From Membranipora membranacea (lineage: Eukaryota; Bryozoa; Gymnolaemata; Cheilostomatida; Membraniporidae), in the NCBI GenBank assembly GCA_914767715.1, contig OU612069.1:6634001-6698000 (forward strand): a stretch of 64,000 nucleotides of DNA, read 5' to 3'. Below are positions 1-64,000 of this stretch, piece by piece; position 1 is the stretch's first letter; each line of letters starts with the position of its first letter. The position numbers were made by a program, and so were the translations under genes. The notes under the pieces are model-generated. The model had not been told where the DNA came from. It was given only the letters and a program-made list of their open reading frames with translations, and searched no databases.

Positions 1-736
1 AGAATTCACATTATAATCAAATCTGACAGTGTTTATATTGCAAAAGATAAATTTACTTGTTTCTAATATTTAGGGATGAAACTCATTGACACAATTACAA
101 ACAACATCAATACAGTACATGGTTGACTGTCGTGTGTGATGCCTACTAACTGAACTCACTAAGGGCTACCTAATCATCCAACGTCTAAAATCATGTGAGT
201 TTTCTTGTTGCAAACTATAGTTCCCTAGTTGATCCGCAATACCAAACACAGTGTTAGCAGCATCGAACTGCTAATGGTCCTGTTAATATGAGTAAACATT
301 TATGCTCACCCGCTGTCCAGGTTTGTCCATCTTTTTTTGCCCTTGCCATCATGAGCTAGAAATGAAAATATCGACTAGTAGCATAAAACTTGTGTCATTT
401 GGAAGCAACAGTTTGTACCAGCTATCAAATTCACATGTTGGGCATGAGGCATTATATCAACTCGCTATGAAACCGGAACTCAAGATCTATGTCAATAGAC
501 GCTTTGTATGATCATGAGGGAATGAGGGTTTTTTTTGTCATTAAACGAGGTGAGGCAGGGATCAAATCTAATGCGTTGGTACAGAAATAGAGAGCTGACA
601 CTGATTCAATATTTACCATATTCCTACCTCATAGCACATTTAACCCGAGCTGTTCTCTCTTGGCCTTTATAACCATGTAACCCATGATAGATGCATATGG
701 ACATGATAGACTTGATATATATTTATTTTTACTTAC

Positions 737-1257
737 CAGTAGCCGAAACTTCAGGAGAGGCAGGTACATCATCTGACTTTCCTATGTGAACAAGAAATCA
801 GAAGTCATTGAACAGCGAAAGTTATAGGTAAGTAAACATTTTATTTCTCTTGGGTGAACCTAATGGTCGCATTACTATCCATTCTCTTGGCCTTTATAAA
901 CATTTAATCAAACAAAATATATGGCTCAAAAAATGGTGTACCAGATTCTTACAGTGCAAAATTTTTGTTTTTTGGTACCGGCTAACAAATTCATGCGGCG
1001 GCATTATAATGAATGTTTAATTCATACAGATTTTTATATTTTGGCCATTATATAAGATATACTGCCTGAATACAAGCTGTAGCAGGAAAAAAATTATTTG
1101 TGGTGAGGCTGTATACTGACTCTCGTGATCCTGACTGGGCATGTAGATTTATTGGTGAGGCTAAGTTTTTTGCATGACAATGACAGACTTGGATGTACTT
1201 ATTTTTACTTTCCAGTAGCCGAATCTTCAGGAGAGGCAGTTACGTCATCTGACTTTC
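737..1257 (-). repeat. Tandem duplication of a 45-nt phase-1 exon with its intron flanks
   Basis: Two copies about 476 bp apart (around 720-840 and 1195-1310) share the exon and roughly 100 bp of flank. Both exons are 45 nt and encode KSDDVPASPEVSAT or the variant KSDDVTASPEDSAT. The lower copy (737-781) has a good donor, GTAAGT. In the upper copy (1213-1257) that position reads GAAAGT, so this exon probably cannot be spliced normally. Confidence 0.6.
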
Positions 1258-3135
1258 CTATGTGAACAAGAAATCAGAAGTCATCAAACAGTGCAAACTA
1301 TAGGTATGCGTTTCTGGTCTAGAACAAATTTGGTTATTTCATAGCAAATAGGAAATTCACAGTCAGTCACCATTCACAGTGGAATCTCATAAATAATAGA
1401 AAATAATAAGTCCAACACATCACCATTATACGAGAATATTTTCTACATCAGCATTATAGGTTCCTTGTTCCTGTGACAGTGCTTGATCGCCATATAAGAT
1501 TGGTTCGACACTTTGATATTTGTTATGCAAAGTTGTATTCCTCAAACAGAGCTTCATTAAACCCGCTAGCCTTATGTCACTTGTCTCAGGAACAGGTTAT
1601 ATCAGGTAAAATAATTTAACATGCCAATGTTTCATTGTTGATTTGTTTTCAGCACCTACCTGAAGCTATATCAGTTGAGATGTTCTTGAGGAATACTTCA
1701 ACACGTGATGTTGACTCTGTGGGAGGTTTGACAGCATCCAGTGATAATCCTTCTACGATGCCTGCAAAATGAACGGCACCCGATGTCTATATGAGCGGTA
1801 AGTGATACCCGTTGGTCACAGTCTCAAGTCTCAAGAGCATGGCAAATAAGTCTTCATTTGGTCAGAAACCCTGAAGACTTAAGTCCGGTCTTAAAACTTG
1901 AGAACAAATTACCTGACTCAGTCTGAATGCATTAGCAGGCTTGAGATTATGTATTATGACAAAGTGATATCAAGTCCCTTAATGCAAAACTTACTTTCGT
2001 CTTGCCAGTCAGTGTCACTATCGTAATGGTCCTCACCATCCTGACAATCTAACTCCTTTATCTCATGTATCTCCCTACCACCTAGGGCTGTATCTGAAAT
2101 ATTCACACTCTTGTCGTAACCTATTCGCAATCATGTCACTTGTAACATTGAGCAATATATGTGAGAAAAACCAGTCAATTACCGTCGGGGTGACATTTGA
2201 AAGATCAAATGAAACGACTAAATTTCCTTTGTTTAAAATCCTCATCCTCAGAATATCGAAAAACGTCTGTTAAAACTTCGAATCCAAGGCTCTCATAGTC
2301 TCTCTTGACGGATACCCAGTGTCGCTCGGCCTCCTTTTCCACCTGTTTCATACTGCAATTCCTAAAAGAAATTTTGGTCTCTATATTTAAAAGGAAAAAT
2401 GAATTCAAACATATCAAGAGCCACAACAGACCTTTCAAGTTAACCTTTGACAAGCCTTACTTTTAATCTACAACACTATTTATCTCATAATGGAAATTGA
2501 GGTCACAAACTAGCTAACTCTAACTCTTATGATAGCAGCCATTGTGAGGTCTTAATGACATAGATTTCATGCAATCAATGCACTATGAAAGTAAACTCTT
2601 CCCAGTTAATGGCCAGATTAATACGCAACCATAAATATTGTTTTTTTAATTAAATATAATATACCTCATGTTACGGACACTTCCATGTCCACAGACACTA
2701 TCTTTTTAGCTAATTGTTAATTGCTACACTAAGCAAGCAAAATACTCTATCATTGATACGTCAAACCTGAGGTTTGTGGAGTTCCGATAAACATAATCAA
2801 GTCATGCTCCCTGGTAACATATTAGATTCAAAAACTGTTTATATGACTGTCTATGATCGAAAAACCTCATTTAATGTTTTTTTTAAAACAATAATTATAA
2901 GAGTCTCCATGTCTATTTGCAATGTGGTCTGATATAAGAATCAACTCTGAAACAAAACAAAGTGTATGCCATAGAATAAATATATGCATATTTTTTCTCA
3001 CCATGTTTGACACCAACTAGACTACTTACTGATTACAAGCTCACCTGTTGTTTTGATACTTGTCTGCTTGCAGATGCTTAGTCAGGTTTATCAGGCCTAG
3101 CCTATAGTCGCATCCTCGCATAAGTGGCTTTTGAC
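737..3135 (-). CDS. Partial multi-exon locus with phase-1 exons, product unknown
   Basis: Exon candidates in transcription order are 3045-3135, 2205-2352, 1995-2093, 1660-1761, 1213-1257 and 737-781. Each is open with AG/GT borders, except that 1213-1257 has lost its donor. 3045-3135 (phase 1 to 2) encodes a Cys/His segment with GCDYRLGLINLTKHLQ that could be half of a zinc finger. It joins in phase to 2205-2352, which encodes a charged helical stretch containing EKEAERHWVSVKRDYESLGF and then reaches TGA at 2205-2207. The lower exons are symmetric phase 1-1; 1995-2093 is acidic, with DGEDHYDSDTDWQDE. Exons lying beyond a stop mean either a different donor is used in 2205-2352, or the locus is broken, or two genes are present. 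I do not recognise the product. It probably continues past the left edge. Confidence 0.4.
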
Positions 3136-5555
3136 CTGAAAATGAATGATGGAGTGGTAGAGCGGTTCAGCAAAATCCGTTGAAAAGAACAAGATGTGAA
3201 TAACAAAGATGTTTAGGTAAGAGCCTCCCTACACATGACCGATAAATCTCAACCTCAATCAAGCATTTATGTGAGGATGTCGTCCATCGAGATCATTATA
3301 GTTATATTTGTGCCAAGGCCCGAAAACTTTGAGCTTGATCTCTGTGTCAGCTTTGTCATCAGATCATGATGGAGATGTAAAACAGAATATCTCCGCTCAT
3401 CTATTCTTTTGTACAGCTAATAGTGAAGCACAATGCACCACCACACATATGACCCACAAAAAATCATGTCTTAAATCCTCTTAAATAATCATGTTGGGCA
3501 TCTTTAACCCAATAGTAATTAATGGTAGATGAAACAGCCTGACATGGTCGGACAACTCCAATGCAAAGATCTACCCTACACACTGATAGCCACTATTTAT
3601 GTATATATATATATATATTTATATCTTTCATTAAACTTGCCATACAGACTTTACAATTTCAGGAGGCTTGCTCTAGTTATTTATTTATGACATATACTAA
3701 CTACATAGAGGGTGACCATATATCGTGCCTTCTAGCTTAAATGCCACCGTGACAACACTAAATTATTGAAATTATCTCAAGTCAGACTTATGCTCTCTTT
3801 TCACAAGGATAAACAACTCTACACCTGGTTATATATAAAAATTACATTGAAGGTTTGGAGTTGTCCTACTACAAAAAAGAAAATAAAGAAATCTTGCCTC
3901 ACAGGAAACACGTGAAGTGGCCATGTTTTTTTTTGCAAATAGATTGTGCTTGCTCTCTGCAGCAAATCACACACGCAATACAAGGGCTTGTGGGCTGTGG
4001 GCATGGATCCCGCATGGATAATAATAATATCAAATAGGATGTAACATAGCATATAGCACCACTGGTAGCAGAAATAGTTCTTGAGTGGAGCAATATTATA
4101 TGCTATGGTCAATCAAGCCATGTTGTGGTAATGGTATACTGCAGTGTTGGTTGGTGGTATCTAATCCTGTTGGTTGAACCGCGATGATGATGGTGGTGGT
4201 GGACGTAGTGGTGGTGGGGATGATGATGATAATGACTTATTATAATAATAGTTATTTTAATTGTTATATTATTAGCAACATTAGGCTATTATTATGGACA
4301 TTGGACTTGGTAGCAAGGAGTACTCCTTGGTAGTAGTTAGGCAAAACAAGTCCAAAATTGAACCTAGAAGGAGAGATTCTAAAACCATCTAGTCTGACCA
4401 ATTGAAGTGTCCTGATTCCAAATCTGGTTACAGTTTTCTTCTAGGCCTAGTGGATCACAAGATACAAGAGCTGGAAACCATTCCAACTTATGCGAAAGTC
4501 TCATATATATAAGTTTACTTGATGTTTTATATAAGAATTATCATTGAGCGAAATTCGCAAAATTATTAAGTACGACTTTGGAGCTTAATATCTCGGCTTC
4601 CAAGGTACCTAGATTCGAATTTCAACTTCCTGTGGGTGCGGAAGACCTTCCTTGACTCTTGACTCTAGGACTCTTAGATTTCCCACAATCGGCCGTTTTA
4701 TACACTGACTAAGCTATCACCCACGATTTGGGGACATATTTCAATTCAAAGTTTTGTGCATTATGCACACTACTAACTGGAGTATTTGTAGTGCCTATAG
4801 TAGTAGAAGTTGTAGCAGCCAGGCCTGCCAACACCCAACCTCAGACTGGGGTATTGGAGCGATGATATAAATTGATTGGAGTGACATTTCACAGTCAGAG
4901 AAATTATTCTCCAAATGATCATGATGCTGATATAATCTCACTCATAAATCATAGCCACTGTTTTCGTATGCTGACATTATTTCACCACTCTATATTTCGC
5001 TACTACCACATTATTTTTAAGGGTTTGGGGAAGGGTGTTTGTGGTTTGGGCTATTGGATTTGTGGTTTGGTAAATTTGAGCTTGGGGTAGTGGCGAAATG
5101 TGATTGGCGATATGTAGCGCATTCACTGCTTTCAGTGGGGGATCGGGCTGGGTTGTAGATTGTTCACAGCTAAGTAGCAGTTATGTTTTCCTTTCATTAG
5201 ATCTACGATCTCCCTCTAGCCATTCATTCACCACCATTGTCACAGGCATTCCTATGGTGTTGGGCACCTGATAATAGCTTGACACAGACTGGTTGTTGGC
5301 CAATGGCTAATGCATAAAAAAGGTATTCATCCATTTGGGGCAGTTTGGGGCCCCAGGGGTTCAGTTCTCAAAAAGACATACACCATGCTCAAGTCATTTT
5401 CAACGTCTAGGGGGGGGGCCTTCTAACGTCAACGTATCCTTTTTGGTCTGAGTAGTAAAATGCTTCTTGGCGCAAATAAAAGCATCTACAAAGAAAAGAA
5501 CATGAGAAATGGCTGCTCTGAATGTGTAAATACTGTGTGAATACTTTATTTTCAG
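3136..5555. other. Intergenic stretch, no gene seen
   Basis: AT-rich sequence with simple repeats: a TA run near 3601-3617 and GAT/GGT-rich triplets near 4182-4235. Only short ORFs without splice or family support occur. The G-run at 5408-5417 lies just upstream of the first outer-gene exon. Confidence 0.5.
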
Positions 5556-5556
5556 G

Positions 5557-8500
5557 ATGAGTACGAGAAAAACTCGAAAACGTGTAGCGGAGGTAAGCTG
5601 ATAATATTTTAGCATTGACATTCGCATTTCGTGCTGTAATGGTGCTTTAACTGATTAATGTCTAACTGGTAAACTGCCTAACAAAGCCAAAGCTTGGTTG
5701 TTTACACCTAAACAGAAAAATGTGGGTAACATTGACTCACTGGTATTGTCATTACAGGATTCTGTCAGTTTCGAGGTAGGAGAGAAGGTGTTGGCGCTCT
5801 GGCCACCGGATGGCAGGTGGTACAATGCAGTTATTATGGAAGTGGTGAGCACCAGTGGAATCAGTGTGAAATTCGATGATGGTTTCACAAGGACACTTAA
5901 AGTGCATCAAGTAAGTGAGAATGGAGTAGAGTTGTGTAATGTGTACATGCGATAAAGTGAGCAGGATGCGCTTTTAAGTCATTATCCTACTGTTAAATTC
6001 AGCATAGGATCGCTATTCGTTTTGACTTAAGGTTAAAAGTGTATTAGGTAAACTGCACTAGGACCTTTTTGCTGGTCAGGAAAGCTTTGAAGCAAGTCCA
6101 CAACAGTGTCTGTCTACTTCTGTTTTCTTGAATTTGTATGTTTAACAAGTATTTCTATAACAGGTGTGTCTAAGGCCAGGTAAAGAATTGCTATGAGCTA
6201 TGATTCATTGTTTTGAATGTTACAATTTGATGGATTGATACCTATTATAGTTAGTATTCACATGACAGTTATATGCTAATTTTTTGATGCGATTGCAGAA
6301 AGCTTTGTTACAATTTTGAAGCCTTCACATGATGTAAAATTATGTCATAATCCACAGGAGCTGCCATTCTTTGCCTGATAGTGCTCTCCACAATAATGAC
6401 TCTGTGTAAGGCGTTAAGTTTAGTTGGAACATTGTCAAGTTGGGTGTTCGTTTTTTGATGGGGTGGACTCAGCGGTCAATGTTTTCCGGCTGGTTGTATT
6501 GTACTAATCGGCAGATACAGAAAATGTCGTAGATGACCTCGTGTGAATCTTGTCTTGTGTTTGTTGCAGACGTAAAAACTCAGAGAACGCATGCCAGCTG
6601 GTCCGTTGCAGTCATCATCTGCCTCAAGGAGAGAAGTCTCTAGTAAGTATACATGTTAGCCAGAACGGAGATATGCAAATCTGATGTCTCCCTACCCATT
6701 TATTTTATGCAGCCATCTGCGACCTACAATTAGGCTTTGACCTGGAATTGTCTAAGTCTGCTGGTGTGTTAGCTTGGAATGCTAAGGCTATGATCACTAT
6801 TCACTGTGCAGTCTATAGTATTGCAGGTATAGCATAGCCAGAATGCGTACTTATACAATAACCAGTAGGTAGATATTCTATACTCTTGTATGTATCTTGT
6901 CTTGTGTTTGTTGCAGAACTAACAACTCAGAGTACGGACAAGAAGGTGAGAGAGCCCATCCCAGATGGTCAGTTGCAGTCATCATATGAGCCGAACGCTG
7001 GCAGCGGTGTACTAATTTCTTCTGCCTCTAGTAGAGAAGTCTGTAGTAAGTATATATGTTGGCTAGCTCAGAGATACACAAATTTGTGGCCACCCTACCC
7101 ATTATATGTTGGCCACAGCCGTCTGTGGCCTACAATTAGGCTTTGACTTGGAATTGTCTAAGTCTGCTGTTGTGTTAGCTTGGAAGGCTAAGGCTATGAT
7201 CACTATTCACTGTGTAGTATATAGTAGAGCTGCACGATATATCAATATTATTCAATAGTATCGAGTACTACTTGGTCAATATTATTCAATCAGATCACTA
7301 GAAACTATCGTTTAATATGTATTATTCAATGTAATAATTATTCATGGGCAATTGTTTCTGTAGCCCAGTGGCTGCAAGCTTAGCATGCACTGTTATTGCA
7401 TCGGTTGTGGGTTTGAACCCAATCAAGGACACACTTTTTCATGGGGAGGACAACTTCCTAATGATGTATTAATTTTAATTTTATTCAATAAAATCAAAAT
7501 TTTGTGATTATTTGAGACTGAATATTCGATATAACATGATTTGTGCTATCGTACAGCTCTAGTATATAGTAATGCTGGTATAGCATTGCCAGAATGCGCA
7601 CTTATACAATAACCTGTAGGTAGATATTCTATGCTCTTGTATGTATCTTGTCTTGTGTTTGTTGCAGAACTAACAACTCAGAGTACGGACAAGAATGTGA
7701 GAGAGCCCATTCCAGATGGTCAGTTGCAGTCATCATATGAGCCGAACCATGAAGATATCCCCAGACATATCAATAATGCGCCTGACCTTGTAGCAGGTTT
7801 GTGACTACCTATTTGTGGTGTGGGCGGACATTGTACTTAGTAGGTACAGGGCAGTAGTATGCAGTCAGGGCAGTAGCTGTTCGTTACTGATTACATAGCA
7901 AGTTTCTAATCTGTTTTTGAGATTAGTGTCAGCCTTACAATAGGGGAGACCGGGGTAATATGGGCATGTTTTTTTCAAACTGCAAATTTATACAGTATTT
8001 TTTCCCCTAGGATAACATAATTTAACACCAAGTATCAGCACAGATGTATAATCTTCATACTCCTTGGAATTTACACTCGGTTTATTCTTTTTCGCGTGAG
8101 AGCTTGACTTGCGATTTAGGTGAGCGGCCCATTTTCCCCCGGATACCGGGGTAAAATGAGCCTAGGAATTTACATGTTAAAAGCTGAAAAAAAAAAATGA
8201 AAGTTTGTATTTTCATACTTTATTGCTAGTAATTGAAATAACAAAATAATAAAACAGCTTTAAGGTTATATTCAGTCTTTTATAACGCAGACATTACGTA
8301 CATAGGCATTATCTTAGGTTGTATGAGTTCAGTTTATAGGGGATGGTGATGCCGCCCCGCTGGCGCATTGTGTTGGCATTGCTAACTGGTGGAGGAAGAA
8401 TCATGGCCAACTGTGCTCGATCAACACACTTGCAGTCTAGTATATCAGGTTTTGTGAATCTTCCATTCGAGTATCTATAAAAGTCCAGCTTTAATTCATC

Positions 8501-11500
8501 CTCGCTGACTTCTAAGAGTTCTCCGACATAGAAAACGGATGACTTCTTTTGTGGGAACTCAACGAGTGCAAACCTTCCTACTGTTACATCATCATCAAGA
8601 ACCAACTCTTCATCTGGGTCTTCACTATCCGTTGAGACTGGTGTATCACTAGAATCTTCACTATCATCATTGTCAGCTGGTATGAGTTTGCGCTTGTGTG
8701 GAGGCTTTCTTTTGGTTATGATGATTCCTGAGGTGGAGGGTTGCTCGTTATCAATCTCGACTGTTGTTCCCGAGTCGGTGTTATCAGGTTTCTGAGGAGT
8801 GGCTGTTAGAATGGTAGTCGTAGTTCTCTTCCTTTTTGTAGCACTGAGTTTTCTAGGTGGAGCCTTAGGTAGCGATGGGAGTGGTGAGACAACAGTTTCC
8901 TGGGGAGCAGTTTCTGGGTCAGGGCGGTCTGTAACATGGCATGACATGAAGTCATGATCGTGAAATATCTCAGGGTTGATTGGGTAAATGCCGGTAGCTG
9001 CGAATCCACTAGTAATATTTGATGGTGTCATGGCTTTCATATATGCCTTTCCACTACACTCCGCTACATTGTACATTGAGAAAGTTTTTCCAGGGTTTGT
9101 CACCATCCATGCGTCAAGGAAAGTATTATAATACTTCTTGAAAGGCCCAAACACACTTACATCGAGGGGCTGCAGCCTGTGGCTGCAATGGGGTGGGAAT
9201 GTTAGCATGGTCAAGTTGTTCTGTTTAGCTAACTTGACAGCTTCAATGGATATGTGACTCGAATGGTTATCTACGATGAGTAGCTTAGGCTTCTGGTTGT
9301 TCCCAAAATGACTGATTAAGTGCTGTAGGACCTTCGGGAATAAGTCGTTATTCATCCAGCTACTGGGATTGGCTAAGCCCAAGGAACCACTTGGAGCACC
9401 AATCAACATATTATCCTTGAAATTTACTCTTGGAAAGACATAGGCTGGTGGTAGGCTCTGTCCTGAGGCACTGATACATGAAACCATGGTTATTGTCTTC
9501 CCTCTTTCGGCACTCGTAATTTGACCTAGTTGTTTTACTCCTCTTTGAGCTAGAACCCTCTGGACTTTCTGAACAGTTGAGTTGGCCGTTTCGTCCAGAT
9601 TGAATATGCAGTCAGGGGTAAACTCATATTTTCTCATAACAGTCTCAAGATTACTAAAGAACTCTTTCACCGTTGCTCTGTTAAATGCTGATGCTCTACC
9701 AAGGCTTGTGGCCTCTGGTGACCTCAAACTCAAAGCATTGTTACGATTTCTAAATCCGAACAGCCAGTCTTCTCCTGCCATTTTCTCAGCATTCCATGTT
9801 TTAGGAATATTATCTTTATGTAGATTGACAGCATAGCTGTATGCTAACCCCCTAGTTTTGATCAAGTTCAGCCCATGGAATATTCTCGAACAGTCCAAAA
9901 CATATTCACAGAGTTTCGCCTCTTCATCTTTTGTGAAGATAGCAGTCCTCCCCAGTTTAGATTTCTGGCGTCCTTCTCCTTCAGCACAAAGAAGATATCT
10001 CTGTAGTGTGGCACGTGGGATCGAGTGTTTCTTTCCAGCCTCTCGCTGGCTCATCCCAGCCTTAACATCGTCTATGGCAGACTGCAGGTCTTCGGATGAA
10101 AACTTTGCCCTCTCAGTCGTCCTTGTGCGTTTTCTTGGCATGATTGCAACCTACAAAGCAAAATCACATTAATCAATACATTGTAGGTGTACTAAGATTA
10201 TGGAAGCTAGTAGTTAGATATATCTAAAACTGTTATCCGATGTTTACTGATTAGCGGGGTAATATGGGCCGGTGGCCCATATTACCCTGGTCTGGATGGC
10301 CCATTTAACCCCATGTGATGATTTGAGAGAAAAATAACAATTTATCAAATTGGTGAGGAGTTGTCATCTCATGCTTGTAAACACAGATTCCTCACATAGT
10401 GAGAAATCAATGCATTTAAGTTAGTTCCAACATCATAAAATGCACCAAAGTTATCCCTGGCCATAGGGGCATCAAGATATTTACTTTTGGATGAGTAAAA
10501 TTTGTTTTACTTACTGTGCAGAAGGAAAATAGAGCAGAGCTTTCAAAGCCACATGTATTTTTCTGAAACATGAAGTACTAAAATATTAGAGAAAGAAAAA
10601 ATGGAAACAAACAATATTTTAGCCAATCAGCAGGTGGCCCATATTACCCTGTGGCCCATATTCCCCCAGTCTCCCCTACTTGGCATGGCTTTGTAGTATA
10701 AAAATAGGCTATATTCTGACGTGGGTGTTGTTGTATATCTCCCATTATTTTTAGTAGAATCATCGAATGTACTTTCATGCTAGATGTTCTTTTCCTTGTA
10801 GCTGACTTGCTACCCACTGAGATGTGGCTGGAAATCCTGGCCTACGCTGTAGGAAAACATGGAATAAAGACCTATAGGGCAATAATGTTGACCTCGAGAA
10901 GATTTTACTGTATTGCTCAGTGTCTCCAAAAACCACAGCCTCTACCAAAAATCTATCTTTGTCTGTACAATATTAACGCCCTTGGCATCAGAGTGGGTGA
11001 TAACATTACCCACATGGTTTCCTACCGTGACATACTTGATGTGACTGGACAATATTCAGGTGTCAGCATCATCCTCCCTGAGATCCTATCCGAAAGCCAG
11101 CTGAACCCGGACACAACAGTGTTCACTTTGTCTCATAGAGGTCTCGGCTGGTTTAATGTTCACAATGTGACGCAGAACTGTTCCAAGTCAATGGACCTCT
11201 GTAAGCACCTTGGTCTTAGCTCCTAACATTCTCTATGTGTGACCAGGACCTTGAAAAACTCTTGTTAAGTTGTTATGCATAAAGTCATGAGCCTGTAAAA
11301 AAACTGTATTTTTATTCAGTGCAAGGCATTCTGCATTATGTGGAAAGAATACTTTAAAATAATTGCAGCGAGATGCGTCTTTCCACAAGAAACTAGTTGT
11401 ATCAATGACGCCTCCTTGTACATTGTACAATATATCATCTCTCATATATGTAAATCACCATGTCATCATCGCCTCTAGATCCTTCATTGCAGTGCTAATG

Positions 11501-14500
11501 CTGAGTTTCCAATTTTCCAGTTTCTACTATCAACACCAGTATGATTGAAACAGATTCAGAAAGCGACATGCCAAGTATCTCACTAAGTCGGCATTGTAGT
11601 ATAAACCTCCATGATCTAGGTAAAGAAATAAATGACTCTCGGGGAATAAATAAACTTCTCAGGACTTGGATTCACATATTTCGACCATTAAGCATCAGCA
11701 ACACTCGGGGTCTGAACCTGCAACCCAAAAGCCATATACAGTGCACTCCTGTTATAAGAACCCCTAGGGAACCGGAGAATTAGTGTCTTTCTATGAGATG
11801 GTCTTTATAATATTAGAAATTATATATGACATCATTGAAATGAAAGCTGTACGAACTGTGAGCTCTGGGTCTTATCTCAGGAGGATTGTTATATGAGGGG
11901 TTATTTAGCGGGAGTACACTGTAGATGTATACATAGAGACACTACGTGGTTTGAACAACCCTAGATATAATACAGGCTTAGATTCCTTCACGTGTGAACA
12001 ATGATCAATTGCATTTTATTTGGACCTTCAGTATGCCTTTTTTTAAGACTATTGCAAATGTTTGTATAACTTTCCAACCTGTATAATAATGCGTAATAGT
12101 ATTTGTTCTTGGGAGTTGAACCTATCTATATCAAAGATTGACATTGTTCGATGTTGACTCATTTATCAAAAGTTTGAGATTACCTATCCATCATTATAGT
12201 AGAGGATACGGTAGAGGATAGAGCTACAGTATATTGAATTCACTTTATATCCACCTGCTATCTTACCTGCTTTTTTTTGACTCAGTGACACATGGGAAGA
12301 GTTTAGAGAAGGAACTTTCAGACCCAACAACTTGTACCCACACAAATGCTGGTCATTTGCAGTCATCATATGAGCCGAACGCTGACAGCGGTGTACTAAT
12401 TTCTTCTGCCTCTAGTAGAGAAGTCTCTAGTAAGTATATATGTTGGCTAGCTCAGAGATACACAACTTTGTGGCCACCCTACCCATTATATGTTGGCCAC
12501 AGCCGTCTGCGGCCTACAATTAGGCTTTGACATGGAATTGTTTAAGTCTGCTGGTGTGTTAGCTTGGAATGCTAAGGCTATGATCACTATTCACTGTGCA
12601 GTATATAGTAATGCAGGTATAGCATAGCCAGAATGTGTACTTATATAATAACCTTTAGGTAGATATTCTATGCTCTTGTATGTATCTTGTCTTGTGTTTG
12701 TTGCAGAACTAACAACTCAGAGTACGGACAAGAATGTGAGAGAGCCCATCCCAGATGGTCAGTTGCAGTCATCATATGAGCCGAACGCTGACGGCGGTGT
12801 ACTAATTTCTTCTGTCTCAAGTAGAGACGTCCCTAGTAAGTATATATGTTGGCTAGCTCAGAGACACACAAATTTGTGGCCACCCTACCCATCATATGTT
12901 GGCCACAGCCGCCTGCGGCCTACAATTAGGCTTTGACTTGGAATTGTCTAAGACTGCTGGTGTGTAAGCTTGGAATGCTAAGGCTATGATCACTATTCAC
13001 TGTGCAGTATATAGTAATGCAGGTATAGCATTGCCAGAATACGTACTTATACAATAACCTTTAGGTAGATATTCTATGCTCTTGTATGTATCTTGTCTTG
13101 TGTATGTTGCAGAACTAACAACTCAGAGTACAGACAAGAATGTGAGAGAGCCCATCCCAGATGGTCAGTTGCAGTCATTATATGAGCCGAACGCTGGCAG
13201 CGGTGTACTAATTTCTTCTGCCTCTAGTAGAGAAGTCTCTAGTAAGTATATATGTTGGCTAGCTCAGAGATACACAAATTTGTGGCCACCCTACCCATTA
13301 TATGTTGGCCACAGCTGTCTGCGGCCTACGACTTGGAATTGTCTAAGACTGCTGGTGTGTAAGCTCGGAATGCTAAGGCTATGATCACTATTCACTGTGC
13401 AGTCTATAGTATTGCAGGTATAGCATTGCTAGAATACGTACTTATACAATAACCTTTAGGTAGATATTCTATGCTCTTGTATGTATCTTGTCTTGTGTTT
13501 GTTGCAGAACTAACAACTCAGAGTACAGACAAGAATGTGAGAGAGCCCATCCCAGATGGTCAGTTGCAGTCATCATATGAGCCGAACGCTGGCAGCGGTG
13601 TACTAATTTCTTCTGCCTCTAGTAGAGAAGTCTCTAGTAAGTATATATGTTGGCTAGCTCAGAGATACACAAATTTGTGGCCACCCTACCCATTATATGT
13701 TGGCCACAGCTGTCTGCGGCCTACGACTTGGAATTGTCTAAGACTGCTGGTGTGTAAGCTTGGAATGCTAAGGCTATGCTCACTATTCACTGTGCAGTAT
13801 ATAGTAATGCAGGTATAGCATTGCCAGAATGTGTACTTATATAATAACCTTTAGGTAGATATTCTATGCTCTTGTATGTATCTTGTCTTGTGTTTGTTGC
13901 AGAACTAACAACTCAGAGTACAGACAAGAATGTGAGAGAGCCCATCCCAGATGGTCAGTTGCAGTCATCATATGAGCCGAACGCTGACAGCGGTGTACTA
14001 ATTTCTTCTGCCTCTAGTAGAGAAGTCTCTAGTAAGTATATATGTTGGCTAGCTCAGAGATACACAACTTTGTGGCCACCCTACCCATTATATGTTGGCC
14101 ACAGCCGTCTGCGGCCTACAATTAGGCTTTGACTTGGAATTGTCTAAGACTGCTGGTGTGTAAGCTTGGAATGCTAAGGCTATGATCACTATTTACTGTG
14201 CAGTCTATAGTATTGCAGGTATAGCATTGCTAGAATACGTACTTATACAATAACCTTTAGGTAGATATTCTATGCTCTTGTATGTATCTTGTCTTGTGTT
14301 TGTTGCAGAACTAACAACTCAGAGTACGGACAAGAATGTGAGAGAGCCCATCCCAGATGGTCAGTTGCAGTCATCATATGAGCCGAACGCTGACGGCGGT
14401 GTACTAATTTCTTCTGTCTCAAGTAGAGACGTCCCTAGTAAGTATATATGTTGGCTAGCTCAGAGACACACAAATTTGTGGCCACCCTACCCATCATATG

Positions 14501-17500
14501 TTGGCCACAGCCGCCTGCGGCCTACAATTAGGCTTTGACTTGGAATTGTCTAAGACTGCTGGTGTGTAAGCTTGGAATGCTAAGGCTATGATCACTATTC
14601 ACTGTGCAGTATATAGTAATGCAGGTATAGCATTGCCAGAATACGTACTTATACAATAACCTTTAGGTAGATATTCTATGCTCTTGTATGTATCTTGTCT
14701 TGTGTATGTTGCAGAACTAACAACTCAGAGTACAGACAAGAATGTGAGAGAGCCCATCCCAGATGGTCAGTTGCAGTCATTATATGAGCCGAACGCTGGC
14801 AGCGGTGTACTAATTTCTTCTGCCTCTAGTAGAGAAGTCTCTAGTAAGTATATATGTTGGCTAGCTCAGAGATACACAAATTTGTGGCCACCCTACCCAT
14901 TATATGTTGGCCACAGCTGTCTGCGGCCTACGACTTGGAATTGTCTAAGACTGCTGGTGTGTAAGCTTGGAATGCTAAGGCTATGATCACTATTCACTGT
15001 GCAGTCTATAGTATTGCAGGTATAGCATTGCTAGAATACGTACTTATACAATAACTGTCAGCACAGAAAAAAGTAAAACAGCTCCAAGCTTAGCCCAGCT
15101 TTAATTATTATAAACATTACGCTTTCTTTGATTTTCTCTACATATATTTCGTTATAAAATAATAAACCTTAACCTCACACCCTTCCTTTTTCCCTTTTGT
15201 TTTGACATCAAACTATATAATCATGATAACCAATGACAGCCACACTTGGTTACCGCAGATGCCATTAGCTCAGCTAGAATATAGAACAGCCTTTACAAAT
15301 GACATCCATGGTTAATGGCAAATAATTGCTCTTTATAATTGACCCTGAATGTTGCATCACATATTCATTCACTATTAGCTATCATGACAGCAGCAGTACA
15401 AGCTAGATATCAGTTCCATTAACTGCTGTTTCTCAAGTTGTCTTCCCCTTTTATAATGCAGGATAACTCCTGACTTTACTGGATCACGTATTATTATAGG
15501 ACACTGGAAATTCCACTGTCTCAAAGTGAAGACAGCCAATGAGAATGTTTGGCTTAAAATAGACTGCGTATCATAATTATTTTAAGCAAATGATGCTTTG
15601 GCTTAAAATAGACTATATGTCATAGGGCTTAAGCCAATGAGATTATCTTATGTACAATTTCCACATAAGGTGCAATCATGCAATCAATTATGTAAGAAAG
15701 ACTGAGAGCAAAACATCTTTTTACAGGGAAAACAGCACCGCACCAGCGATGAAACAGCACAGAGATGAAAAACAACAGTCTTGGGAATGATGCAAGATTT
15801 CAGCGAGCACCACCGGAGAGTATAAAAGGAGGAAAATTCAAGAAAAAAAGACAAGTGCTCACCGGATACAAAACCATATTATATCAGTAGAAAACATGTA
15901 GTAGAGCATTTCATATTTTTATATAAATCTGATTTTAATTCAGATAAATATTTTGAGAATTAATTTTACGATGAATTATTTTTACTCTGGATTATTCACA
16001 CTTTGGAGACTGGATATATTATAAGCAAGAGGACGACAAGGATACATTGGTAATTATACTTTATTTTGAAAAGGATTATTATCATTTTTTTTATTAATAA
16101 TTTTATACTTCTACATTTTTAAATTGACATTTTTGTATTCACTTCTAAATTTAGAACAAAATAAATAGTTGTATTGACCTCAACTAAGCATCCGCTTGAT
16201 TAAATTATTGAGTTGTAAACAACCACCGAGTATCAGGATTCAAGAGTCATTAACCCAGTCTTTGACCTTGCAAAATTATCGTTTTTATAAAGCGTCAAGA
16301 ATTTTATTATCTTTGAGTAGTCAAAGATACTTTGAACTAGAATTGTGAAAGTCGAATATATCATCAAGAGTCTTTAGCGCAGTCTTTGACCTTGTAGAAT
16401 TATCACTCTATAAGCATCAATAATTTTATTATCTTTGAGTAGTCAAAGATACTTTGAAATAGAATTGTGATAGGTCAATTAAAGTATCGAGCTAAAATTA
16501 AAGCCAAATTTGAAGCGACCTAGAGCTATTCTCATTCCAGACAGAGAAGTGAATTGAAGTCTGTAACCTATCAATTGGTTACAAGGCCTGTGATTCTAAT
16601 ACAACTGCCGGTGTCACCTAATTGGACTTCCAGGCACTAAACAAAGTCCAACAACCTGGTTGGAATTTAAATCTCCACCAATAAGTGAGATTATTTATAG
16701 ATAACTACGCAATATATATATCAAACTACAACCGCAGGCTAATATTTATTATAGCCACGAGTTCATAAACCACATACAGTTATCGATCGCTTTGTGGTGC
16801 ATGAGTATTGTCTCAAGCTTATAACAAGCTTTCTGCTAGGCCAATTTAGGGATACCTGCGGTTGATTGGCAGGAGCTGCCCTTTGAATGACTAAGGAGCG
16901 AACTTCTCCTTAGTTCAAGAGTGGTCAGACTTATAAACAATTCTAAGGGTTTCTCTAAACCTGGAAAGGGAAGCCAGCTGTTCGTCTCTTGAAATTTTGC
17001 CAAGGTTAATTGACACATGTGGTTAATTGAGTGCTACCAAATTTACACACACACACACACACACACATACAGGTAAGGGCATCCTTTTGGGGTGGTCTGC
17101 GCAGCGTCATAGTTTCGGGATTTAGCTGATACATTTGCCTGATCTGGCTGAAAAGCTGTCAGCTGACTCTTGAGACGTTCGCTTACCATAATATAGGTCT
17201 GAATTTCAAGAGTAGCTAAAAGTTTGTTTTATATTATTTTTTGTGGGTAATGGGGAGGGAAACCTGCGCAGCACCAATGTTTTGGGAAGAATTTTGAGGC
17301 CGGTATTTTTTATAAATTTATAGTGCTTCAACATTGAAAATTGTCTTCTCACCTTCTCTCGCCAGTGTTTGTTTGTCACTACAAGCAAAATAATGAGAGT
17401 TGTCTTCTTTTTAAGAACGAGTCAACACCACATGAATTCAGGTGCATTGCAAAGTTGTTGAAGCCAAGGCCAGTGCATAATGCTCAGTGTATTCAGGCGC

Positions 17501-20500
17501 CAGAAGCGGTATGATTTTTATAATGCCTAAGGGTCTCCTGAAGATTGAGGCAGCCCCATTATTGTTTTCATAATTGGAATTTAAACCGACTCATAAGGGT
17601 TCAAAATCCTTGGCCGATTTGCTCGCCTAAGACTTTCTGATGTAGTCTTGTGATAGGCGCAATGCAAAAGTCTGGGTGCTTCAATAGAAAATAGGCTATT
17701 GTATTGCTCTTACCAAAGAAAGAGAGTCCTACTTGTTCCGAGATCATTCATGCATTAATTACTGTATTATATAACTAGAGCGATTGAAGAGTGGGCTTTG
17801 GGCTTATCATGTAACCGGAGAGGCCAAATAGGTTTGATCGATTAAATAACGAGAACATGAACGATTTCTCCGTGAACGGGAAGAATTTCTTGCTCTTTTC
17901 TAGTTGAAACTGCTCTTTGCACAAACAGAGCTGTCACCTTTAAAGCCTAAATATAATGATTGGCGGTTATTTAATGCGATTATATTTTGATCCGAGTCCA
18001 ATCCATTGTCTTGGATATTTATTTCAATATTGTTTATTACATATTAGTCGTAAGGCGACAGTAGCAACTATACAACCGAAGTAGTATATGATTTGGCTAA
18101 TCATAAGCCCAATGCCGAACACCAACACCAAAACAGTGTTGGGCTAATGATTAACCTAGTATAGGCTACAATGTTTTTCAACAGAGTTGCAGATGATCAG
18201 CCATTTTAAGAAAATTCAGTTCCGACTAAATTTGAAAAACCACTATTTATTCACACAAACATGCACAAAGTCATTGTACACTCATTTTACAAAAAAATCC
18301 AATGTACATACAAAAACCTGATTGCAAAAAGCCCATGAATGTTTTTGGACTGAACTAGCCCTGGAACACCACTATTTACACTTTTAATCTTAAGAACAAG
18401 CACAAATTCATTGTACACTCGTATTACCGTAGAAAAAATAAACATGCATGTATAGGCAAACAGCAGCTATGTGCTAACACTCCATGGATTCTTCTTATCG
18501 AAAAATGTGCACAGTACCTTGAAACACAACCATTTTAATTTACATATATGCTTGCAAATTCACTGCAAGTCTACATGCATTCAACTAAAAAGGGACAAAA
18601 CGTTTATACAAACAAAAGCGAAAAATGAGCAAACAAAAAGTTGAATTCCTCCTTTCATGTTAGAAAATTATCTGATACATACTAAATTTGAAGAAAGCCT
18701 ATAGCTCAATACAAAATAAAATTTGTGAAATGAAACATTGAAAAACATACTAATAATATAGAACCCTTGGTTGGCTCTTTAGCAGGGTCCTGACCTCTGT
18801 GTCCACATAACATGCTCATTTCTACAACATAATAAGATCAACAAAATTGAATAAGAATGCGTTAATGATACTTTATTTTCAGGTAGGATGTGCATCAACA
18901 TATCAAAGCTGTTGGTGGAGTGGATGTATCTCAAAAGCCTCCAGAAATAAACAAATATTCTAGCAAAGCCCCAAAACAACTGTTTATATTTTGTAAGATT
19001 GGAGTTGCCCGCCCACTACGAGTACCTCACCTGGGAGGGCAACTCTAACTGGAAATCTGGTAGTGACTTTTCATACAATGAACTCATTTGGTGCAAGTGG
19101 AGACGGGCTTGATGATGTCATCAGGCCACAAAAAAATGAACCTTGGAAAGAAAATTCATACCTGGAATAAACATTTTTGGCCATTGCCCGTCACTGGATG
19201 GTCATAGAGAGTTGAAATCCTTGTCGTTGCGGGTAAATTTACGCGAGGAATTTGAATATCTATGCCACCCTGACTCAGACCCCATTTCCCCAGCTTTGAA
19301 ACCGACGACTAGATTCATTATTTCAAATATGAGGTCTTAGCAGTAGTCAGCATGTCATAGATATTCAGATCCCTTGCATAATTTTACCCACAATGACAAA
19401 AATTTCAACTCTGTTTGACCACCCAGTGACGGGCAATGGCAAAAATGTTGTCACAGATCTTGTTATCAATCAACAAGTCTGAATCCGTAGACGCAATTCA
19501 TTATTTCAAATTTAGACTTGTTGATTGATTACAGGATCAGTGACATTCATTGAAATTATCAGTATTATACTGAGACCAATAGATTACACTAGACTAACCA
19601 CTATGTGCGTTATTTCCCACAAGCCAAACAATAATTTAACATAGTACCTTGTCCCGAATTCTGAAGGCTGCTGCTTTGATCTGCTGCCAGTTACGCCCTG
19701 GCAGTCTCTTGGTGAGCATTACACATTCTTCTTTTGAGATATGGACATTTCCAGGAAAAGAATGATTGATCACAACCATTTCTTCTTTTGACCACTCTAC
19801 AATAATCAATATACAAATTATTATCCCATACTCTTATGGCAATAGTACAACTGAGTGATTGCACATATGTGACTCGCATTTAAAGGACCTGTAATACTTA
19901 TTCTGCAGGCAGCTTATTTAGAATCGCAAGCAACAATTGGAAGCTAATTCAGAGATATACACGTAATTGCACAGCAGGCTACGAATTCATCCTTCAGCTA
20001 TTGCCTGATGATAACTAGGAAAAATTGCAACACCGGTATCCGCCCTCATGGAGTCTTGTGTTGTGGCTCGATATTATAATTTTTAATCTGTGATCATGGG
20101 CAGAGTTACTCATAATTTCTACAATCTACAAGGAATTGGGCGTCAAAACAAAGACCTGTGTAGGGTTTAGCAAAGTTCCATTTTAATAATTCATTATCAT
20201 GAGTATTGAGAATTTGCCCAATTTTAGCAGTCGTCTGTCCTTTCAGCTCCTCGACTTTCTGATACACACCATATACACAATTTTGAGAGTGAGTAAGCTG
20301 AAAGATTATTTAAAGCACTTACTTTTCCTCCTTGCTTTCTCTGTTTTACCCTTCACTACTGTTGTTGGCTTTTCCTTCACTGTCAGAGCTAAAACATCAG
20401 AAGTTATGTGAGCAAATTAATGACACAAGAACACAAAGTCACTCTCAAGAGTTGTCCCTTCATTGATCATTTTCAGGTTGCTGACAACTACAGGCAATTA

Positions 20501-23500
20501 GGTTTAAAACAATAACATTGTCACATCAGCACATCCAAGACTAAGCAATATCATCCACACCACTAAGTCATGTATGTACGCGCCGTATATGTTCATCACT
20601 AATGTAAGACAGAGATCACCACTTTGATATTGGGACGGCAACATAACTAGTCATCCGAAGTTGAGTTTACAGAATGTTACAAAATACAGAGTGACAAAAT
20701 ACTCAAATTCTGTTTAAATAAGCCAGCTTGTGAAGAGACAGTTTGCAATGAGCATACTATTAATTGAAATGTCAACTTAAGTGTCTCAGTATAAGCCAAA
20801 ACCCCTGTGATATCTAGTCTATCTAGAGTGAAATTCTCTCATTGAAGTTTCATCACAAATAACATAATAAATGATGAAAAACCATAACCCGTTTCCCACA
20901 GGCTGTGTGTACCATTGGTGCTATAAAATAATTGGGTGCGTCCTCATATCTGAAATCAAAACAAATTTAAATCAAACCCTTACCGGAATTAGAGGCGTGG
21001 GCAGATTGTTCTCCGTCTGATGATGTTACATCGCTCTCTATGGATCCATCTTCAAAACATAACAAGACAAAGCGTTATATTATTTATATCATGGCTAGGT
21101 AACATTATTGGCAAGGAACTCGCAACACAGTACTTTGCAAACATTCGATATTTTTGGCCTTTTAACTATTAAAGCCGTCTCATTAGGAATACAACAAAGT
21201 TGTATTTCTTTTGTTTTAGTAGGGTTTATTATTATATTATTTTTATTATTGCAACACTTTTCTAGCATCTATAAGTCAAGAACTACCAGGCAAAATTGGA
21301 TGTTACTTGGTCACAACATAGTTCCATATGTCTGGATGAGAAATTACGAAATTGACTTTTCAATTGTTATGTAATATTCGTTAATTAGACTAATTAATGG
21401 AGGGCGTTTTGACCTTTTTATTGGTTATATCTTGAGAACAAATCATGCGATTGAGTTAAAACTCGAGTTATGGGGGTTTTGACATATACCGAATCTAATG
21501 ACATCACCGCCTAAGATGTCACATGACCCAGTATACAAAATGGCCGCCATATACAGTAAATTGCAGCTAACTAACAGTTCTTATGATGCGATTGAGTTAA
21601 AACTTGGGATATGGGGTTTTGATTTATACCGAATCTTATGACATCATCAATTTTAATGTCACATATCCCAATATCCAATATGGAAGTCGCAAACAGTGAA
21701 TTGCTGTCGATTAGTAGTTCTCATCATGCAATTGAGTTGAAACTTGGGATAAGGGGGTTTTGGCATATGACATCATCAATTATGATGTCACATGACCTCG
21801 ATATTCAAAATTATTGGTTGTATTCCTTTATATTTGCTTGCAAATATTTTTATCGTTTCTAGTTATATATTCATTTTATATATGGACATAAAATACCAAA
21901 CAAAAGGGAGATTCAACCCTCTGCTGTTGACTATTGTTGAGTAGCAATTGAGATTGGGAGCCTTGGTAAGCTTTCCACATTTTGAAAAAAATTTAGTCTC
22001 TGCTGTGTACTTTTTGTTTGTCTTCGTGCCATAACAATCATAATATCTCAAAACTCGTGATTTCTTGAAAATCGTGATCTGATTTGTGAACAGGTTGTGT
22101 TAGAATAAGCGATGTCTAAATTTTAGCCTTTCGTTCCAAATGGTAGAATTGATAAAAGAGGTTAGAGGTGAAGCCAGCTTTTGGGCTATTTCTGACACTG
22201 ATATAAGCTGATTTTGCCCGTTCAAAGGATTTAAATATAATGGTCTCACGCAATGGGCGAGTGCCGCAAAAACCTAGGGATTGAATGTCACTTGCTTGAG
22301 GGGCCTCTCTGCCTCTTTTTTCCTACTTTCCCTCCTCCTTTCTATCATACTAGTTATATAGGTATCTACTCTCGCAAGAGGATGTAGTGCACTGATGATG
22401 TCATTTTCGCTGGTTTACCATGTTATATAAAACATTAAGGAAAGGGAGAGCAACTCCTAGAAAATGTCATTGACCATTGCCATGTTTCTCATCTTGCCAT
22501 AGAAACGGGGAGTAAACTATCTTAGGACACAATAGAGAGGGAGAGAAAGGTAGGAAAAGAAGGCAGGCGGGCCCCCACACACAAGTGCCACTCTATTCAT
22601 CAACTACATATTCATAGGAAAAATCACAAACTCACCTTCCCCTTGATCCATGCACTCCTCTGGGTAAATCTCCTCACATTCAGCCTCTTCCTCTTCACCT
22701 TCAATATCCGACAGGGTAATCTCATCGAGAGTTTGACCAGAATATTGGGACAGACCTTTTTCATTAGCAAGCAACAGCTTGCCAACTTTAACAACCTCAG
22801 CAACATTTGACTGAAGTCTGTAGAACTCCTTGTGGACTTTGATGCTGTGACCAAGATGGCGAGCTAGCCACTCCAACTCATTCTCCTTGAGGTCAAGAAC
22901 CTGAAATAGTTCAGATCAATGAGCTGTTTGCTTAGGCATCATCATGCACCAATTTCATAGCACTCACACCAATGACCTTTTAAAGTTCATTGCTTACACT
23001 GGTTGTCAAAAAGTCTGTTAAGCTATAAGGGCCCAGGGTAAATGTGAGGGTTGCAGGACGTAATTGAGTGGGTGAGTGGTAGATGAATGATATGAATTAC
23101 GGAATATTCAGGACCGTATAAAATAAATATGATATCAGATCTTTTTGGTTTGATAAGCCATTATGAGATGATAATAATAAATTTTGCTCATTCAAACTCA
23201 GTGAACGAGCTATGCTTATTGTAGCATGAAAAGTAAATCAGAATCATAATTTCTGTTGTTGCTTCAGATAGGATTAGATAGGAAATTGGACCCAGTGTCA
23301 GACAAAAGCAGGCAGCATTGCCATATTATCTATTGTAACGAATGCCCCATTACATATCAAATTCCATTACAATTTGAATCACTTCAGTCATCAATCCAAA
23401 GCCATCTCTCTTACTTAATTACTTCAGCTGATTCTTCAGCTGCAGCATTATTTCTGAATTTTTTTCTGCATCTATTCAATGTCGAAAATGCGTACACCGA

Positions 23501-26500
23501 ATCTGAGATGAATAACCTTTGATGAACTGAAGTAAAAAAATAATCATTACCTGAGTATAAGTGGCTAAATGCTTCCGAAATCTTGTTGTGGTTATGCTCT
23601 CAGGAGACTGGATCGATGGGAGAGATCTACACAACTCTCGCAGCGTGTCCGCAGTCCTTCTTCTGCTGGCCACCGTTCCAGGCACACCAAACACATACGG
23701 GTTATCTTTGTGCATGAACATGGGTCTAGCTTCTTTCAATTTCTCAAGGCCCTTCTTTGCATCTTCTGGAACAAGTATCGGTACTATTCGACGGTGCTTT
23801 CCTATGGTATGAATCAGTGATAATCTGTAAAAAAAAATCAGAGTATATTCGCTAACTGACTAAACCAACAAACTGAATAGGGGGAAATTACAATTATAAC
23901 TCATTTTCTGACCTTGGGTTTGAATACTGAACAGGCAACTTTTGGGAAAAAAGTGAAATTTCGGACCTAAAAATATAAGCTTAGGCACCAAAGTCATCAC
24001 CGAGTTGTGCATGCATAGCGATAGTTCACAGGATAGGAATTTGTTTAGCAAAGTGGAGAAAATTCTTTAACAGCTTTATTGATAGCTTCCAGTAATGCAA
24101 ATTAAAATGATTATTGAATTTCGCCCCTAGATTAAAGTCCAAGTACTTGGTAAGTCTATCGACTACAGAATGTAGCCCTACGGTCAGAAGGGCAGAATCA
24201 GAATTTCCCAAAATTGCAACTCTCCCCAAAATTAGTAGATATAAAGCTCCCCAACAGTCAGCTTCACTACTCTATGTAGCCCTATGGTTAGAAGGTGCGA
24301 CAAGGTTGGGGAGTTGGTAGTTGTCTTTCTCCTTTCTGATAACCGTAACTACAGCTTTGCAACCTCTCTGGGTGTTTGATAGTGGAGCGCCACAAAATCC
24401 CAAACGTAGGCAACGGCCTCTTGACTACTCACAGAGCAGTATCAGTTATCCGCCATTGATTTACGATCAGTGAGCTCCGCCCCATCCGAAAAGGTGATTG
24501 ATACAAATCAAGCAAGTTTTCATGAAATCATTGTATCAATGGATCAATGAGAATCGAGTAAGCAAAGCCATATTGTTTGTATCCTTAGTGAATAACCAAT
24601 CTAAGTCTACATGTAGCCTTGTCATGTAACACTACACCTTTTAGCCCACCCATCTTGACCATCAAATTCTGTTGGATCAACAGGTAGAGCATCTTCCTTC
24701 GCTGCAGCTAGGCCCTGGTTGAATGAACTTACTTGGGTGAAGTAGTTTAATTAAGTGTCCTCATTCAGCAAATCAATGGCGAGAGGATTGGGAAGTTGTA
24801 TTGCAAATATATCTCAGATGTACACTTGCGATGCAGATTGCGACACGCAAACCTGTCTGCCAACAAGATTTGCAGGACAGAAAATTATCGCATGCAAAAT
24901 CGATCTAAAAGTGCTTGCAATGACTTATATTAGTCATTGGTGCTAGGGCCTTACCTGTGAATCAGTCTCTGTTCCACGTTTGTAATGCTGAAGTCATAGT
25001 CAGCTACATTGACTCCTTTGGACAGTTCATCAACCTTCAGCGCTGCCATCTCCCCACCACGTCTAGCATTAAATAATGCCAGTCTACAGAGCACTACATC
25101 TCTGAGATGTCGGTAATTTATCTCATTCATCTCACTCGTCTCACCATCAACTGCTTCATCTATCTCTGAGCTGAGATGTTTCCTCAGGACCTACATGCAA
25201 CAGAACACAGAGGGTTGAAAACAAACTGAGTATTATAAGAATGCAGCATACCACAGGTACATGCAAGTAAGTATTTGTCTAGGCTAGTATTGGGGTCCAA
25301 CCTTGATGGTTCGGAGTTGTTGCTTTCAACAATCAACCATAATCCTACCAGAACGCTGAATTCTGGCTAGCAATCTTCTTATCTATATAACCAGAACATT
25401 CCGGATGACAGCTCTATGTTGTTTTATAAATTAACAATTACACTTAAGAAAGAACTACGGGACATTGAAATTTATCTCAGCAATGGGAGCACTTAAAAAA
25501 TTATAATCAATTATATAGGCCAACATTCATTCAGCGATACATTTATGCCTATTGGGTGTTATCCCTCTATGGGGATAAAGCTAGACATTGAACTAGGACA
25601 TTGAAGTTGCAGGCTGTATGTTTGCATGTGAAGAGCATGTTTGCTCTCACTGTAAATTGCTCTTTTCACACCTACCTTGAGATCCTGAGCCAAGGGCATC
25701 GGGTCAATCCTGAGTGTATGTTTCTGTTTCAGTTTCGTCCGCGCTGCTGCAGCTACTCTTTCTTCCCATTCTAATGCCATCAGCTTGAGAAACTTTTCAA
25801 CTTCAGTTTCCCTTCTTGCATCCCGGTGCTCAATGGCCCGTACCAGAGCATCATTAGCGCTCTTCTTCAATGAGTAGCCAATCTTCAGAGCAAGGGAGGG
25901 GATAGTTTTTTGGATATCATTGTCCTTTATTTGACACAGAGATGTTGTGCTTTCCACTACTGATTGAAACTGTTCCACACATATCAGTTCATCAAGTGTC
26001 ATCTTTGAGTCTTTCATGAAGCGGACCTTGATAAGGAGTCTGGAAAGCTCCCTCATCTTTGTCGATACGTAATTTTCTGTTTTGGTTACAGTGCCCTTAG
26101 CCATCAGTTTAGAGTACAGCTTTTTTCCATACTCCCTTATGAGACTGTCGTTTATTGCGACATGCGTTATCTCGTCATCTTTCATAAGTGATGTCACGGG
26201 TCTTAGTGTTTCGTCAATATTTGGTGAAAGCAAGGCAAAGTTGAACTCTTTTACGTATCTTGTTGGGTCGTCCTCTGCACATCTTTTGAAGTGAGCTGTG
26301 ATTAAGCTTTTCCTATAGTAGCCCAAACACTTGGGGCAGCAGCGGAAATCGTGTGGCGTGAGATTTTTGGAAGTGGATCGTCTCTGAACAAGAAATTGTC
26401 CATGTCCTTTTCTCATAACTTTCACATTGTTTAGAAACGCGCCTCTCTTCCTTAAATCACTAATGGCAGCCTTTCTATCCGCAGACCCTTGTTTTGTGAG

Positions 26501-29500
26501 AGTTGTCATCCTCACCACTGCTGGCTCCGACGCGTGGACGAGTATATGTTCTGCAAATTTACACACAAGTTTCTCGCAAAACGGGCAGGCATATTTTTTG
26601 TCGTATATGTGCATACTTCGGTAGCGCTGTGACTTCTTGAGTACCACAGTTTCTGCTGTAAACCAGGATGTATAAATGGATTTTAAACTTAAGAACATAA
26701 CAACCAGAATCATGTGCAATGCTATGCCAGCTTTGCATTACATGAAGACACATAAATCTTTATATCCAACCGCCAAGCGACCTCGGCAACAAACATGAGG
26801 TTATGAAGAAGTTTTGTAAACCTAAGATTATTTCCGCGACAGTCAAAACTCATTGTTACTATAGAGCTATAAAGATACCATAGATGAACATAAAACACCT
26901 TGCGAAATTAGAGTTTTCTCCACATGTTAAGAGTTGCGTAACAAGTTGTCTGCCTAACCTGGTTTGACCATGCCTCACGTTACTGAGTAACGTAGAAACA
27001 TGTTAACCAATCCAATGGGGAGTTGTCAAACTCATAACAGGGACTCGTAACTCCTATTTTGCAAGGTGTCTATTAACAACCATTTTATCCTGGTAAAACC
27101 GATGTTACATACCAAACTAATGCATGGCTGAGACAGCTTCTGCTAATACATACCAGGAGTATGAGGGTGCCTTCCACTTTTAGATGAAGTAGCTGTAGAT
27201 GTGTGTGATGATGCGCTTTCTTTAGTCACATCTTCCGCATCAGATGACTCGGATGACTCTGACGATTCTGATGTCAGATTCTCAGAATCTATCAAATCAA
27301 AACAATTTAAGGTGCTTTTTAATTAAAGTGGCACAGAATTGCGTCTAAACCAGCATGGTCTTTTAAAAGCCAATGTCAACAAATAATAGATTACGAGGAA
27401 TTTGATCAAAAAGAAGAATGATATGCCCAATTTTATTTATTATTGTGCTATTGTCGTGAGTTGATATTCTGCATAGAAACAGGTAGGCTCCAGATATTTT
27501 GTTGACAGACCAGCTCAAATAGTTGTGATAGTTGTGATCACTGTCTAAGCAGGCAAACAAGGCAATTCAAATGCTTTGTCTGGAGGCTGTCGCAACCACA
27601 ACTATACTGCTACTTGTCAACCTACCAATATCAGGGTCTGTATCACTGCCTTCACAACCCTCATCCTCCTCAAGTAATTCTTCTGTCTCTGAAAATATTA
27701 ACAATAATGATAATGCTACACCCGAAGCCCAAATTTTAACATCCTTATCCCTGCCACAAGCTATATAAGATATATACTGCACACAGTATTCTTGTTAGAG
27801 AGCTTGTGAATTTAACAGATCTTTCGTAACCGTTTCCTTAAAAATATAGAAAGAAATAAGCTCACCTTTACTAGAATATCCATGATCCATTGGCACAACC
27901 GGAGATGCAGGGCGGATAACAGAGTCAACACCTTAAAAATTTAATGAGTAGACTTCACTTTAAGTATCTATCTATCGACAGGATGTTATTTGTTTTGTGT
28001 GACATAATATGCCAATTTCAGTGCAAGGTGTGAATTATTGCAGGTACTTCAAGGAACCTGAGTAATACATATGTACCAAGGGTAGATCACTGGAAATTTG
28101 AATTGCCTGTTATAGCTCATAATTTAACAAGAAATATCTTACATGTTTGTTGTTGTCGGAATGTCTCGATCGAGGGTAGGACAGCACTCTCTACAAAACA
28201 CAACATGCTTCTAAGGATTGTGATTGTGATTGTGATTGTGATGAATGAAGATCAAAACTTTTTCAACCTCTACGATTCTGAGGAATTGTGGAGTGTCCAT
28301 AGAGTTTTCTTGTTAGAACTCCCTATGGTTGTATACGAACAATGTTACAAACTCACCATTGTTACTCTGAGTAGGACGGAGCTCATCGGGCCATGATTCG
28401 GCTGTAACAATGACAGAAAGTATTGGTTTGATAATGCTGAAAGTTTAATGGATCTGATGCAAGAAAGAAATGCAGTTTATGCTCCATCTGCTTGTATGGA
28501 TGATGACCTGTAATAATTATCACGTTGGCAACGTCTGAAAAGTTTGAGTGTCATTACTATTATTGTCTAGCCATGACCATTGAGAATGAAAAAGATGGTT
28601 GTCAAGTTGCTGAAATAATCACAGAACCTGATGTGATATAAGTTGCCAAAATCTGCAGAAAGCAAGATAATATCAGCCAACTCTGCGCTTTCAGATACAA
28701 ATGAATGTCCATCATGATTTAACAGAGAAGGATACGATTTAATCACATAACACCCAATATCTGGGGTCTATCCAGAGAATTTGAATTCGTATTCAAATTT
28801 TCTGGCCATTTGATCAACATACCTCTGTGTGGCTGTACCATTGTCTCTATACCAGGCAGGGGCTTGTTGGAGTTAACTCCTGGAATAAAATTTTACATCC
28901 AGTAATCAATTAATATTCGGTGATTGGTAATCACAGGCTATTTGATGCATTATACTACATCTTAACTTTCGATATGTAGACAATGACAAATGACCGCATA
29001 CAATTGCCAATGTACAGGCATTAATAAAATAAAACATAATTTAGTACGTTTCATTTGCTTCAAAAACAGTTGTTTCTGACAATGGTCACTTTCAAGCCAA
29101 TGACAGACAAAAAAAACAAACTTTGGGAGGTGTATTGTTTCCTGGCCCTGCGACACCGATAAAAATTGCATATCTGAATACAAGGAGCCTACATTTATGT
29201 ACTTTGTGTCCATCAAAGTCTTAGGAGATTATATTATTTACCAACTAACCACTGAATGTTTCTTACCGAAGTCAAGGAGGTTTGGACTACAATTTCTGCT
29301 TAAGGGTAGTGAGATACTTGGTAGGTCGCACTCCGATTCCTTTTCATCCAGACTGGTGTTCATAGTAGAGACTAGAAAATAGGAAGCAAACATAAAAGAT
29401 GTATCGGCAATACTAACATTCATTTAACCTGGAGAATGCTGACTATATAGCATTTGACGAGAGTGTGGGCTACATTGTATTCTCTTGATCATACAGCAAC

Positions 29501-32500
29501 AGTCACTACTGCAATAGCATCGTCACTCTCTGGATGGACTTTTGGTCATTGCTCAAATATTAATAGTCAGATGATTGCCAAACTTCTCGCATCATACCAA
29601 TGAAGGTCTTGCTAATCGTCATGGGAAATCTCAAGGATTGATGCCCACAACAACAACAAAAATGTCATCGACCGCTTGCGAGACAACACCACTTTGTAAG
29701 CGGCGTTTCCCTAGCTGGGATTAACCAGTATCAGAAATAGGTGATAGAGAGAGCTACTTGAAATCCTAATAAGCCAGTAACAAGCCTAGGCCTTTTAAAA
29801 CATAGGTGAAAGGTTATCACACCCAAAAACTTGCATCTAACCCAGAATTAATCTAAATGTAAACTTCAAAAACTCTAGAAGCGTCAAGGGGACTCTAAGA
29901 AAATCAGGACCTAAAGGCTAACTGCAAGACAAAATGAATCTCAAATAGATATTAAAATACATGTAAGTGTGAATGCTGTTAATAGGAGTTACTTACAGTT
30001 GTTCATTGAATCAGATGGTTGTTGGGTGACTTTGTGGATGTAAAACCAGCCCAGCCTCTTATGAGTCATCTCCAGCAAAGTTGTCTCTATGTTTAGCTGG
30101 CTGTCATGCAACACTTGAGGTAGCATCAGGCTGACGCCTGAACTTTCTCCAGTGACATCTAGGATGTCTCTGTATGACACGGTATTCTGTATATTATCTC
30201 CAATCTTGATGGCGAGTGCAGACACGTGGTACGGACTAAGATAAATGGTAGGAACATGCCGGGGTTTATCTAGCAGCTCTGCAATAGAGTGGAACATTTT
30301 GCATGTTATTGAAACTGCCCTATATGTCAGCGTATCATGCTTTCCCACAGCGTGTCTCATTAATTTTAGCCACATCTCATTCGGCAAGCCAGCTACATGT
30401 AAATTAACTACAATAATTAAATACTCAGCATCATAGGGTCAGAGCACAAAAAAAGATATTCCATAAAATGTACTATGTTTATCTAACTGCAATGAAGGAT
30501 AACCCATAACACTGATATCAAGTTGCCATGGCCAATCACCACAACAATTATGATTTCTTGAAATAAATTTGCTTTTATTAAAACCGCTCAACATCCCAGG
30601 AGTTAGACCTCTATTTGATCTCGAGCCTGTCCTATACAAAAAAAAACCAAACATTTATGTTCACTTCATGCTTCAAAAAGCTGCAACCCTCTTTAGCCAT
30701 GTACATGTAGATAGGTATCATGACCTAAGGCTAACAACAAGAAAGAAGATCTCAAGAAGATGTTGAAATACAAGTTACAATACCAAGTTCAACACAACAT
30801 TTACTAAATAGATTTTTCGAGCGCAGTCTAAGCCATGCAAGAGTCGAGCAATAATGCCTGTATCTCATCCAAGAAGGTTCTTGTCGCTAACAATCTTTGA
30901 AGTGCCATACTATCGAGTTTGCAAGTATATAAGATGACAAGACTACATTGTGTCTACACCTAGCTGAGAATCATCATCAGAATCTAGCCTTCTGTCATCT
31001 ATAGATCGGGAGTCGGAGGAAACTGGTTCGACAGAGCTCTCATCGTCTAATGACGGCAAAGATATAGGATGAATTGAATTTCTTGTCCAAGCTAAAATAA
31101 AAACAAATGAATCCATACCAACTCTCCAAATAGAAAGAAGCGTAATAGAGAGAGAACGAATAACAATCTTTGACGGCACCTTGCAGAGATTCATTCCCTA
31201 GCATCATTATATTCAACCATTCACAACCAATGGGTGGCTGCAATCGCTAACAACTTGAATGTTCATTGGAGGGCCAACAATCACAGAGCTATTCCAACTA
31301 GTTCAGCTTCGATCTTTCAAAATCTTTCCAAGGGCTCATGTCTATGCTTTACCAGGGATGCAAAGTTTGCAGAAAGAAAGATAAAAATTACAAACGGGTG
31401 GAAAGCCATCAGCCAAGTCCGCTATCAATATGTCGATGACACGATGCCCTCCGTATCCATAGAAAACGGGTTCCAGTACCAGCACTACCACTTTCAACTT
31501 TCCCAACAATAATACTTTTCACATTATAGGTGAGGCTGCTAAGTTGTCCAGAAGCTTCTATGATATCTCTGGCGCAAACTATTGATTGTGAGGCAATATT
31601 TGATAGGCCAAGAACTTCCTAAATACCCTGGTGAAGGTGAAGCACATGTTCTGGTCTAATCATCAAAAGTGTGGCTGTGTCTCGCCACAAGCTACATGTA
31701 GATGCAATGCTTTTGTATGTTCCTAGTCTGCCAGACAGCAAACCAATCCAAACCTCCGATGGAAGTGAGTACTCTACAAAGACACACAGCTGTCCATGAA
31801 GTTCCAAAAGAGAAATCTTGGCCTTGATCACAAATAATACGAGATAGCGGAAAATGATTACAAATAGTATAATAACAACGAGCTTTGACATTTTTACCCT
31901 GCACACCTAGTCAAGTTTAATTAATTACCATCTATGGTTTGGTCATCAAGATCCATAAACCGACACTTCCCAAAATTCTTACAAACTTCAGACAATTCTT
32001 GTGAGCTCGGAAGAAACCTTCAGCGTTGTGCACTGGAAAAATAACTCCCCGTTATTTTGAACATACTCGGTTACCAGCGTGTTTCTGAACATAATTTGTC
32101 CTATCCCTTCCACGTAAACAAATTATTTGCAGCCTATTTTTTTCAATCTGATCCATCTACGCATTTTCTAGAGAAGAGTTTCTTTTGACAGGCAATGAGG
32201 AAAAAAACCTACATTCTTCCGTATTACTCAAACTCTAACAGGTTGACAGCAATATTTTGCCACATACAGACAACATTTTTTTATCTTAGCATTTCATTCC
32301 ATCACGTCGCCACAATACTGCTTCGGAACAACTGAACTCTATGCAAAATTGAGCGGTGTGACCTCCACTAGGTCAGTAGTGTTATTACAAACTACAATGG
32401 ACTAGGTTCTGCATATATAGATGTATATACATACCATCGTGCAACTGTGATGTCTCAACTGGCGGAGAGTTGGATTGGTGGACGTCGGAAAGACCATGTT

Positions 32501-35500
32501 CATGGGTATCACTCAAAGTGCCTGAGAAATAAGAGCAAGTGCTGTGAATAGATATGCAGCATCCTGAGATTTGATATGCTGGTCAACATCAGCTCCAATG
32601 TAACACCTGCTAGTATGCCTTGTGGCAAATTTCTAAGCTCAAATGGTTGGGAGAGAAATTTGCGTGATACAAGAAAAACAACATCGTAGTGAGCCTCAAA
32701 TTTATATTGAATGCAGATAAAAGCAAGGCCCCTTTTTTTGTGAGGAAACCTCCCCAAAGTTTTGCAGGAGAAGGGTTTCTTTTGACAGCCAATGAGGAAA
32801 AAAACCTACATTCTTTCGTATTACTCAAACTCTAACAGGTTGACGCCATTGTTTTGCCACATACAGACAACATTTTTTTATCTTAGCATTTCATTCCATC
32901 AAATCGCCACAATTCTGCTTCGGAACAACTGAACTCTATGCAAAATTGAGTGGTGTGACCTCCACTAGGTCAGTCGGTGTTATTACAAACTTCAATGGAC
33001 TAACTTCTGCATATATAGATGTATATACATACCATCGTGCAACTGTGATGTCTCAACTTGCGGAGAGTTGGATTGGTGGACGTCGGAAAGACCATGTTCA
33101 TGGGTTTCACTCAAAGTGCCTGAGAAATAAGAGCAAGTGCTGTGAATAGATATGCAGCATCCTGAGATTTGATATGCTGGTCAACATCAGCTCCAATGTA
33201 ACAGCTGCTAGTATGCCTTGTGGCAAATTTCTAAGCACAAATGGATGGGAGAGAAATTTGCGTGATACAAGAAAAACAACATCGTAGTGAACCTCAAATT
33301 TATATTGAATGCAGATAAAAGCAAGGCCCGTTTTGAGTGAGGAAACCTCCCCAAAGTTTTGCAGGAGAAGAGTTTCTTTCGACAGCCAATGAGGAAAACA
33401 ACCTATATTCTTTCGTATTGCTCAAACTCTAACAGGTTGACACTATTGTTTTACCACATACAGACAACATTTTTTTATCTTATCATTTCCTTCCATCACA
33501 TCGCCACAATTCTGCTTCGGAACAACTGAACTCTATGCAAAATTGAGCAGTGTGACCTCCACTAGGCCAGTCGGTGTTATAACAAACTACAATGGACTAA
33601 CTTCTGCATATATAGATGTATATACATACCATCGTGCAACTGTGATGTCTCAACTTGCGGAGAGTTGGATTGGTGGACGTCGGAAAGACCATGTTCATGG
33701 GTTTCACTCAAAGTGCCTGAGAAATAACAGCAAGTGCTGTGAATAGATATGCAGCATCCTGAGATTTGATATGCTGGTCAACATCAGCTCCAATGTAACA
33801 GCTGCTAGTATGCCTTGTGGCAAATTTCTAAGCACAAATGGATGGGAGAGAAATTTGCGTGATACAAGAAAAACAACATCGTAGTGAACCTCAAATTTAT
33901 ATTGAATGCAGATAAAAGCAAGGCCCGTTTTGAGTGAGGAAACCTCCCCAAAGTTTTGCAGGAGAAGAGTTTCTTTCGACAGCCAATGAGGAAAACAACC
34001 TATATTCTTTCGTATTGCTCAAACTCTAACAGGTTGACACTATTGTCTTACCACATACAGACAACATTTTTTTATCTTATCATTTCCTTCCATCACATCG
34101 CCACAATTCTGCTTCGGAACAACTGAACTCTATGCAAAATTGAGCGGTGTGACGTCCACTAGGTCAGTCGGTGTTATTACAAGCTTCAATGGATTAGCTT
34201 CTGCATATACAGATGTATATATACATACCATCGTGCAACTGTGATGTCTCAACTGGCGGAGAGTTGGATTGGTGGACGTCGGAAAGACCATGTTCATGGG
34301 TATCACTCAAAGTGCCTGAGAAATAAGAGCAAGTGCTGTGAATAGATATGCAGCATCCTGAGATATAGATATGCTGGTCAACATCAGCTCCAATGTAACA
34401 CCAGCTAGTATGCCTTGTGGCAAATTTCTAAGCTCAAATGGATGGGAGAGAAATTTACGTGATACAAGAAAAACAACATCGTAGTGAGCCTCAAATTTAT
34501 ATTGAATGCAGATAAAAGCAAGGCCCGTTTTGAGTGAGGAAACCTCCCCAAAGTTTTGCAGGAGAAGAGTTTCTTTCGACAGCCAATGAGGAAAACAACC
34601 TATATTCTTTCGTATTGCTCAAACTCTAACAGGTTGACACTATTGTCTTACCACATACAGACAACATTTTTTTATCTTATCATTTCCTTCCATCACATCG
34701 CCACAATTCTGCTTCGGAACAACTGAACTCTATGCAAAATTGAGCGGTGTGACGTCCACTAGGTCAGTCGGTGTTATTACAAGCTTCAATGGATTAGCTT
34801 CTGCATATACAGATGTATATATACATACCATCGTGCAACTGTGATGTCTCAACTGGCGGAGAGTTGGATTGGTGGACGTCGGAAAGACCATGTTCATGGG
34901 TATCACTCAAAGTGCCTGAGAAATAAGAGCAAGTGCTGTGAATAGATATGCAGCATCCTGAGATTAGATATGCTGGTCAACATCAGCTCCAATGTAACAC
35001 CAGCTAGTATGCCTTGTGGCAAATTTCTAAGCTCAAATGGATGGGAGAGAAATTTACGTGATACAAGAAAAACAACATCGTAGTGAGCCTCAAATTTATA
35101 TTGAATGCAGATAAAAGCAAGGCCCGTTTTGAGTGAGGAAACCTCCCCAAAGTTTTGCAGGAGAAGAGTTTCTTTCGACAGCCAATGAGGAAAACAACCT
35201 ATATTCTTTCGTATTGCTCAAACTCTAACAGGTTGACACTATTGTCTTACCACATACAGACAACATTTTTTTATCTTATCATTTCCTTCCATCACATCGC
35301 CACAATTCTGCTTCGGAACAACTGAACTCTATGCAAAATTGAGCGGTGTGACGTCCACTAGGTCAGTCGGTGTTATTACAAGCTTCAATGGATTAGCTTC
35401 TGCATATACAGATGTATATATACATACCATCGTGCAACTGTGATGTCTCAACTGGCGGAGAGTTGGATTGGTGGACGTCGGAAAGACCATGTTCATGGGT

Positions 35501-38500
35501 ATCACTCAAAGTGCCTGAGAAATAAGAGCAAGTGCTGTGAATAGATATGCAGCATCCTGAGATTAGATATGCTGGTCAACATCAGCTCCAATGTAACACC
35601 AGCTAGTATGCCTTGTGGCAAATTTCTAAGCTCAAATGGATGGGAGAGAAATTTACGTGATACAAGAAAAACAACATCGTAGTGAGCCTCAAATTTATAT
35701 TGAATGCAGATAAAAGCAAGGCCCGTTTTGAGTGAGGAAACCTCCCCAAAGTTTTGCAGGAGAAGAGTTTCTTTCGACAGCCAATGAGGAAAACAACCTA
35801 TATTCTTTCGTATTGCTCAAACTCTAACAGGTTGACACTATTGTCTTACCACATACAGACAACATTTTTTTATCTTATCATTTCCTTCCATCACATCGCC
35901 ACAATTCTGCTTCGGAACAACTGAACTCTATGCAAAATTGAGCGGTGTGACGTCCACTAGGTCAGTCGGTGTTATTACAAGCTTCAATGGATTAGCTTCT
36001 GCATATACAGATGTATATATACATACCTTCGTGCAACTGTGATGTCTCAACTGGCGAAGAGTTGGATTGGTGGACGTCAGAAAGACCATGTTCATGAGTT
36101 TCACTCAAAGTGCCTGAGAAATAAGAGCAAGTGCTGTGAATTGATATGCAGCATCCTGAGATTTGATATGCTGGTCAATATCAGCTCCAATGTAACAGCT
36201 GCTAGTATGCCTTGTGGCAAATTTCTAAGCTCAAATGGATGGGAGAGAAATTTACGTGATACAAGAAAAACAACATCGTAGTGAGCCTCAAATTTATATT
36301 GAATGCAGATAAAAGCAAGGCCCCTTTTTTGTGAGGAAACCTCCTCAAAGTTTTGCAGGAGAAGTGTTTCTTTTGACAGCCAATGAGGAAAACAACCTTC
36401 ATTCTTTCGTATTACTCAAACTCTAACAGGTTGACACCATTGTTTTGCCACATACTGACAAAATTTTATTATCTTATCATTTCCTTCCATCACATCGCCA
36501 CAATTCTACTTCGGAACAACTAAACTCTATGCAAAATTGAGCGGTGTGACGTCCACTAGGTCAGTCGGTGTTATTACAAGCTTCAATGGATTAGCTTCTG
36601 CATATACAGATGTATATATACATACCTTCGCGCAACTGTGATGTCTCAACTGGCGAAGAGTTGGATTGGTGGACGTCAGAAAGACCATGTTCATGAGTTT
36701 CACTCAAAGTGCCTGAGAAATAAGAGCAAGTGCTGTGAATAGATATGCAGCATCCTGAGATTTGATATGCTGGTCAATATCAGCTCCAATGTAACACCTG
36801 CTAGTATGCCTTGTGGCAAATTTCTAAGCACAAATGGATGGGAGAGAAATTCACGTGATACAAGAGAAACAACATCGTAATGACCCTGAAACTTCTATGT
36901 AATGCAACTCAATGTACGGTCAAGTTTTTTCTTTAGAATGCGCAGTTGAACACTCCTTTAAATCTTTTCATTCCCTGTTTCAGAGCTGACATCAGCTCCG
37001 AAAATAAGAAAATGGAGATTTTCATGGGAACTCCCCAAAATTTGCAGGGGATGATTTTGTTCTGAAGCCACCGATATACACCACAGTTAGTGGTATTAAA
37101 AACACTTATGGATCATCGAGTATGCAAATATTCATACCATTAAGCTGTGAGAGCTCAAGAAGGTGGTGGAAAGTTACATGATACAAAAATCAATAGTGCA
37201 GTTACTTTAAACTTGTTTTGGAGGCTCCCCAAAATTCAGCGTATTTATCGCACAATTACCAACACGCTATTGATTAAACTCAATTTATAAAAAATGGGGA
37301 GTTTCACTTTCATGTATTGGAGTTTTGTTGAATAAGTTATTTTACTCAAATAGCTAACTAGGTTCAAATTTTAATTTTCATGAAAACTCCCCAAAGTTTG
37401 CAGGTGATGGATTTTTACTTAAGCCAAGCCAATAACAGAATATAGAATATAAGGTCTTACAATAATAGAACTCATCTATAGCAAGCATGACAAACACAAA
37501 CAATTGGGGAGAGTTAATCTACACAGTAGACAAACAACAGTATTGTAACTTTAAACTCACTTTAGGAATAATGTTAATTTGGGTACCTTTTGTATTGTCG
37601 CTGTCCCTGTAGAGATCTGTTATTGTTATAACGTACGGGCTATTGCTCTCTACAAAAAACCAAACTGAGTTATGCGGCAGTTAGGAGAATATCTTGTTGA
37701 TTACTGAGCACTCCAAATAGTCAGTAAAATCAGAACAATCAAACAAGTATAAGAAGCATGTAACAAGCGTGGTATTACTCACTGGTTGGTTCGAGATATG
37801 GCTGCCAAAATAAAATATATCGTTAAGATCAGAGAACATAGGTAAACAACTATCGTTACAGACTTAAGCGTTTACAATCTAGTAGTAGAGAGCATTAGAG
37901 CCTAGCATCTTTTATTTTAGCTGATTATTTGTTGCGGTGGCAGCATTCGTCAGTATCTGATCTAATAAAAATATTTATTTCTCCTCATGCATTATAAAAC
38001 ATATCTCAATTTTCTCTTACCTCTACGTGTCTGTATTTAAGCTCCTTTATTTCGTTGTCGAAATACCTAACAGCCACTGTCCTCTTCTTCTTCTCGATTA
38101 CAGTCCCTTGGTAGAAAAAGGTTGACCCCGGCCACAGCGCCCACACTAGATCTCCAATGTCATATTCCTATAAATTTGTTTGAAAATTTTACGGAACCTT
38201 TGTAGTCTTCAAGCAGTGAAGCCTATTACACTGCTAGTTAGCTGAGACTATGTGTCACATAAACTGCTTGAGGCAAGGAAAAATTTCACATAGTGCATGC
38301 GAAGGAGCGAAAAAAATTAAAACTGGTATTACACAAATTGCACGTAATTTGTTGCACTTAGACATGGTATGGCGGACTTCCTCTTCCGCCTGGTCAGCAT
38401 CTCTCTGTTCCTACCAACAAAGGCAAAAAGATTAACCTCCCATTTATGGATAAAAAATCTCTTCAAACAAACAAAGGATCCTACTGGAAAAACTGTAATG

Positions 38501-41500
38501 CATATACTTAACTTGTGCAGTAAGAATCTGCTCTGGCCTAGTCTACAACTGAGCCCTGTCTGTGGACTAATGACTGGGGAGCTCATATCATGCCTGAATT
38601 TATAGCAGTGTCATTTTTGACCTCTTGAACTAGCTATTTGACCAACCAAATTCAAGCTTGTTGCCACAGGCCTTTTTCCATTGGTTATTTCTTTAATCAA
38701 TGATATGAAACATTTATATGATGTACATCAGGGGTGGGCAAACTTTTCCTGCAAAGAGCTGAATTTAAGTATGGCTCAGCACCGGTGAGCCACACAACAA
38801 GATTTTTCCTAAATTATATAGCACCACTTTTAATTGGCATAATAAAACATTGGATTATTGCATGTATGTGTAATCAGCCAAGAAAGCCGAATTATGTAAA
38901 ATATCTGTTTGGCAATGGCAGGAGGGAGATATTTGTTGAGTCAAACCAATCTGTGGTGCTTGTCCTGTCAATCTTGTTAACACAAAAAATTGAAGATTGC
39001 TTATCACTATAGAAAGACAACTAAACCATAAATGAGCAGTGTTTAGTAGAGTCTCCGCCAGCTACGATACCATATTAATTATGACAACAAATCTAACCCA
39101 CTACTGGTTCAGGGGATTAACGTCTATGTATGGTTATACATGTGTCAAGCATCGACAGGCCTCCAGCCATGAACCAAATAAACTGACCATTTGCTACCTG
39201 TCTCATAGCTACATTGCTTCGAAAAAGATTTCAGCCGGCCATACTTTTGATTGTCCATCACATTGATGTAGAAAAGACATTGAAAAGTCCTAAGCAGAGA
39301 TATCACACACACAGCGTTACATTCATTCATCTACAATATTGACTGTCACTCACTTGATACTCACTTGGACAAGCCTATGCAGGCAAAAAATATGCTGCAA
39401 CAAGCTCGTTGCTCACTGTTTCCGTGTAACGCTCTCTCCACACCATATTTATTATGCTTTGCCTCACTCAAGCAATGTTTTGTCAACCGGTTGCAATGCT
39501 GACAAATTTCATCCCAGTTCGGTTGCAGTTTCTTTAGTTTCCTGGAGACCCCGCTATGTCGCATATTGATGAACATCTCAGTTCGTTTTAGAGGATGAAG
39601 ATAGCGAAATTCTTTAGCTGATGTTCTAGGTTTACATTGATGTTTCTCATCTTCTAGAAATTCGTTGAGGCAAGGCCCGCAAGCAATGTAAATATTACTT
39701 CTGTGATGTTTTGGACATATGTTTTCATAGGTCTCCTCCACATCATCTTCTTTGATGGGTTTTAGGCTGGTTTGAAATTTCAAGCTATACCGACGCTCAT
39801 ATAGGAAAGGCATTGATATTTTAGTTGCTAATGCCTACCAATAAAGCTCAAAATTACAAAACCAAAACTGAAGAGGATGCAACCAACATCTACAGGTAAT
39901 GTATCCACCAGTCATTACTGGGAAGAGTGTTACAACAGCCAACTGAATCTCTCTATGAGTGGGTGCTCGATTTCCATTGGTCAATCTTTAGTTTGGTGTG
40001 ACCATAGTCTTAATATACTACCTAGACAGGCCAAAAGCATTCAATACTGTCCCACTTAAATAGCGCCGACATGACGTAATTAGTTTGTGCTGTGAGCCGT
40101 AGTTTACTATATAACCTATAGGAGTTTAGTTTTTGCGGCATTTAGGATTCGCTTTTTGCCGTTTTTGCCTAAGTAGGGTAATTTTATGATAGCGAAATTA
40201 CTTCCTAAGCAATAAACACCACTCAGTCTCATAAACAATGTACAATTATACAGGAATACACCTTAGCTACACATGCAAGGCAGTGTGGTGTAGTGGTCTA
40301 AGTCTCTGCCTGGCAATCAGATGGAGGTTTATGCCCTGGGTTCGATTCCCAGCTTGGACAATTTTTTTTAATTTTCGATAGTAAGCCTACTAGTGAAATT
40401 TAGTGTATCTTAAATTAATCTCACTCACCATAGTAGCGAAATTAAACTCTAAACTCTAGCTAAATTAAACTCAGCCCCTGTCCAGCCCCTTATATTATTC
40501 AAACACAAAGAAAATTGGTGAGTGTATGTAAAAGACCTTTCCGCACGAGATGGTATTCATAATTTGTCTTCAGAACCCGAACTTTTTATGATAAGAGACA
40601 ATCATAGCCAATAAACATTGAAATAAATACAGCCATTTACCCTCAGCTCTTCCATCACTACTATTAAAATGTAAAGAATACATATACCACAAGATCCCAA
40701 ATATTTTGTTGGATAAGCACCAGCACCACCACCATCATCATTTTTTTCCTTAAAATTATTCGTAGTTGTGACTGAACACAACCAGTCTGCTCAAATTGGA
40801 TTGCTAATATTATGGTCGTTTCTGTGTTGTTAAATGAGTAGTCAAAATCTAATTGCCTTTACCATAGCCAAACTTAATTTTGCCGATGCCGGTAAGGTTC
40901 TTTGAGTTTATAAATGTGATATCGGCGTCAACAGTGAATGTCTATTGCTTCCCCGACTTATACACAGAAACACCAGCGTGAAAAAAGTTATTACTGAGGT
41001 GTCTAAAACTGTTTAAACAAAATTGCGTCCGATGAAGACCATCCTCTTTTTAGTCATGTTGTTTTCAACCGTGCAAAGTATCCTCTTGCCTACAAACCAT
41101 CTATTGCCCACCAAAGTGCAGGGCAGGAAAGCATTTAAAGAGCTTTTTTCCATACTACATGTCAGCTTACAACAGAATTTAAAATGTTCATTTTCATGTT
41201 CCAATCCAATCCTATTGACTGTTAATACAATGATTGTTATAATAAGCCAAACCAAACCAGAACACGTCATCATCTGAGCTAATGGAACTACATGTATTGA
41301 TGAAACTACAGAGGAAAAAGGATGGAAGCACGTGACTCTTATAATTTCCAAAACTGGAAAATGGAATACCCTGGCCAAACTTATTATTGCCGATACCGGT
41401 AAGGTTTACAGTTTCACCAAAAACCGTAAAGGCTTGAGATTGCAATTATGGGATACCTTAGTATCCACAAGCTCTAATAAGAACTCTTGTTAATAATCCA

Positions 41501-44500
41501 ATAATGACAGATGTAATCGAAGGCCCTTTGGTTCATCACAATGTCCATTTTGAGACGGTAATATTTATAACCACAGATCAATGCAACTGCGGGCAATAAG
41601 GCTATAGACTTTGGCTACCTGCCAGACTGGACATGATGACAAGACCTATGAGGGCTCGCCCTGGAGCTCGGGCTGCAATATTTGAACATTAATCAAACAA
41701 TTTATATAACTTAAACCTGGCTTAAACTATATTGATCGAGTCACATGTAGTCAAGCTGCGTCAAGGTAGCTGCGGGCAGGTGCTTGTACAGGTCGTTTTC
41801 AATCGCAGAACAATCTATTCCTTTTTTTTTCTTTCCATGAGATTTAGGATTTGATGTGCAACCGAAGATTGTTCATTGAGTTTATGTGCGATATGACAGC
41901 AACTAAAAATGTTCACGATAAATCTTCACTATAGAATTCACATTATAAAAAATTATTATTACGCTAATTGTCATGTAACTCTTCCGGGTGGAGTAAACCG
42001 ATTCTCCTTTTTGTGGAAGCGTTGTAGCCTATTCCAATTCGCATTCCATGATAGAAGAAGGAAACTGTAACAGCTGCATAACTTCAGCTGTCGCTGTTTA
42101 TGGTACACTGGACCATCAATAATGAATAAATTAATAATGAATTACAAGAAAATAGGTATAATCTCAGACAACCTTGGAACCTTAAGACCGATTAATTCAC
42201 ATCAATTTTGTTGAGAGCAAAGGCGCAAAGGTTCTGACTTATTTAATGATTGGAGTATCGCTTTAATTAGTCTTATATCAGACTTGTTCATTGACTGTGG
42301 ATATTCTGTTATAAGCTACCTTTCCATCTCTTACGTCTTGCCCTTACTCTCAGACACGATAAAAACAGTAATATAGAAAAGATGAATAATCATCATTCTT
42401 TTTGTTTTATGAAAAGTTTTACCAAAGGATATATATATAGCGAAATATTGTCAGTATAACCGTTTGTTTAAAAAACCTAGGTCTATTTAGGGGAGAGGGC
42501 ACTGACAGTTTCTCCTGAGGGACAGGCGTACTTCAACTAGACGTTACATTGTAACAGTGAACTGCATTTTGTACAATGAAAAAAGGCCTTTGATTGGGGT
42601 GGTAGTTTGAACGACTCTAACTAGTCATATTTCAGCACTTTTCAGAGTCATCCTGCAATTACATAATAGGATTTGGCTATTTTTATTATTCCGTGAATGG
42701 GATCTCAAAATTGTACAATTATATTATACTCAAAATCACTTTGATACAACAATTGAGATAAAGAACTATGTGTATACCGGTATATCTGACACATATATGC
42801 AATGTATGCTACGTGCTACGTGTAAAATAGTTGTTGCAAACTCCTGTTGTGAAACTAGTTCCTCTTATAATAAAATAATATCATGCTGACTACGAATTAG
42901 GAAAAATTGATGCGGTTAGATTACGTCATTGGTACATTTGAACCAACTGCTATTTATCTTGGAGTATTACTTACCAACATTACTATCAGTAATTGCTCAA
43001 TATATGATGATGTAGATAGATATTGGCTAATTTCAGATTTTGCTTTACTTCTGGTAGTTTCAGCGCTTAATAAAGTTACTATGGCTAGTCAGTTAAGAGA
43101 TAAAGGCAGATAGGCACTGAAGTTTATCATGCCATGCCAAAATTTTTTGCCGACCCATGCTGACTTGTAGAATTTATATATGAGGCTGATTTTCTTATTG
43201 GATGAGAGCCTCACACTTTTAGTCCATTGAAACATTGTTGTTGGTGAATACTAGGCCCAAATAAGACAGCTCTGCTCTGTAATAAACTGGTATGTATATG
43301 CCCATTGAAACAATATTATTTACTTTTTGTTTCTAGCACTCATTTGACTATGCTCTATTCTAAGCCAGTATATCTATAATGATCTACTTCAACATCAACA
43401 TAACCTTTTTATCATGTCGGCCAATAATCTATTTCACAACCATCTTAAATTTCTGCTGCTCCCTTCGAGCCTCAACAAGCCTTCTGAGCATGGCTGACAT
43501 TTTGTAAGCATTATCAAGGTAAATGCCATTAGTACCAACAACGTTATTGAAAATTACCTTCCAGATGTGTTGGCACAGTTGTTAACACAGATCTACGCAT
43601 AAATGAAATATTGCATGATAATATGTATTCATTAAATTGATATAAAGCATTCATTAAACCTGAGAAAGTTGATTAAGTGAGGTAGCAAGCATCCTCTCAA
43701 ACAACGCTTACGAAGTTGCAAAACCGCTTTGGATGATATGACAACTACAAATTACCAATAAAGGCACTTATTCTAATGAGAGGACAACTCTTGTTTCCAA
43801 ACTTGCCTCAACTTTTTTCACAATTGGGGAGATAGTTTTGGGGAGATTGTTAAGAGTTGTCCTCCCAAATATATTGGGGAGCCTTGGGGAGCAGAGTACA
43901 AACTCTCCGTCTACACTGCAAGGTTATCCCCCCTGTCCAATTAAGGACACACAAACTCTCAAAAAAAAATTTTGGGGGTGATGTTGATATTGAAGCAGCA
44001 TGCGTATTTCACCCGAAATAGACTATTGCAGCAGTTTTTGCTTTGGGGAGAATCCTAATCTCCCCATAAATTCAAAACTCCCCAAAACTTATAAAAATAG
44101 TTGACACAACTTCCCAATAATCAACATTGTCAACCCACACACACACACACATAGAACCTGAATTACGTCATCGATATATTATTCATTCATAGATTTTATA
44201 GAAGGAGCAAACAACTCCAAATTGAATACACAAAGATAACTAAATTCATTAAATTACGTGTTGGAACTTGGAGTTATTCAGAGTAACTTCCCTTACCCCC
44301 TACTTCCTTATCCGTTCCTCACAGCATATACTTTATAAGTATATGCAGGGAACCACCTTATCAAAATTTCTTTTTCCGTTCCTCACATAACCTTTAGGTA
44401 GATATTCTATGCTCTTGTATGTATCTTGTCTTGTGTTTGTTGCAGAACTAACAACTCAGAGTACGGACAAGAATGTGAGAGAGCCCATCCCAGATGGTCA

Positions 44501-47500
44501 GTTGCAGTCATCATATGAGCCGAACGCTGACGGCGGTGTACTAATTTCTTCTGTCTCAAGTAGAGACGCCCCTAGTAAGTATATATGTTGGCTAGCTCAG
44601 AGATACACAAATTTGTGGCCACCCTACCCATCATATGTTGGCCACAGCCGCCTGCGGCCTACAATTAGGCTTTGACTGGGAATTGTCTAAGACTGCTGGT
44701 GTGTAAGCTTGGAATCCTAAGGCTATGATCACTATTCACTGTGCAGTCTATAGTATCGCAGGTATAGCATTGCTAGAATACGTACTTATACAATAACCTT
44801 TAGGTAGATATTCTATGCTCTTGTATGTATCTTGTCTTGTGTTTGTTGCAGACACAACAACTCAGAGTACGGACAAGAATGTGAGAGACCCCATCCCAGC
44901 TGGTCAGTTGCAGTCATCATATGAGCCGAACCATGAAGATGTTCCCAGACTTTTCAATAATGCGCCTGACCTTGTAGCAGGTTAGTGACTACATATTTGT
45001 GGTGTTGGCTAACATGGTGCTTAGTAGATATGAGATCAGGTCATCATCAACAGCTGCCCAATTCAAGATAGAGTACAACCATTTAACATAATGGGAAAGC
45101 CTTCTATTAGCTTAAGTGTAGGTTTCAGGGATGTAAGCGAATGGTTTACCTGATAGCAAAAAAGATATTTTATGAAAACAATTTAGCTGTCCTTCAGGCA
45201 CAATGTCAGTGTCTGCTTGAGTTCCAAGCATAAACCTAACATTTACACATAAAATAGATTCTCATAGAAATGAAGTCTTATCTAGTGTATCCTGCTAGGG
45301 AACTGATCCTTAGGACTAGGTCAAACAGGGCTTACCGCCAAAATAAATATAGGGTAAAGGGTAAACCCAACATTTTGTCAACATTGCACAGCACGCTGAG
45401 GCTTTATGTAATAATCTTTAATACGATTTTAAATGTCCCTTAGAGTAACCTTTACCATTTATTCTTCATGTTTGACAAATATAAGGAATTAAGAAACATA
45501 TTCATTGGAATTGGCCACACCTCCTAAGCCCTGTTACCATTTGTAGAAGGCTGATAGATCAGGCTACGTCCCTAGACAGGATACAGTCGAATGACAAATC
45601 AGAAATTCAGTTCTATTAATAGAATTTTGTGCATTTACTACTGAGTGTCCCTCAACGTAATAGCTTTATTTTGAGAATTGTGGCTTGTTTTCTCTATTTG
45701 CATGAGAAATTGTGTGGTTTCCATAAGAGGATCAGTCTATCATTGTGCAACTCAGGGGAGAAAATTGCTGACTGCACTCTCCCCATTGACCAATGTGCAC
45801 TAGGAATTGTTATGCAGACCTCTCGCTGGTACTTCATATTTTCTTATCACTAGACTCAGATGATGATGAAGAGGACAAGGTTGTAGCTGGCCCAGACTTG
45901 TATCGCCAGAAGCTCAGAAATGGTATGGCATAATGCATTTGGGTTGTGTTTTTTTTATGTGGATGCGATCCATTTCACTAATCACGTTATTGCCGCTCTT
46001 CCAAATTGCCCAAACTGCAAGACATCAAACCGCAAACTTGAACAGCAAACACGTGCACCCCAGGACCCCATCTCAAAAAACCCGAACTCCAAACTCTTGA
46101 AAATAATGGTAGTGGTGAATATAGATTGACGAAATGTCTGCATACCCTTTTTTTGCTACTGCTTTGATAAAAACATGTTGAGAATAATGTTATCTTAGTA
46201 TCAGAATGAGGGACTGTAGCCTCGGTTGGAAAACCTTTCCTTGTAACGGCTGGCTTTCGTATCGATGGTTTAAAACATTGCCTACTACTTAAATGTAAAC
46301 ATTGACATTCTGTCAATGAGATTAATCCAGCTAATCCATCATTCAGGATATTTCTCTTATTTAAATAGTATCGGTACCAGTTTACAACCCTGGTGGGAAA
46401 AAGAAGGATTACTGTAAAAGGGAGAGATGCTATTTCTGTGGCCTCTACTTTACATCTCGCATGTCTCGTCATCTAAAAAGAAGTCATAAAAGTCTAGCCA
46501 TGGTGCGGGAAGCCTTAAGACTCAAGAAAGCGGAGTCAGTGGAGAAGTTTAGGAAGATTCAGCAGCTGGGAAATTTTGTTCACAATTGTGAGGTAATATA
46601 AGACTCTCTTGTCATATTACCAGTAATGAACTTTGGTTCTTGTGATTACTAGTCCACAGCTCTAACCTCTCAGCCACAGCCATGCCATACTGTACATGAT
46701 GTTCTCTAGTCCCTATATTGGACCAGTTTATTCCAGTAAAATTGCAGGGCACTTTATAGAAATGTGTCTGAAATCATTAGTAAGAAATATTAGTAAGTTA
46801 TGCACATTTGATAGGACAATATCAGTGGCGTATATTACCACTCACGGCCCACTGATATCCATGAATGGCTGAATAGCTCAGTGTGTAGAGCGTCTGCCTA
46901 ATAACCACTGTTATTAAAATTGTTGTGGGTTCGAATCCCATCAAGGTCAGTTTTTTTTCACTTGTGTGCTTTATAACTGGAGCATTTTTACCGTAATCTT
47001 CTACTGCTATTGAGTTGTTTTCTGAAAGTACCCAACAGCTCAGTGCTCACCTCTCTGCTTTTCCGTGGTGGGAGGGCGCTTAAGCGCCCCTCCCACACCC
47101 TCCCCGCCACGCTTACGGCGTGTGGATCGGGCTGCGCCCGATCATTATGCTCGTCTCTAAAAAGTCAGTGAGTGAAATTTTTTAGAATATACGCCCCTGG
47201 TCAATATGTCTGCAATATTTATAACTGCCTGAATAGCTCAAGTAGTTATATCCTGCGCTGCAGTTCCATTGGTCCTCAGTTTGAGACCCAGTGATGGAGG
47301 TGTTTTTTCATCAATATTCAACATGATTTCACTGATACAAAGAGGTTATCACTTTATATGTTAATTTTTAGTGAACATGGAGTTTATAAATCTTATTTTG
47401 AGTGTATTTTGACAGGTTTTTCATCCAATTTTAATAGTTTTATTTCCTTTCCTTAAAATTCGCGTTAAGTGTAAGTCTTTTTTTCGAATGGCAGTTAGGC

Positions 47501-50500
47501 TAAAATTTGCGCGCCAATCATATACATTGATGTGCTCACCAGATGCACAGCTTGTGTCAGTATAGAGCAATTAGGTAGTGCATCGGTTGTTAGATCGGAG
47601 TGTCCCAGGTTAAATGAGTAACATATTGGTGGGAAACAAGTGGTGGAGAAAGCAGCTATCAATATTGTTTTGCTGTTTGTTAATGGACGACCTGCTTTTG
47701 TAGATTATAAAACAGGGAGAGGGAGAGCTCATTGTGGTCAAGCGACCTCCACATCCTACAGCTGCACACCACCACTTACCGTGCTCTTATTGCTATGGCT
47801 TTTATCACTTCTCTAATATAAATCAGCATATGAGACGCTGCAATACATCCAGTCCGAAACGAAACAACAGCTTGAGCCAGTGCCGTGCTATGATGACACC
47901 CTATATAATGAGTGATGACAAGATAGAATCTGATTTGGACACATGCCTAGGTGGCCTGAGTGAAACTGCAAAATATCCAGGTTAGTTATCGATATGCTGT
48001 TATTTGACACGGTCTTAATGATATCTAGCCAGGTTCAAATTGACGTGTTACCATAAATATTGGAATCCTGGCTGAGCTTAGCTCAGGCTGAGCAAAGAAA
48101 AAGCTAAAAGCTGAGAGATAGCATAGCCTGACATTGCATAGTCTTAAAAAGCCTTATAGGGGAGGGTGTCATGTCAGAAACCCATGGTATACAAGTCATA
48201 ACACTTTAATATGATTCCGTGTACAGTTTGATTCCCTAGGTTTTGTTTCCCTTCGTTAAGTCATATAATTAGAACATTATGTTGGTAAAATTACATCCAA
48301 CTTTCTTACCCATAAAGCCCAGAGCCCACTATAGCATGTTTTGCAAGCAACCTTATGCACCTATCTGAGCACACTGTAGTGTAAATCGCCCCTGTATGAT
48401 ACATCAATGACTGTTGGATTAATCATGAATGAATAAACTCGTTCTGGGTCAATGATCAGCAAATGGCCAATTGGCCAATGAGAACACCGCTCATGCCACA
48501 TGGGTTGAATCATTTTTGCTTAACGTCAGTGATAATTGCATACACAAGCGTAAGCTCACGCCTGCCAAAAAAAACAGGCTATAGTGGGCTCTGGACTCAA
48601 GACAGACAGTTTCAGCAGTGTTGTTGGATTACATAATGAGGTTGTTAGGAAGCTCCATAATAACGGGGAGAAGTGGGGTTGCAGAATTTATTGCCCATTG
48701 GACTCAAAAAATCCTGTGTGAAATTGACCTTGAATATCACAGTGTTGTGTCCCACCTATTGCTTTCATTTGTTGAGTTTATCATTGCAGGGCTTCGATCC
48801 ATTATACTGAAAGATCGGCTCATCCAAGATTTTGCAAGAAACCTAATTCTCAGATCTGGTGGTGAAGAACTTAGAAGACCCAATGCATTCAACCCGCTTC
48901 GTCAGAAATTGCGAGCAGTTGCATTGCTGTTATCAGAAAGCAAGAAAACAGATAGAGATATTGAGGATATGGACACACTACTTACTCCAAAGTTTTTCCA
49001 ACCGTTTCTCAATGCCAGCAAAACCGTGGCGTCCCAGAATGACCAGATGGGGCTAACCATCGGATCATACATCAAGCAACTTATCCTTCTAAAGATATCT
49101 CGTGCAATCCAAACAAACGATATGACAAAACAAACTGAAGCAGAACGATTTCGCTATCTCATGGATGCTCACTTCTTAAGTGAAGTAACCTCAGTTGCGG
49201 GTAAGAGGCAGCGTTTAAAGCGTATAAATAGGCCGGAAGAGCTACCTTTAAGTAGCGACCTCGCTGATCTCTCTGCTTATCTGAAAGAGCAAATAATTAC
49301 CTCCCACGATGTACACAGACTCGCGAAACTATGTCTCTGCTACCTTATTGTGTTTAACAAGCGTAGACCCATGGAGGTGGCTGAGATCACGACGGAGGCT
49401 TATATAACAGAGATCCAGCGGCCAATTGAAGACAATCCCGAGATCCTAAACTCACTGGAGTTCACGGAAAGGCTTATGGCAGAAAGGTAAGTCGCTTAAA
49501 TTTGCTGTCGGCTCGTTTCCATTTTATTGCATAGAAAAACAGGAAGTATTTTCATATGTGAAAATACTTCCTGCTTGTTCATGCATAAACCCTGAAAAAG
49601 GTTGCTTGCATTCTCACATCAAACTAGATTAATTTGTAAGCTGTTTAATAGCGATTTAACTCAATTCTCTCTCAATGTCCATATACAGAAACCGTATTGT
49701 GAGCCCAAGCAATAGTCCAAACAAATTCCTACTCAATATGCATAGGAATGCTTAGCAGCACAGTTTCAGGCTTGCTTTGGACAAGGAATATTTCTTGAGG
49801 AATGAACTTCCTTGCTCTTGAAAAGACAGGCGATTGTAAAACCTAACCCATTGCTTGTTTGATCTACTAATCCCAAGTAATGCCGGCATCACATGATTTA
49901 ATATTCAACGTAATCAAATGTAAACTTAATTATATTAGTGCAGGTGGTGTTACATTTATCAATGTAGTCCAAAAAAATTGAAAATTGATTTTGAGTCGCT
50001 GGTTCTAATCCAATCAGAGGTGATTATTTGATCGAGCAAACAAGTATCTGATGAAATATATTCTGTGAGACTATTTTTCAACTCTACAGGACAAGAGCTA
50101 TCCAAGTGCGTGGTAAAAGTACGAATGGGGATATGAAAGGTGTTCGTTGTTATTCCAGACTTCTTGTTACCCAAACTGGAACATCTGGCAGCAGAGAAGA
50201 AGCACTTCTTGTTTTTTGGGTAATTACACTGTAGGCTGAATATATTATAGTCAATTAATGAACATCCCTATTATCTAGCAAATAGATTGTATGCCCATTG
50301 GGTATGGGAATCCTTTACAATAGTTATATCATTGGCTGAATGGCTTACTTACTATTGATGGTTTTGTGGAACATAGCTTATACATCATTCTTGATTTTAA
50401 ACTGACTGGCAGACTGACGTTTACTAAGCAGGATCAAATCAGCCAAGCGAATCTGCCTAGCAACCAGTAAAAATCATATAAGCTATCATGTGTACCGAGT

Positions 50501-53500
50501 TCGCCCTAATATCAAACATTGCTTGATATCATGGCGGAATACGCTTGGTCAAATGATAGTACATGTATATAGTTTCGCTCCACTAATTATTAGGGCAATT
50601 ACAGTACAGATTCTCCAGTCTGTTTCTAACTTTACCAATGAGCTAAGTCTATTTCATTGCTCTCACTACCTCTGCCCTGTTGTATTGTTGAACTGTTGGA
50701 TGGCTTTGTGCTTACATACAGGACTACGCAAAAGCCGCTGATAGGGACAGTGATAGTAAAGGAGATGGTCGACGAGTGTTGTCAATCAGTGGAACTCTGA
50801 AGACCCGACTTATTACACAGCCAAATGTTCAGAAAATATTTAACAACGGTTTGTCAAGTAGGTTCAAATCTTTTATCAAAGTACCTGGCACCTTTTGGGA
50901 TGCTATATGAATAAAATTGAATGACGCATTATCAATGCTATTTTGATTAGGTCAATGATTGGTAACTACATTTAGCTAATGGCGTCTATTATCCCAGAGT
51001 GGCTACCTAGCCAATGTCTGTCTCATCTGAATGGAATAGTGGTAGAAATAGGAAGATTGGTCCATATCACCACCCATTTGACCTTGACCTGGCCAGTCTC
51101 ATCCCTTACCTAGTCTGCCCTTTTCTCCTTGTGTTAAAATATTTCAACAACAATAACGGCTATATTCAGCAATAAAGGGTTATGTTTTCATAATCAACAA
51201 CGAAAAAAATAAGAGTTAAGTAGTTGGCACACACTATACGTAATCTGTTGGATAATTGAATCAGCTTAGTATATGATTGATAAGAGAATTGCTGAACTGT
51301 CTATTTGTATAGGTTGCAGATATGACTAGAGATGAACTAGAGATGGTGGCGGACCACCTTGGTCACTCCGCAAATATTCACACAGGTGTTTATATGAAGC
51401 AACAAAATCTGATCGAAAGATCGAAAGTTGCTCTTGTTCTATCCGGAGTAGAAAATGGGCTATACAAGAAAACGGAACAAAAGGTGTATCTTGACACTCT
51501 GAATATCAGAGATATAGGTGAGTTTTCTCCATCTTGCTCCTCTCATCCAATCAAGTTCTGAATATGGAATAGAACTTTTCATGGTTCAATGTGTCTATGA
51601 ATTCAATTATAAGCGGAGTTGATTTACATAAAATTTATTTTCTCGATAAACCCCCCCACTTCCAGGAATGAACTGCTTTATATACCATATAGGTAGCAAA
51701 CAACCAACTCTCGTATGATTGCATTAGTAGTATTGTGCATAATGAATGCTGTGCCATGGAGGTATAGTTTATGTTATGAGTACAATTCATGTCGTTTATT
51801 TGAGCGATAATTGAACATAAAACTCATTCGGCTTGTTGCAGACTAACGGGAACTTGTATCACTATTGGGACAGTTGTAGACGCTATGTACTAAATGTTCG
51901 GTGACAATGCCAAACCTAACCATTGGTTTCCATTCAGCATAAGCAGTCTACTCTGTTGTTAAAGTGTGACGTTTTTCTAGCTGACACTCTTTTTCTTTGC
52001 GTTTAAGCTTCATGTGCGGCAGAAGAGGAGATTGATGATGAAGCATCGACCTCTCAAGTTGTGCATATGGTGACTCGACCGGGCACTCCAGTTGATATTG
52101 TAACAGACACCGATTCAACTTCTCAGGTCAGTAAGGTTTCTATATATCTATAAACAAGCGTAAGCGATCCTTTGACAAGCTGGCTAAGTAGTCTATCGGG
52201 AGCAAAACCCAAAGGTCTGGCTTTTTGCAGATCGAATCTTTTGGGCATCATTCATTTGGCTCATAGTTCCATCACTACAGAAAACTGTTTCCTCTGAACA
52301 GTAAGTTGTGAGCACAGTATGTCCTTAAAGTCCCAATAGTGGCTATGCACTCTAGATTAAAGGGCTTGAGACATGAACAGGCATTTGCCGGAGGTTGTTA
52401 GAAAGCTAAGAAATTGTAAGAAATAAAAAGCTAATGACAGCTACAGAAAACATTGTTTTATATTGCGAAGCCTTGACAAGCCTCAAAGGGTAGGGTGTTA
52501 CTAAACCCAGATATATGTTAGGCAATAACACACCTCTGGCAAATAGCTGTTCATGTGACTAGTACGTATTAACTCTTGACTACTCTGAGCCTCGCATTAT
52601 ACTTTACTGCTGAACCTGATAGCTTAAAATCATCCTGATACCAATTGAATGCATGATTTCTATGAAATTGCAGTCAGATCGGGAAAAGAGTACAGATTCA
52701 GAATCGGAAGAAGATCAGGCGCACAGAGGTAAATATGCAAGACTTGGAATCATACCCCAAGTTTAACAAAGAAAAAGCTAACATAAGCTAATGAAAGCTG
52801 ATAATGAAAGCAGAGATAGCTTAGCTTCAAATTGCACAGCCTTGACAAGTCTTATAAGGGATTGTGTCACTAACCCCAAACACATGTTAGAAACTTGTCA
52901 TATATAGGTCACAATTGGGTATGATTCCAATTCTACCGGTAAATATTCTAACCGTTTTGGCAATACTTGTGACATCATCAATGTTGCGAGGAATACCTTA
53001 AAAAGAGAGTTGTCTTCTGTCGTATTACGTATGTATTTGAACCCATAATATTTATGTGGCAGAGTAGCTGACATGGTAGTGAGCTTTTCCTCTAGGATAC
53101 GGTAATACTCGTAGTGCTCGCCATAAGATCCTACTACCACAGGAGGGATCAGCTGTACGCTCTCATGATTTAATGTCCCAGTTTCTAAACTGAAATTACG
53201 TGTCAGTTCATTATAATAATTCAACAATGTGATAACATTGAAGGAAGCTATGCATTGAATGTGTTTTTGGTGGATTTGAGAAACTAAAACAAAGTAAATA
53301 GTTTACTTCTCAATCTAATTGAGCGTGGCAGCTTATTCTTTTGTGTTATCCGAATTTTTCAGTAAAATCAGAGTTGTTTCCTAATGACTTGTATTATCTG
53401 TATCACTAGCATGTGCAGTAACTTCTACTAGGTCTATTGACCCCCAGTTGTACAGGTTTGCAAACAACTAAAAAGAAACAAGATTGTTATGTTGCATTGC

Positions 53501-54365
53501 ATTTTTACAATCGTTGTTACATATCCATTTGCGTGACCTTGCTTGTAGGTAGAGGTAAGCAGAGAACGGGAGCTGAGCAGAGTAGTCAGGCTGGTACTGG
53601 GAGAGGTGAGTGTGTGGGAACTTCGGTAGATTATTTTGGAACTGTATTTAATCGCTGAGCGGGGTATTTAGAACTGTGCATTGGTGTACATGGGTTATGC
53701 ACCTATATGCTGAGCGACAAGGTTGAGAAACAGTGCAGAAAAACATAGATATACAATGTTAGAAAGCCTATCCAACTTCAGATAGAAATGATTTATCTTT
53801 TGCCGACTGTCTAGCTAAGGCCACACCAAATTGATGACTTGATCTAGATTAAAAAGAAGAACCAGGCACAGAGGAGGGAGGAGGTATATTATTTTTCATT
53901 TTATGCCAAAATACTAGAGGACGCTGGAGGGAAATTCATTTTTATCACATATTTTGTGTTATTTTTACAATAATTTAGAGAATGATCAACTGGAGGAAGC
54001 TTTTTTAGTTTATTTCTATAATATTCCAGACAATATTTTAGAGGAGGGAGTTAAATCTAGACCAAGACATCAATTTGGTGTGGCCTAAAGCTCATTGATA
54101 CAATCTGCCTGTGTCTACAATGAGTCCAATGCTTTCAGTCTGCCGATGTATCACCTGTTATTCGATTTACTTCATAGGAAAGAGTAAGATTGCCTGGACG
54201 GCATCAGAGACGGCGGTTGTCCTGAAATATTGGGACCCAGATAGTGGGGGACTACCCAAGAAAGAGGCTCTAGAGAAGGTGGCGGCACGTCTACCAAGAA
54301 GATCTGTACTAGTGATACGAGCTCACTGTGCCAACCTGAGGCGGCGTAAATCCAACAAACCATAA
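5557..54365 (+). CDS. Outer gene: Tudor / F-box-like / zinc-finger / tyrosine-recombinase / Myb-like protein (disrupted)
   Basis: Predicted exons: 5557-5592, 5758-5910, 6164-6179, 6917-7045, 7668-7796, 10802-11200, 11521-11619, 12286-12429, 12707-12835, 13113-13241, 13508-13636, 13903-14031, 14309-14437, 14715-14843, 44446-44574, 44852-44980, 45854-45922, 46369-46592, 47704-47980, 48790-49486, 50090-50219, 50722-50857, 51313-51517, 52008-52126, 52674-52728, 53549-53605, 54178-54365. Every junction is phase-compatible once one extra base in 50090-50219 is discounted, giving 1431 codons including stop. The start ATG (5557) follows an AG acceptor, suggesting a 5'UTR intron. An AATAAA lies at 54766. 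Domain order matches the inner paralogue. The frameshift and the TGA at about 50808 fall in the recombinase core, so this copy is probably catalytically dead or a pseudogene in its 3' half. An alternative is two separate genes (5.5-15 kb and 44.4-54.4 kb) that were once one. Confidence 0.7.
5758..5910 (+). CDS. Tudor-domain exon of outer gene
   Basis: This 153-nt, phase 0-0 exon encodes 51 residues with the Tudor pattern: VGEKVLALWPPDG, an aromatic WYNAV strand, then VKFDDGFTRTL. Tudor domains bind methylated Lys/Arg peptides, usually on histones or RNA-binding proteins. The acceptor is ATTACAG and the donor GTAAGT. The upstream exon (5557-5592) gives MSTRKTRKRVAE, a basic leader. The equivalent exon in the inner gene is 38021-38167. 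Confidence 0.75.
6164..6179 (+). CDS. 16-nt micro-exon switching phase 0 to phase 1
   Basis: A 16-nt exon (VCLRP plus one base) between ATAACAG and GTAAAG. It is needed to convert the phase-0 Tudor exon into the phase-1 cassette exons. The inner gene has a 19-nt micro-exon at the same place with the same phase change, which supports both. Confidence 0.55.
6570..6642 (+). pseudogene. Degenerate cassette exon (deleted copy)
   Basis: It keeps the cassette acceptor (GTGTTTGTTGCAG) and donor (CTA/GTAAGTAT) but is only 73 nt because of internal deletions relative to the 129-nt unit. 73 is not a multiple of 3, so including it would break the frame into the next unit. It is probably skipped or dead. 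Confidence 0.55.
6917..7045 (+). CDS. Cassette unit u1 (129 nt, phase 1-1)
   Basis: A full unit: LTTQSTDKKVREPIPDGQLQ followed by a Ser-rich second half. An Asn-to-Lys change creates AAG/GTGAGA inside the exon, a possible cryptic donor absent in the other units. The following spacer carries the 7225-7561 hAT element. Confidence 0.65.
7225..7561. mobile_element. Non-autonomous hAT element (MITE) with tRNA-like core
   Basis: 337 bp with terminal inverted repeats TAGAGCTGCACGATA / TAGAGCTGTACGATA, flanked by the 8-bp duplication GTATATAG at 7217-7224 and 7562-7569. These are hAT hallmarks. It sits in the intron after u1. Inside, 7371-7430 looks tRNA-like, with B box GGTTTGAACCC at 7410-7420. 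No transposase is encoded. Confidence 0.85.
7668..7796 (+). CDS. Cassette unit u2 with alternative 3' half (terminal-type unit)
   Basis: Also 129 nt and phase 1-1. The first 26 codons match the other units; the rest switches to HEDIPRHINNAPDLVA with a GTTTGT donor. It joins in phase to the F-box-like exon at 10802 across the intron that holds the Tigger element. The same variant ending recurs only in u11 (44852-44980), so it appears to mark the last unit of an array. Confidence 0.65.
7943..10676 (-). mobile_element. pogo/Tigger-type DNA transposon, near intact
   Basis: 2734 bp bounded by inverted repeats GGGGAGACCGGGGTAATATG on the left and the matching GGGGAGACTGGGGGAATATG read in from the right, with TA on each side (7941-7942, 10677-10678) as the Tc1/mariner-type target duplication. 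Subterminal regions repeat the GGCCCATATTACCCC motif: around 8127-8162 on the left; 10256-10320 and 10634-10650 on the right. It contains one long ORF (8309-10141). It lies in an intron of the outer gene, transcribed against it. Open ORF and clear ends suggest recent activity. Confidence 0.9.
8309..10141 (-). CDS. pogo/Tigger-family DDE transposase, 610 aa
   Basis: Cuts and pastes its own element by RNase-H-fold DDE chemistry. An N-terminal psq-type helix-turn-helix covers about residues 14-52 (REAGKKHSIPRATLQRYL), followed by a CENP-B-like second DNA-binding region (about 65-135). The DDE_1 core has its acidic residues at D183 in IFNLDETAN, D291 in LLIVDNHSSH and D327 in LQPLDVSVFGPF, a spacing of about 35 between the last two, as in pogo elements. 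The C-terminal third is Ser/Pro/Asp-rich (about 410-510), then a small folded tail with FYVGELLEV. The length is normal for a complete family member and no stop or frameshift is seen. The ATG at 10139-10141 is the first in frame and precedes the HTH. Confidence 0.92.
   Translation of the reverse strand: MPRKRTRTTERAKFSSEDLQSAIDDVKAGMSQREAGKKHSIPRATLQRYLLCAEGEGRQKSKLGRTAIFTKDEEAKLCEYVLDCSRIFHGLNLIKTRGLAYSYAVNLHKDNIPKTWNAEKMAGEDWLFGFRNRNNALSLRSPEATSLGRASAFNRATVKEFFSNLETVMRKYEFTPDCIFNLDETANSTVQKVQRVLAQRGVKQLGQITSAERGKTITMVSCISASGQSLPPAYVFPRVNFKDNMLIGAPSGSLGLANPSSWMNNDLFPKVLQHLISHFGNNQKPKLLIVDNHSSHISIEAVKLAKQNNLTMLTFPPHCSHRLQPLDVSVFGPFKKYYNTFLDAWMVTNPGKTFSMYNVAECSGKAYMKAMTPSNITSGFAATGIYPINPEIFHDHDFMSCHVTDRPDPETAPQETVVSPLPSLPKAPPRKLSATKRKRTTTTILTATPQKPDNTDSGTTVEIDNEQPSTSGIIITKRKPPHKRKLIPADNDDSEDSSDTPVSTDSEDPDEELVLDDDVTVGRFALVEFPQKKSSVFYVGELLEVSEDELKLDFYRYSNGRFTKPDILDCKCVDRAQLAMILPPPVSNANTMRQRGGITIPYKLNSYNLR
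10802..11200 (+). CDS. F-box-like domain exon of outer gene
   Basis: 399 nt, phase 1-1, 133 residues. It begins with an F-box-like segment, LLPTEMWLEILAYAV then LTSRRFYCIAQCL. F-boxes usually bind Skp1 to build SCF ubiquitin ligases. The second part (VSYRDILDVTGQYSGVSIIL) is strongly conserved in the inner-gene exon 29997-30392. The acceptor CCTTGTAG and donor CTCT/GTAAGC match the paralogue. An alternative is an intron-retained end at TAA 11224-11226, but the paralogue supports splicing. Confidence 0.65.
11521..11619 (+). CDS. Linker exon after F-box exon, outer gene
   Basis: 99 nt, phase 1-1, encoding an acidic Ser-rich linker with ETDSESDMPSISLSRHC and ending NLHDLG. The inner-gene counterpart (29267-29371) has ESECDLPSISLPLSRNC in register, which confirms the exon. 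Function unknown. Confidence 0.65.
11739..11921. mobile_element. pogo-like MITE, 183 bp
   Basis: Inverted ends CAGTGCACTCCTGTTATAAG and, read in from the right, CAGTGTACTCCCGCTAAATA, flanked by TA (11737-11738, 11922-11923). It is too short to encode protein. The CAGT...ACTCC end resembles pogo/Tigger-like families but differs from the ends of the 7943-10676 element, so it belongs to another family. Confidence 0.7.
12286..12429 (+). CDS. Cassette unit u3 (144 nt, novel 5' half)
   Basis: Phase 1-1. The first half is unrelated to other units (THGKSLEKELSDPTTCTH); the second half joins the standard unit at LQSSYEPNA. The acceptor is TTTTGACTCAG and the donor CTA/GTAAGT. It looks like a hybrid between a pre-existing exon and the repeat unit and may mark the array's entry point. 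Confidence 0.6.
12707..12835 (+). CDS. Cassette unit u4 (representative of u4-u9)
   Basis: 129 nt = 43 codons, phase 1-1, acceptor GTTTGTTGCAG, donor CCCTA/GTAAGTAT. It encodes LTTQSTDKNVREPIPDGQLQ, then SSYEPNADGGVLISSVSSRD plus VP. The peptide is Ser/Thr/Glu/Pro-rich without recognisable fold, so probably a flexible linker or modification-rich region. u5 to u9 have the same length, phase and splice sites with a few substitutions (S/V, E/D, N-A-G/D). Because each unit is symmetric, any subset can be included or skipped without changing frame. Confidence 0.7.
15056..16510 (+). other. LTR- or promoter-like left end of nested segment
   Basis: Starts with TG immediately after ATAAC. It has a TATA-like TATAAAAG at 15821-15828 and AATAAA at 16159-16164. 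16241-16480 is a tandem duplication of about 120 bp, each copy holding the small palindrome TCTTTGAGTAGTCAAAGA. These are features of a retroelement terminal repeat, but no second copy, primer-binding site or pol gene was seen, so an LTR call stays tentative. Confidence 0.3.
16511..18815. other. Non-coding part of nested segment, downstream of inner gene
   Basis: AT-rich with a CA microsatellite at about 17046-17068. No exon with splice support was found. Several TTTATT motifs around 18240-18370 could serve as AATAAA signals for the inner gene on the - strand, but none is decisive. Confidence 0.4.
18816..38400 (-). CDS. Inner gene: Tudor / F-box-like / zinc-finger / tyrosine-recombinase / Myb-like protein (open throughout)
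   Basis: Predicted exons: 38335-38400, 38021-38167, 37783-37801, 37587-37649, eight 87-nt cassettes (36626-36712, 36027-36113, 35428-35514, 34829-34915, 34229-34315, 33630-33716, 33033-33119, 32435-32521), 31627-31773, 30960-31091, 29997-30392, 29267-29371, 28823-28879, 28357-28401, 27866-27931, 27626-27688, 27151-27288, 25676-26655, 24955-25190, 23551-23824, 22636-22900, 20984-21049, 20323-20388, 19648-19796, 18816-18821. All phases close, giving 1394 codons including stop. Least certain: the first exon, the donor of 27151-27288 (a better GTATGT four bases earlier breaks frame) and the 6-nt last exon. Its start, MLTRRKRKS, resembles the outer gene's MSTRKTRKR. The recombinase core is intact. 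It is nested antisense in the outer gene. Confidence 0.7.
19165..19455. repeat. Foldback (long inverted repeat) in inner-gene 3' intron
   Basis: About 100-bp arms: GCCATTGCCCGTCACTGG near 19180 is repeated inverted near 19426-19444, and the similarity extends inward through GAGTTGAAAT and ATAGATATTC. A second short hairpin on ACAAGTCT/AGACTTGT follows at 19469-19530. It probably represents a MITE; no clear target duplication was identified. Confidence 0.5.
19648..19796 (-). CDS. Myb/SANT-like C-terminal exon, inner gene
   Basis: 149 nt, phase 1 to 0. It encodes WSKEEMVVINHSF, then RLPGRNWQQIKAAAFRIRDK, a helix-rich Myb/SANT-like pattern with the two spaced Trp residues expected of one repeat. 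Such domains bind DNA or histone tails. The outer gene ends with a related exon (54178-54365). It would end at AAATGA in 18816-18821, or by read-through at the intron stop. Confidence 0.6.
20323..20388 (-). CDS. Basic linker exon, inner gene
   Basis: 66 nt, phase 1-1, encoding a Lys/Thr-rich linker with VVKGKTEKARRK, possibly a nuclear localisation signal. Donor GTAAGT. Confidence 0.5.
20984..21049 (-). CDS. Acidic Ser-rich linker exon, inner gene
   Basis: 66 nt, phase 1-1: GSIESDVTSSDGEQSAHASN. It links the recombinase domain to the basic linker and Myb-like end. AG acceptor and GTAAGG donor. Confidence 0.5.
21440..21805. repeat. Tandem repeat, three copies of about 140 bp
   Basis: Copies begin at about 21447, 21588 and 21728 with GCGATTGAGTTAAAAC or close variants, each followed by a GACATCA-rich stretch. 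It lies in an inner-gene intron and has no coding signal. Confidence 0.65.
22285..22592. mobile_element. MITE-like foldback, about 310 bp
   Basis: Ends are inverted: CACTTGCTTGAGGGGCC on the left and CACTTGTGTGTGGGGGCCC read in from the right. Each is followed by a pyrimidine-rich CTTTTTTCCTAC-type arm; the arms align over about 50 bp. Class unknown. It lies in an inner-gene intron just beyond the recombinase Tyr exon. Confidence 0.5.
22636..22900 (-). CDS. Tyrosine-recombinase His/Tyr catalytic exon, inner gene
   Basis: 265 nt, phase 0 to 1. It contains LARHLGHSIKVHKEFYRL: the LGH box and, nine residues after its His, the Tyr that would be the nucleophile, the same spacing as in lambda integrase. 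Tyrosine recombinases cut and rejoin DNA through a 3'-phosphotyrosine. A Lys/Leu-rich helix (VVKVGKLLLANEKGL) and an acidic tail (EGEEEEAECEEIYPEE) follow. With the Arg, Lys and second Arg in exons 24955-25190 and 23551-23824, the active-site set looks complete. Confidence 0.78.
23551..23824 (-). CDS. Tyrosine-recombinase core exon (Lys and second Arg), inner gene
   Basis: 274 nt, phase 2 to 0. IGKHRRIVPILVP resembles the beta-hairpin that carries the catalytic Lys; YVFGVPGTVASRRR and DTLRELCRSL lie between. TTTRFRKHLATYTQ is the box II region with the conserved Arg; the usual His three residues earlier is Thr here. The same order is recognisable, though broken, in the outer gene. Confidence 0.72.
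24955..25190 (-). CDS. Tyrosine-recombinase core exon (first Arg), inner gene
   Basis: 236 nt, phase 0 to 2. LALFNARRGGEMAALKVDEL is the box I region holding the first catalytic Arg. The outer gene has YLIVFNKRRPMEVAEITTEA at the same place. Acceptor GCATGTAG, donor GTAAGG. Confidence 0.72.
25676..26655 (-). CDS. Zinc-finger and recombinase N-terminal exon, inner gene
   Basis: 980 nt, phase 1 to 0, 326 codons. There are two zinc-finger-like motifs: YACPFCEKLVCKFAEHILVH (C2H2) and CCPKCLGYYRKSLITAHFKR ending in Cys (C2HC). A long helical region follows (INDSLIREYGKKLYSKL, TKMRELSRLLIKVRF), equivalent to the core-binding half of a tyrosine recombinase. The outer gene splits this stretch over three exons (46369-46592, 47704-47980, 48790-49486) but lacks the intron after AQDLK. 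The fingers probably help DNA recognition. Donor GTAGGT. Confidence 0.75.
27151..27288 (-). CDS. Ser/Glu-rich linker exon with ambiguous donor, inner gene
   Basis: Encodes SESSESSESSDAEDVTKESA and a Thr/Ser tail, a likely phosphorylated, disordered linker. With the better donor, GTATGT (exon 27155-27288, 134 nt), it would end in phase 0 and misframe the next exon. With GTATTA four bases downstream it is 138 nt and phase 1-1. A 1-nt deletion or an unseen micro-exon is the alternative. Confidence 0.5.
27626..28879 (-). CDS. Four short acidic/polar linker exons, inner gene
   Basis: Exons 28823-28879 (57 nt, NSNKPLPGIETMVQPHR), 28357-28401 (45 nt, ESWPDELRPTQSNN), 27866-27931 (66 nt, VDSVIRPASPVVPMDHGYSS) and 27626-27688 (63 nt, EELLEEDEGCEGSDTDPD). 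All are phase 1-1 with AG/GT borders, so each is skippable. No domain is recognised. Confidence 0.6.
29267..29371 (-). CDS. Linker exon after F-box exon, inner gene
   Basis: 105 nt, phase 1-1, counterpart of 11521-11619: STMNTSLDEKESECDLPSIS and an ending of NLLDFG. Acceptor TTTTCTAG, donor GTAAGA. Confidence 0.65.
29997..30392 (-). CDS. F-box-like domain exon, inner gene
   Basis: 396 nt, phase 1-1. It starts GLPNEMWLKLMRHAVGKH, then CKMFHSIAELL (F-box-like), then VSYRDILDVTGESSGVSLML, clearly paralogous to 10802-11200. Acceptor ACATGTAG, donor AACT/GTAAGT. Confidence 0.68.
30960..31091 (-). CDS. Asp/Ser-rich linker exon, inner gene
   Basis: 132 nt, phase 1-1: PSLDDESSVEPVSSDSRSID then DDRRLDSDDDSQL. 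It lies between the two F-box-like exons. The acceptor has a good pyrimidine tract; the donor is GTGTAG (weak). Confidence 0.55.
31627..31773 (-). CDS. Second, shorter F-box-like exon, inner gene
   Basis: 147 nt, phase 1-1: SLPSEVWIGLLSGRLGTYKS, then ASTCSLWRDTATLL, close to the F-box pattern (LPxEvw...l...Cs.wR..a). No counterpart was seen in the outer gene. The GTATTT donor is weak and read-through gives TAG at once, so this could also be a terminal exon of a short isoform. Confidence 0.5.
32172..36890 (-). repeat. Tandem array of eight 597-600-bp units, each with an 87-nt cassette exon
   Basis: The marker GCAAAATTGAG recurs at 32343, 32940, 33537, 34134, 34734, 35333, 35932 and 36531. Central copies (34134-35932) are almost identical; edge copies are more diverged, as expected from unequal crossing-over. 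Every unit keeps, on the - strand, acceptor CTTATTTCTCAG, an open 87-nt exon and donor GTATGTATAT. A decayed ninth unit lies near 37128. The + strand ORFs of 60-80 codons in the units have no support. Confidence 0.88.
32435..32521 (-). CDS. 87-nt cassette exon (representative of eight)
   Basis: Phase 1-1, 29 codons: TLSDTHEHGLSDVHQSNS then PPVETSQLHD, a His/Ser/Asp-rich peptide without known fold. Copies: 33033-33119 and 33630-33716 (SETHEH, PQVE), 34229-34315, 34829-34915 and 35428-35514 (as this one), 36027-36113 (SETHEH, ending HE), 36626-36712 (ending RE). All eight keep length, frame and splice sites. The sequence is unrelated to the outer gene's 129-nt cassette. Confidence 0.7.
36891..37586. 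other. Non-coding intron with decayed repeat unit
   Basis: Degraded remains of the 600-bp unit (for example GTATGAATATTTGCATAC on the - strand near 37120-37137) and several CTCCCCAAA motifs. No open cassette exon is present. Confidence 0.45.
37587..37801 (-). CDS. Micro-exon (19 nt) and following 63-nt exon, inner gene
   Basis: 37783-37801 (PYLEPT plus one base) changes phase 0 to 1, as its 16-nt counterpart does in the outer gene. 37587-37649 (63 nt, phase 1-1) encodes SNSPYVITITDLYRDSDNTK. Acceptors TTTTGGCAG and TTTTTTGTAG; donors GTGAGT and GTACCC (weak). Confidence 0.55.
38021..38167 (-). CDS. Tudor-domain exon, inner gene
   Basis: 147 nt, phase 0-0: YDIGDLVWALWPGSTFFYQG, TVIEKKKRTVAVRYFDNEIK, then ELKYRHVE. 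It has the same Tudor pattern as 5758-5910 (xGdxVwALWP, aromatic, V.YFDN). Acceptor ATTTATAG, donor GTAAGA. Confidence 0.72.
38335..38400 (-). CDS. Candidate first exon of inner gene
   Basis: ATG at 38398-38400 gives MLTRRKRKSAIP, resembling the outer gene's basic start MSTRKTRKRVAE. A GTGTAA donor after codon 22 joins in phase 0 to the Tudor exon. The donor is weak and the exon boundary uncertain. Confidence 0.4.
38729..38800. mobile_element. hAT terminal fragment
   Basis: CAGGGGTGGGCAAACTTTT at 38729-38747 is a typical hAT (Charlie-like) terminal repeat, followed by a region like the usual subterminal GAGCC-containing sequence. No matching right end was found, so it is a remnant. Confidence 0.5.
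39361..39813 (-). CDS. Cys-rich hypothetical ORF, 150 aa
   Basis: An uninterrupted ORF from ATG at 39813, upstream of and on the same strand as the inner gene. Cys/His pairs (NICPKHHRSNIYIACGPC; EICQHCNRLTKHC) suggest zinc binding; the middle is basic (VSRKLKKL). GTGAGT near its end (CAA/GTGAGT) is a good donor, so it may be a first exon. That donor's phase does not fit the Tudor exon directly, so I do not join it to the inner gene. I do not recognise a family. Confidence 0.35.
   Translation of the reverse strand: MPFLYERRYSLKFQTSLKPIKEDDVEETYENICPKHHRSNIYIACGPCLNEFLEDEKHQCKPRTSAKEFRYLHPLKRTEMFINMRHSGVSRKLKKLQPNWDEICQHCNRLTKHCLSEAKHNKYGVERALHGNSEQRACCSIFFACIGLSK
39814..40278. other. Intergenic, no gene seen
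   Basis: Nothing with splice or family support; short ORFs only. Confidence 0.4.
40279..40370 (+). repeat. tRNA-derived SINE head
   Basis: A-box-like TAGTGGTCTAAG near 40291 and B box GGTTCGATTCC at 40339-40349, then a T-run. Acceptor-stem pairing is absent, so it is a tRNA-derived repeat rather than a tRNA gene. Confidence 0.65.
40371..43777. other. Upstream flank of inner gene inside nested segment, no gene seen
   Basis: About 3.4 kb, AT-rich, with only short unsupported ORFs. It may hold the inner gene's promoter and, symmetrically, intron signals for the outer gene, but nothing specific was identified. Confidence 0.4.
43778..44100. repeat. Inverted-repeat cluster (GGACAACTC / GAGTTGTCC and GGGGAG / CTCCCC)
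   Basis: GAGGACAACTCTT at 43780-43792 pairs with AAGAGTTGTCCTC at 43852-43864, an 85-bp foldback. Further GGGGAG/CTCCCC arms follow to about 44095. Similar GAGTTG..CAACTC pieces occur near 18984-19046, so this is probably a dispersed MITE family. Confidence 0.4.
44446..44980 (+). CDS. Cassette units u10 and u11 of outer gene, right of the nested segment
   Basis: u10 (44446-44574, 129 nt) is closest to u4/u8 (ADGGVLISSVSSRDAP). u11 (44852-44980, 129 nt) carries the terminal-type second half HEDVPRLFNNAPDLVA, as in u2. Both are phase 1-1 and continue the array interrupted at 15055; the flanking introns match too. Confidence 0.68.
45854..45922 (+). CDS. Acidic linker exon, outer gene
   Basis: 69 nt, phase 1-1: SDDDEEDKVVAGPDLYRQKL. 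It bridges the cassette array to the zinc-finger exons. Acceptor ATCACTAG, donor GTATGG. Confidence 0.55.
46369..46592 (+). CDS. C2H2 zinc-finger exon, outer gene
   Basis: 224 nt, phase 1 to 0. CYFCGLYFTSRMSRHLKRSH is a C2H2 finger, followed by a basic helical stretch (MVREALRLKKAESVEKFRKI). It corresponds to the first finger of the inner exon 25676-26655. Confidence 0.7.
46823..47199. mobile_element. Non-autonomous hAT element with tRNA-like core and GC-rich hairpins
   Basis: 377 bp. Ends CAGTGGCGTATATT and, read in from the right, CAGGGGCGTATATT. The 8-bp flanks GACAATAT (46815-46822) and GTCAATAT (47200-47207) match at 7 of 8. It contains a tRNA-like segment (about 46866-46950, B box GGTTCGAATCC at 46928-46938) and three hairpins at 47068-47143. 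It lies in an intron of the outer gene. Confidence 0.75.
47225..47310 (+). repeat. tRNA-like SINE fragment
   Basis: GCCTGAATAGCTCAAGTAG resembles a tRNA 5' half and AGTTTGAGACCC a degraded B box, ending in a T-run. It is weaker than the two tRNA-like cores in the hAT elements. Confidence 0.4.
47704..47980 (+). CDS. C2HC zinc-finger exon, outer gene
   Basis: 277 nt, phase 0 to 1. PCSYCYGFYHFSNINQHMRR then Cys is a C2HC finger, matching the second finger of the inner gene. It joins in phase to 48790 (AKYP/GLRSI). Confidence 0.68.
48790..49486 (+). CDS. Recombinase core-binding region and first Arg, outer gene
   Basis: 697 nt, phase 1 to 2. Acceptor TTATCATTGCAG; the longer ORF upstream of it (from 48618) is intron read-through. 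It encodes ILKDRLIQDFARNLILRS and other helices that align with the inner gene, then LCYLIVFNKRRPMEVAEI with the first catalytic Arg. No intron is present where the inner gene has one (after AQDLK). Confidence 0.7.
50090..50219 (+). pseudogene. Recombinase hairpin exon with 1-nt frameshift, outer gene
   Basis: The upstream frame reads TRAIQVRGKSTNGDMK, including the hairpin Lys, up to about 50137. The paralogous continuation VFVVIPDFLLPKLEHLA lies in the next frame, as if one A had been added in GAAAGG. Downstream exon phases fit only the shifted frame. This could be a mutation, a sequencing error or an allele. Confidence 0.6.
50722..50857 (+). pseudogene. Recombinase box II exon with nonsense codon, outer gene
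   Basis: 136 nt, phase 2 to 0. In the phase-consistent frame it encodes IGTVIVKEMVDECC..., then TGA at about 50808, then RPDLLHSQMFRKYLTTVCQ, which aligns with the inner gene's TTTRFRKHLATYTQ. A CGA-to-TGA change would explain the stop. Confidence 0.6.
51313..51517 (+). CDS. Recombinase His/Tyr exon, outer gene
   Basis: 205 nt, phase 0 to 1: VADHLGHSANIHTGVYMK, with the LGH His and a Tyr nine residues later as in the inner gene. The exon itself is intact, so damage to the outer recombinase is limited to the two exons before it. Confidence 0.72.
52008..53605 (+). CDS. Three linker exons, outer gene
   Basis: 52008-52126 (phase 1 to 0, SCAAEEEIDDEASTSQVVHM), 52674-52728 (0 to 1, STDSESEEDQAHR) and 53549-53605 (1 to 1, RGKQRTGAEQSSQAGTGR). 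They are acidic then basic linkers like 20984-21049 and 20323-20388 of the inner gene. Confidence 0.58.
54178..54365 (+). CDS. Myb/SANT-like terminal exon, outer gene
   Basis: 188 nt, starts in phase 1, ends TAA at 54363-54365. KSKIAWTASETAVVLKYW, then EKVAARLPRRSVLVIRAHCA. The SANT-like pattern is weaker than in the inner gene. AATAAA follows at 54766. Confidence 0.6.
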
Positions 54366-56064
54366 ACATATCAGATTTTACAACATAAAATTAAACTTGT
54401 AATTCATAAATATTTCTGGCATTTCCAGGCCCTTGTTAATAAAGCACTTTACAATCATATTTGTATGGCATGTGTATCGTAGTAAGTATGTTCTACATTC
54501 TGCAATAATTATGTGTTATAGTTTGTCATTATTTTTTGCTAATTTTCTAGTTGAGACTTTTTTCTGTTTCAATCGCAGATGCATAGAGTTTTGTTTTATT
54601 TTATTGTCCCAAAATCTGAAAATATATGTAAAAAACTAGTATGTTCAAGACCATTTGCATTTTTTTATTTTGTGTTTTCATCTTTGATATATGGACGGTG
54701 TACCATGTGCTTTTTATAAAAGATCAAATTTTTTTAAATATATGCAACAATACACGTATAACCCAAATAAAACACGACTGCTGTAAGATACTCTCATGCG
54801 TGAAATATTTATGAGCGACATCAATAACCACCATTTCTACATTGGTGCTAAGCCATATGATAATTCTGCCTCTAAGCAAATGAATTTTCATCTTCCATGA
54901 TTAAAGTCGCAGGCTGTAGAATCCTCAGATTTTGCTGTTGAAGATGGATCTTGCTGACGTCCTGGGAATGCACTCAAATTGCGTAATAATATGCGTTGTC
55001 TCACAACTCTTGACTACAATAGCTTCATTTTTGATGATAAATGCTGTCATCTGTTCTTTGGCTCGCACTCAAAATTTGTTTATGATTGATGCTGAAATGC
55101 AAAATGGCAGTCTGTAAAGTTTTGGTATTGATTCAATTCGCCAGTTTTATTACTGATGAGGAATTTTGGCAACTCTCAAAAAATGAGAGAAACCATCAAG
55201 GCAGCATTGTGAATTCTATCGCAGCTACCATGTTGGTCTTCAATCACTCTAGCGTACTTGCAAGCACAAACCCTAGGCTGATATGATTGTAGCATCAATG
55301 CGAATAGCCTCCTATCCAATAAGAATGTTTGTATTTTCAAATTACCTCTGGTTGGGAATAGTTTCAACCTTATCCATAATGATTCTACATCTTCTGATTT
55401 CCAGGAATTGTTCTGAAATTATATGGAAATATGATAAATTGACAGAGCAAGGGAGGCAAAATTGGACAGGCAACTGTAATTTGCTGAAATTCTGGAAATT
55501 TGGATAATTAGCCAAGCAAGAGAGGCCTATTAGACAGGTAACTCTAAATTACAGAACTCGGATGCATTAAAATTTCAATATAAATTTGTAAAATGAATCT
55601 GATGTCAGGAGGTTGGCCTATATAAAAGGTCTGCCTCCCTGACTATCAATGTTCTATCATTTATGGATTGTGAGTTATCCCCCCAATGAAATTCAGTTTG
55701 TTTATCAAGGTAGCAACCAAATTTTCATATCATTCATTAAAAGTGGCAAATATGACTATTTTGTATAGGTAAAGGAGGCTCACTCATAGGAGGCCCCGAA
55801 AAGGCCTCCTATCATATATGGGCCTCCGTTCTTATCAGAATTATATGATCTTGCCTCCTATGAAGCAGGATATAAATCTATATATATATATATATATGAA
55901 TGACTCATTTTCCAGGGTTTTTATGGGTACAATAGTGGGATATATAATATATGACACTGTATTGCACATATGTGTGTGTATATATATATATATACAATCC
56001 AGTTTTTCTGCGCTGACTAAAGAGCATTTGCATTGATTCAGTATCAAGTCACCTAGGATCTTAC
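54366..56064. other. Intergenic between two convergent genes
   Basis: It holds the outer gene's probable 3'UTR to about 54790, TA microsatellites near 55879-55897 and 55979-55994, and a short palindrome AGGAGGCCCCGAAAAGGCCT near 55787. No exon was found that would finish the - strand gene. Confidence 0.4.
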
Positions 56065-59000
56065 CTGTATAGGCAGCACAAAACTCTTTCATGGACTTCC
56101 TCAATGCCTCATTATCTATCTGCCAGTGCAGCTCTTCAAAAATCACTGCAATGACATTCTTCATATCATGGAGTGGCTCACACATGGCAACTTCATAAAG
56201 CTCTAGATTGAGGTCTGATAGGGTGAGCCCCTCTGTTAGTAAGGCAGGTAGCGAGGTCAGACCTGTAATATAATAATAACATTTATATCACCAATGTGCA
56301 GACTAGCTGTTGGTTTGTAGGCCGATGATTTTACGATTGACATATAGTTGCAGTGTTGCTGACGGCGTTTGTTCAAAGCTTACCTCTTAACTCCTTCGCA
56401 AGTTTATCTTTGACCTTGTCCCTTAGCCATGTCGGTGGCACATGTCGACCTCTGCGCTACAACTCATTGATGCACTCGTTTTCTGTTGATAAGATGTATA
56501 ATGTTTTACAGTTACCAGTTTATTATGTACAGGAAATGTATATCATGAAATCCTAAATTGATACAAAGCCTTTTTTTAAATTCATAATCTGATACTGATT
56601 TTATGAATCTATTGGCGGCATGATTTGTTTTCGAATAATTGAATGTTGCTTTTTGCAGGCAAGTTGTGTAACTCACCTTTTTCAGAGCTCTGAAAGAGTA
56701 ATCCGGTTTCCGGTCTCCAAAATGTATGATTGTCTTCTCAAGGCTGGAGAAATATCCGAACTTCAGACATGAGTCTGAACTCCTGAACGTCTGACAAAGA
56801 GCTCCGCACCAGCAGGGATGATGGCTCTTTTGGCCTAACTGGCCCACCTCGAAGGCTCTAGCCGGTATGTCACCTGTTGTTGAATGAAAAATTTTTGTAT
56901 CTATCAAAATTATCCATGTAATGAGACAATAAGAATCCACATTTAAGATTAGATTACCTCACAGAACCTCCCCCTCCCCAAGGTCCACATTATTAGGGTT
57001 TCTGTAGGCTAATCCGAGAGTGCAATATATGATGCACTTAAATTTTCCTCTTGCTCACAAATATTGGAAGCAGTTGCATCCCAAACCTTAGCCTTCTTAT
57101 ATACGAGAGGCTTCATTGTCATCTAATTCTCATATATCAGATATATTTATAATTTTGTATTGTATTTACCAGAAAAGAGCCTGGGAGCGGCCCAGTATGT
57201 CCTGCCTTCAAACACCACACCATTCATGGTGGACACCATCTCGTCTATCCTTTCGACAGTGTAATGCTGCATATCTTCTGATGAGGCTGACGATCTTCCG
57301 ATCATGTGCAGATATGGCCTCTCTACCATTGCCTGAATGTTTTCCCTAAAAACATAAAGATAGCTGTACAGAGAAATTGGACACAATAGATAGATTGCAT
57401 ATGATCGCTGGCTGGTAAGAATCTTATATAAAAGAAATCATTAGGAGCAATGAAGAATCTGTTTTGTGTCAATAGGAACCATGAAATCTGTTGTAATGCT
57501 AAATTTTTAAATTACATGTTTGATTCTGTCTCTGTAAGGTACATGGCCTTGTCGTAGATGAACCCCACACTAATAAGGAATGTGCTGTGGCCATTTAGGG
57601 TGCTGTGGTCATGCCACACTTTCACATAGCTAGTAGTTTCCAGATCTTCTATTCTTTCTTTGATATCCCTGATGCAGTCATCGTCATTAACTTTCTCTGT
57701 AAGAGCAAAAGTACATTAATAATGTTGTTAGTACTGCACAAAAAAATTCTGGCTTCATCAGCAGGGAATGCTCACTAACGCAATTGATCGAGTTTGAACA
57801 TTTCAACATAGCTGTTTACTTGTTTGCCAAATTAAGGACAGTTCTAAGTAAGGCTTTTGCATCATCATCAGTTCGCAACAACAGTTATAGAGCTAGAAAG
57901 AAACCTTATATCTATCTGTATGAAGAGGATACCTGGCTGATGCGGGATAGGCTATGTTTTATCTAGAAATAACTGCTCGTTTATCGTGTCCCTCTAGCTA
58001 TTTCTATTATGCTCAGTCAGTGATTTGTAGATAATATTATCAAGTTAACATCTAAATACCTACAAGGTTAAGTTTGAATCTATATTTGGAACAGTGTTCC
58101 CGACATTGAATTTACAAGCCAACAAGGGTTTTCTTCCGCCTGTAATACATTGAGATTTTCAGTTGGTGTTCAGAAATTTGTATCAGGATGACACAACTAT
58201 GCCTGAAATAGGTAGCTTGCTTATTTTAGATACACTTCGTTGAAACTCGGACCACTATTCCACCTTGTCGGATGATTCTGTCATTGCCAACTAACCTCCG
58301 CTGTCTTTGAGAATTTGTACACATTGCTGTTGGTTCAGCTGTGACAAATCTGTTTTTCTCAGAATTCCCATGTTCCCCATCTGTTGCAAATGGATTTGCC
58401 TGATGACTGCTAATGATATGACTCTGCCATAAATCTGCTTTTCTTCTTTTTGTCCATTTCTGAATGTGAAAGTAGTGATCGGACAAATCGCTCGGCCAAT
58501 GTTTATATCCCCACTTAAAATCCTTCTGTCTCGTTCTTTCACTGCAAATAACCCAAATATTTAATATGCTGGGTTAGAGTATCAGGCAATTATATTGGCA
58601 AAGTTGTTAAAATATCATCTTCCATTGCTCACCCATATCATATCCTTTATTCTTTCGACATCAGGAGTTGTTGTCCTGTCCTTAACTAACCAATGTTGTA
58701 ACAATTGAAGGTGGTACCCTACTGAGGATACATTTAATCAGTGTTTTCAAATTACTCATACCTAGCTCGTCTGGGTTGGAAGTAGTGCGCATCGCAACAC
58801 CATCAACTTTCCTGTACGTTGCTCTAGCTTGTTTTCTTGTATTGAAAGAATATCCTAGAGACTTTGCATATTCTTGTATCACCTAAAAGTGTATGTAAAA
58901 TTTTCCATGATTAGTCAACAGTTGGTGGTACAGTATAAAGCTACAATATTTTTCCAACAACATTTAATTCTAAATGGTTTTTCTAACTGTTACAGATCTA

Positions 59001-62000
59001 AATAGACTTAGATGGTTTGTGGGTGTGCAGTATGTTCACAAACGATGATATGATAGATCAGGTTTGCATCGATATAATGGCAGCTGACAACCATCTCTAT
59101 AGCCTAACAGTGTAAGAGTTTTAACCTTAATAATCATTACAAGTATGAGACAAAAGGCAGGTTTTCTTACTATGATTTGCCACCCCACGCTATACTATAT
59201 ATATAACTCAGCGGTTTCATGGGATTGATTCTAATTCTTCCCAAATGTTATATTGTAATTTAAATCTTGGTAAGGATAGGAAGTAGTTGCTATGATGTCA
59301 TATTCTCACCTGCTCTCTATTTTTCTCTAACATCGGCCCAGCTTTGCGAGACAGTTGGGCCCACCTTCTGGCCATTTTCTTTCCTAGCTGTTTGCTGTTC
59401 GGCGATAGCTTCCTCAAATAATCAGCGACACACTGGCGATCAAAATTGTAAGACCTTAAAGGACCAATATGGCTCTTGACCCGGTGCCTTACGTAAGTAC
59501 AGCTCTGTCGAATCCTCAACTTTGCGTATTTGTTCATAGACAAGTTGGATGAATAGAGTGCCTTCGTATGAGCTTGCACGGACTCATCCCGCATTCTTTT
59601 TAGAAAGTTTTGCTCAATCTTCCTACGTGCTGCAGCTGAGACTTGTGGTGTTCTAACTCTAGGTGTTCTCTCGTTTACTGTTCTAATGACTATTCTAGCT
59701 GGTGTAAGTTTGTCCTTTTCTGTTGTGATGAAAAGAGCGTTTGACTTCATCAATTCGAACTCAGGAATCATAGCACAAGCCTTACAGTAAAAGGCACTGT
59801 GTGTTGGCCTATCTTTATCTGCCATTTCATACCAGCTTGCCAAACTGAATCTATCCCTGAACTTCCTTTGCGCTTGTTCTCTCTGCAGAAACTTTCCTCT
59901 ACCCATCCTGTTAAATATTCAATAAACCAACAATACATTGCCCTTCTAAGTACACACTATACCCTGACTTAATGATCTTAACTACACTTCAACTCTTACC
60001 TGAAAATCAAAATCATTATCTTGCTTCATAATCTGATCTTAATTTAGAAGCTAAATGTACCTCTAAGGGGATGTCTGTAGCCCCAATAACAAAGTGTTTA
60101 TAATATGGAAATCAGTGGCGAGGATTAAATATCATGCTAAAAAATGCTACAATATTGCCATAAATGCTAGTTTAGGGTTGACATGATTTCAGCTGACACC
60201 AATTTTCACTAGCTGAGGTTGTGTAAATGTTAGCGAGTAACGTATTTCACTATTGAAAGCCATTGCAAAAGGCGATATTTTCTCACAGCCTGTACTTCAC
60301 TCTTCCAAGGTGACGGATAATGCTAAATACTGCAAATAGTTTCCCTCTTCGTTGGTATAGGATACGTCTTGTTAGTTCCTAATAATTCATTCAAAATGTG
60401 ACATAACTCCCCCAATTACAGATATCCTTTGCAAGTTATGCTGAATTATGAAATCATATGTCCATATGTGAGTGATAAGACATCCGATTTTTTTTTAACC
60501 TCTTTAATATTGATCAAAGAGATACTTTTAGCCCACCATGAATATCCAGTGTGGCCAACTGATTGTAATCTCATAAATTCATTGGAAAGGTTTTAATTTT
60601 AATTGATATAGTTAGACTTCAGGGAAGGTACTGTGTAAACAAAAATAACCATTTTGTTACCATAGTTATAGAGCAGAAACATCGGTCAAATAGTGCTACT
60701 GTATGCTCTCAATGTTATGTCCTTGAAAATCTTTTTTGTTTAACAGGCTTGGTTCCTGGTGGTGGCGAAGTCTCACATCATAAGGAAAGTCTGGTCCTGT
60801 ATGGAATTGGGCTCTGATGTTGCATGTTGGGCAGCAGGTCAGATAGCATGCTTTCATGCGTTTAGCACTCTTCTACTTTCACAGCTTTGGATTAGAAGCG
60901 TCAACAACAAATACCTCTATCTATTTTAGATCAGGTAATATTTGGGAATATACAGTAGTGTTAATGTTATTTTAATGTCAGTACAATTTTTTTGCATAAC
61001 CAGCTGGTACTGTCATGCAATTGGCCCAGATCATGGGGCTAGCTTATCCTTAGCCAATACCCTGGTACTTGACCAGTATATGAGAAACATAGGGGTAGTC
61101 AATGTTGTATAAAATTGCCTGTTAATTGTCAGATTTGTCACCTTGTGTCAACATCACAATCACAGAAGTAGATAGACATGAATGGTTTACTATTTTCTGC
61201 ACTTTGAATTGATAGGCAGCAGTTGCTCTGAAGCGTCAATCCTCTGTGTATTATGACTGAACAGGTGACACCACCAGCTTGCTGTCAATGGATGTGCAAA
61301 GACATCTGATCTGGTAAGGAAGGTAAGGTAAGGTAAGGAACACTTTTTCAATAGACCATTTTGGCACACAACCAAGTTAGTTGCTGAATTCCTTGCTTAC
61401 TGCTGCTTGTGCTGCTGCAGAATATGTATCAGCTTTTCAAATTGGTAATCAAAAGTCCTATACTTCCTCCTTACCCAATAATTTACCTAGCGTTGATCAT
61501 CATCTGTAGCAGCACAGCAAGCATTGACTACCCATTATTGCTTTATTGGTAGGCTAATCAGCAGAGCAAACTCAAATTGACCCAAAGTGGCAAAATCATT
61601 TGATCTTTTCGTTGGCTTAGTTGCTGCTTATGGCATACATCAAAAAGCGGTGGGACCTGCTGGGTTTTTGGTGGTTAAGTTGACTGGGGTCCAGTATTAC
61701 AGAGGTATCAATAGAGTTTGATCCATTTACCAGCGTTCGGCATTACCAGTGGAGGGGGGGGGGGGCAACTCCAATGGATAAAACTTGATTTAGGCACACT
61801 ACCAAAGTTGGTATAATTCACAAGAAGACTTTTGAGGACTATTCAGATGTATAGAGCACCAACTTAAAATATTGGTATATTCCAGCATCTAGCTGCCGAT
61901 AAATGCCACTGGTCACGTTGCACAGAAATACCAGTTGGTTTTATGAATGTTGTTACACAGAAATGTTAGCCATTGCGATATATACTCTGGTCTGCGAATG

Positions 62001-62244
62001 GTGTATATAACAGCTGGGTATTTCAATGCAGCTCAATAGTTACTTACAATCTGAAGAGCTCTTTTGCTTTCTTTTTATTACGTTCAAAGTAGTCTTGTGT
62101 CACCTGCATCCAGGGTATATCTGCCATAAGTTCTACATTATAAAACCTTAAGTTTCTTAGATTCAAAAACTGTTGCTCTGAGAATAAAATCATTGTGGTA
62201 TAACCACACAAAGCAGCAGATTTTTTCCTTCCCCTTCCACTCAT
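56065..62244 (-). pseudogene. Multi-exon gene of an uncharacterised family (CEPLHD motif), probably disrupted
   Basis: Exons in order: 62048-62244, 59310-59907, 58762-58882, 58296-58541, 57516-57696, 57170-57345, 56677-56873, 56384-56482, 56065-56262. Phases agree (2, 0, 1, 1, 2, 1, 0) until 56384-56482, which needs phase 1 and contains TAG in the frame that continues into LTSLPALL. Segments KVWHDHSTLNGHSTFLIS, NIQAMVERPYLHMIGRSS, TGDIPARAFEVGQLGQ and LELYEVAMCEPLHDMKNV recall a repetitive family of predicted proteins I associate with cnidarian and other invertebrate genomes; function unknown to me. The N-terminal exon 59310-59907 is basic with a Cys pair (YCKACAM). The start may be ATG 62244 or ATG 59906. 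No 3' end was found. Confidence 0.55.
59908..62047. other. Large intron or intergenic region, no gene seen
   Basis: A possible short + strand exon at about 60749-60840 (WFLVVAKSHIIRKV, AG/GT borders) is too weak to call. A G-run lies at about 61754-61765. Otherwise nothing was recognised. Confidence 0.35.
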
Positions 62245-62641
62245 GTTGAGGTCTCAGTGAACAATGACCACATCACACCCAAAAGTTCCCTCCAAATTTC
62301 ATTTCATAGCCTGATTGGTGCAAATTCCCTCCCTTTATTCCTATCTATAGTAAAACCATTATAGAAGAGGTTTGTCCAAGGTTTTCTTATGCAAAACATG
62401 TCATTAGTCATAAGTCATATCTAGAGTATTTGTCAAAGTTTTATAATGAGACAAAATCTCCCTGGTGCAGAGCAAAGCATTTGCAGCAAACCCCCTCCCC
62501 CCTCCGCCACTCATGATGCAATTTTTACCAGTCGTGGGAACTTTTGGTCAAAAGGTTTATGCGGGGAGGGGGACTGATTCTGACATAGGGATGTTTGAAT
62601 ATATTACAGCTCTTCAAGGTTTTATTCTTGTTATTTTGTAG

Positions 62642-63392
62642 GTGATGAGTCCAGGAGATGCTGATAGCTTGAAGCAGCTCATTGTGAGGCACATAGTACT
62701 GATAATCAGATATCAGATAAGACAACAGAGTCATTACTTATACAAGGCAACAAATCGGCAGCAAGATGATGTAGGATTTGAGGTAAGCTTTCTGACCAGC
62801 TGCTATCTCATAGAAAGCCCCATGTACAACGTGTTTGTATTTTCGTCTTTAATGCTTTATGCTAGCCAGGTGATACGGCGCTGCTGCCTAGTGAGCTGCG
62901 AATAATTTATATAGCATTTTTGTTGTCTCAAAGTGTAATTGTTATAACAACAATGGCTACGGTCTCAAGTGATCTAAATTTCCTCCTCCTTCTACAAGAT
63001 GGTAATAGCTCGCATTAGAAAAGAAAACCTCAAGATTGCGCCATAAGAGTAGCATCAAATTATATTGTGATATGGAGTATCCCACAATGCAATTTTGTTT
63101 TAGTTGTCTTCACTTGTAAGATCTAAACAATAGCTATTTGTGATCATCCTAGGAATTCATTGTCAGAGTTATAAACATGATAATAATCAAGTAATTGGTT
63201 AGAGGTTTTAGATTTTTATAATACCATATCTTTGCCTGTTATCTACAGTGGTAGGAACAATATTTTAATGAATGGCTCAACACATAGGAGATGGAGGTTC
63301 AAGTACATTTATTGACCAGACAGCAGAATATACAAGCACCACTCTATCAGTAGATGATTTGCAGCTGGAGAATGAACATGTGCGTTTAATTG
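62642..63392 (+). CDS. Possible 5' end of another + strand gene
   Basis: 62642-62782 (141 nt; ATG at 62645, MSPGDADSLKQLIVRHIV, donor GTAAGC, phase 0) and 63288-63392 (105 nt, phase 1-1, STFIDQTAEYTSTTLSVDDL, donor GTAACT). The two do not join directly in phase, so an exon between them is missing or they are unrelated. The gene would run off the right edge. Product unknown. Confidence 0.3.
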
Positions 63393-64000
63393 GTAACTTA
63401 GTGTTTTTTATCCATTTGAATTACATTGTTATTCCAGAAAAACCATAAACTTATGGCTCTCTTATACATTGAATCTATACTCATTGCTCAAGTAAATCTT
63501 TGGTAGGAGGAAGAGGTCCAACTCTGACCCCCTCAAATGATATAAAACTGCTATCAGCTTATATCATCAACAAACTTGTGAACCGTTACTCAGCAGTATT
63601 TTAAATTGAATTTTGAATATTTAGCAAGTCTTTTAGGATAGTCCTGTTGGGTACTCTTCCATACATACACCATCTAGTGCAGCTATATTTTTATGTTTGT
63701 TTTGCATAACCACAAATATGCTGTCCAACTGGCCATTATCTTAGGGTGTTGTTTTATTTTGTTTTATATGCAATATTTACCCAGGATTTTTCTACTTTTC
63801 CCTGGCTATAATATTCCTAATTTGTCTTAGAGCGTGAACTGTACAAGTAGAAGCAGTCTTTTACATTCTATAGTCCCGTCTTACTTGATATATCTTGTTG
63901 CATACATAATTCTTCAGTTTTTTTTACTGTAGACAAGGCTACGGGCGTGACTGTAAATCACAAGATGATATAGAGAAGACATATGGAAAGGCATTGTATA

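Follow-up and report, generated by a model that had tools for sequence, protein, structure and literature searches.

The window analysed here, 64,000 nucleotides of the Membranipora membranacea genome (C5:6634001-6698000 of a 339-Mb assembly in 18 contigs; C-numbers denote contigs), contains a mobile DNA element at 17068-44135, one of four young, near-identical copies that lie on four contigs in CA/TACA microsatellites. On the gene strand of this element, termed element A, the modules share one strand and follow one order: a Cys/His-rich module, a Tudor domain, an array of 87-bp exons, two F-box-like modules, zinc fingers, a tyrosine recombinase (YR) and a C-terminal segment. These exons are likely to make one spliced protein, and the element lies within a plus-strand locus that is best read as an older, broken and composite relative with a Tudor domain of its own. 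Taken together, a mobile element A with linked modules, which moves by the mechanism proposed below and has invaded this older locus, is the account that we consider probable.

An element between CA and TACA microsatellites

The unique part of element A (17068..44135, gene on the minus strand) has sharp similarity edges against three other copies, and is bounded by (CA)n microsatellites at 17046..17067 (3′ end of the gene strand) and 44136..44151 (5′ end). The YR exons were found at three more places, on C2, C3 and C8, with similar exon spacing and 90–96% identity by exon, on a scale on which the window's own exons score 92–97%. In DNA comparison, similarity to all three other copies runs from 17044/17045 to 44149-44151 of the window. 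Including their microsatellite ends, the copies measure 27,107 bp (window), 27,211 bp (C2), 33,175 bp (C3) and 27,837 bp (C8), and 300 bp of the left end occurs at four places in the genome. Apart from the microsatellite runs next to the ends, the four copies have no sequence in common in their 2-kb flanks. Each of the eight ends lies directly against a (CA)n or (TACA)n repeat, within which target duplications are unreadable: the window and C2 copies have (CA)n at both ends, the C3 copy has (TACA)n at both ends, and the C8 copy has (TACA)n on the left and (CA)n on the right. The 200 kb around the three other copies contains nine CA/TACA arrays (0.36% of bases), seven of them at element ends, and the two arrays within the window are both ends of element A. 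A comparison of the 600-bp ends found no terminal repeats, yielding 10-base matches only (E 0.27). At the 5′ end of the gene strand, 44100-44134 contains inverted 7-base arms (GTTGACA / TGTCAAC), possibly a recombinase site or a chance occurrence.

Recombinase-driven mobility into CA/TG repeats is thus well supported by the anatomy of the element. An earlier note on this DNA had proposed either a domesticated Crypton-like recombinase or the recombinase of an unrecognised large element, and the sharp ends, the four dispersed young copies and the microsatellite flanks bear out the latter. We reject a domesticated minus-strand gene, because element A is dispersed in four copies that end at microsatellites, unlike a single-copy, fixed and non-mobile gene.

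Modules and apparent coding constraint of the minus-strand gene

The gene of element A, read on the minus strand throughout, begins with the Cys/His-rich N-terminal module (39364..39834), which has no Pfam match over cut-off and is predicted to be spliced to the Tudor exon (38021..38167). Tudor domains had been claimed for both strands, and both pass the Pfam cut-offs: the minus exon matches SGF29_Tudor (1.3e-6; 29 bits against a cut-off of 23.8) and the plus exon Tudor_3 (5.6e-6; 26.6 against 25.8). An array of eight 87-bp phase-1/1 exons in 600-bp units follows (32435..36712), with 8, 8, 9 and 18 exons across the four copies. The exon of F-box-like module 1 (31627..31773) contains a stop in the C2 and C3 copies and the whole module is open in C8, relative to which the surrounding segment of the window is 15 bp shorter; its phase-1/1 boundaries would allow it to be skipped in frame. 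The exon of F-box-like module 2 (29997..30392) has a phase-1 acceptor and is 53% identical to the plus-strand module. Downstream lie the zinc fingers with the N-terminal (core-binding) part of the YR (25676..26655); YR exon 2, with the first catalytic Arg in ARRGGE (24955..25190); YR exon 3, with the TTRFRKHLAT motif (23551..23824); and YR exon 4, with LGHS...FYR and the presumed catalytic Tyr (22636..22900). The conserved C-terminal segment (19639..19833) had been called Myb-like, a label for which Pfam gave no match at E 0.05 on either strand.

The F-box-like assignment holds in part. Two of the three modules match F-box-like (best 2.3e-4; the plus module 0.025 in another scan), whereas minus module 2 has no match at E 1, and for the modules of both strands we regard the F-box support as weak to moderate. 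A search of the F-box region against 5.8 billion proteins gave no match at E 0.001, and the structure model was poor. The gamma-tubulin component returned by a PDB profile search with the F-box modules (1.4e-4 to 7.4e-4) aligned outside the F-box part and was taken as chance.

Our own splice model reproduced the earlier outer coordinates, 5557 and 54365. It contains small, probably spurious exons (among those between 28879 and 27866, plus the last two), places the acceptor of F-box module 2 too late, at 30278, relative to the acceptor read for the exon given above, and lacks the C-terminal segment; another splice model has a further doubtful exon at 24714-24650. The matching phases noted earlier are confirmed at the F-box junction, where the F-box exons on both strands open with a phase-1 acceptor just before an LP motif.

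Most modules of element A appear to be under constraint, judging from raw variant-codon counts. Across the four copies, the 13 unique exons contain no stops, their gaps amount to two columns in one acidic exon of C8, and their variant codons are 19 synonymous and 20 nonsynonymous (ratio 0.30), a count that omits the array exons, F-box module 1, the small doubtful exons and the Cys-rich open reading frame (ORF). The Tudor exon has two synonymous and no nonsynonymous variant codons, and the C-terminal segment has none of either kind over 156 bp. Two small acidic exons run opposite to the trend (0 synonymous versus 2 nonsynonymous, and 1 versus 3). The Cys-rich ORF has 0 synonymous and 4 nonsynonymous variant codons, and the diversity of F-box module 2 (0.014) is inside the intron range of 0.006–0.020. 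In the array, all 43 units of the four copies keep the 87-bp length, the AG/GT splice sites and the open frame. Array exon diversity at codon positions 1, 2 and 3 is 0.023, 0.027 and 0.076, respectively (39 aligned units), and the mean exon diversity of 0.042 exceeds that of the flanks (0.031).

Relatives of the recombinase and the plus-strand locus

The YR columns R, K, R, H and Y are conserved at at least 90% in 50 relatives, and these catalytic residues are also present in the minus-strand YR. The HxxR box of tyrosine recombinases usually begins with His, a position that we read here as Thr. In the profile searches suggested by the earlier note, the window YR has no Pfam YR match, whereas the relatives P0042 and P0108, chosen for scanning with PF00589 already listed for both in the database, score 2.3e-5 and 2.2e-5, below the cut-off. 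In a separate scan, 1 of 50 long relatives matched PF00589. Structural comparisons with the predicted model of the relative P0003 suggest a similarity to XerH, Cre, lambda integrase and XerD; the top four Foldseek hits of this model are all XerH (probability 0.89–0.99), and 26 of 50 rows from VIA-align are named tyrosine recombinases, mostly Cre. A PDB sequence search with P0003 found no match, and a PHROGs search with three relatives gave just one, at E 0.28. DUF3504 was absent from the window at E 1 and from the 50 relatives at E 0.001, and we draw no Crypton verdict from this. 'Crypton-like', as proposed earlier, holds if broadly taken to denote any DNA element with a YR, and stops short of Crypton membership itself.

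The zinc-finger/YR core is found in fish, molluscs, a frog and an urchin, and the C-terminal segment is present in this wider family too. The 50 long relatives scanned for other domains (part of 120 among 907) contain, at E 0.001, SET in 10, a MamL-1 match in 5, and a kinase and an FHA domain in one each; neither Tudor nor F-box was found in any of the 50 at this threshold. SET or FHA is joined N-terminally to the zinc-finger/YR core within single predicted relatives, and the relative P0009 has a HECT match at its C-terminal end. Three proteins that combine SET with the core, P0019, P0085 and P0095 (mollusc, frog and zebrafish), are named only as uncharacterized or hypothetical proteins.

Within the same genome, a second family, B, has three copies (C6:5.48 Mb, C8:10.76 Mb and C5:24.82 Mb), the YR exons of which are 35–56% identical to those of element A by exon (53–56% for the largest). 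Splice sites of the compared YR exons are intact in the C6 and C8 copies, as are the exon ends of YR exon 2; the C5 copy has lost one acceptor AG and has a stop. All module classes are kept in one of the three copies, that on C6, in which Cys-rich, Tudor, two F-box, YR and C-terminal matches follow the class order of element A. Its F-box matches are swapped by similarity, with 68% for the first and 34% for the second, where in element A the diverged module comes first; this swap and the weaker fold status affect single details, leaving mobility and module linkage untouched. The C8 copy is without F-box matches and the C5 copy without Tudor and F-box matches. The Cys/His-rich module has a 41% identical match upstream of Tudor in both B copies that retain Tudor, and the C-terminal segment has 48–53% identical matches downstream of all three B YR copies. 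At the 3′ end of family B, similarity between the C6 and C8 copies stops inside a GT/GCGT-rich run, short in C6, which places both compared ends at a simple repeat. The gene-strand 3′ ends of A and B have CTGTAT in common, which may be chance. The module order of element A recurs in an older copy at C2:6.5 Mb, and at a locus on C4 an F-box match precedes a YR of about 30% identity by 4 kb. Genome-wide, all 13 F-box matches lie upstream of a same-strand YR match, two of these pairs being distant (27 kb at C3:27.7 Mb and 38 kb in the plus-strand locus); of 11 Tudor matches, three weak ones on C3 lie away from any YR match. Another YR family, dispersed over eight contigs (C1, C3, C5:19.25M, C7, C8:15.89M, C9, C10 and C11), has an open exon of 263 amino acids that is equally long on all eight and shows about 30% identity to each of the two window YRs.

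It is conceivable, although unlikely, that two neighbouring genes, one for Tudor/F-box and one for zinc-finger/YR, move together in the element. The single-protein link is a prediction from genomic exons, the scanned YR-core relatives have neither Tudor nor F-box, and the YR is retained in B copies without an F-box match. Against this, the module classes keep their strand and order in diverged copies, a chain of phase-1/1 exons crosses the Tudor/F-box-to-zinc-finger/YR junction in the splice model of the minus-strand gene, and the same core is fused to SET or FHA in single predicted proteins. We therefore favour one spliced protein.

The earlier note had described two antiparallel paralogous genes with the same ordered modules. 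Modules are indeed readable on both strands, but one plus-strand gene over 5557-54365 is rejected: the sister copy lacks the segment that contains the F-box, and the plus-strand YR is broken. The first exon and Tudor exon (5557..5910, Tudor at 5758-5910) are 92% identical in the sister at C5:5.61 Mb, the one sister read, which has no F-box. In that sister, the sequence of window positions 4310-6726 (94%) is joined directly to that of 11892-12396 (92%). The absent segment (6727..11891), probably an inserted A-like fragment, contains on the plus strand a Tudor-like bit (7813-7887), an F-box exon (10791-11205) and an acidic exon (11507-11628), the latter two with 65% and 75% nucleotide identity to the element A type. 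It also contains, on the minus strand, an open transposase ORF of 613 amino acids (8312-10150; DDE_1 1.6e-16, HTH_psq 2.1e-7), pogo/Tigger-like by our own reading of the family name. The plus-strand locus and element A are 53–54% identical in the F-box, against 23–26% in Tudor and in the main YR exon, values that an insert derived from another lineage would explain better than a deletion in the sister.

Beyond this segment, the plus-strand locus contains 406-bp tandem units with a 129-bp phase-1/1 exon (12350..15055), the remainder of which lies beyond element A (44391..44982). This array has 55 genome matches, all on C5 and mostly at or near plus-family copies, with others at 4.62 Mb and 20.94 Mb. 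The zinc-finger and YR exons (46369..51517) include an in-frame stop at 50798-50800, in a YR exon near 50642-50911, and RKY where relatives show RKH or RKQ; a C-terminal exon (54178..54365) is given by the splice model. Close copies of the plus YR are found on C5 only, at 5.61 and 7.08 Mb (82–95% by exon), with a partial copy at 4.92 Mb. Most likely, the locus first received the A-like F-box fragment and then element A. Further along the window, the minus strand of 59301-59918 contains a basic ORF of 206 amino acids with no Pfam match.

Proposed mechanism and relation to known elements

We propose that the recombinase would excise the element as a circle and insert it by strand exchange at CA/TG repeats, with the zinc fingers and C-terminal segment binding the element ends. 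Going by domain identity alone, the Tudor domain might tether the complex to marked chromatin and the F-box modules might recruit a Skp1–cullin ligase. The target of this ligase could be a host silencing factor, for removal, or the recombinase itself, for limitation.

Some nimaviruses enter simple repeats by a YR, and element A might be a reduced endogenous DNA virus of this kind. The C2H2-type zinc finger, the SAM-like core-binding part and the microsatellite insertion fit the nimaviral YRs described in PMC10871703, in which telomere-repeat nimavirus YRs combine C2H2, SAM-like and YR parts and insert into simple repeats. This origin is nonetheless very unlikely: five other ORFs of the element have no match over cut-off in Pfam, one predicted gene covers about 20 of the 27 kb, and two patterns run against viral contigs yielded no confirmed relative. 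That both loci are host genes with a domesticated recombinase, spread by segmental duplication, would suit the confinement of close plus-family copies to one contig and the apparent constraint on the coding parts of A, but is extremely improbable, because the four copies of element A, each on a different contig, end at microsatellites and have flanks that are unrelated apart from these, and family B repeats the microsatellite pattern at its 3′ end.

Returning to a mobile element with its own recombinase, we lean slightly towards a so far undescribed class of large, intron-rich animal YR transposons that home to CA/TG microsatellites and have repeatedly captured chromatin and ubiquitin modules beside a conserved core (Tudor and F-box here; SET, FHA, kinase and HECT elsewhere), with phase-1/1 exons allowing modules and arrays to grow by exon duplication. 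If this is true, animal genomes harbour a new class of large element, the mobility enzyme of which may recognise chromatin and bring in a ubiquitin ligase, giving a transposon a direct means of selecting its site and of countering silencing. The microsatellite target and young copies would make this testable in one living animal, and the 'uncharacterized' SET–recombinase proteins of fish and molluscs would acquire a possible meaning. In the open-licence PMC literature we found no paper joining a YR element with Tudor, F-box or SET, and a term search of the searchable text of a giant-transposon review (PMC6431247) did not find 'Crypton'.

Fungal Starships are large YR-driven elements that carry cargo genes; element A resembles them in its large size and YR, and differs from them in that they are fungal and carry cargo genes. 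The closest described kinds are Cryptons (PMC3212892) and nimaviral YRs (PMC10871703). Animal CryptonA and CryptonI are likewise DNA elements with a tyrosine recombinase and without terminal repeats, and are described in PMC3212892 as lacking a C-terminal domain. Compared with these, element A is 27–33 kb long, is spliced, and has extra N-terminal modules and a C-terminal segment, the last of which follows the YR in A, in B and in the wider family. Nimaviral YRs are part of large viral genomes, with (TAACC)n or 28S rDNA as their insertion targets (PMC10871703), whereas element A has, as we infer, one spliced gene and uses CA/TG repeats as its target. The nimavirus-type trait of YR-linked insertion into simple repeats is seen at 8 of 8 ends of A and at 2 of 2 compared 3′ ends of B, with a different motif. 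The zinc-finger/YR/C-terminal family of fish, molluscs, frog and urchin shares its core and catalytic residues with element A, and has SET, FHA or kinase, and HECT in P0009, where element A has Tudor and F-box.
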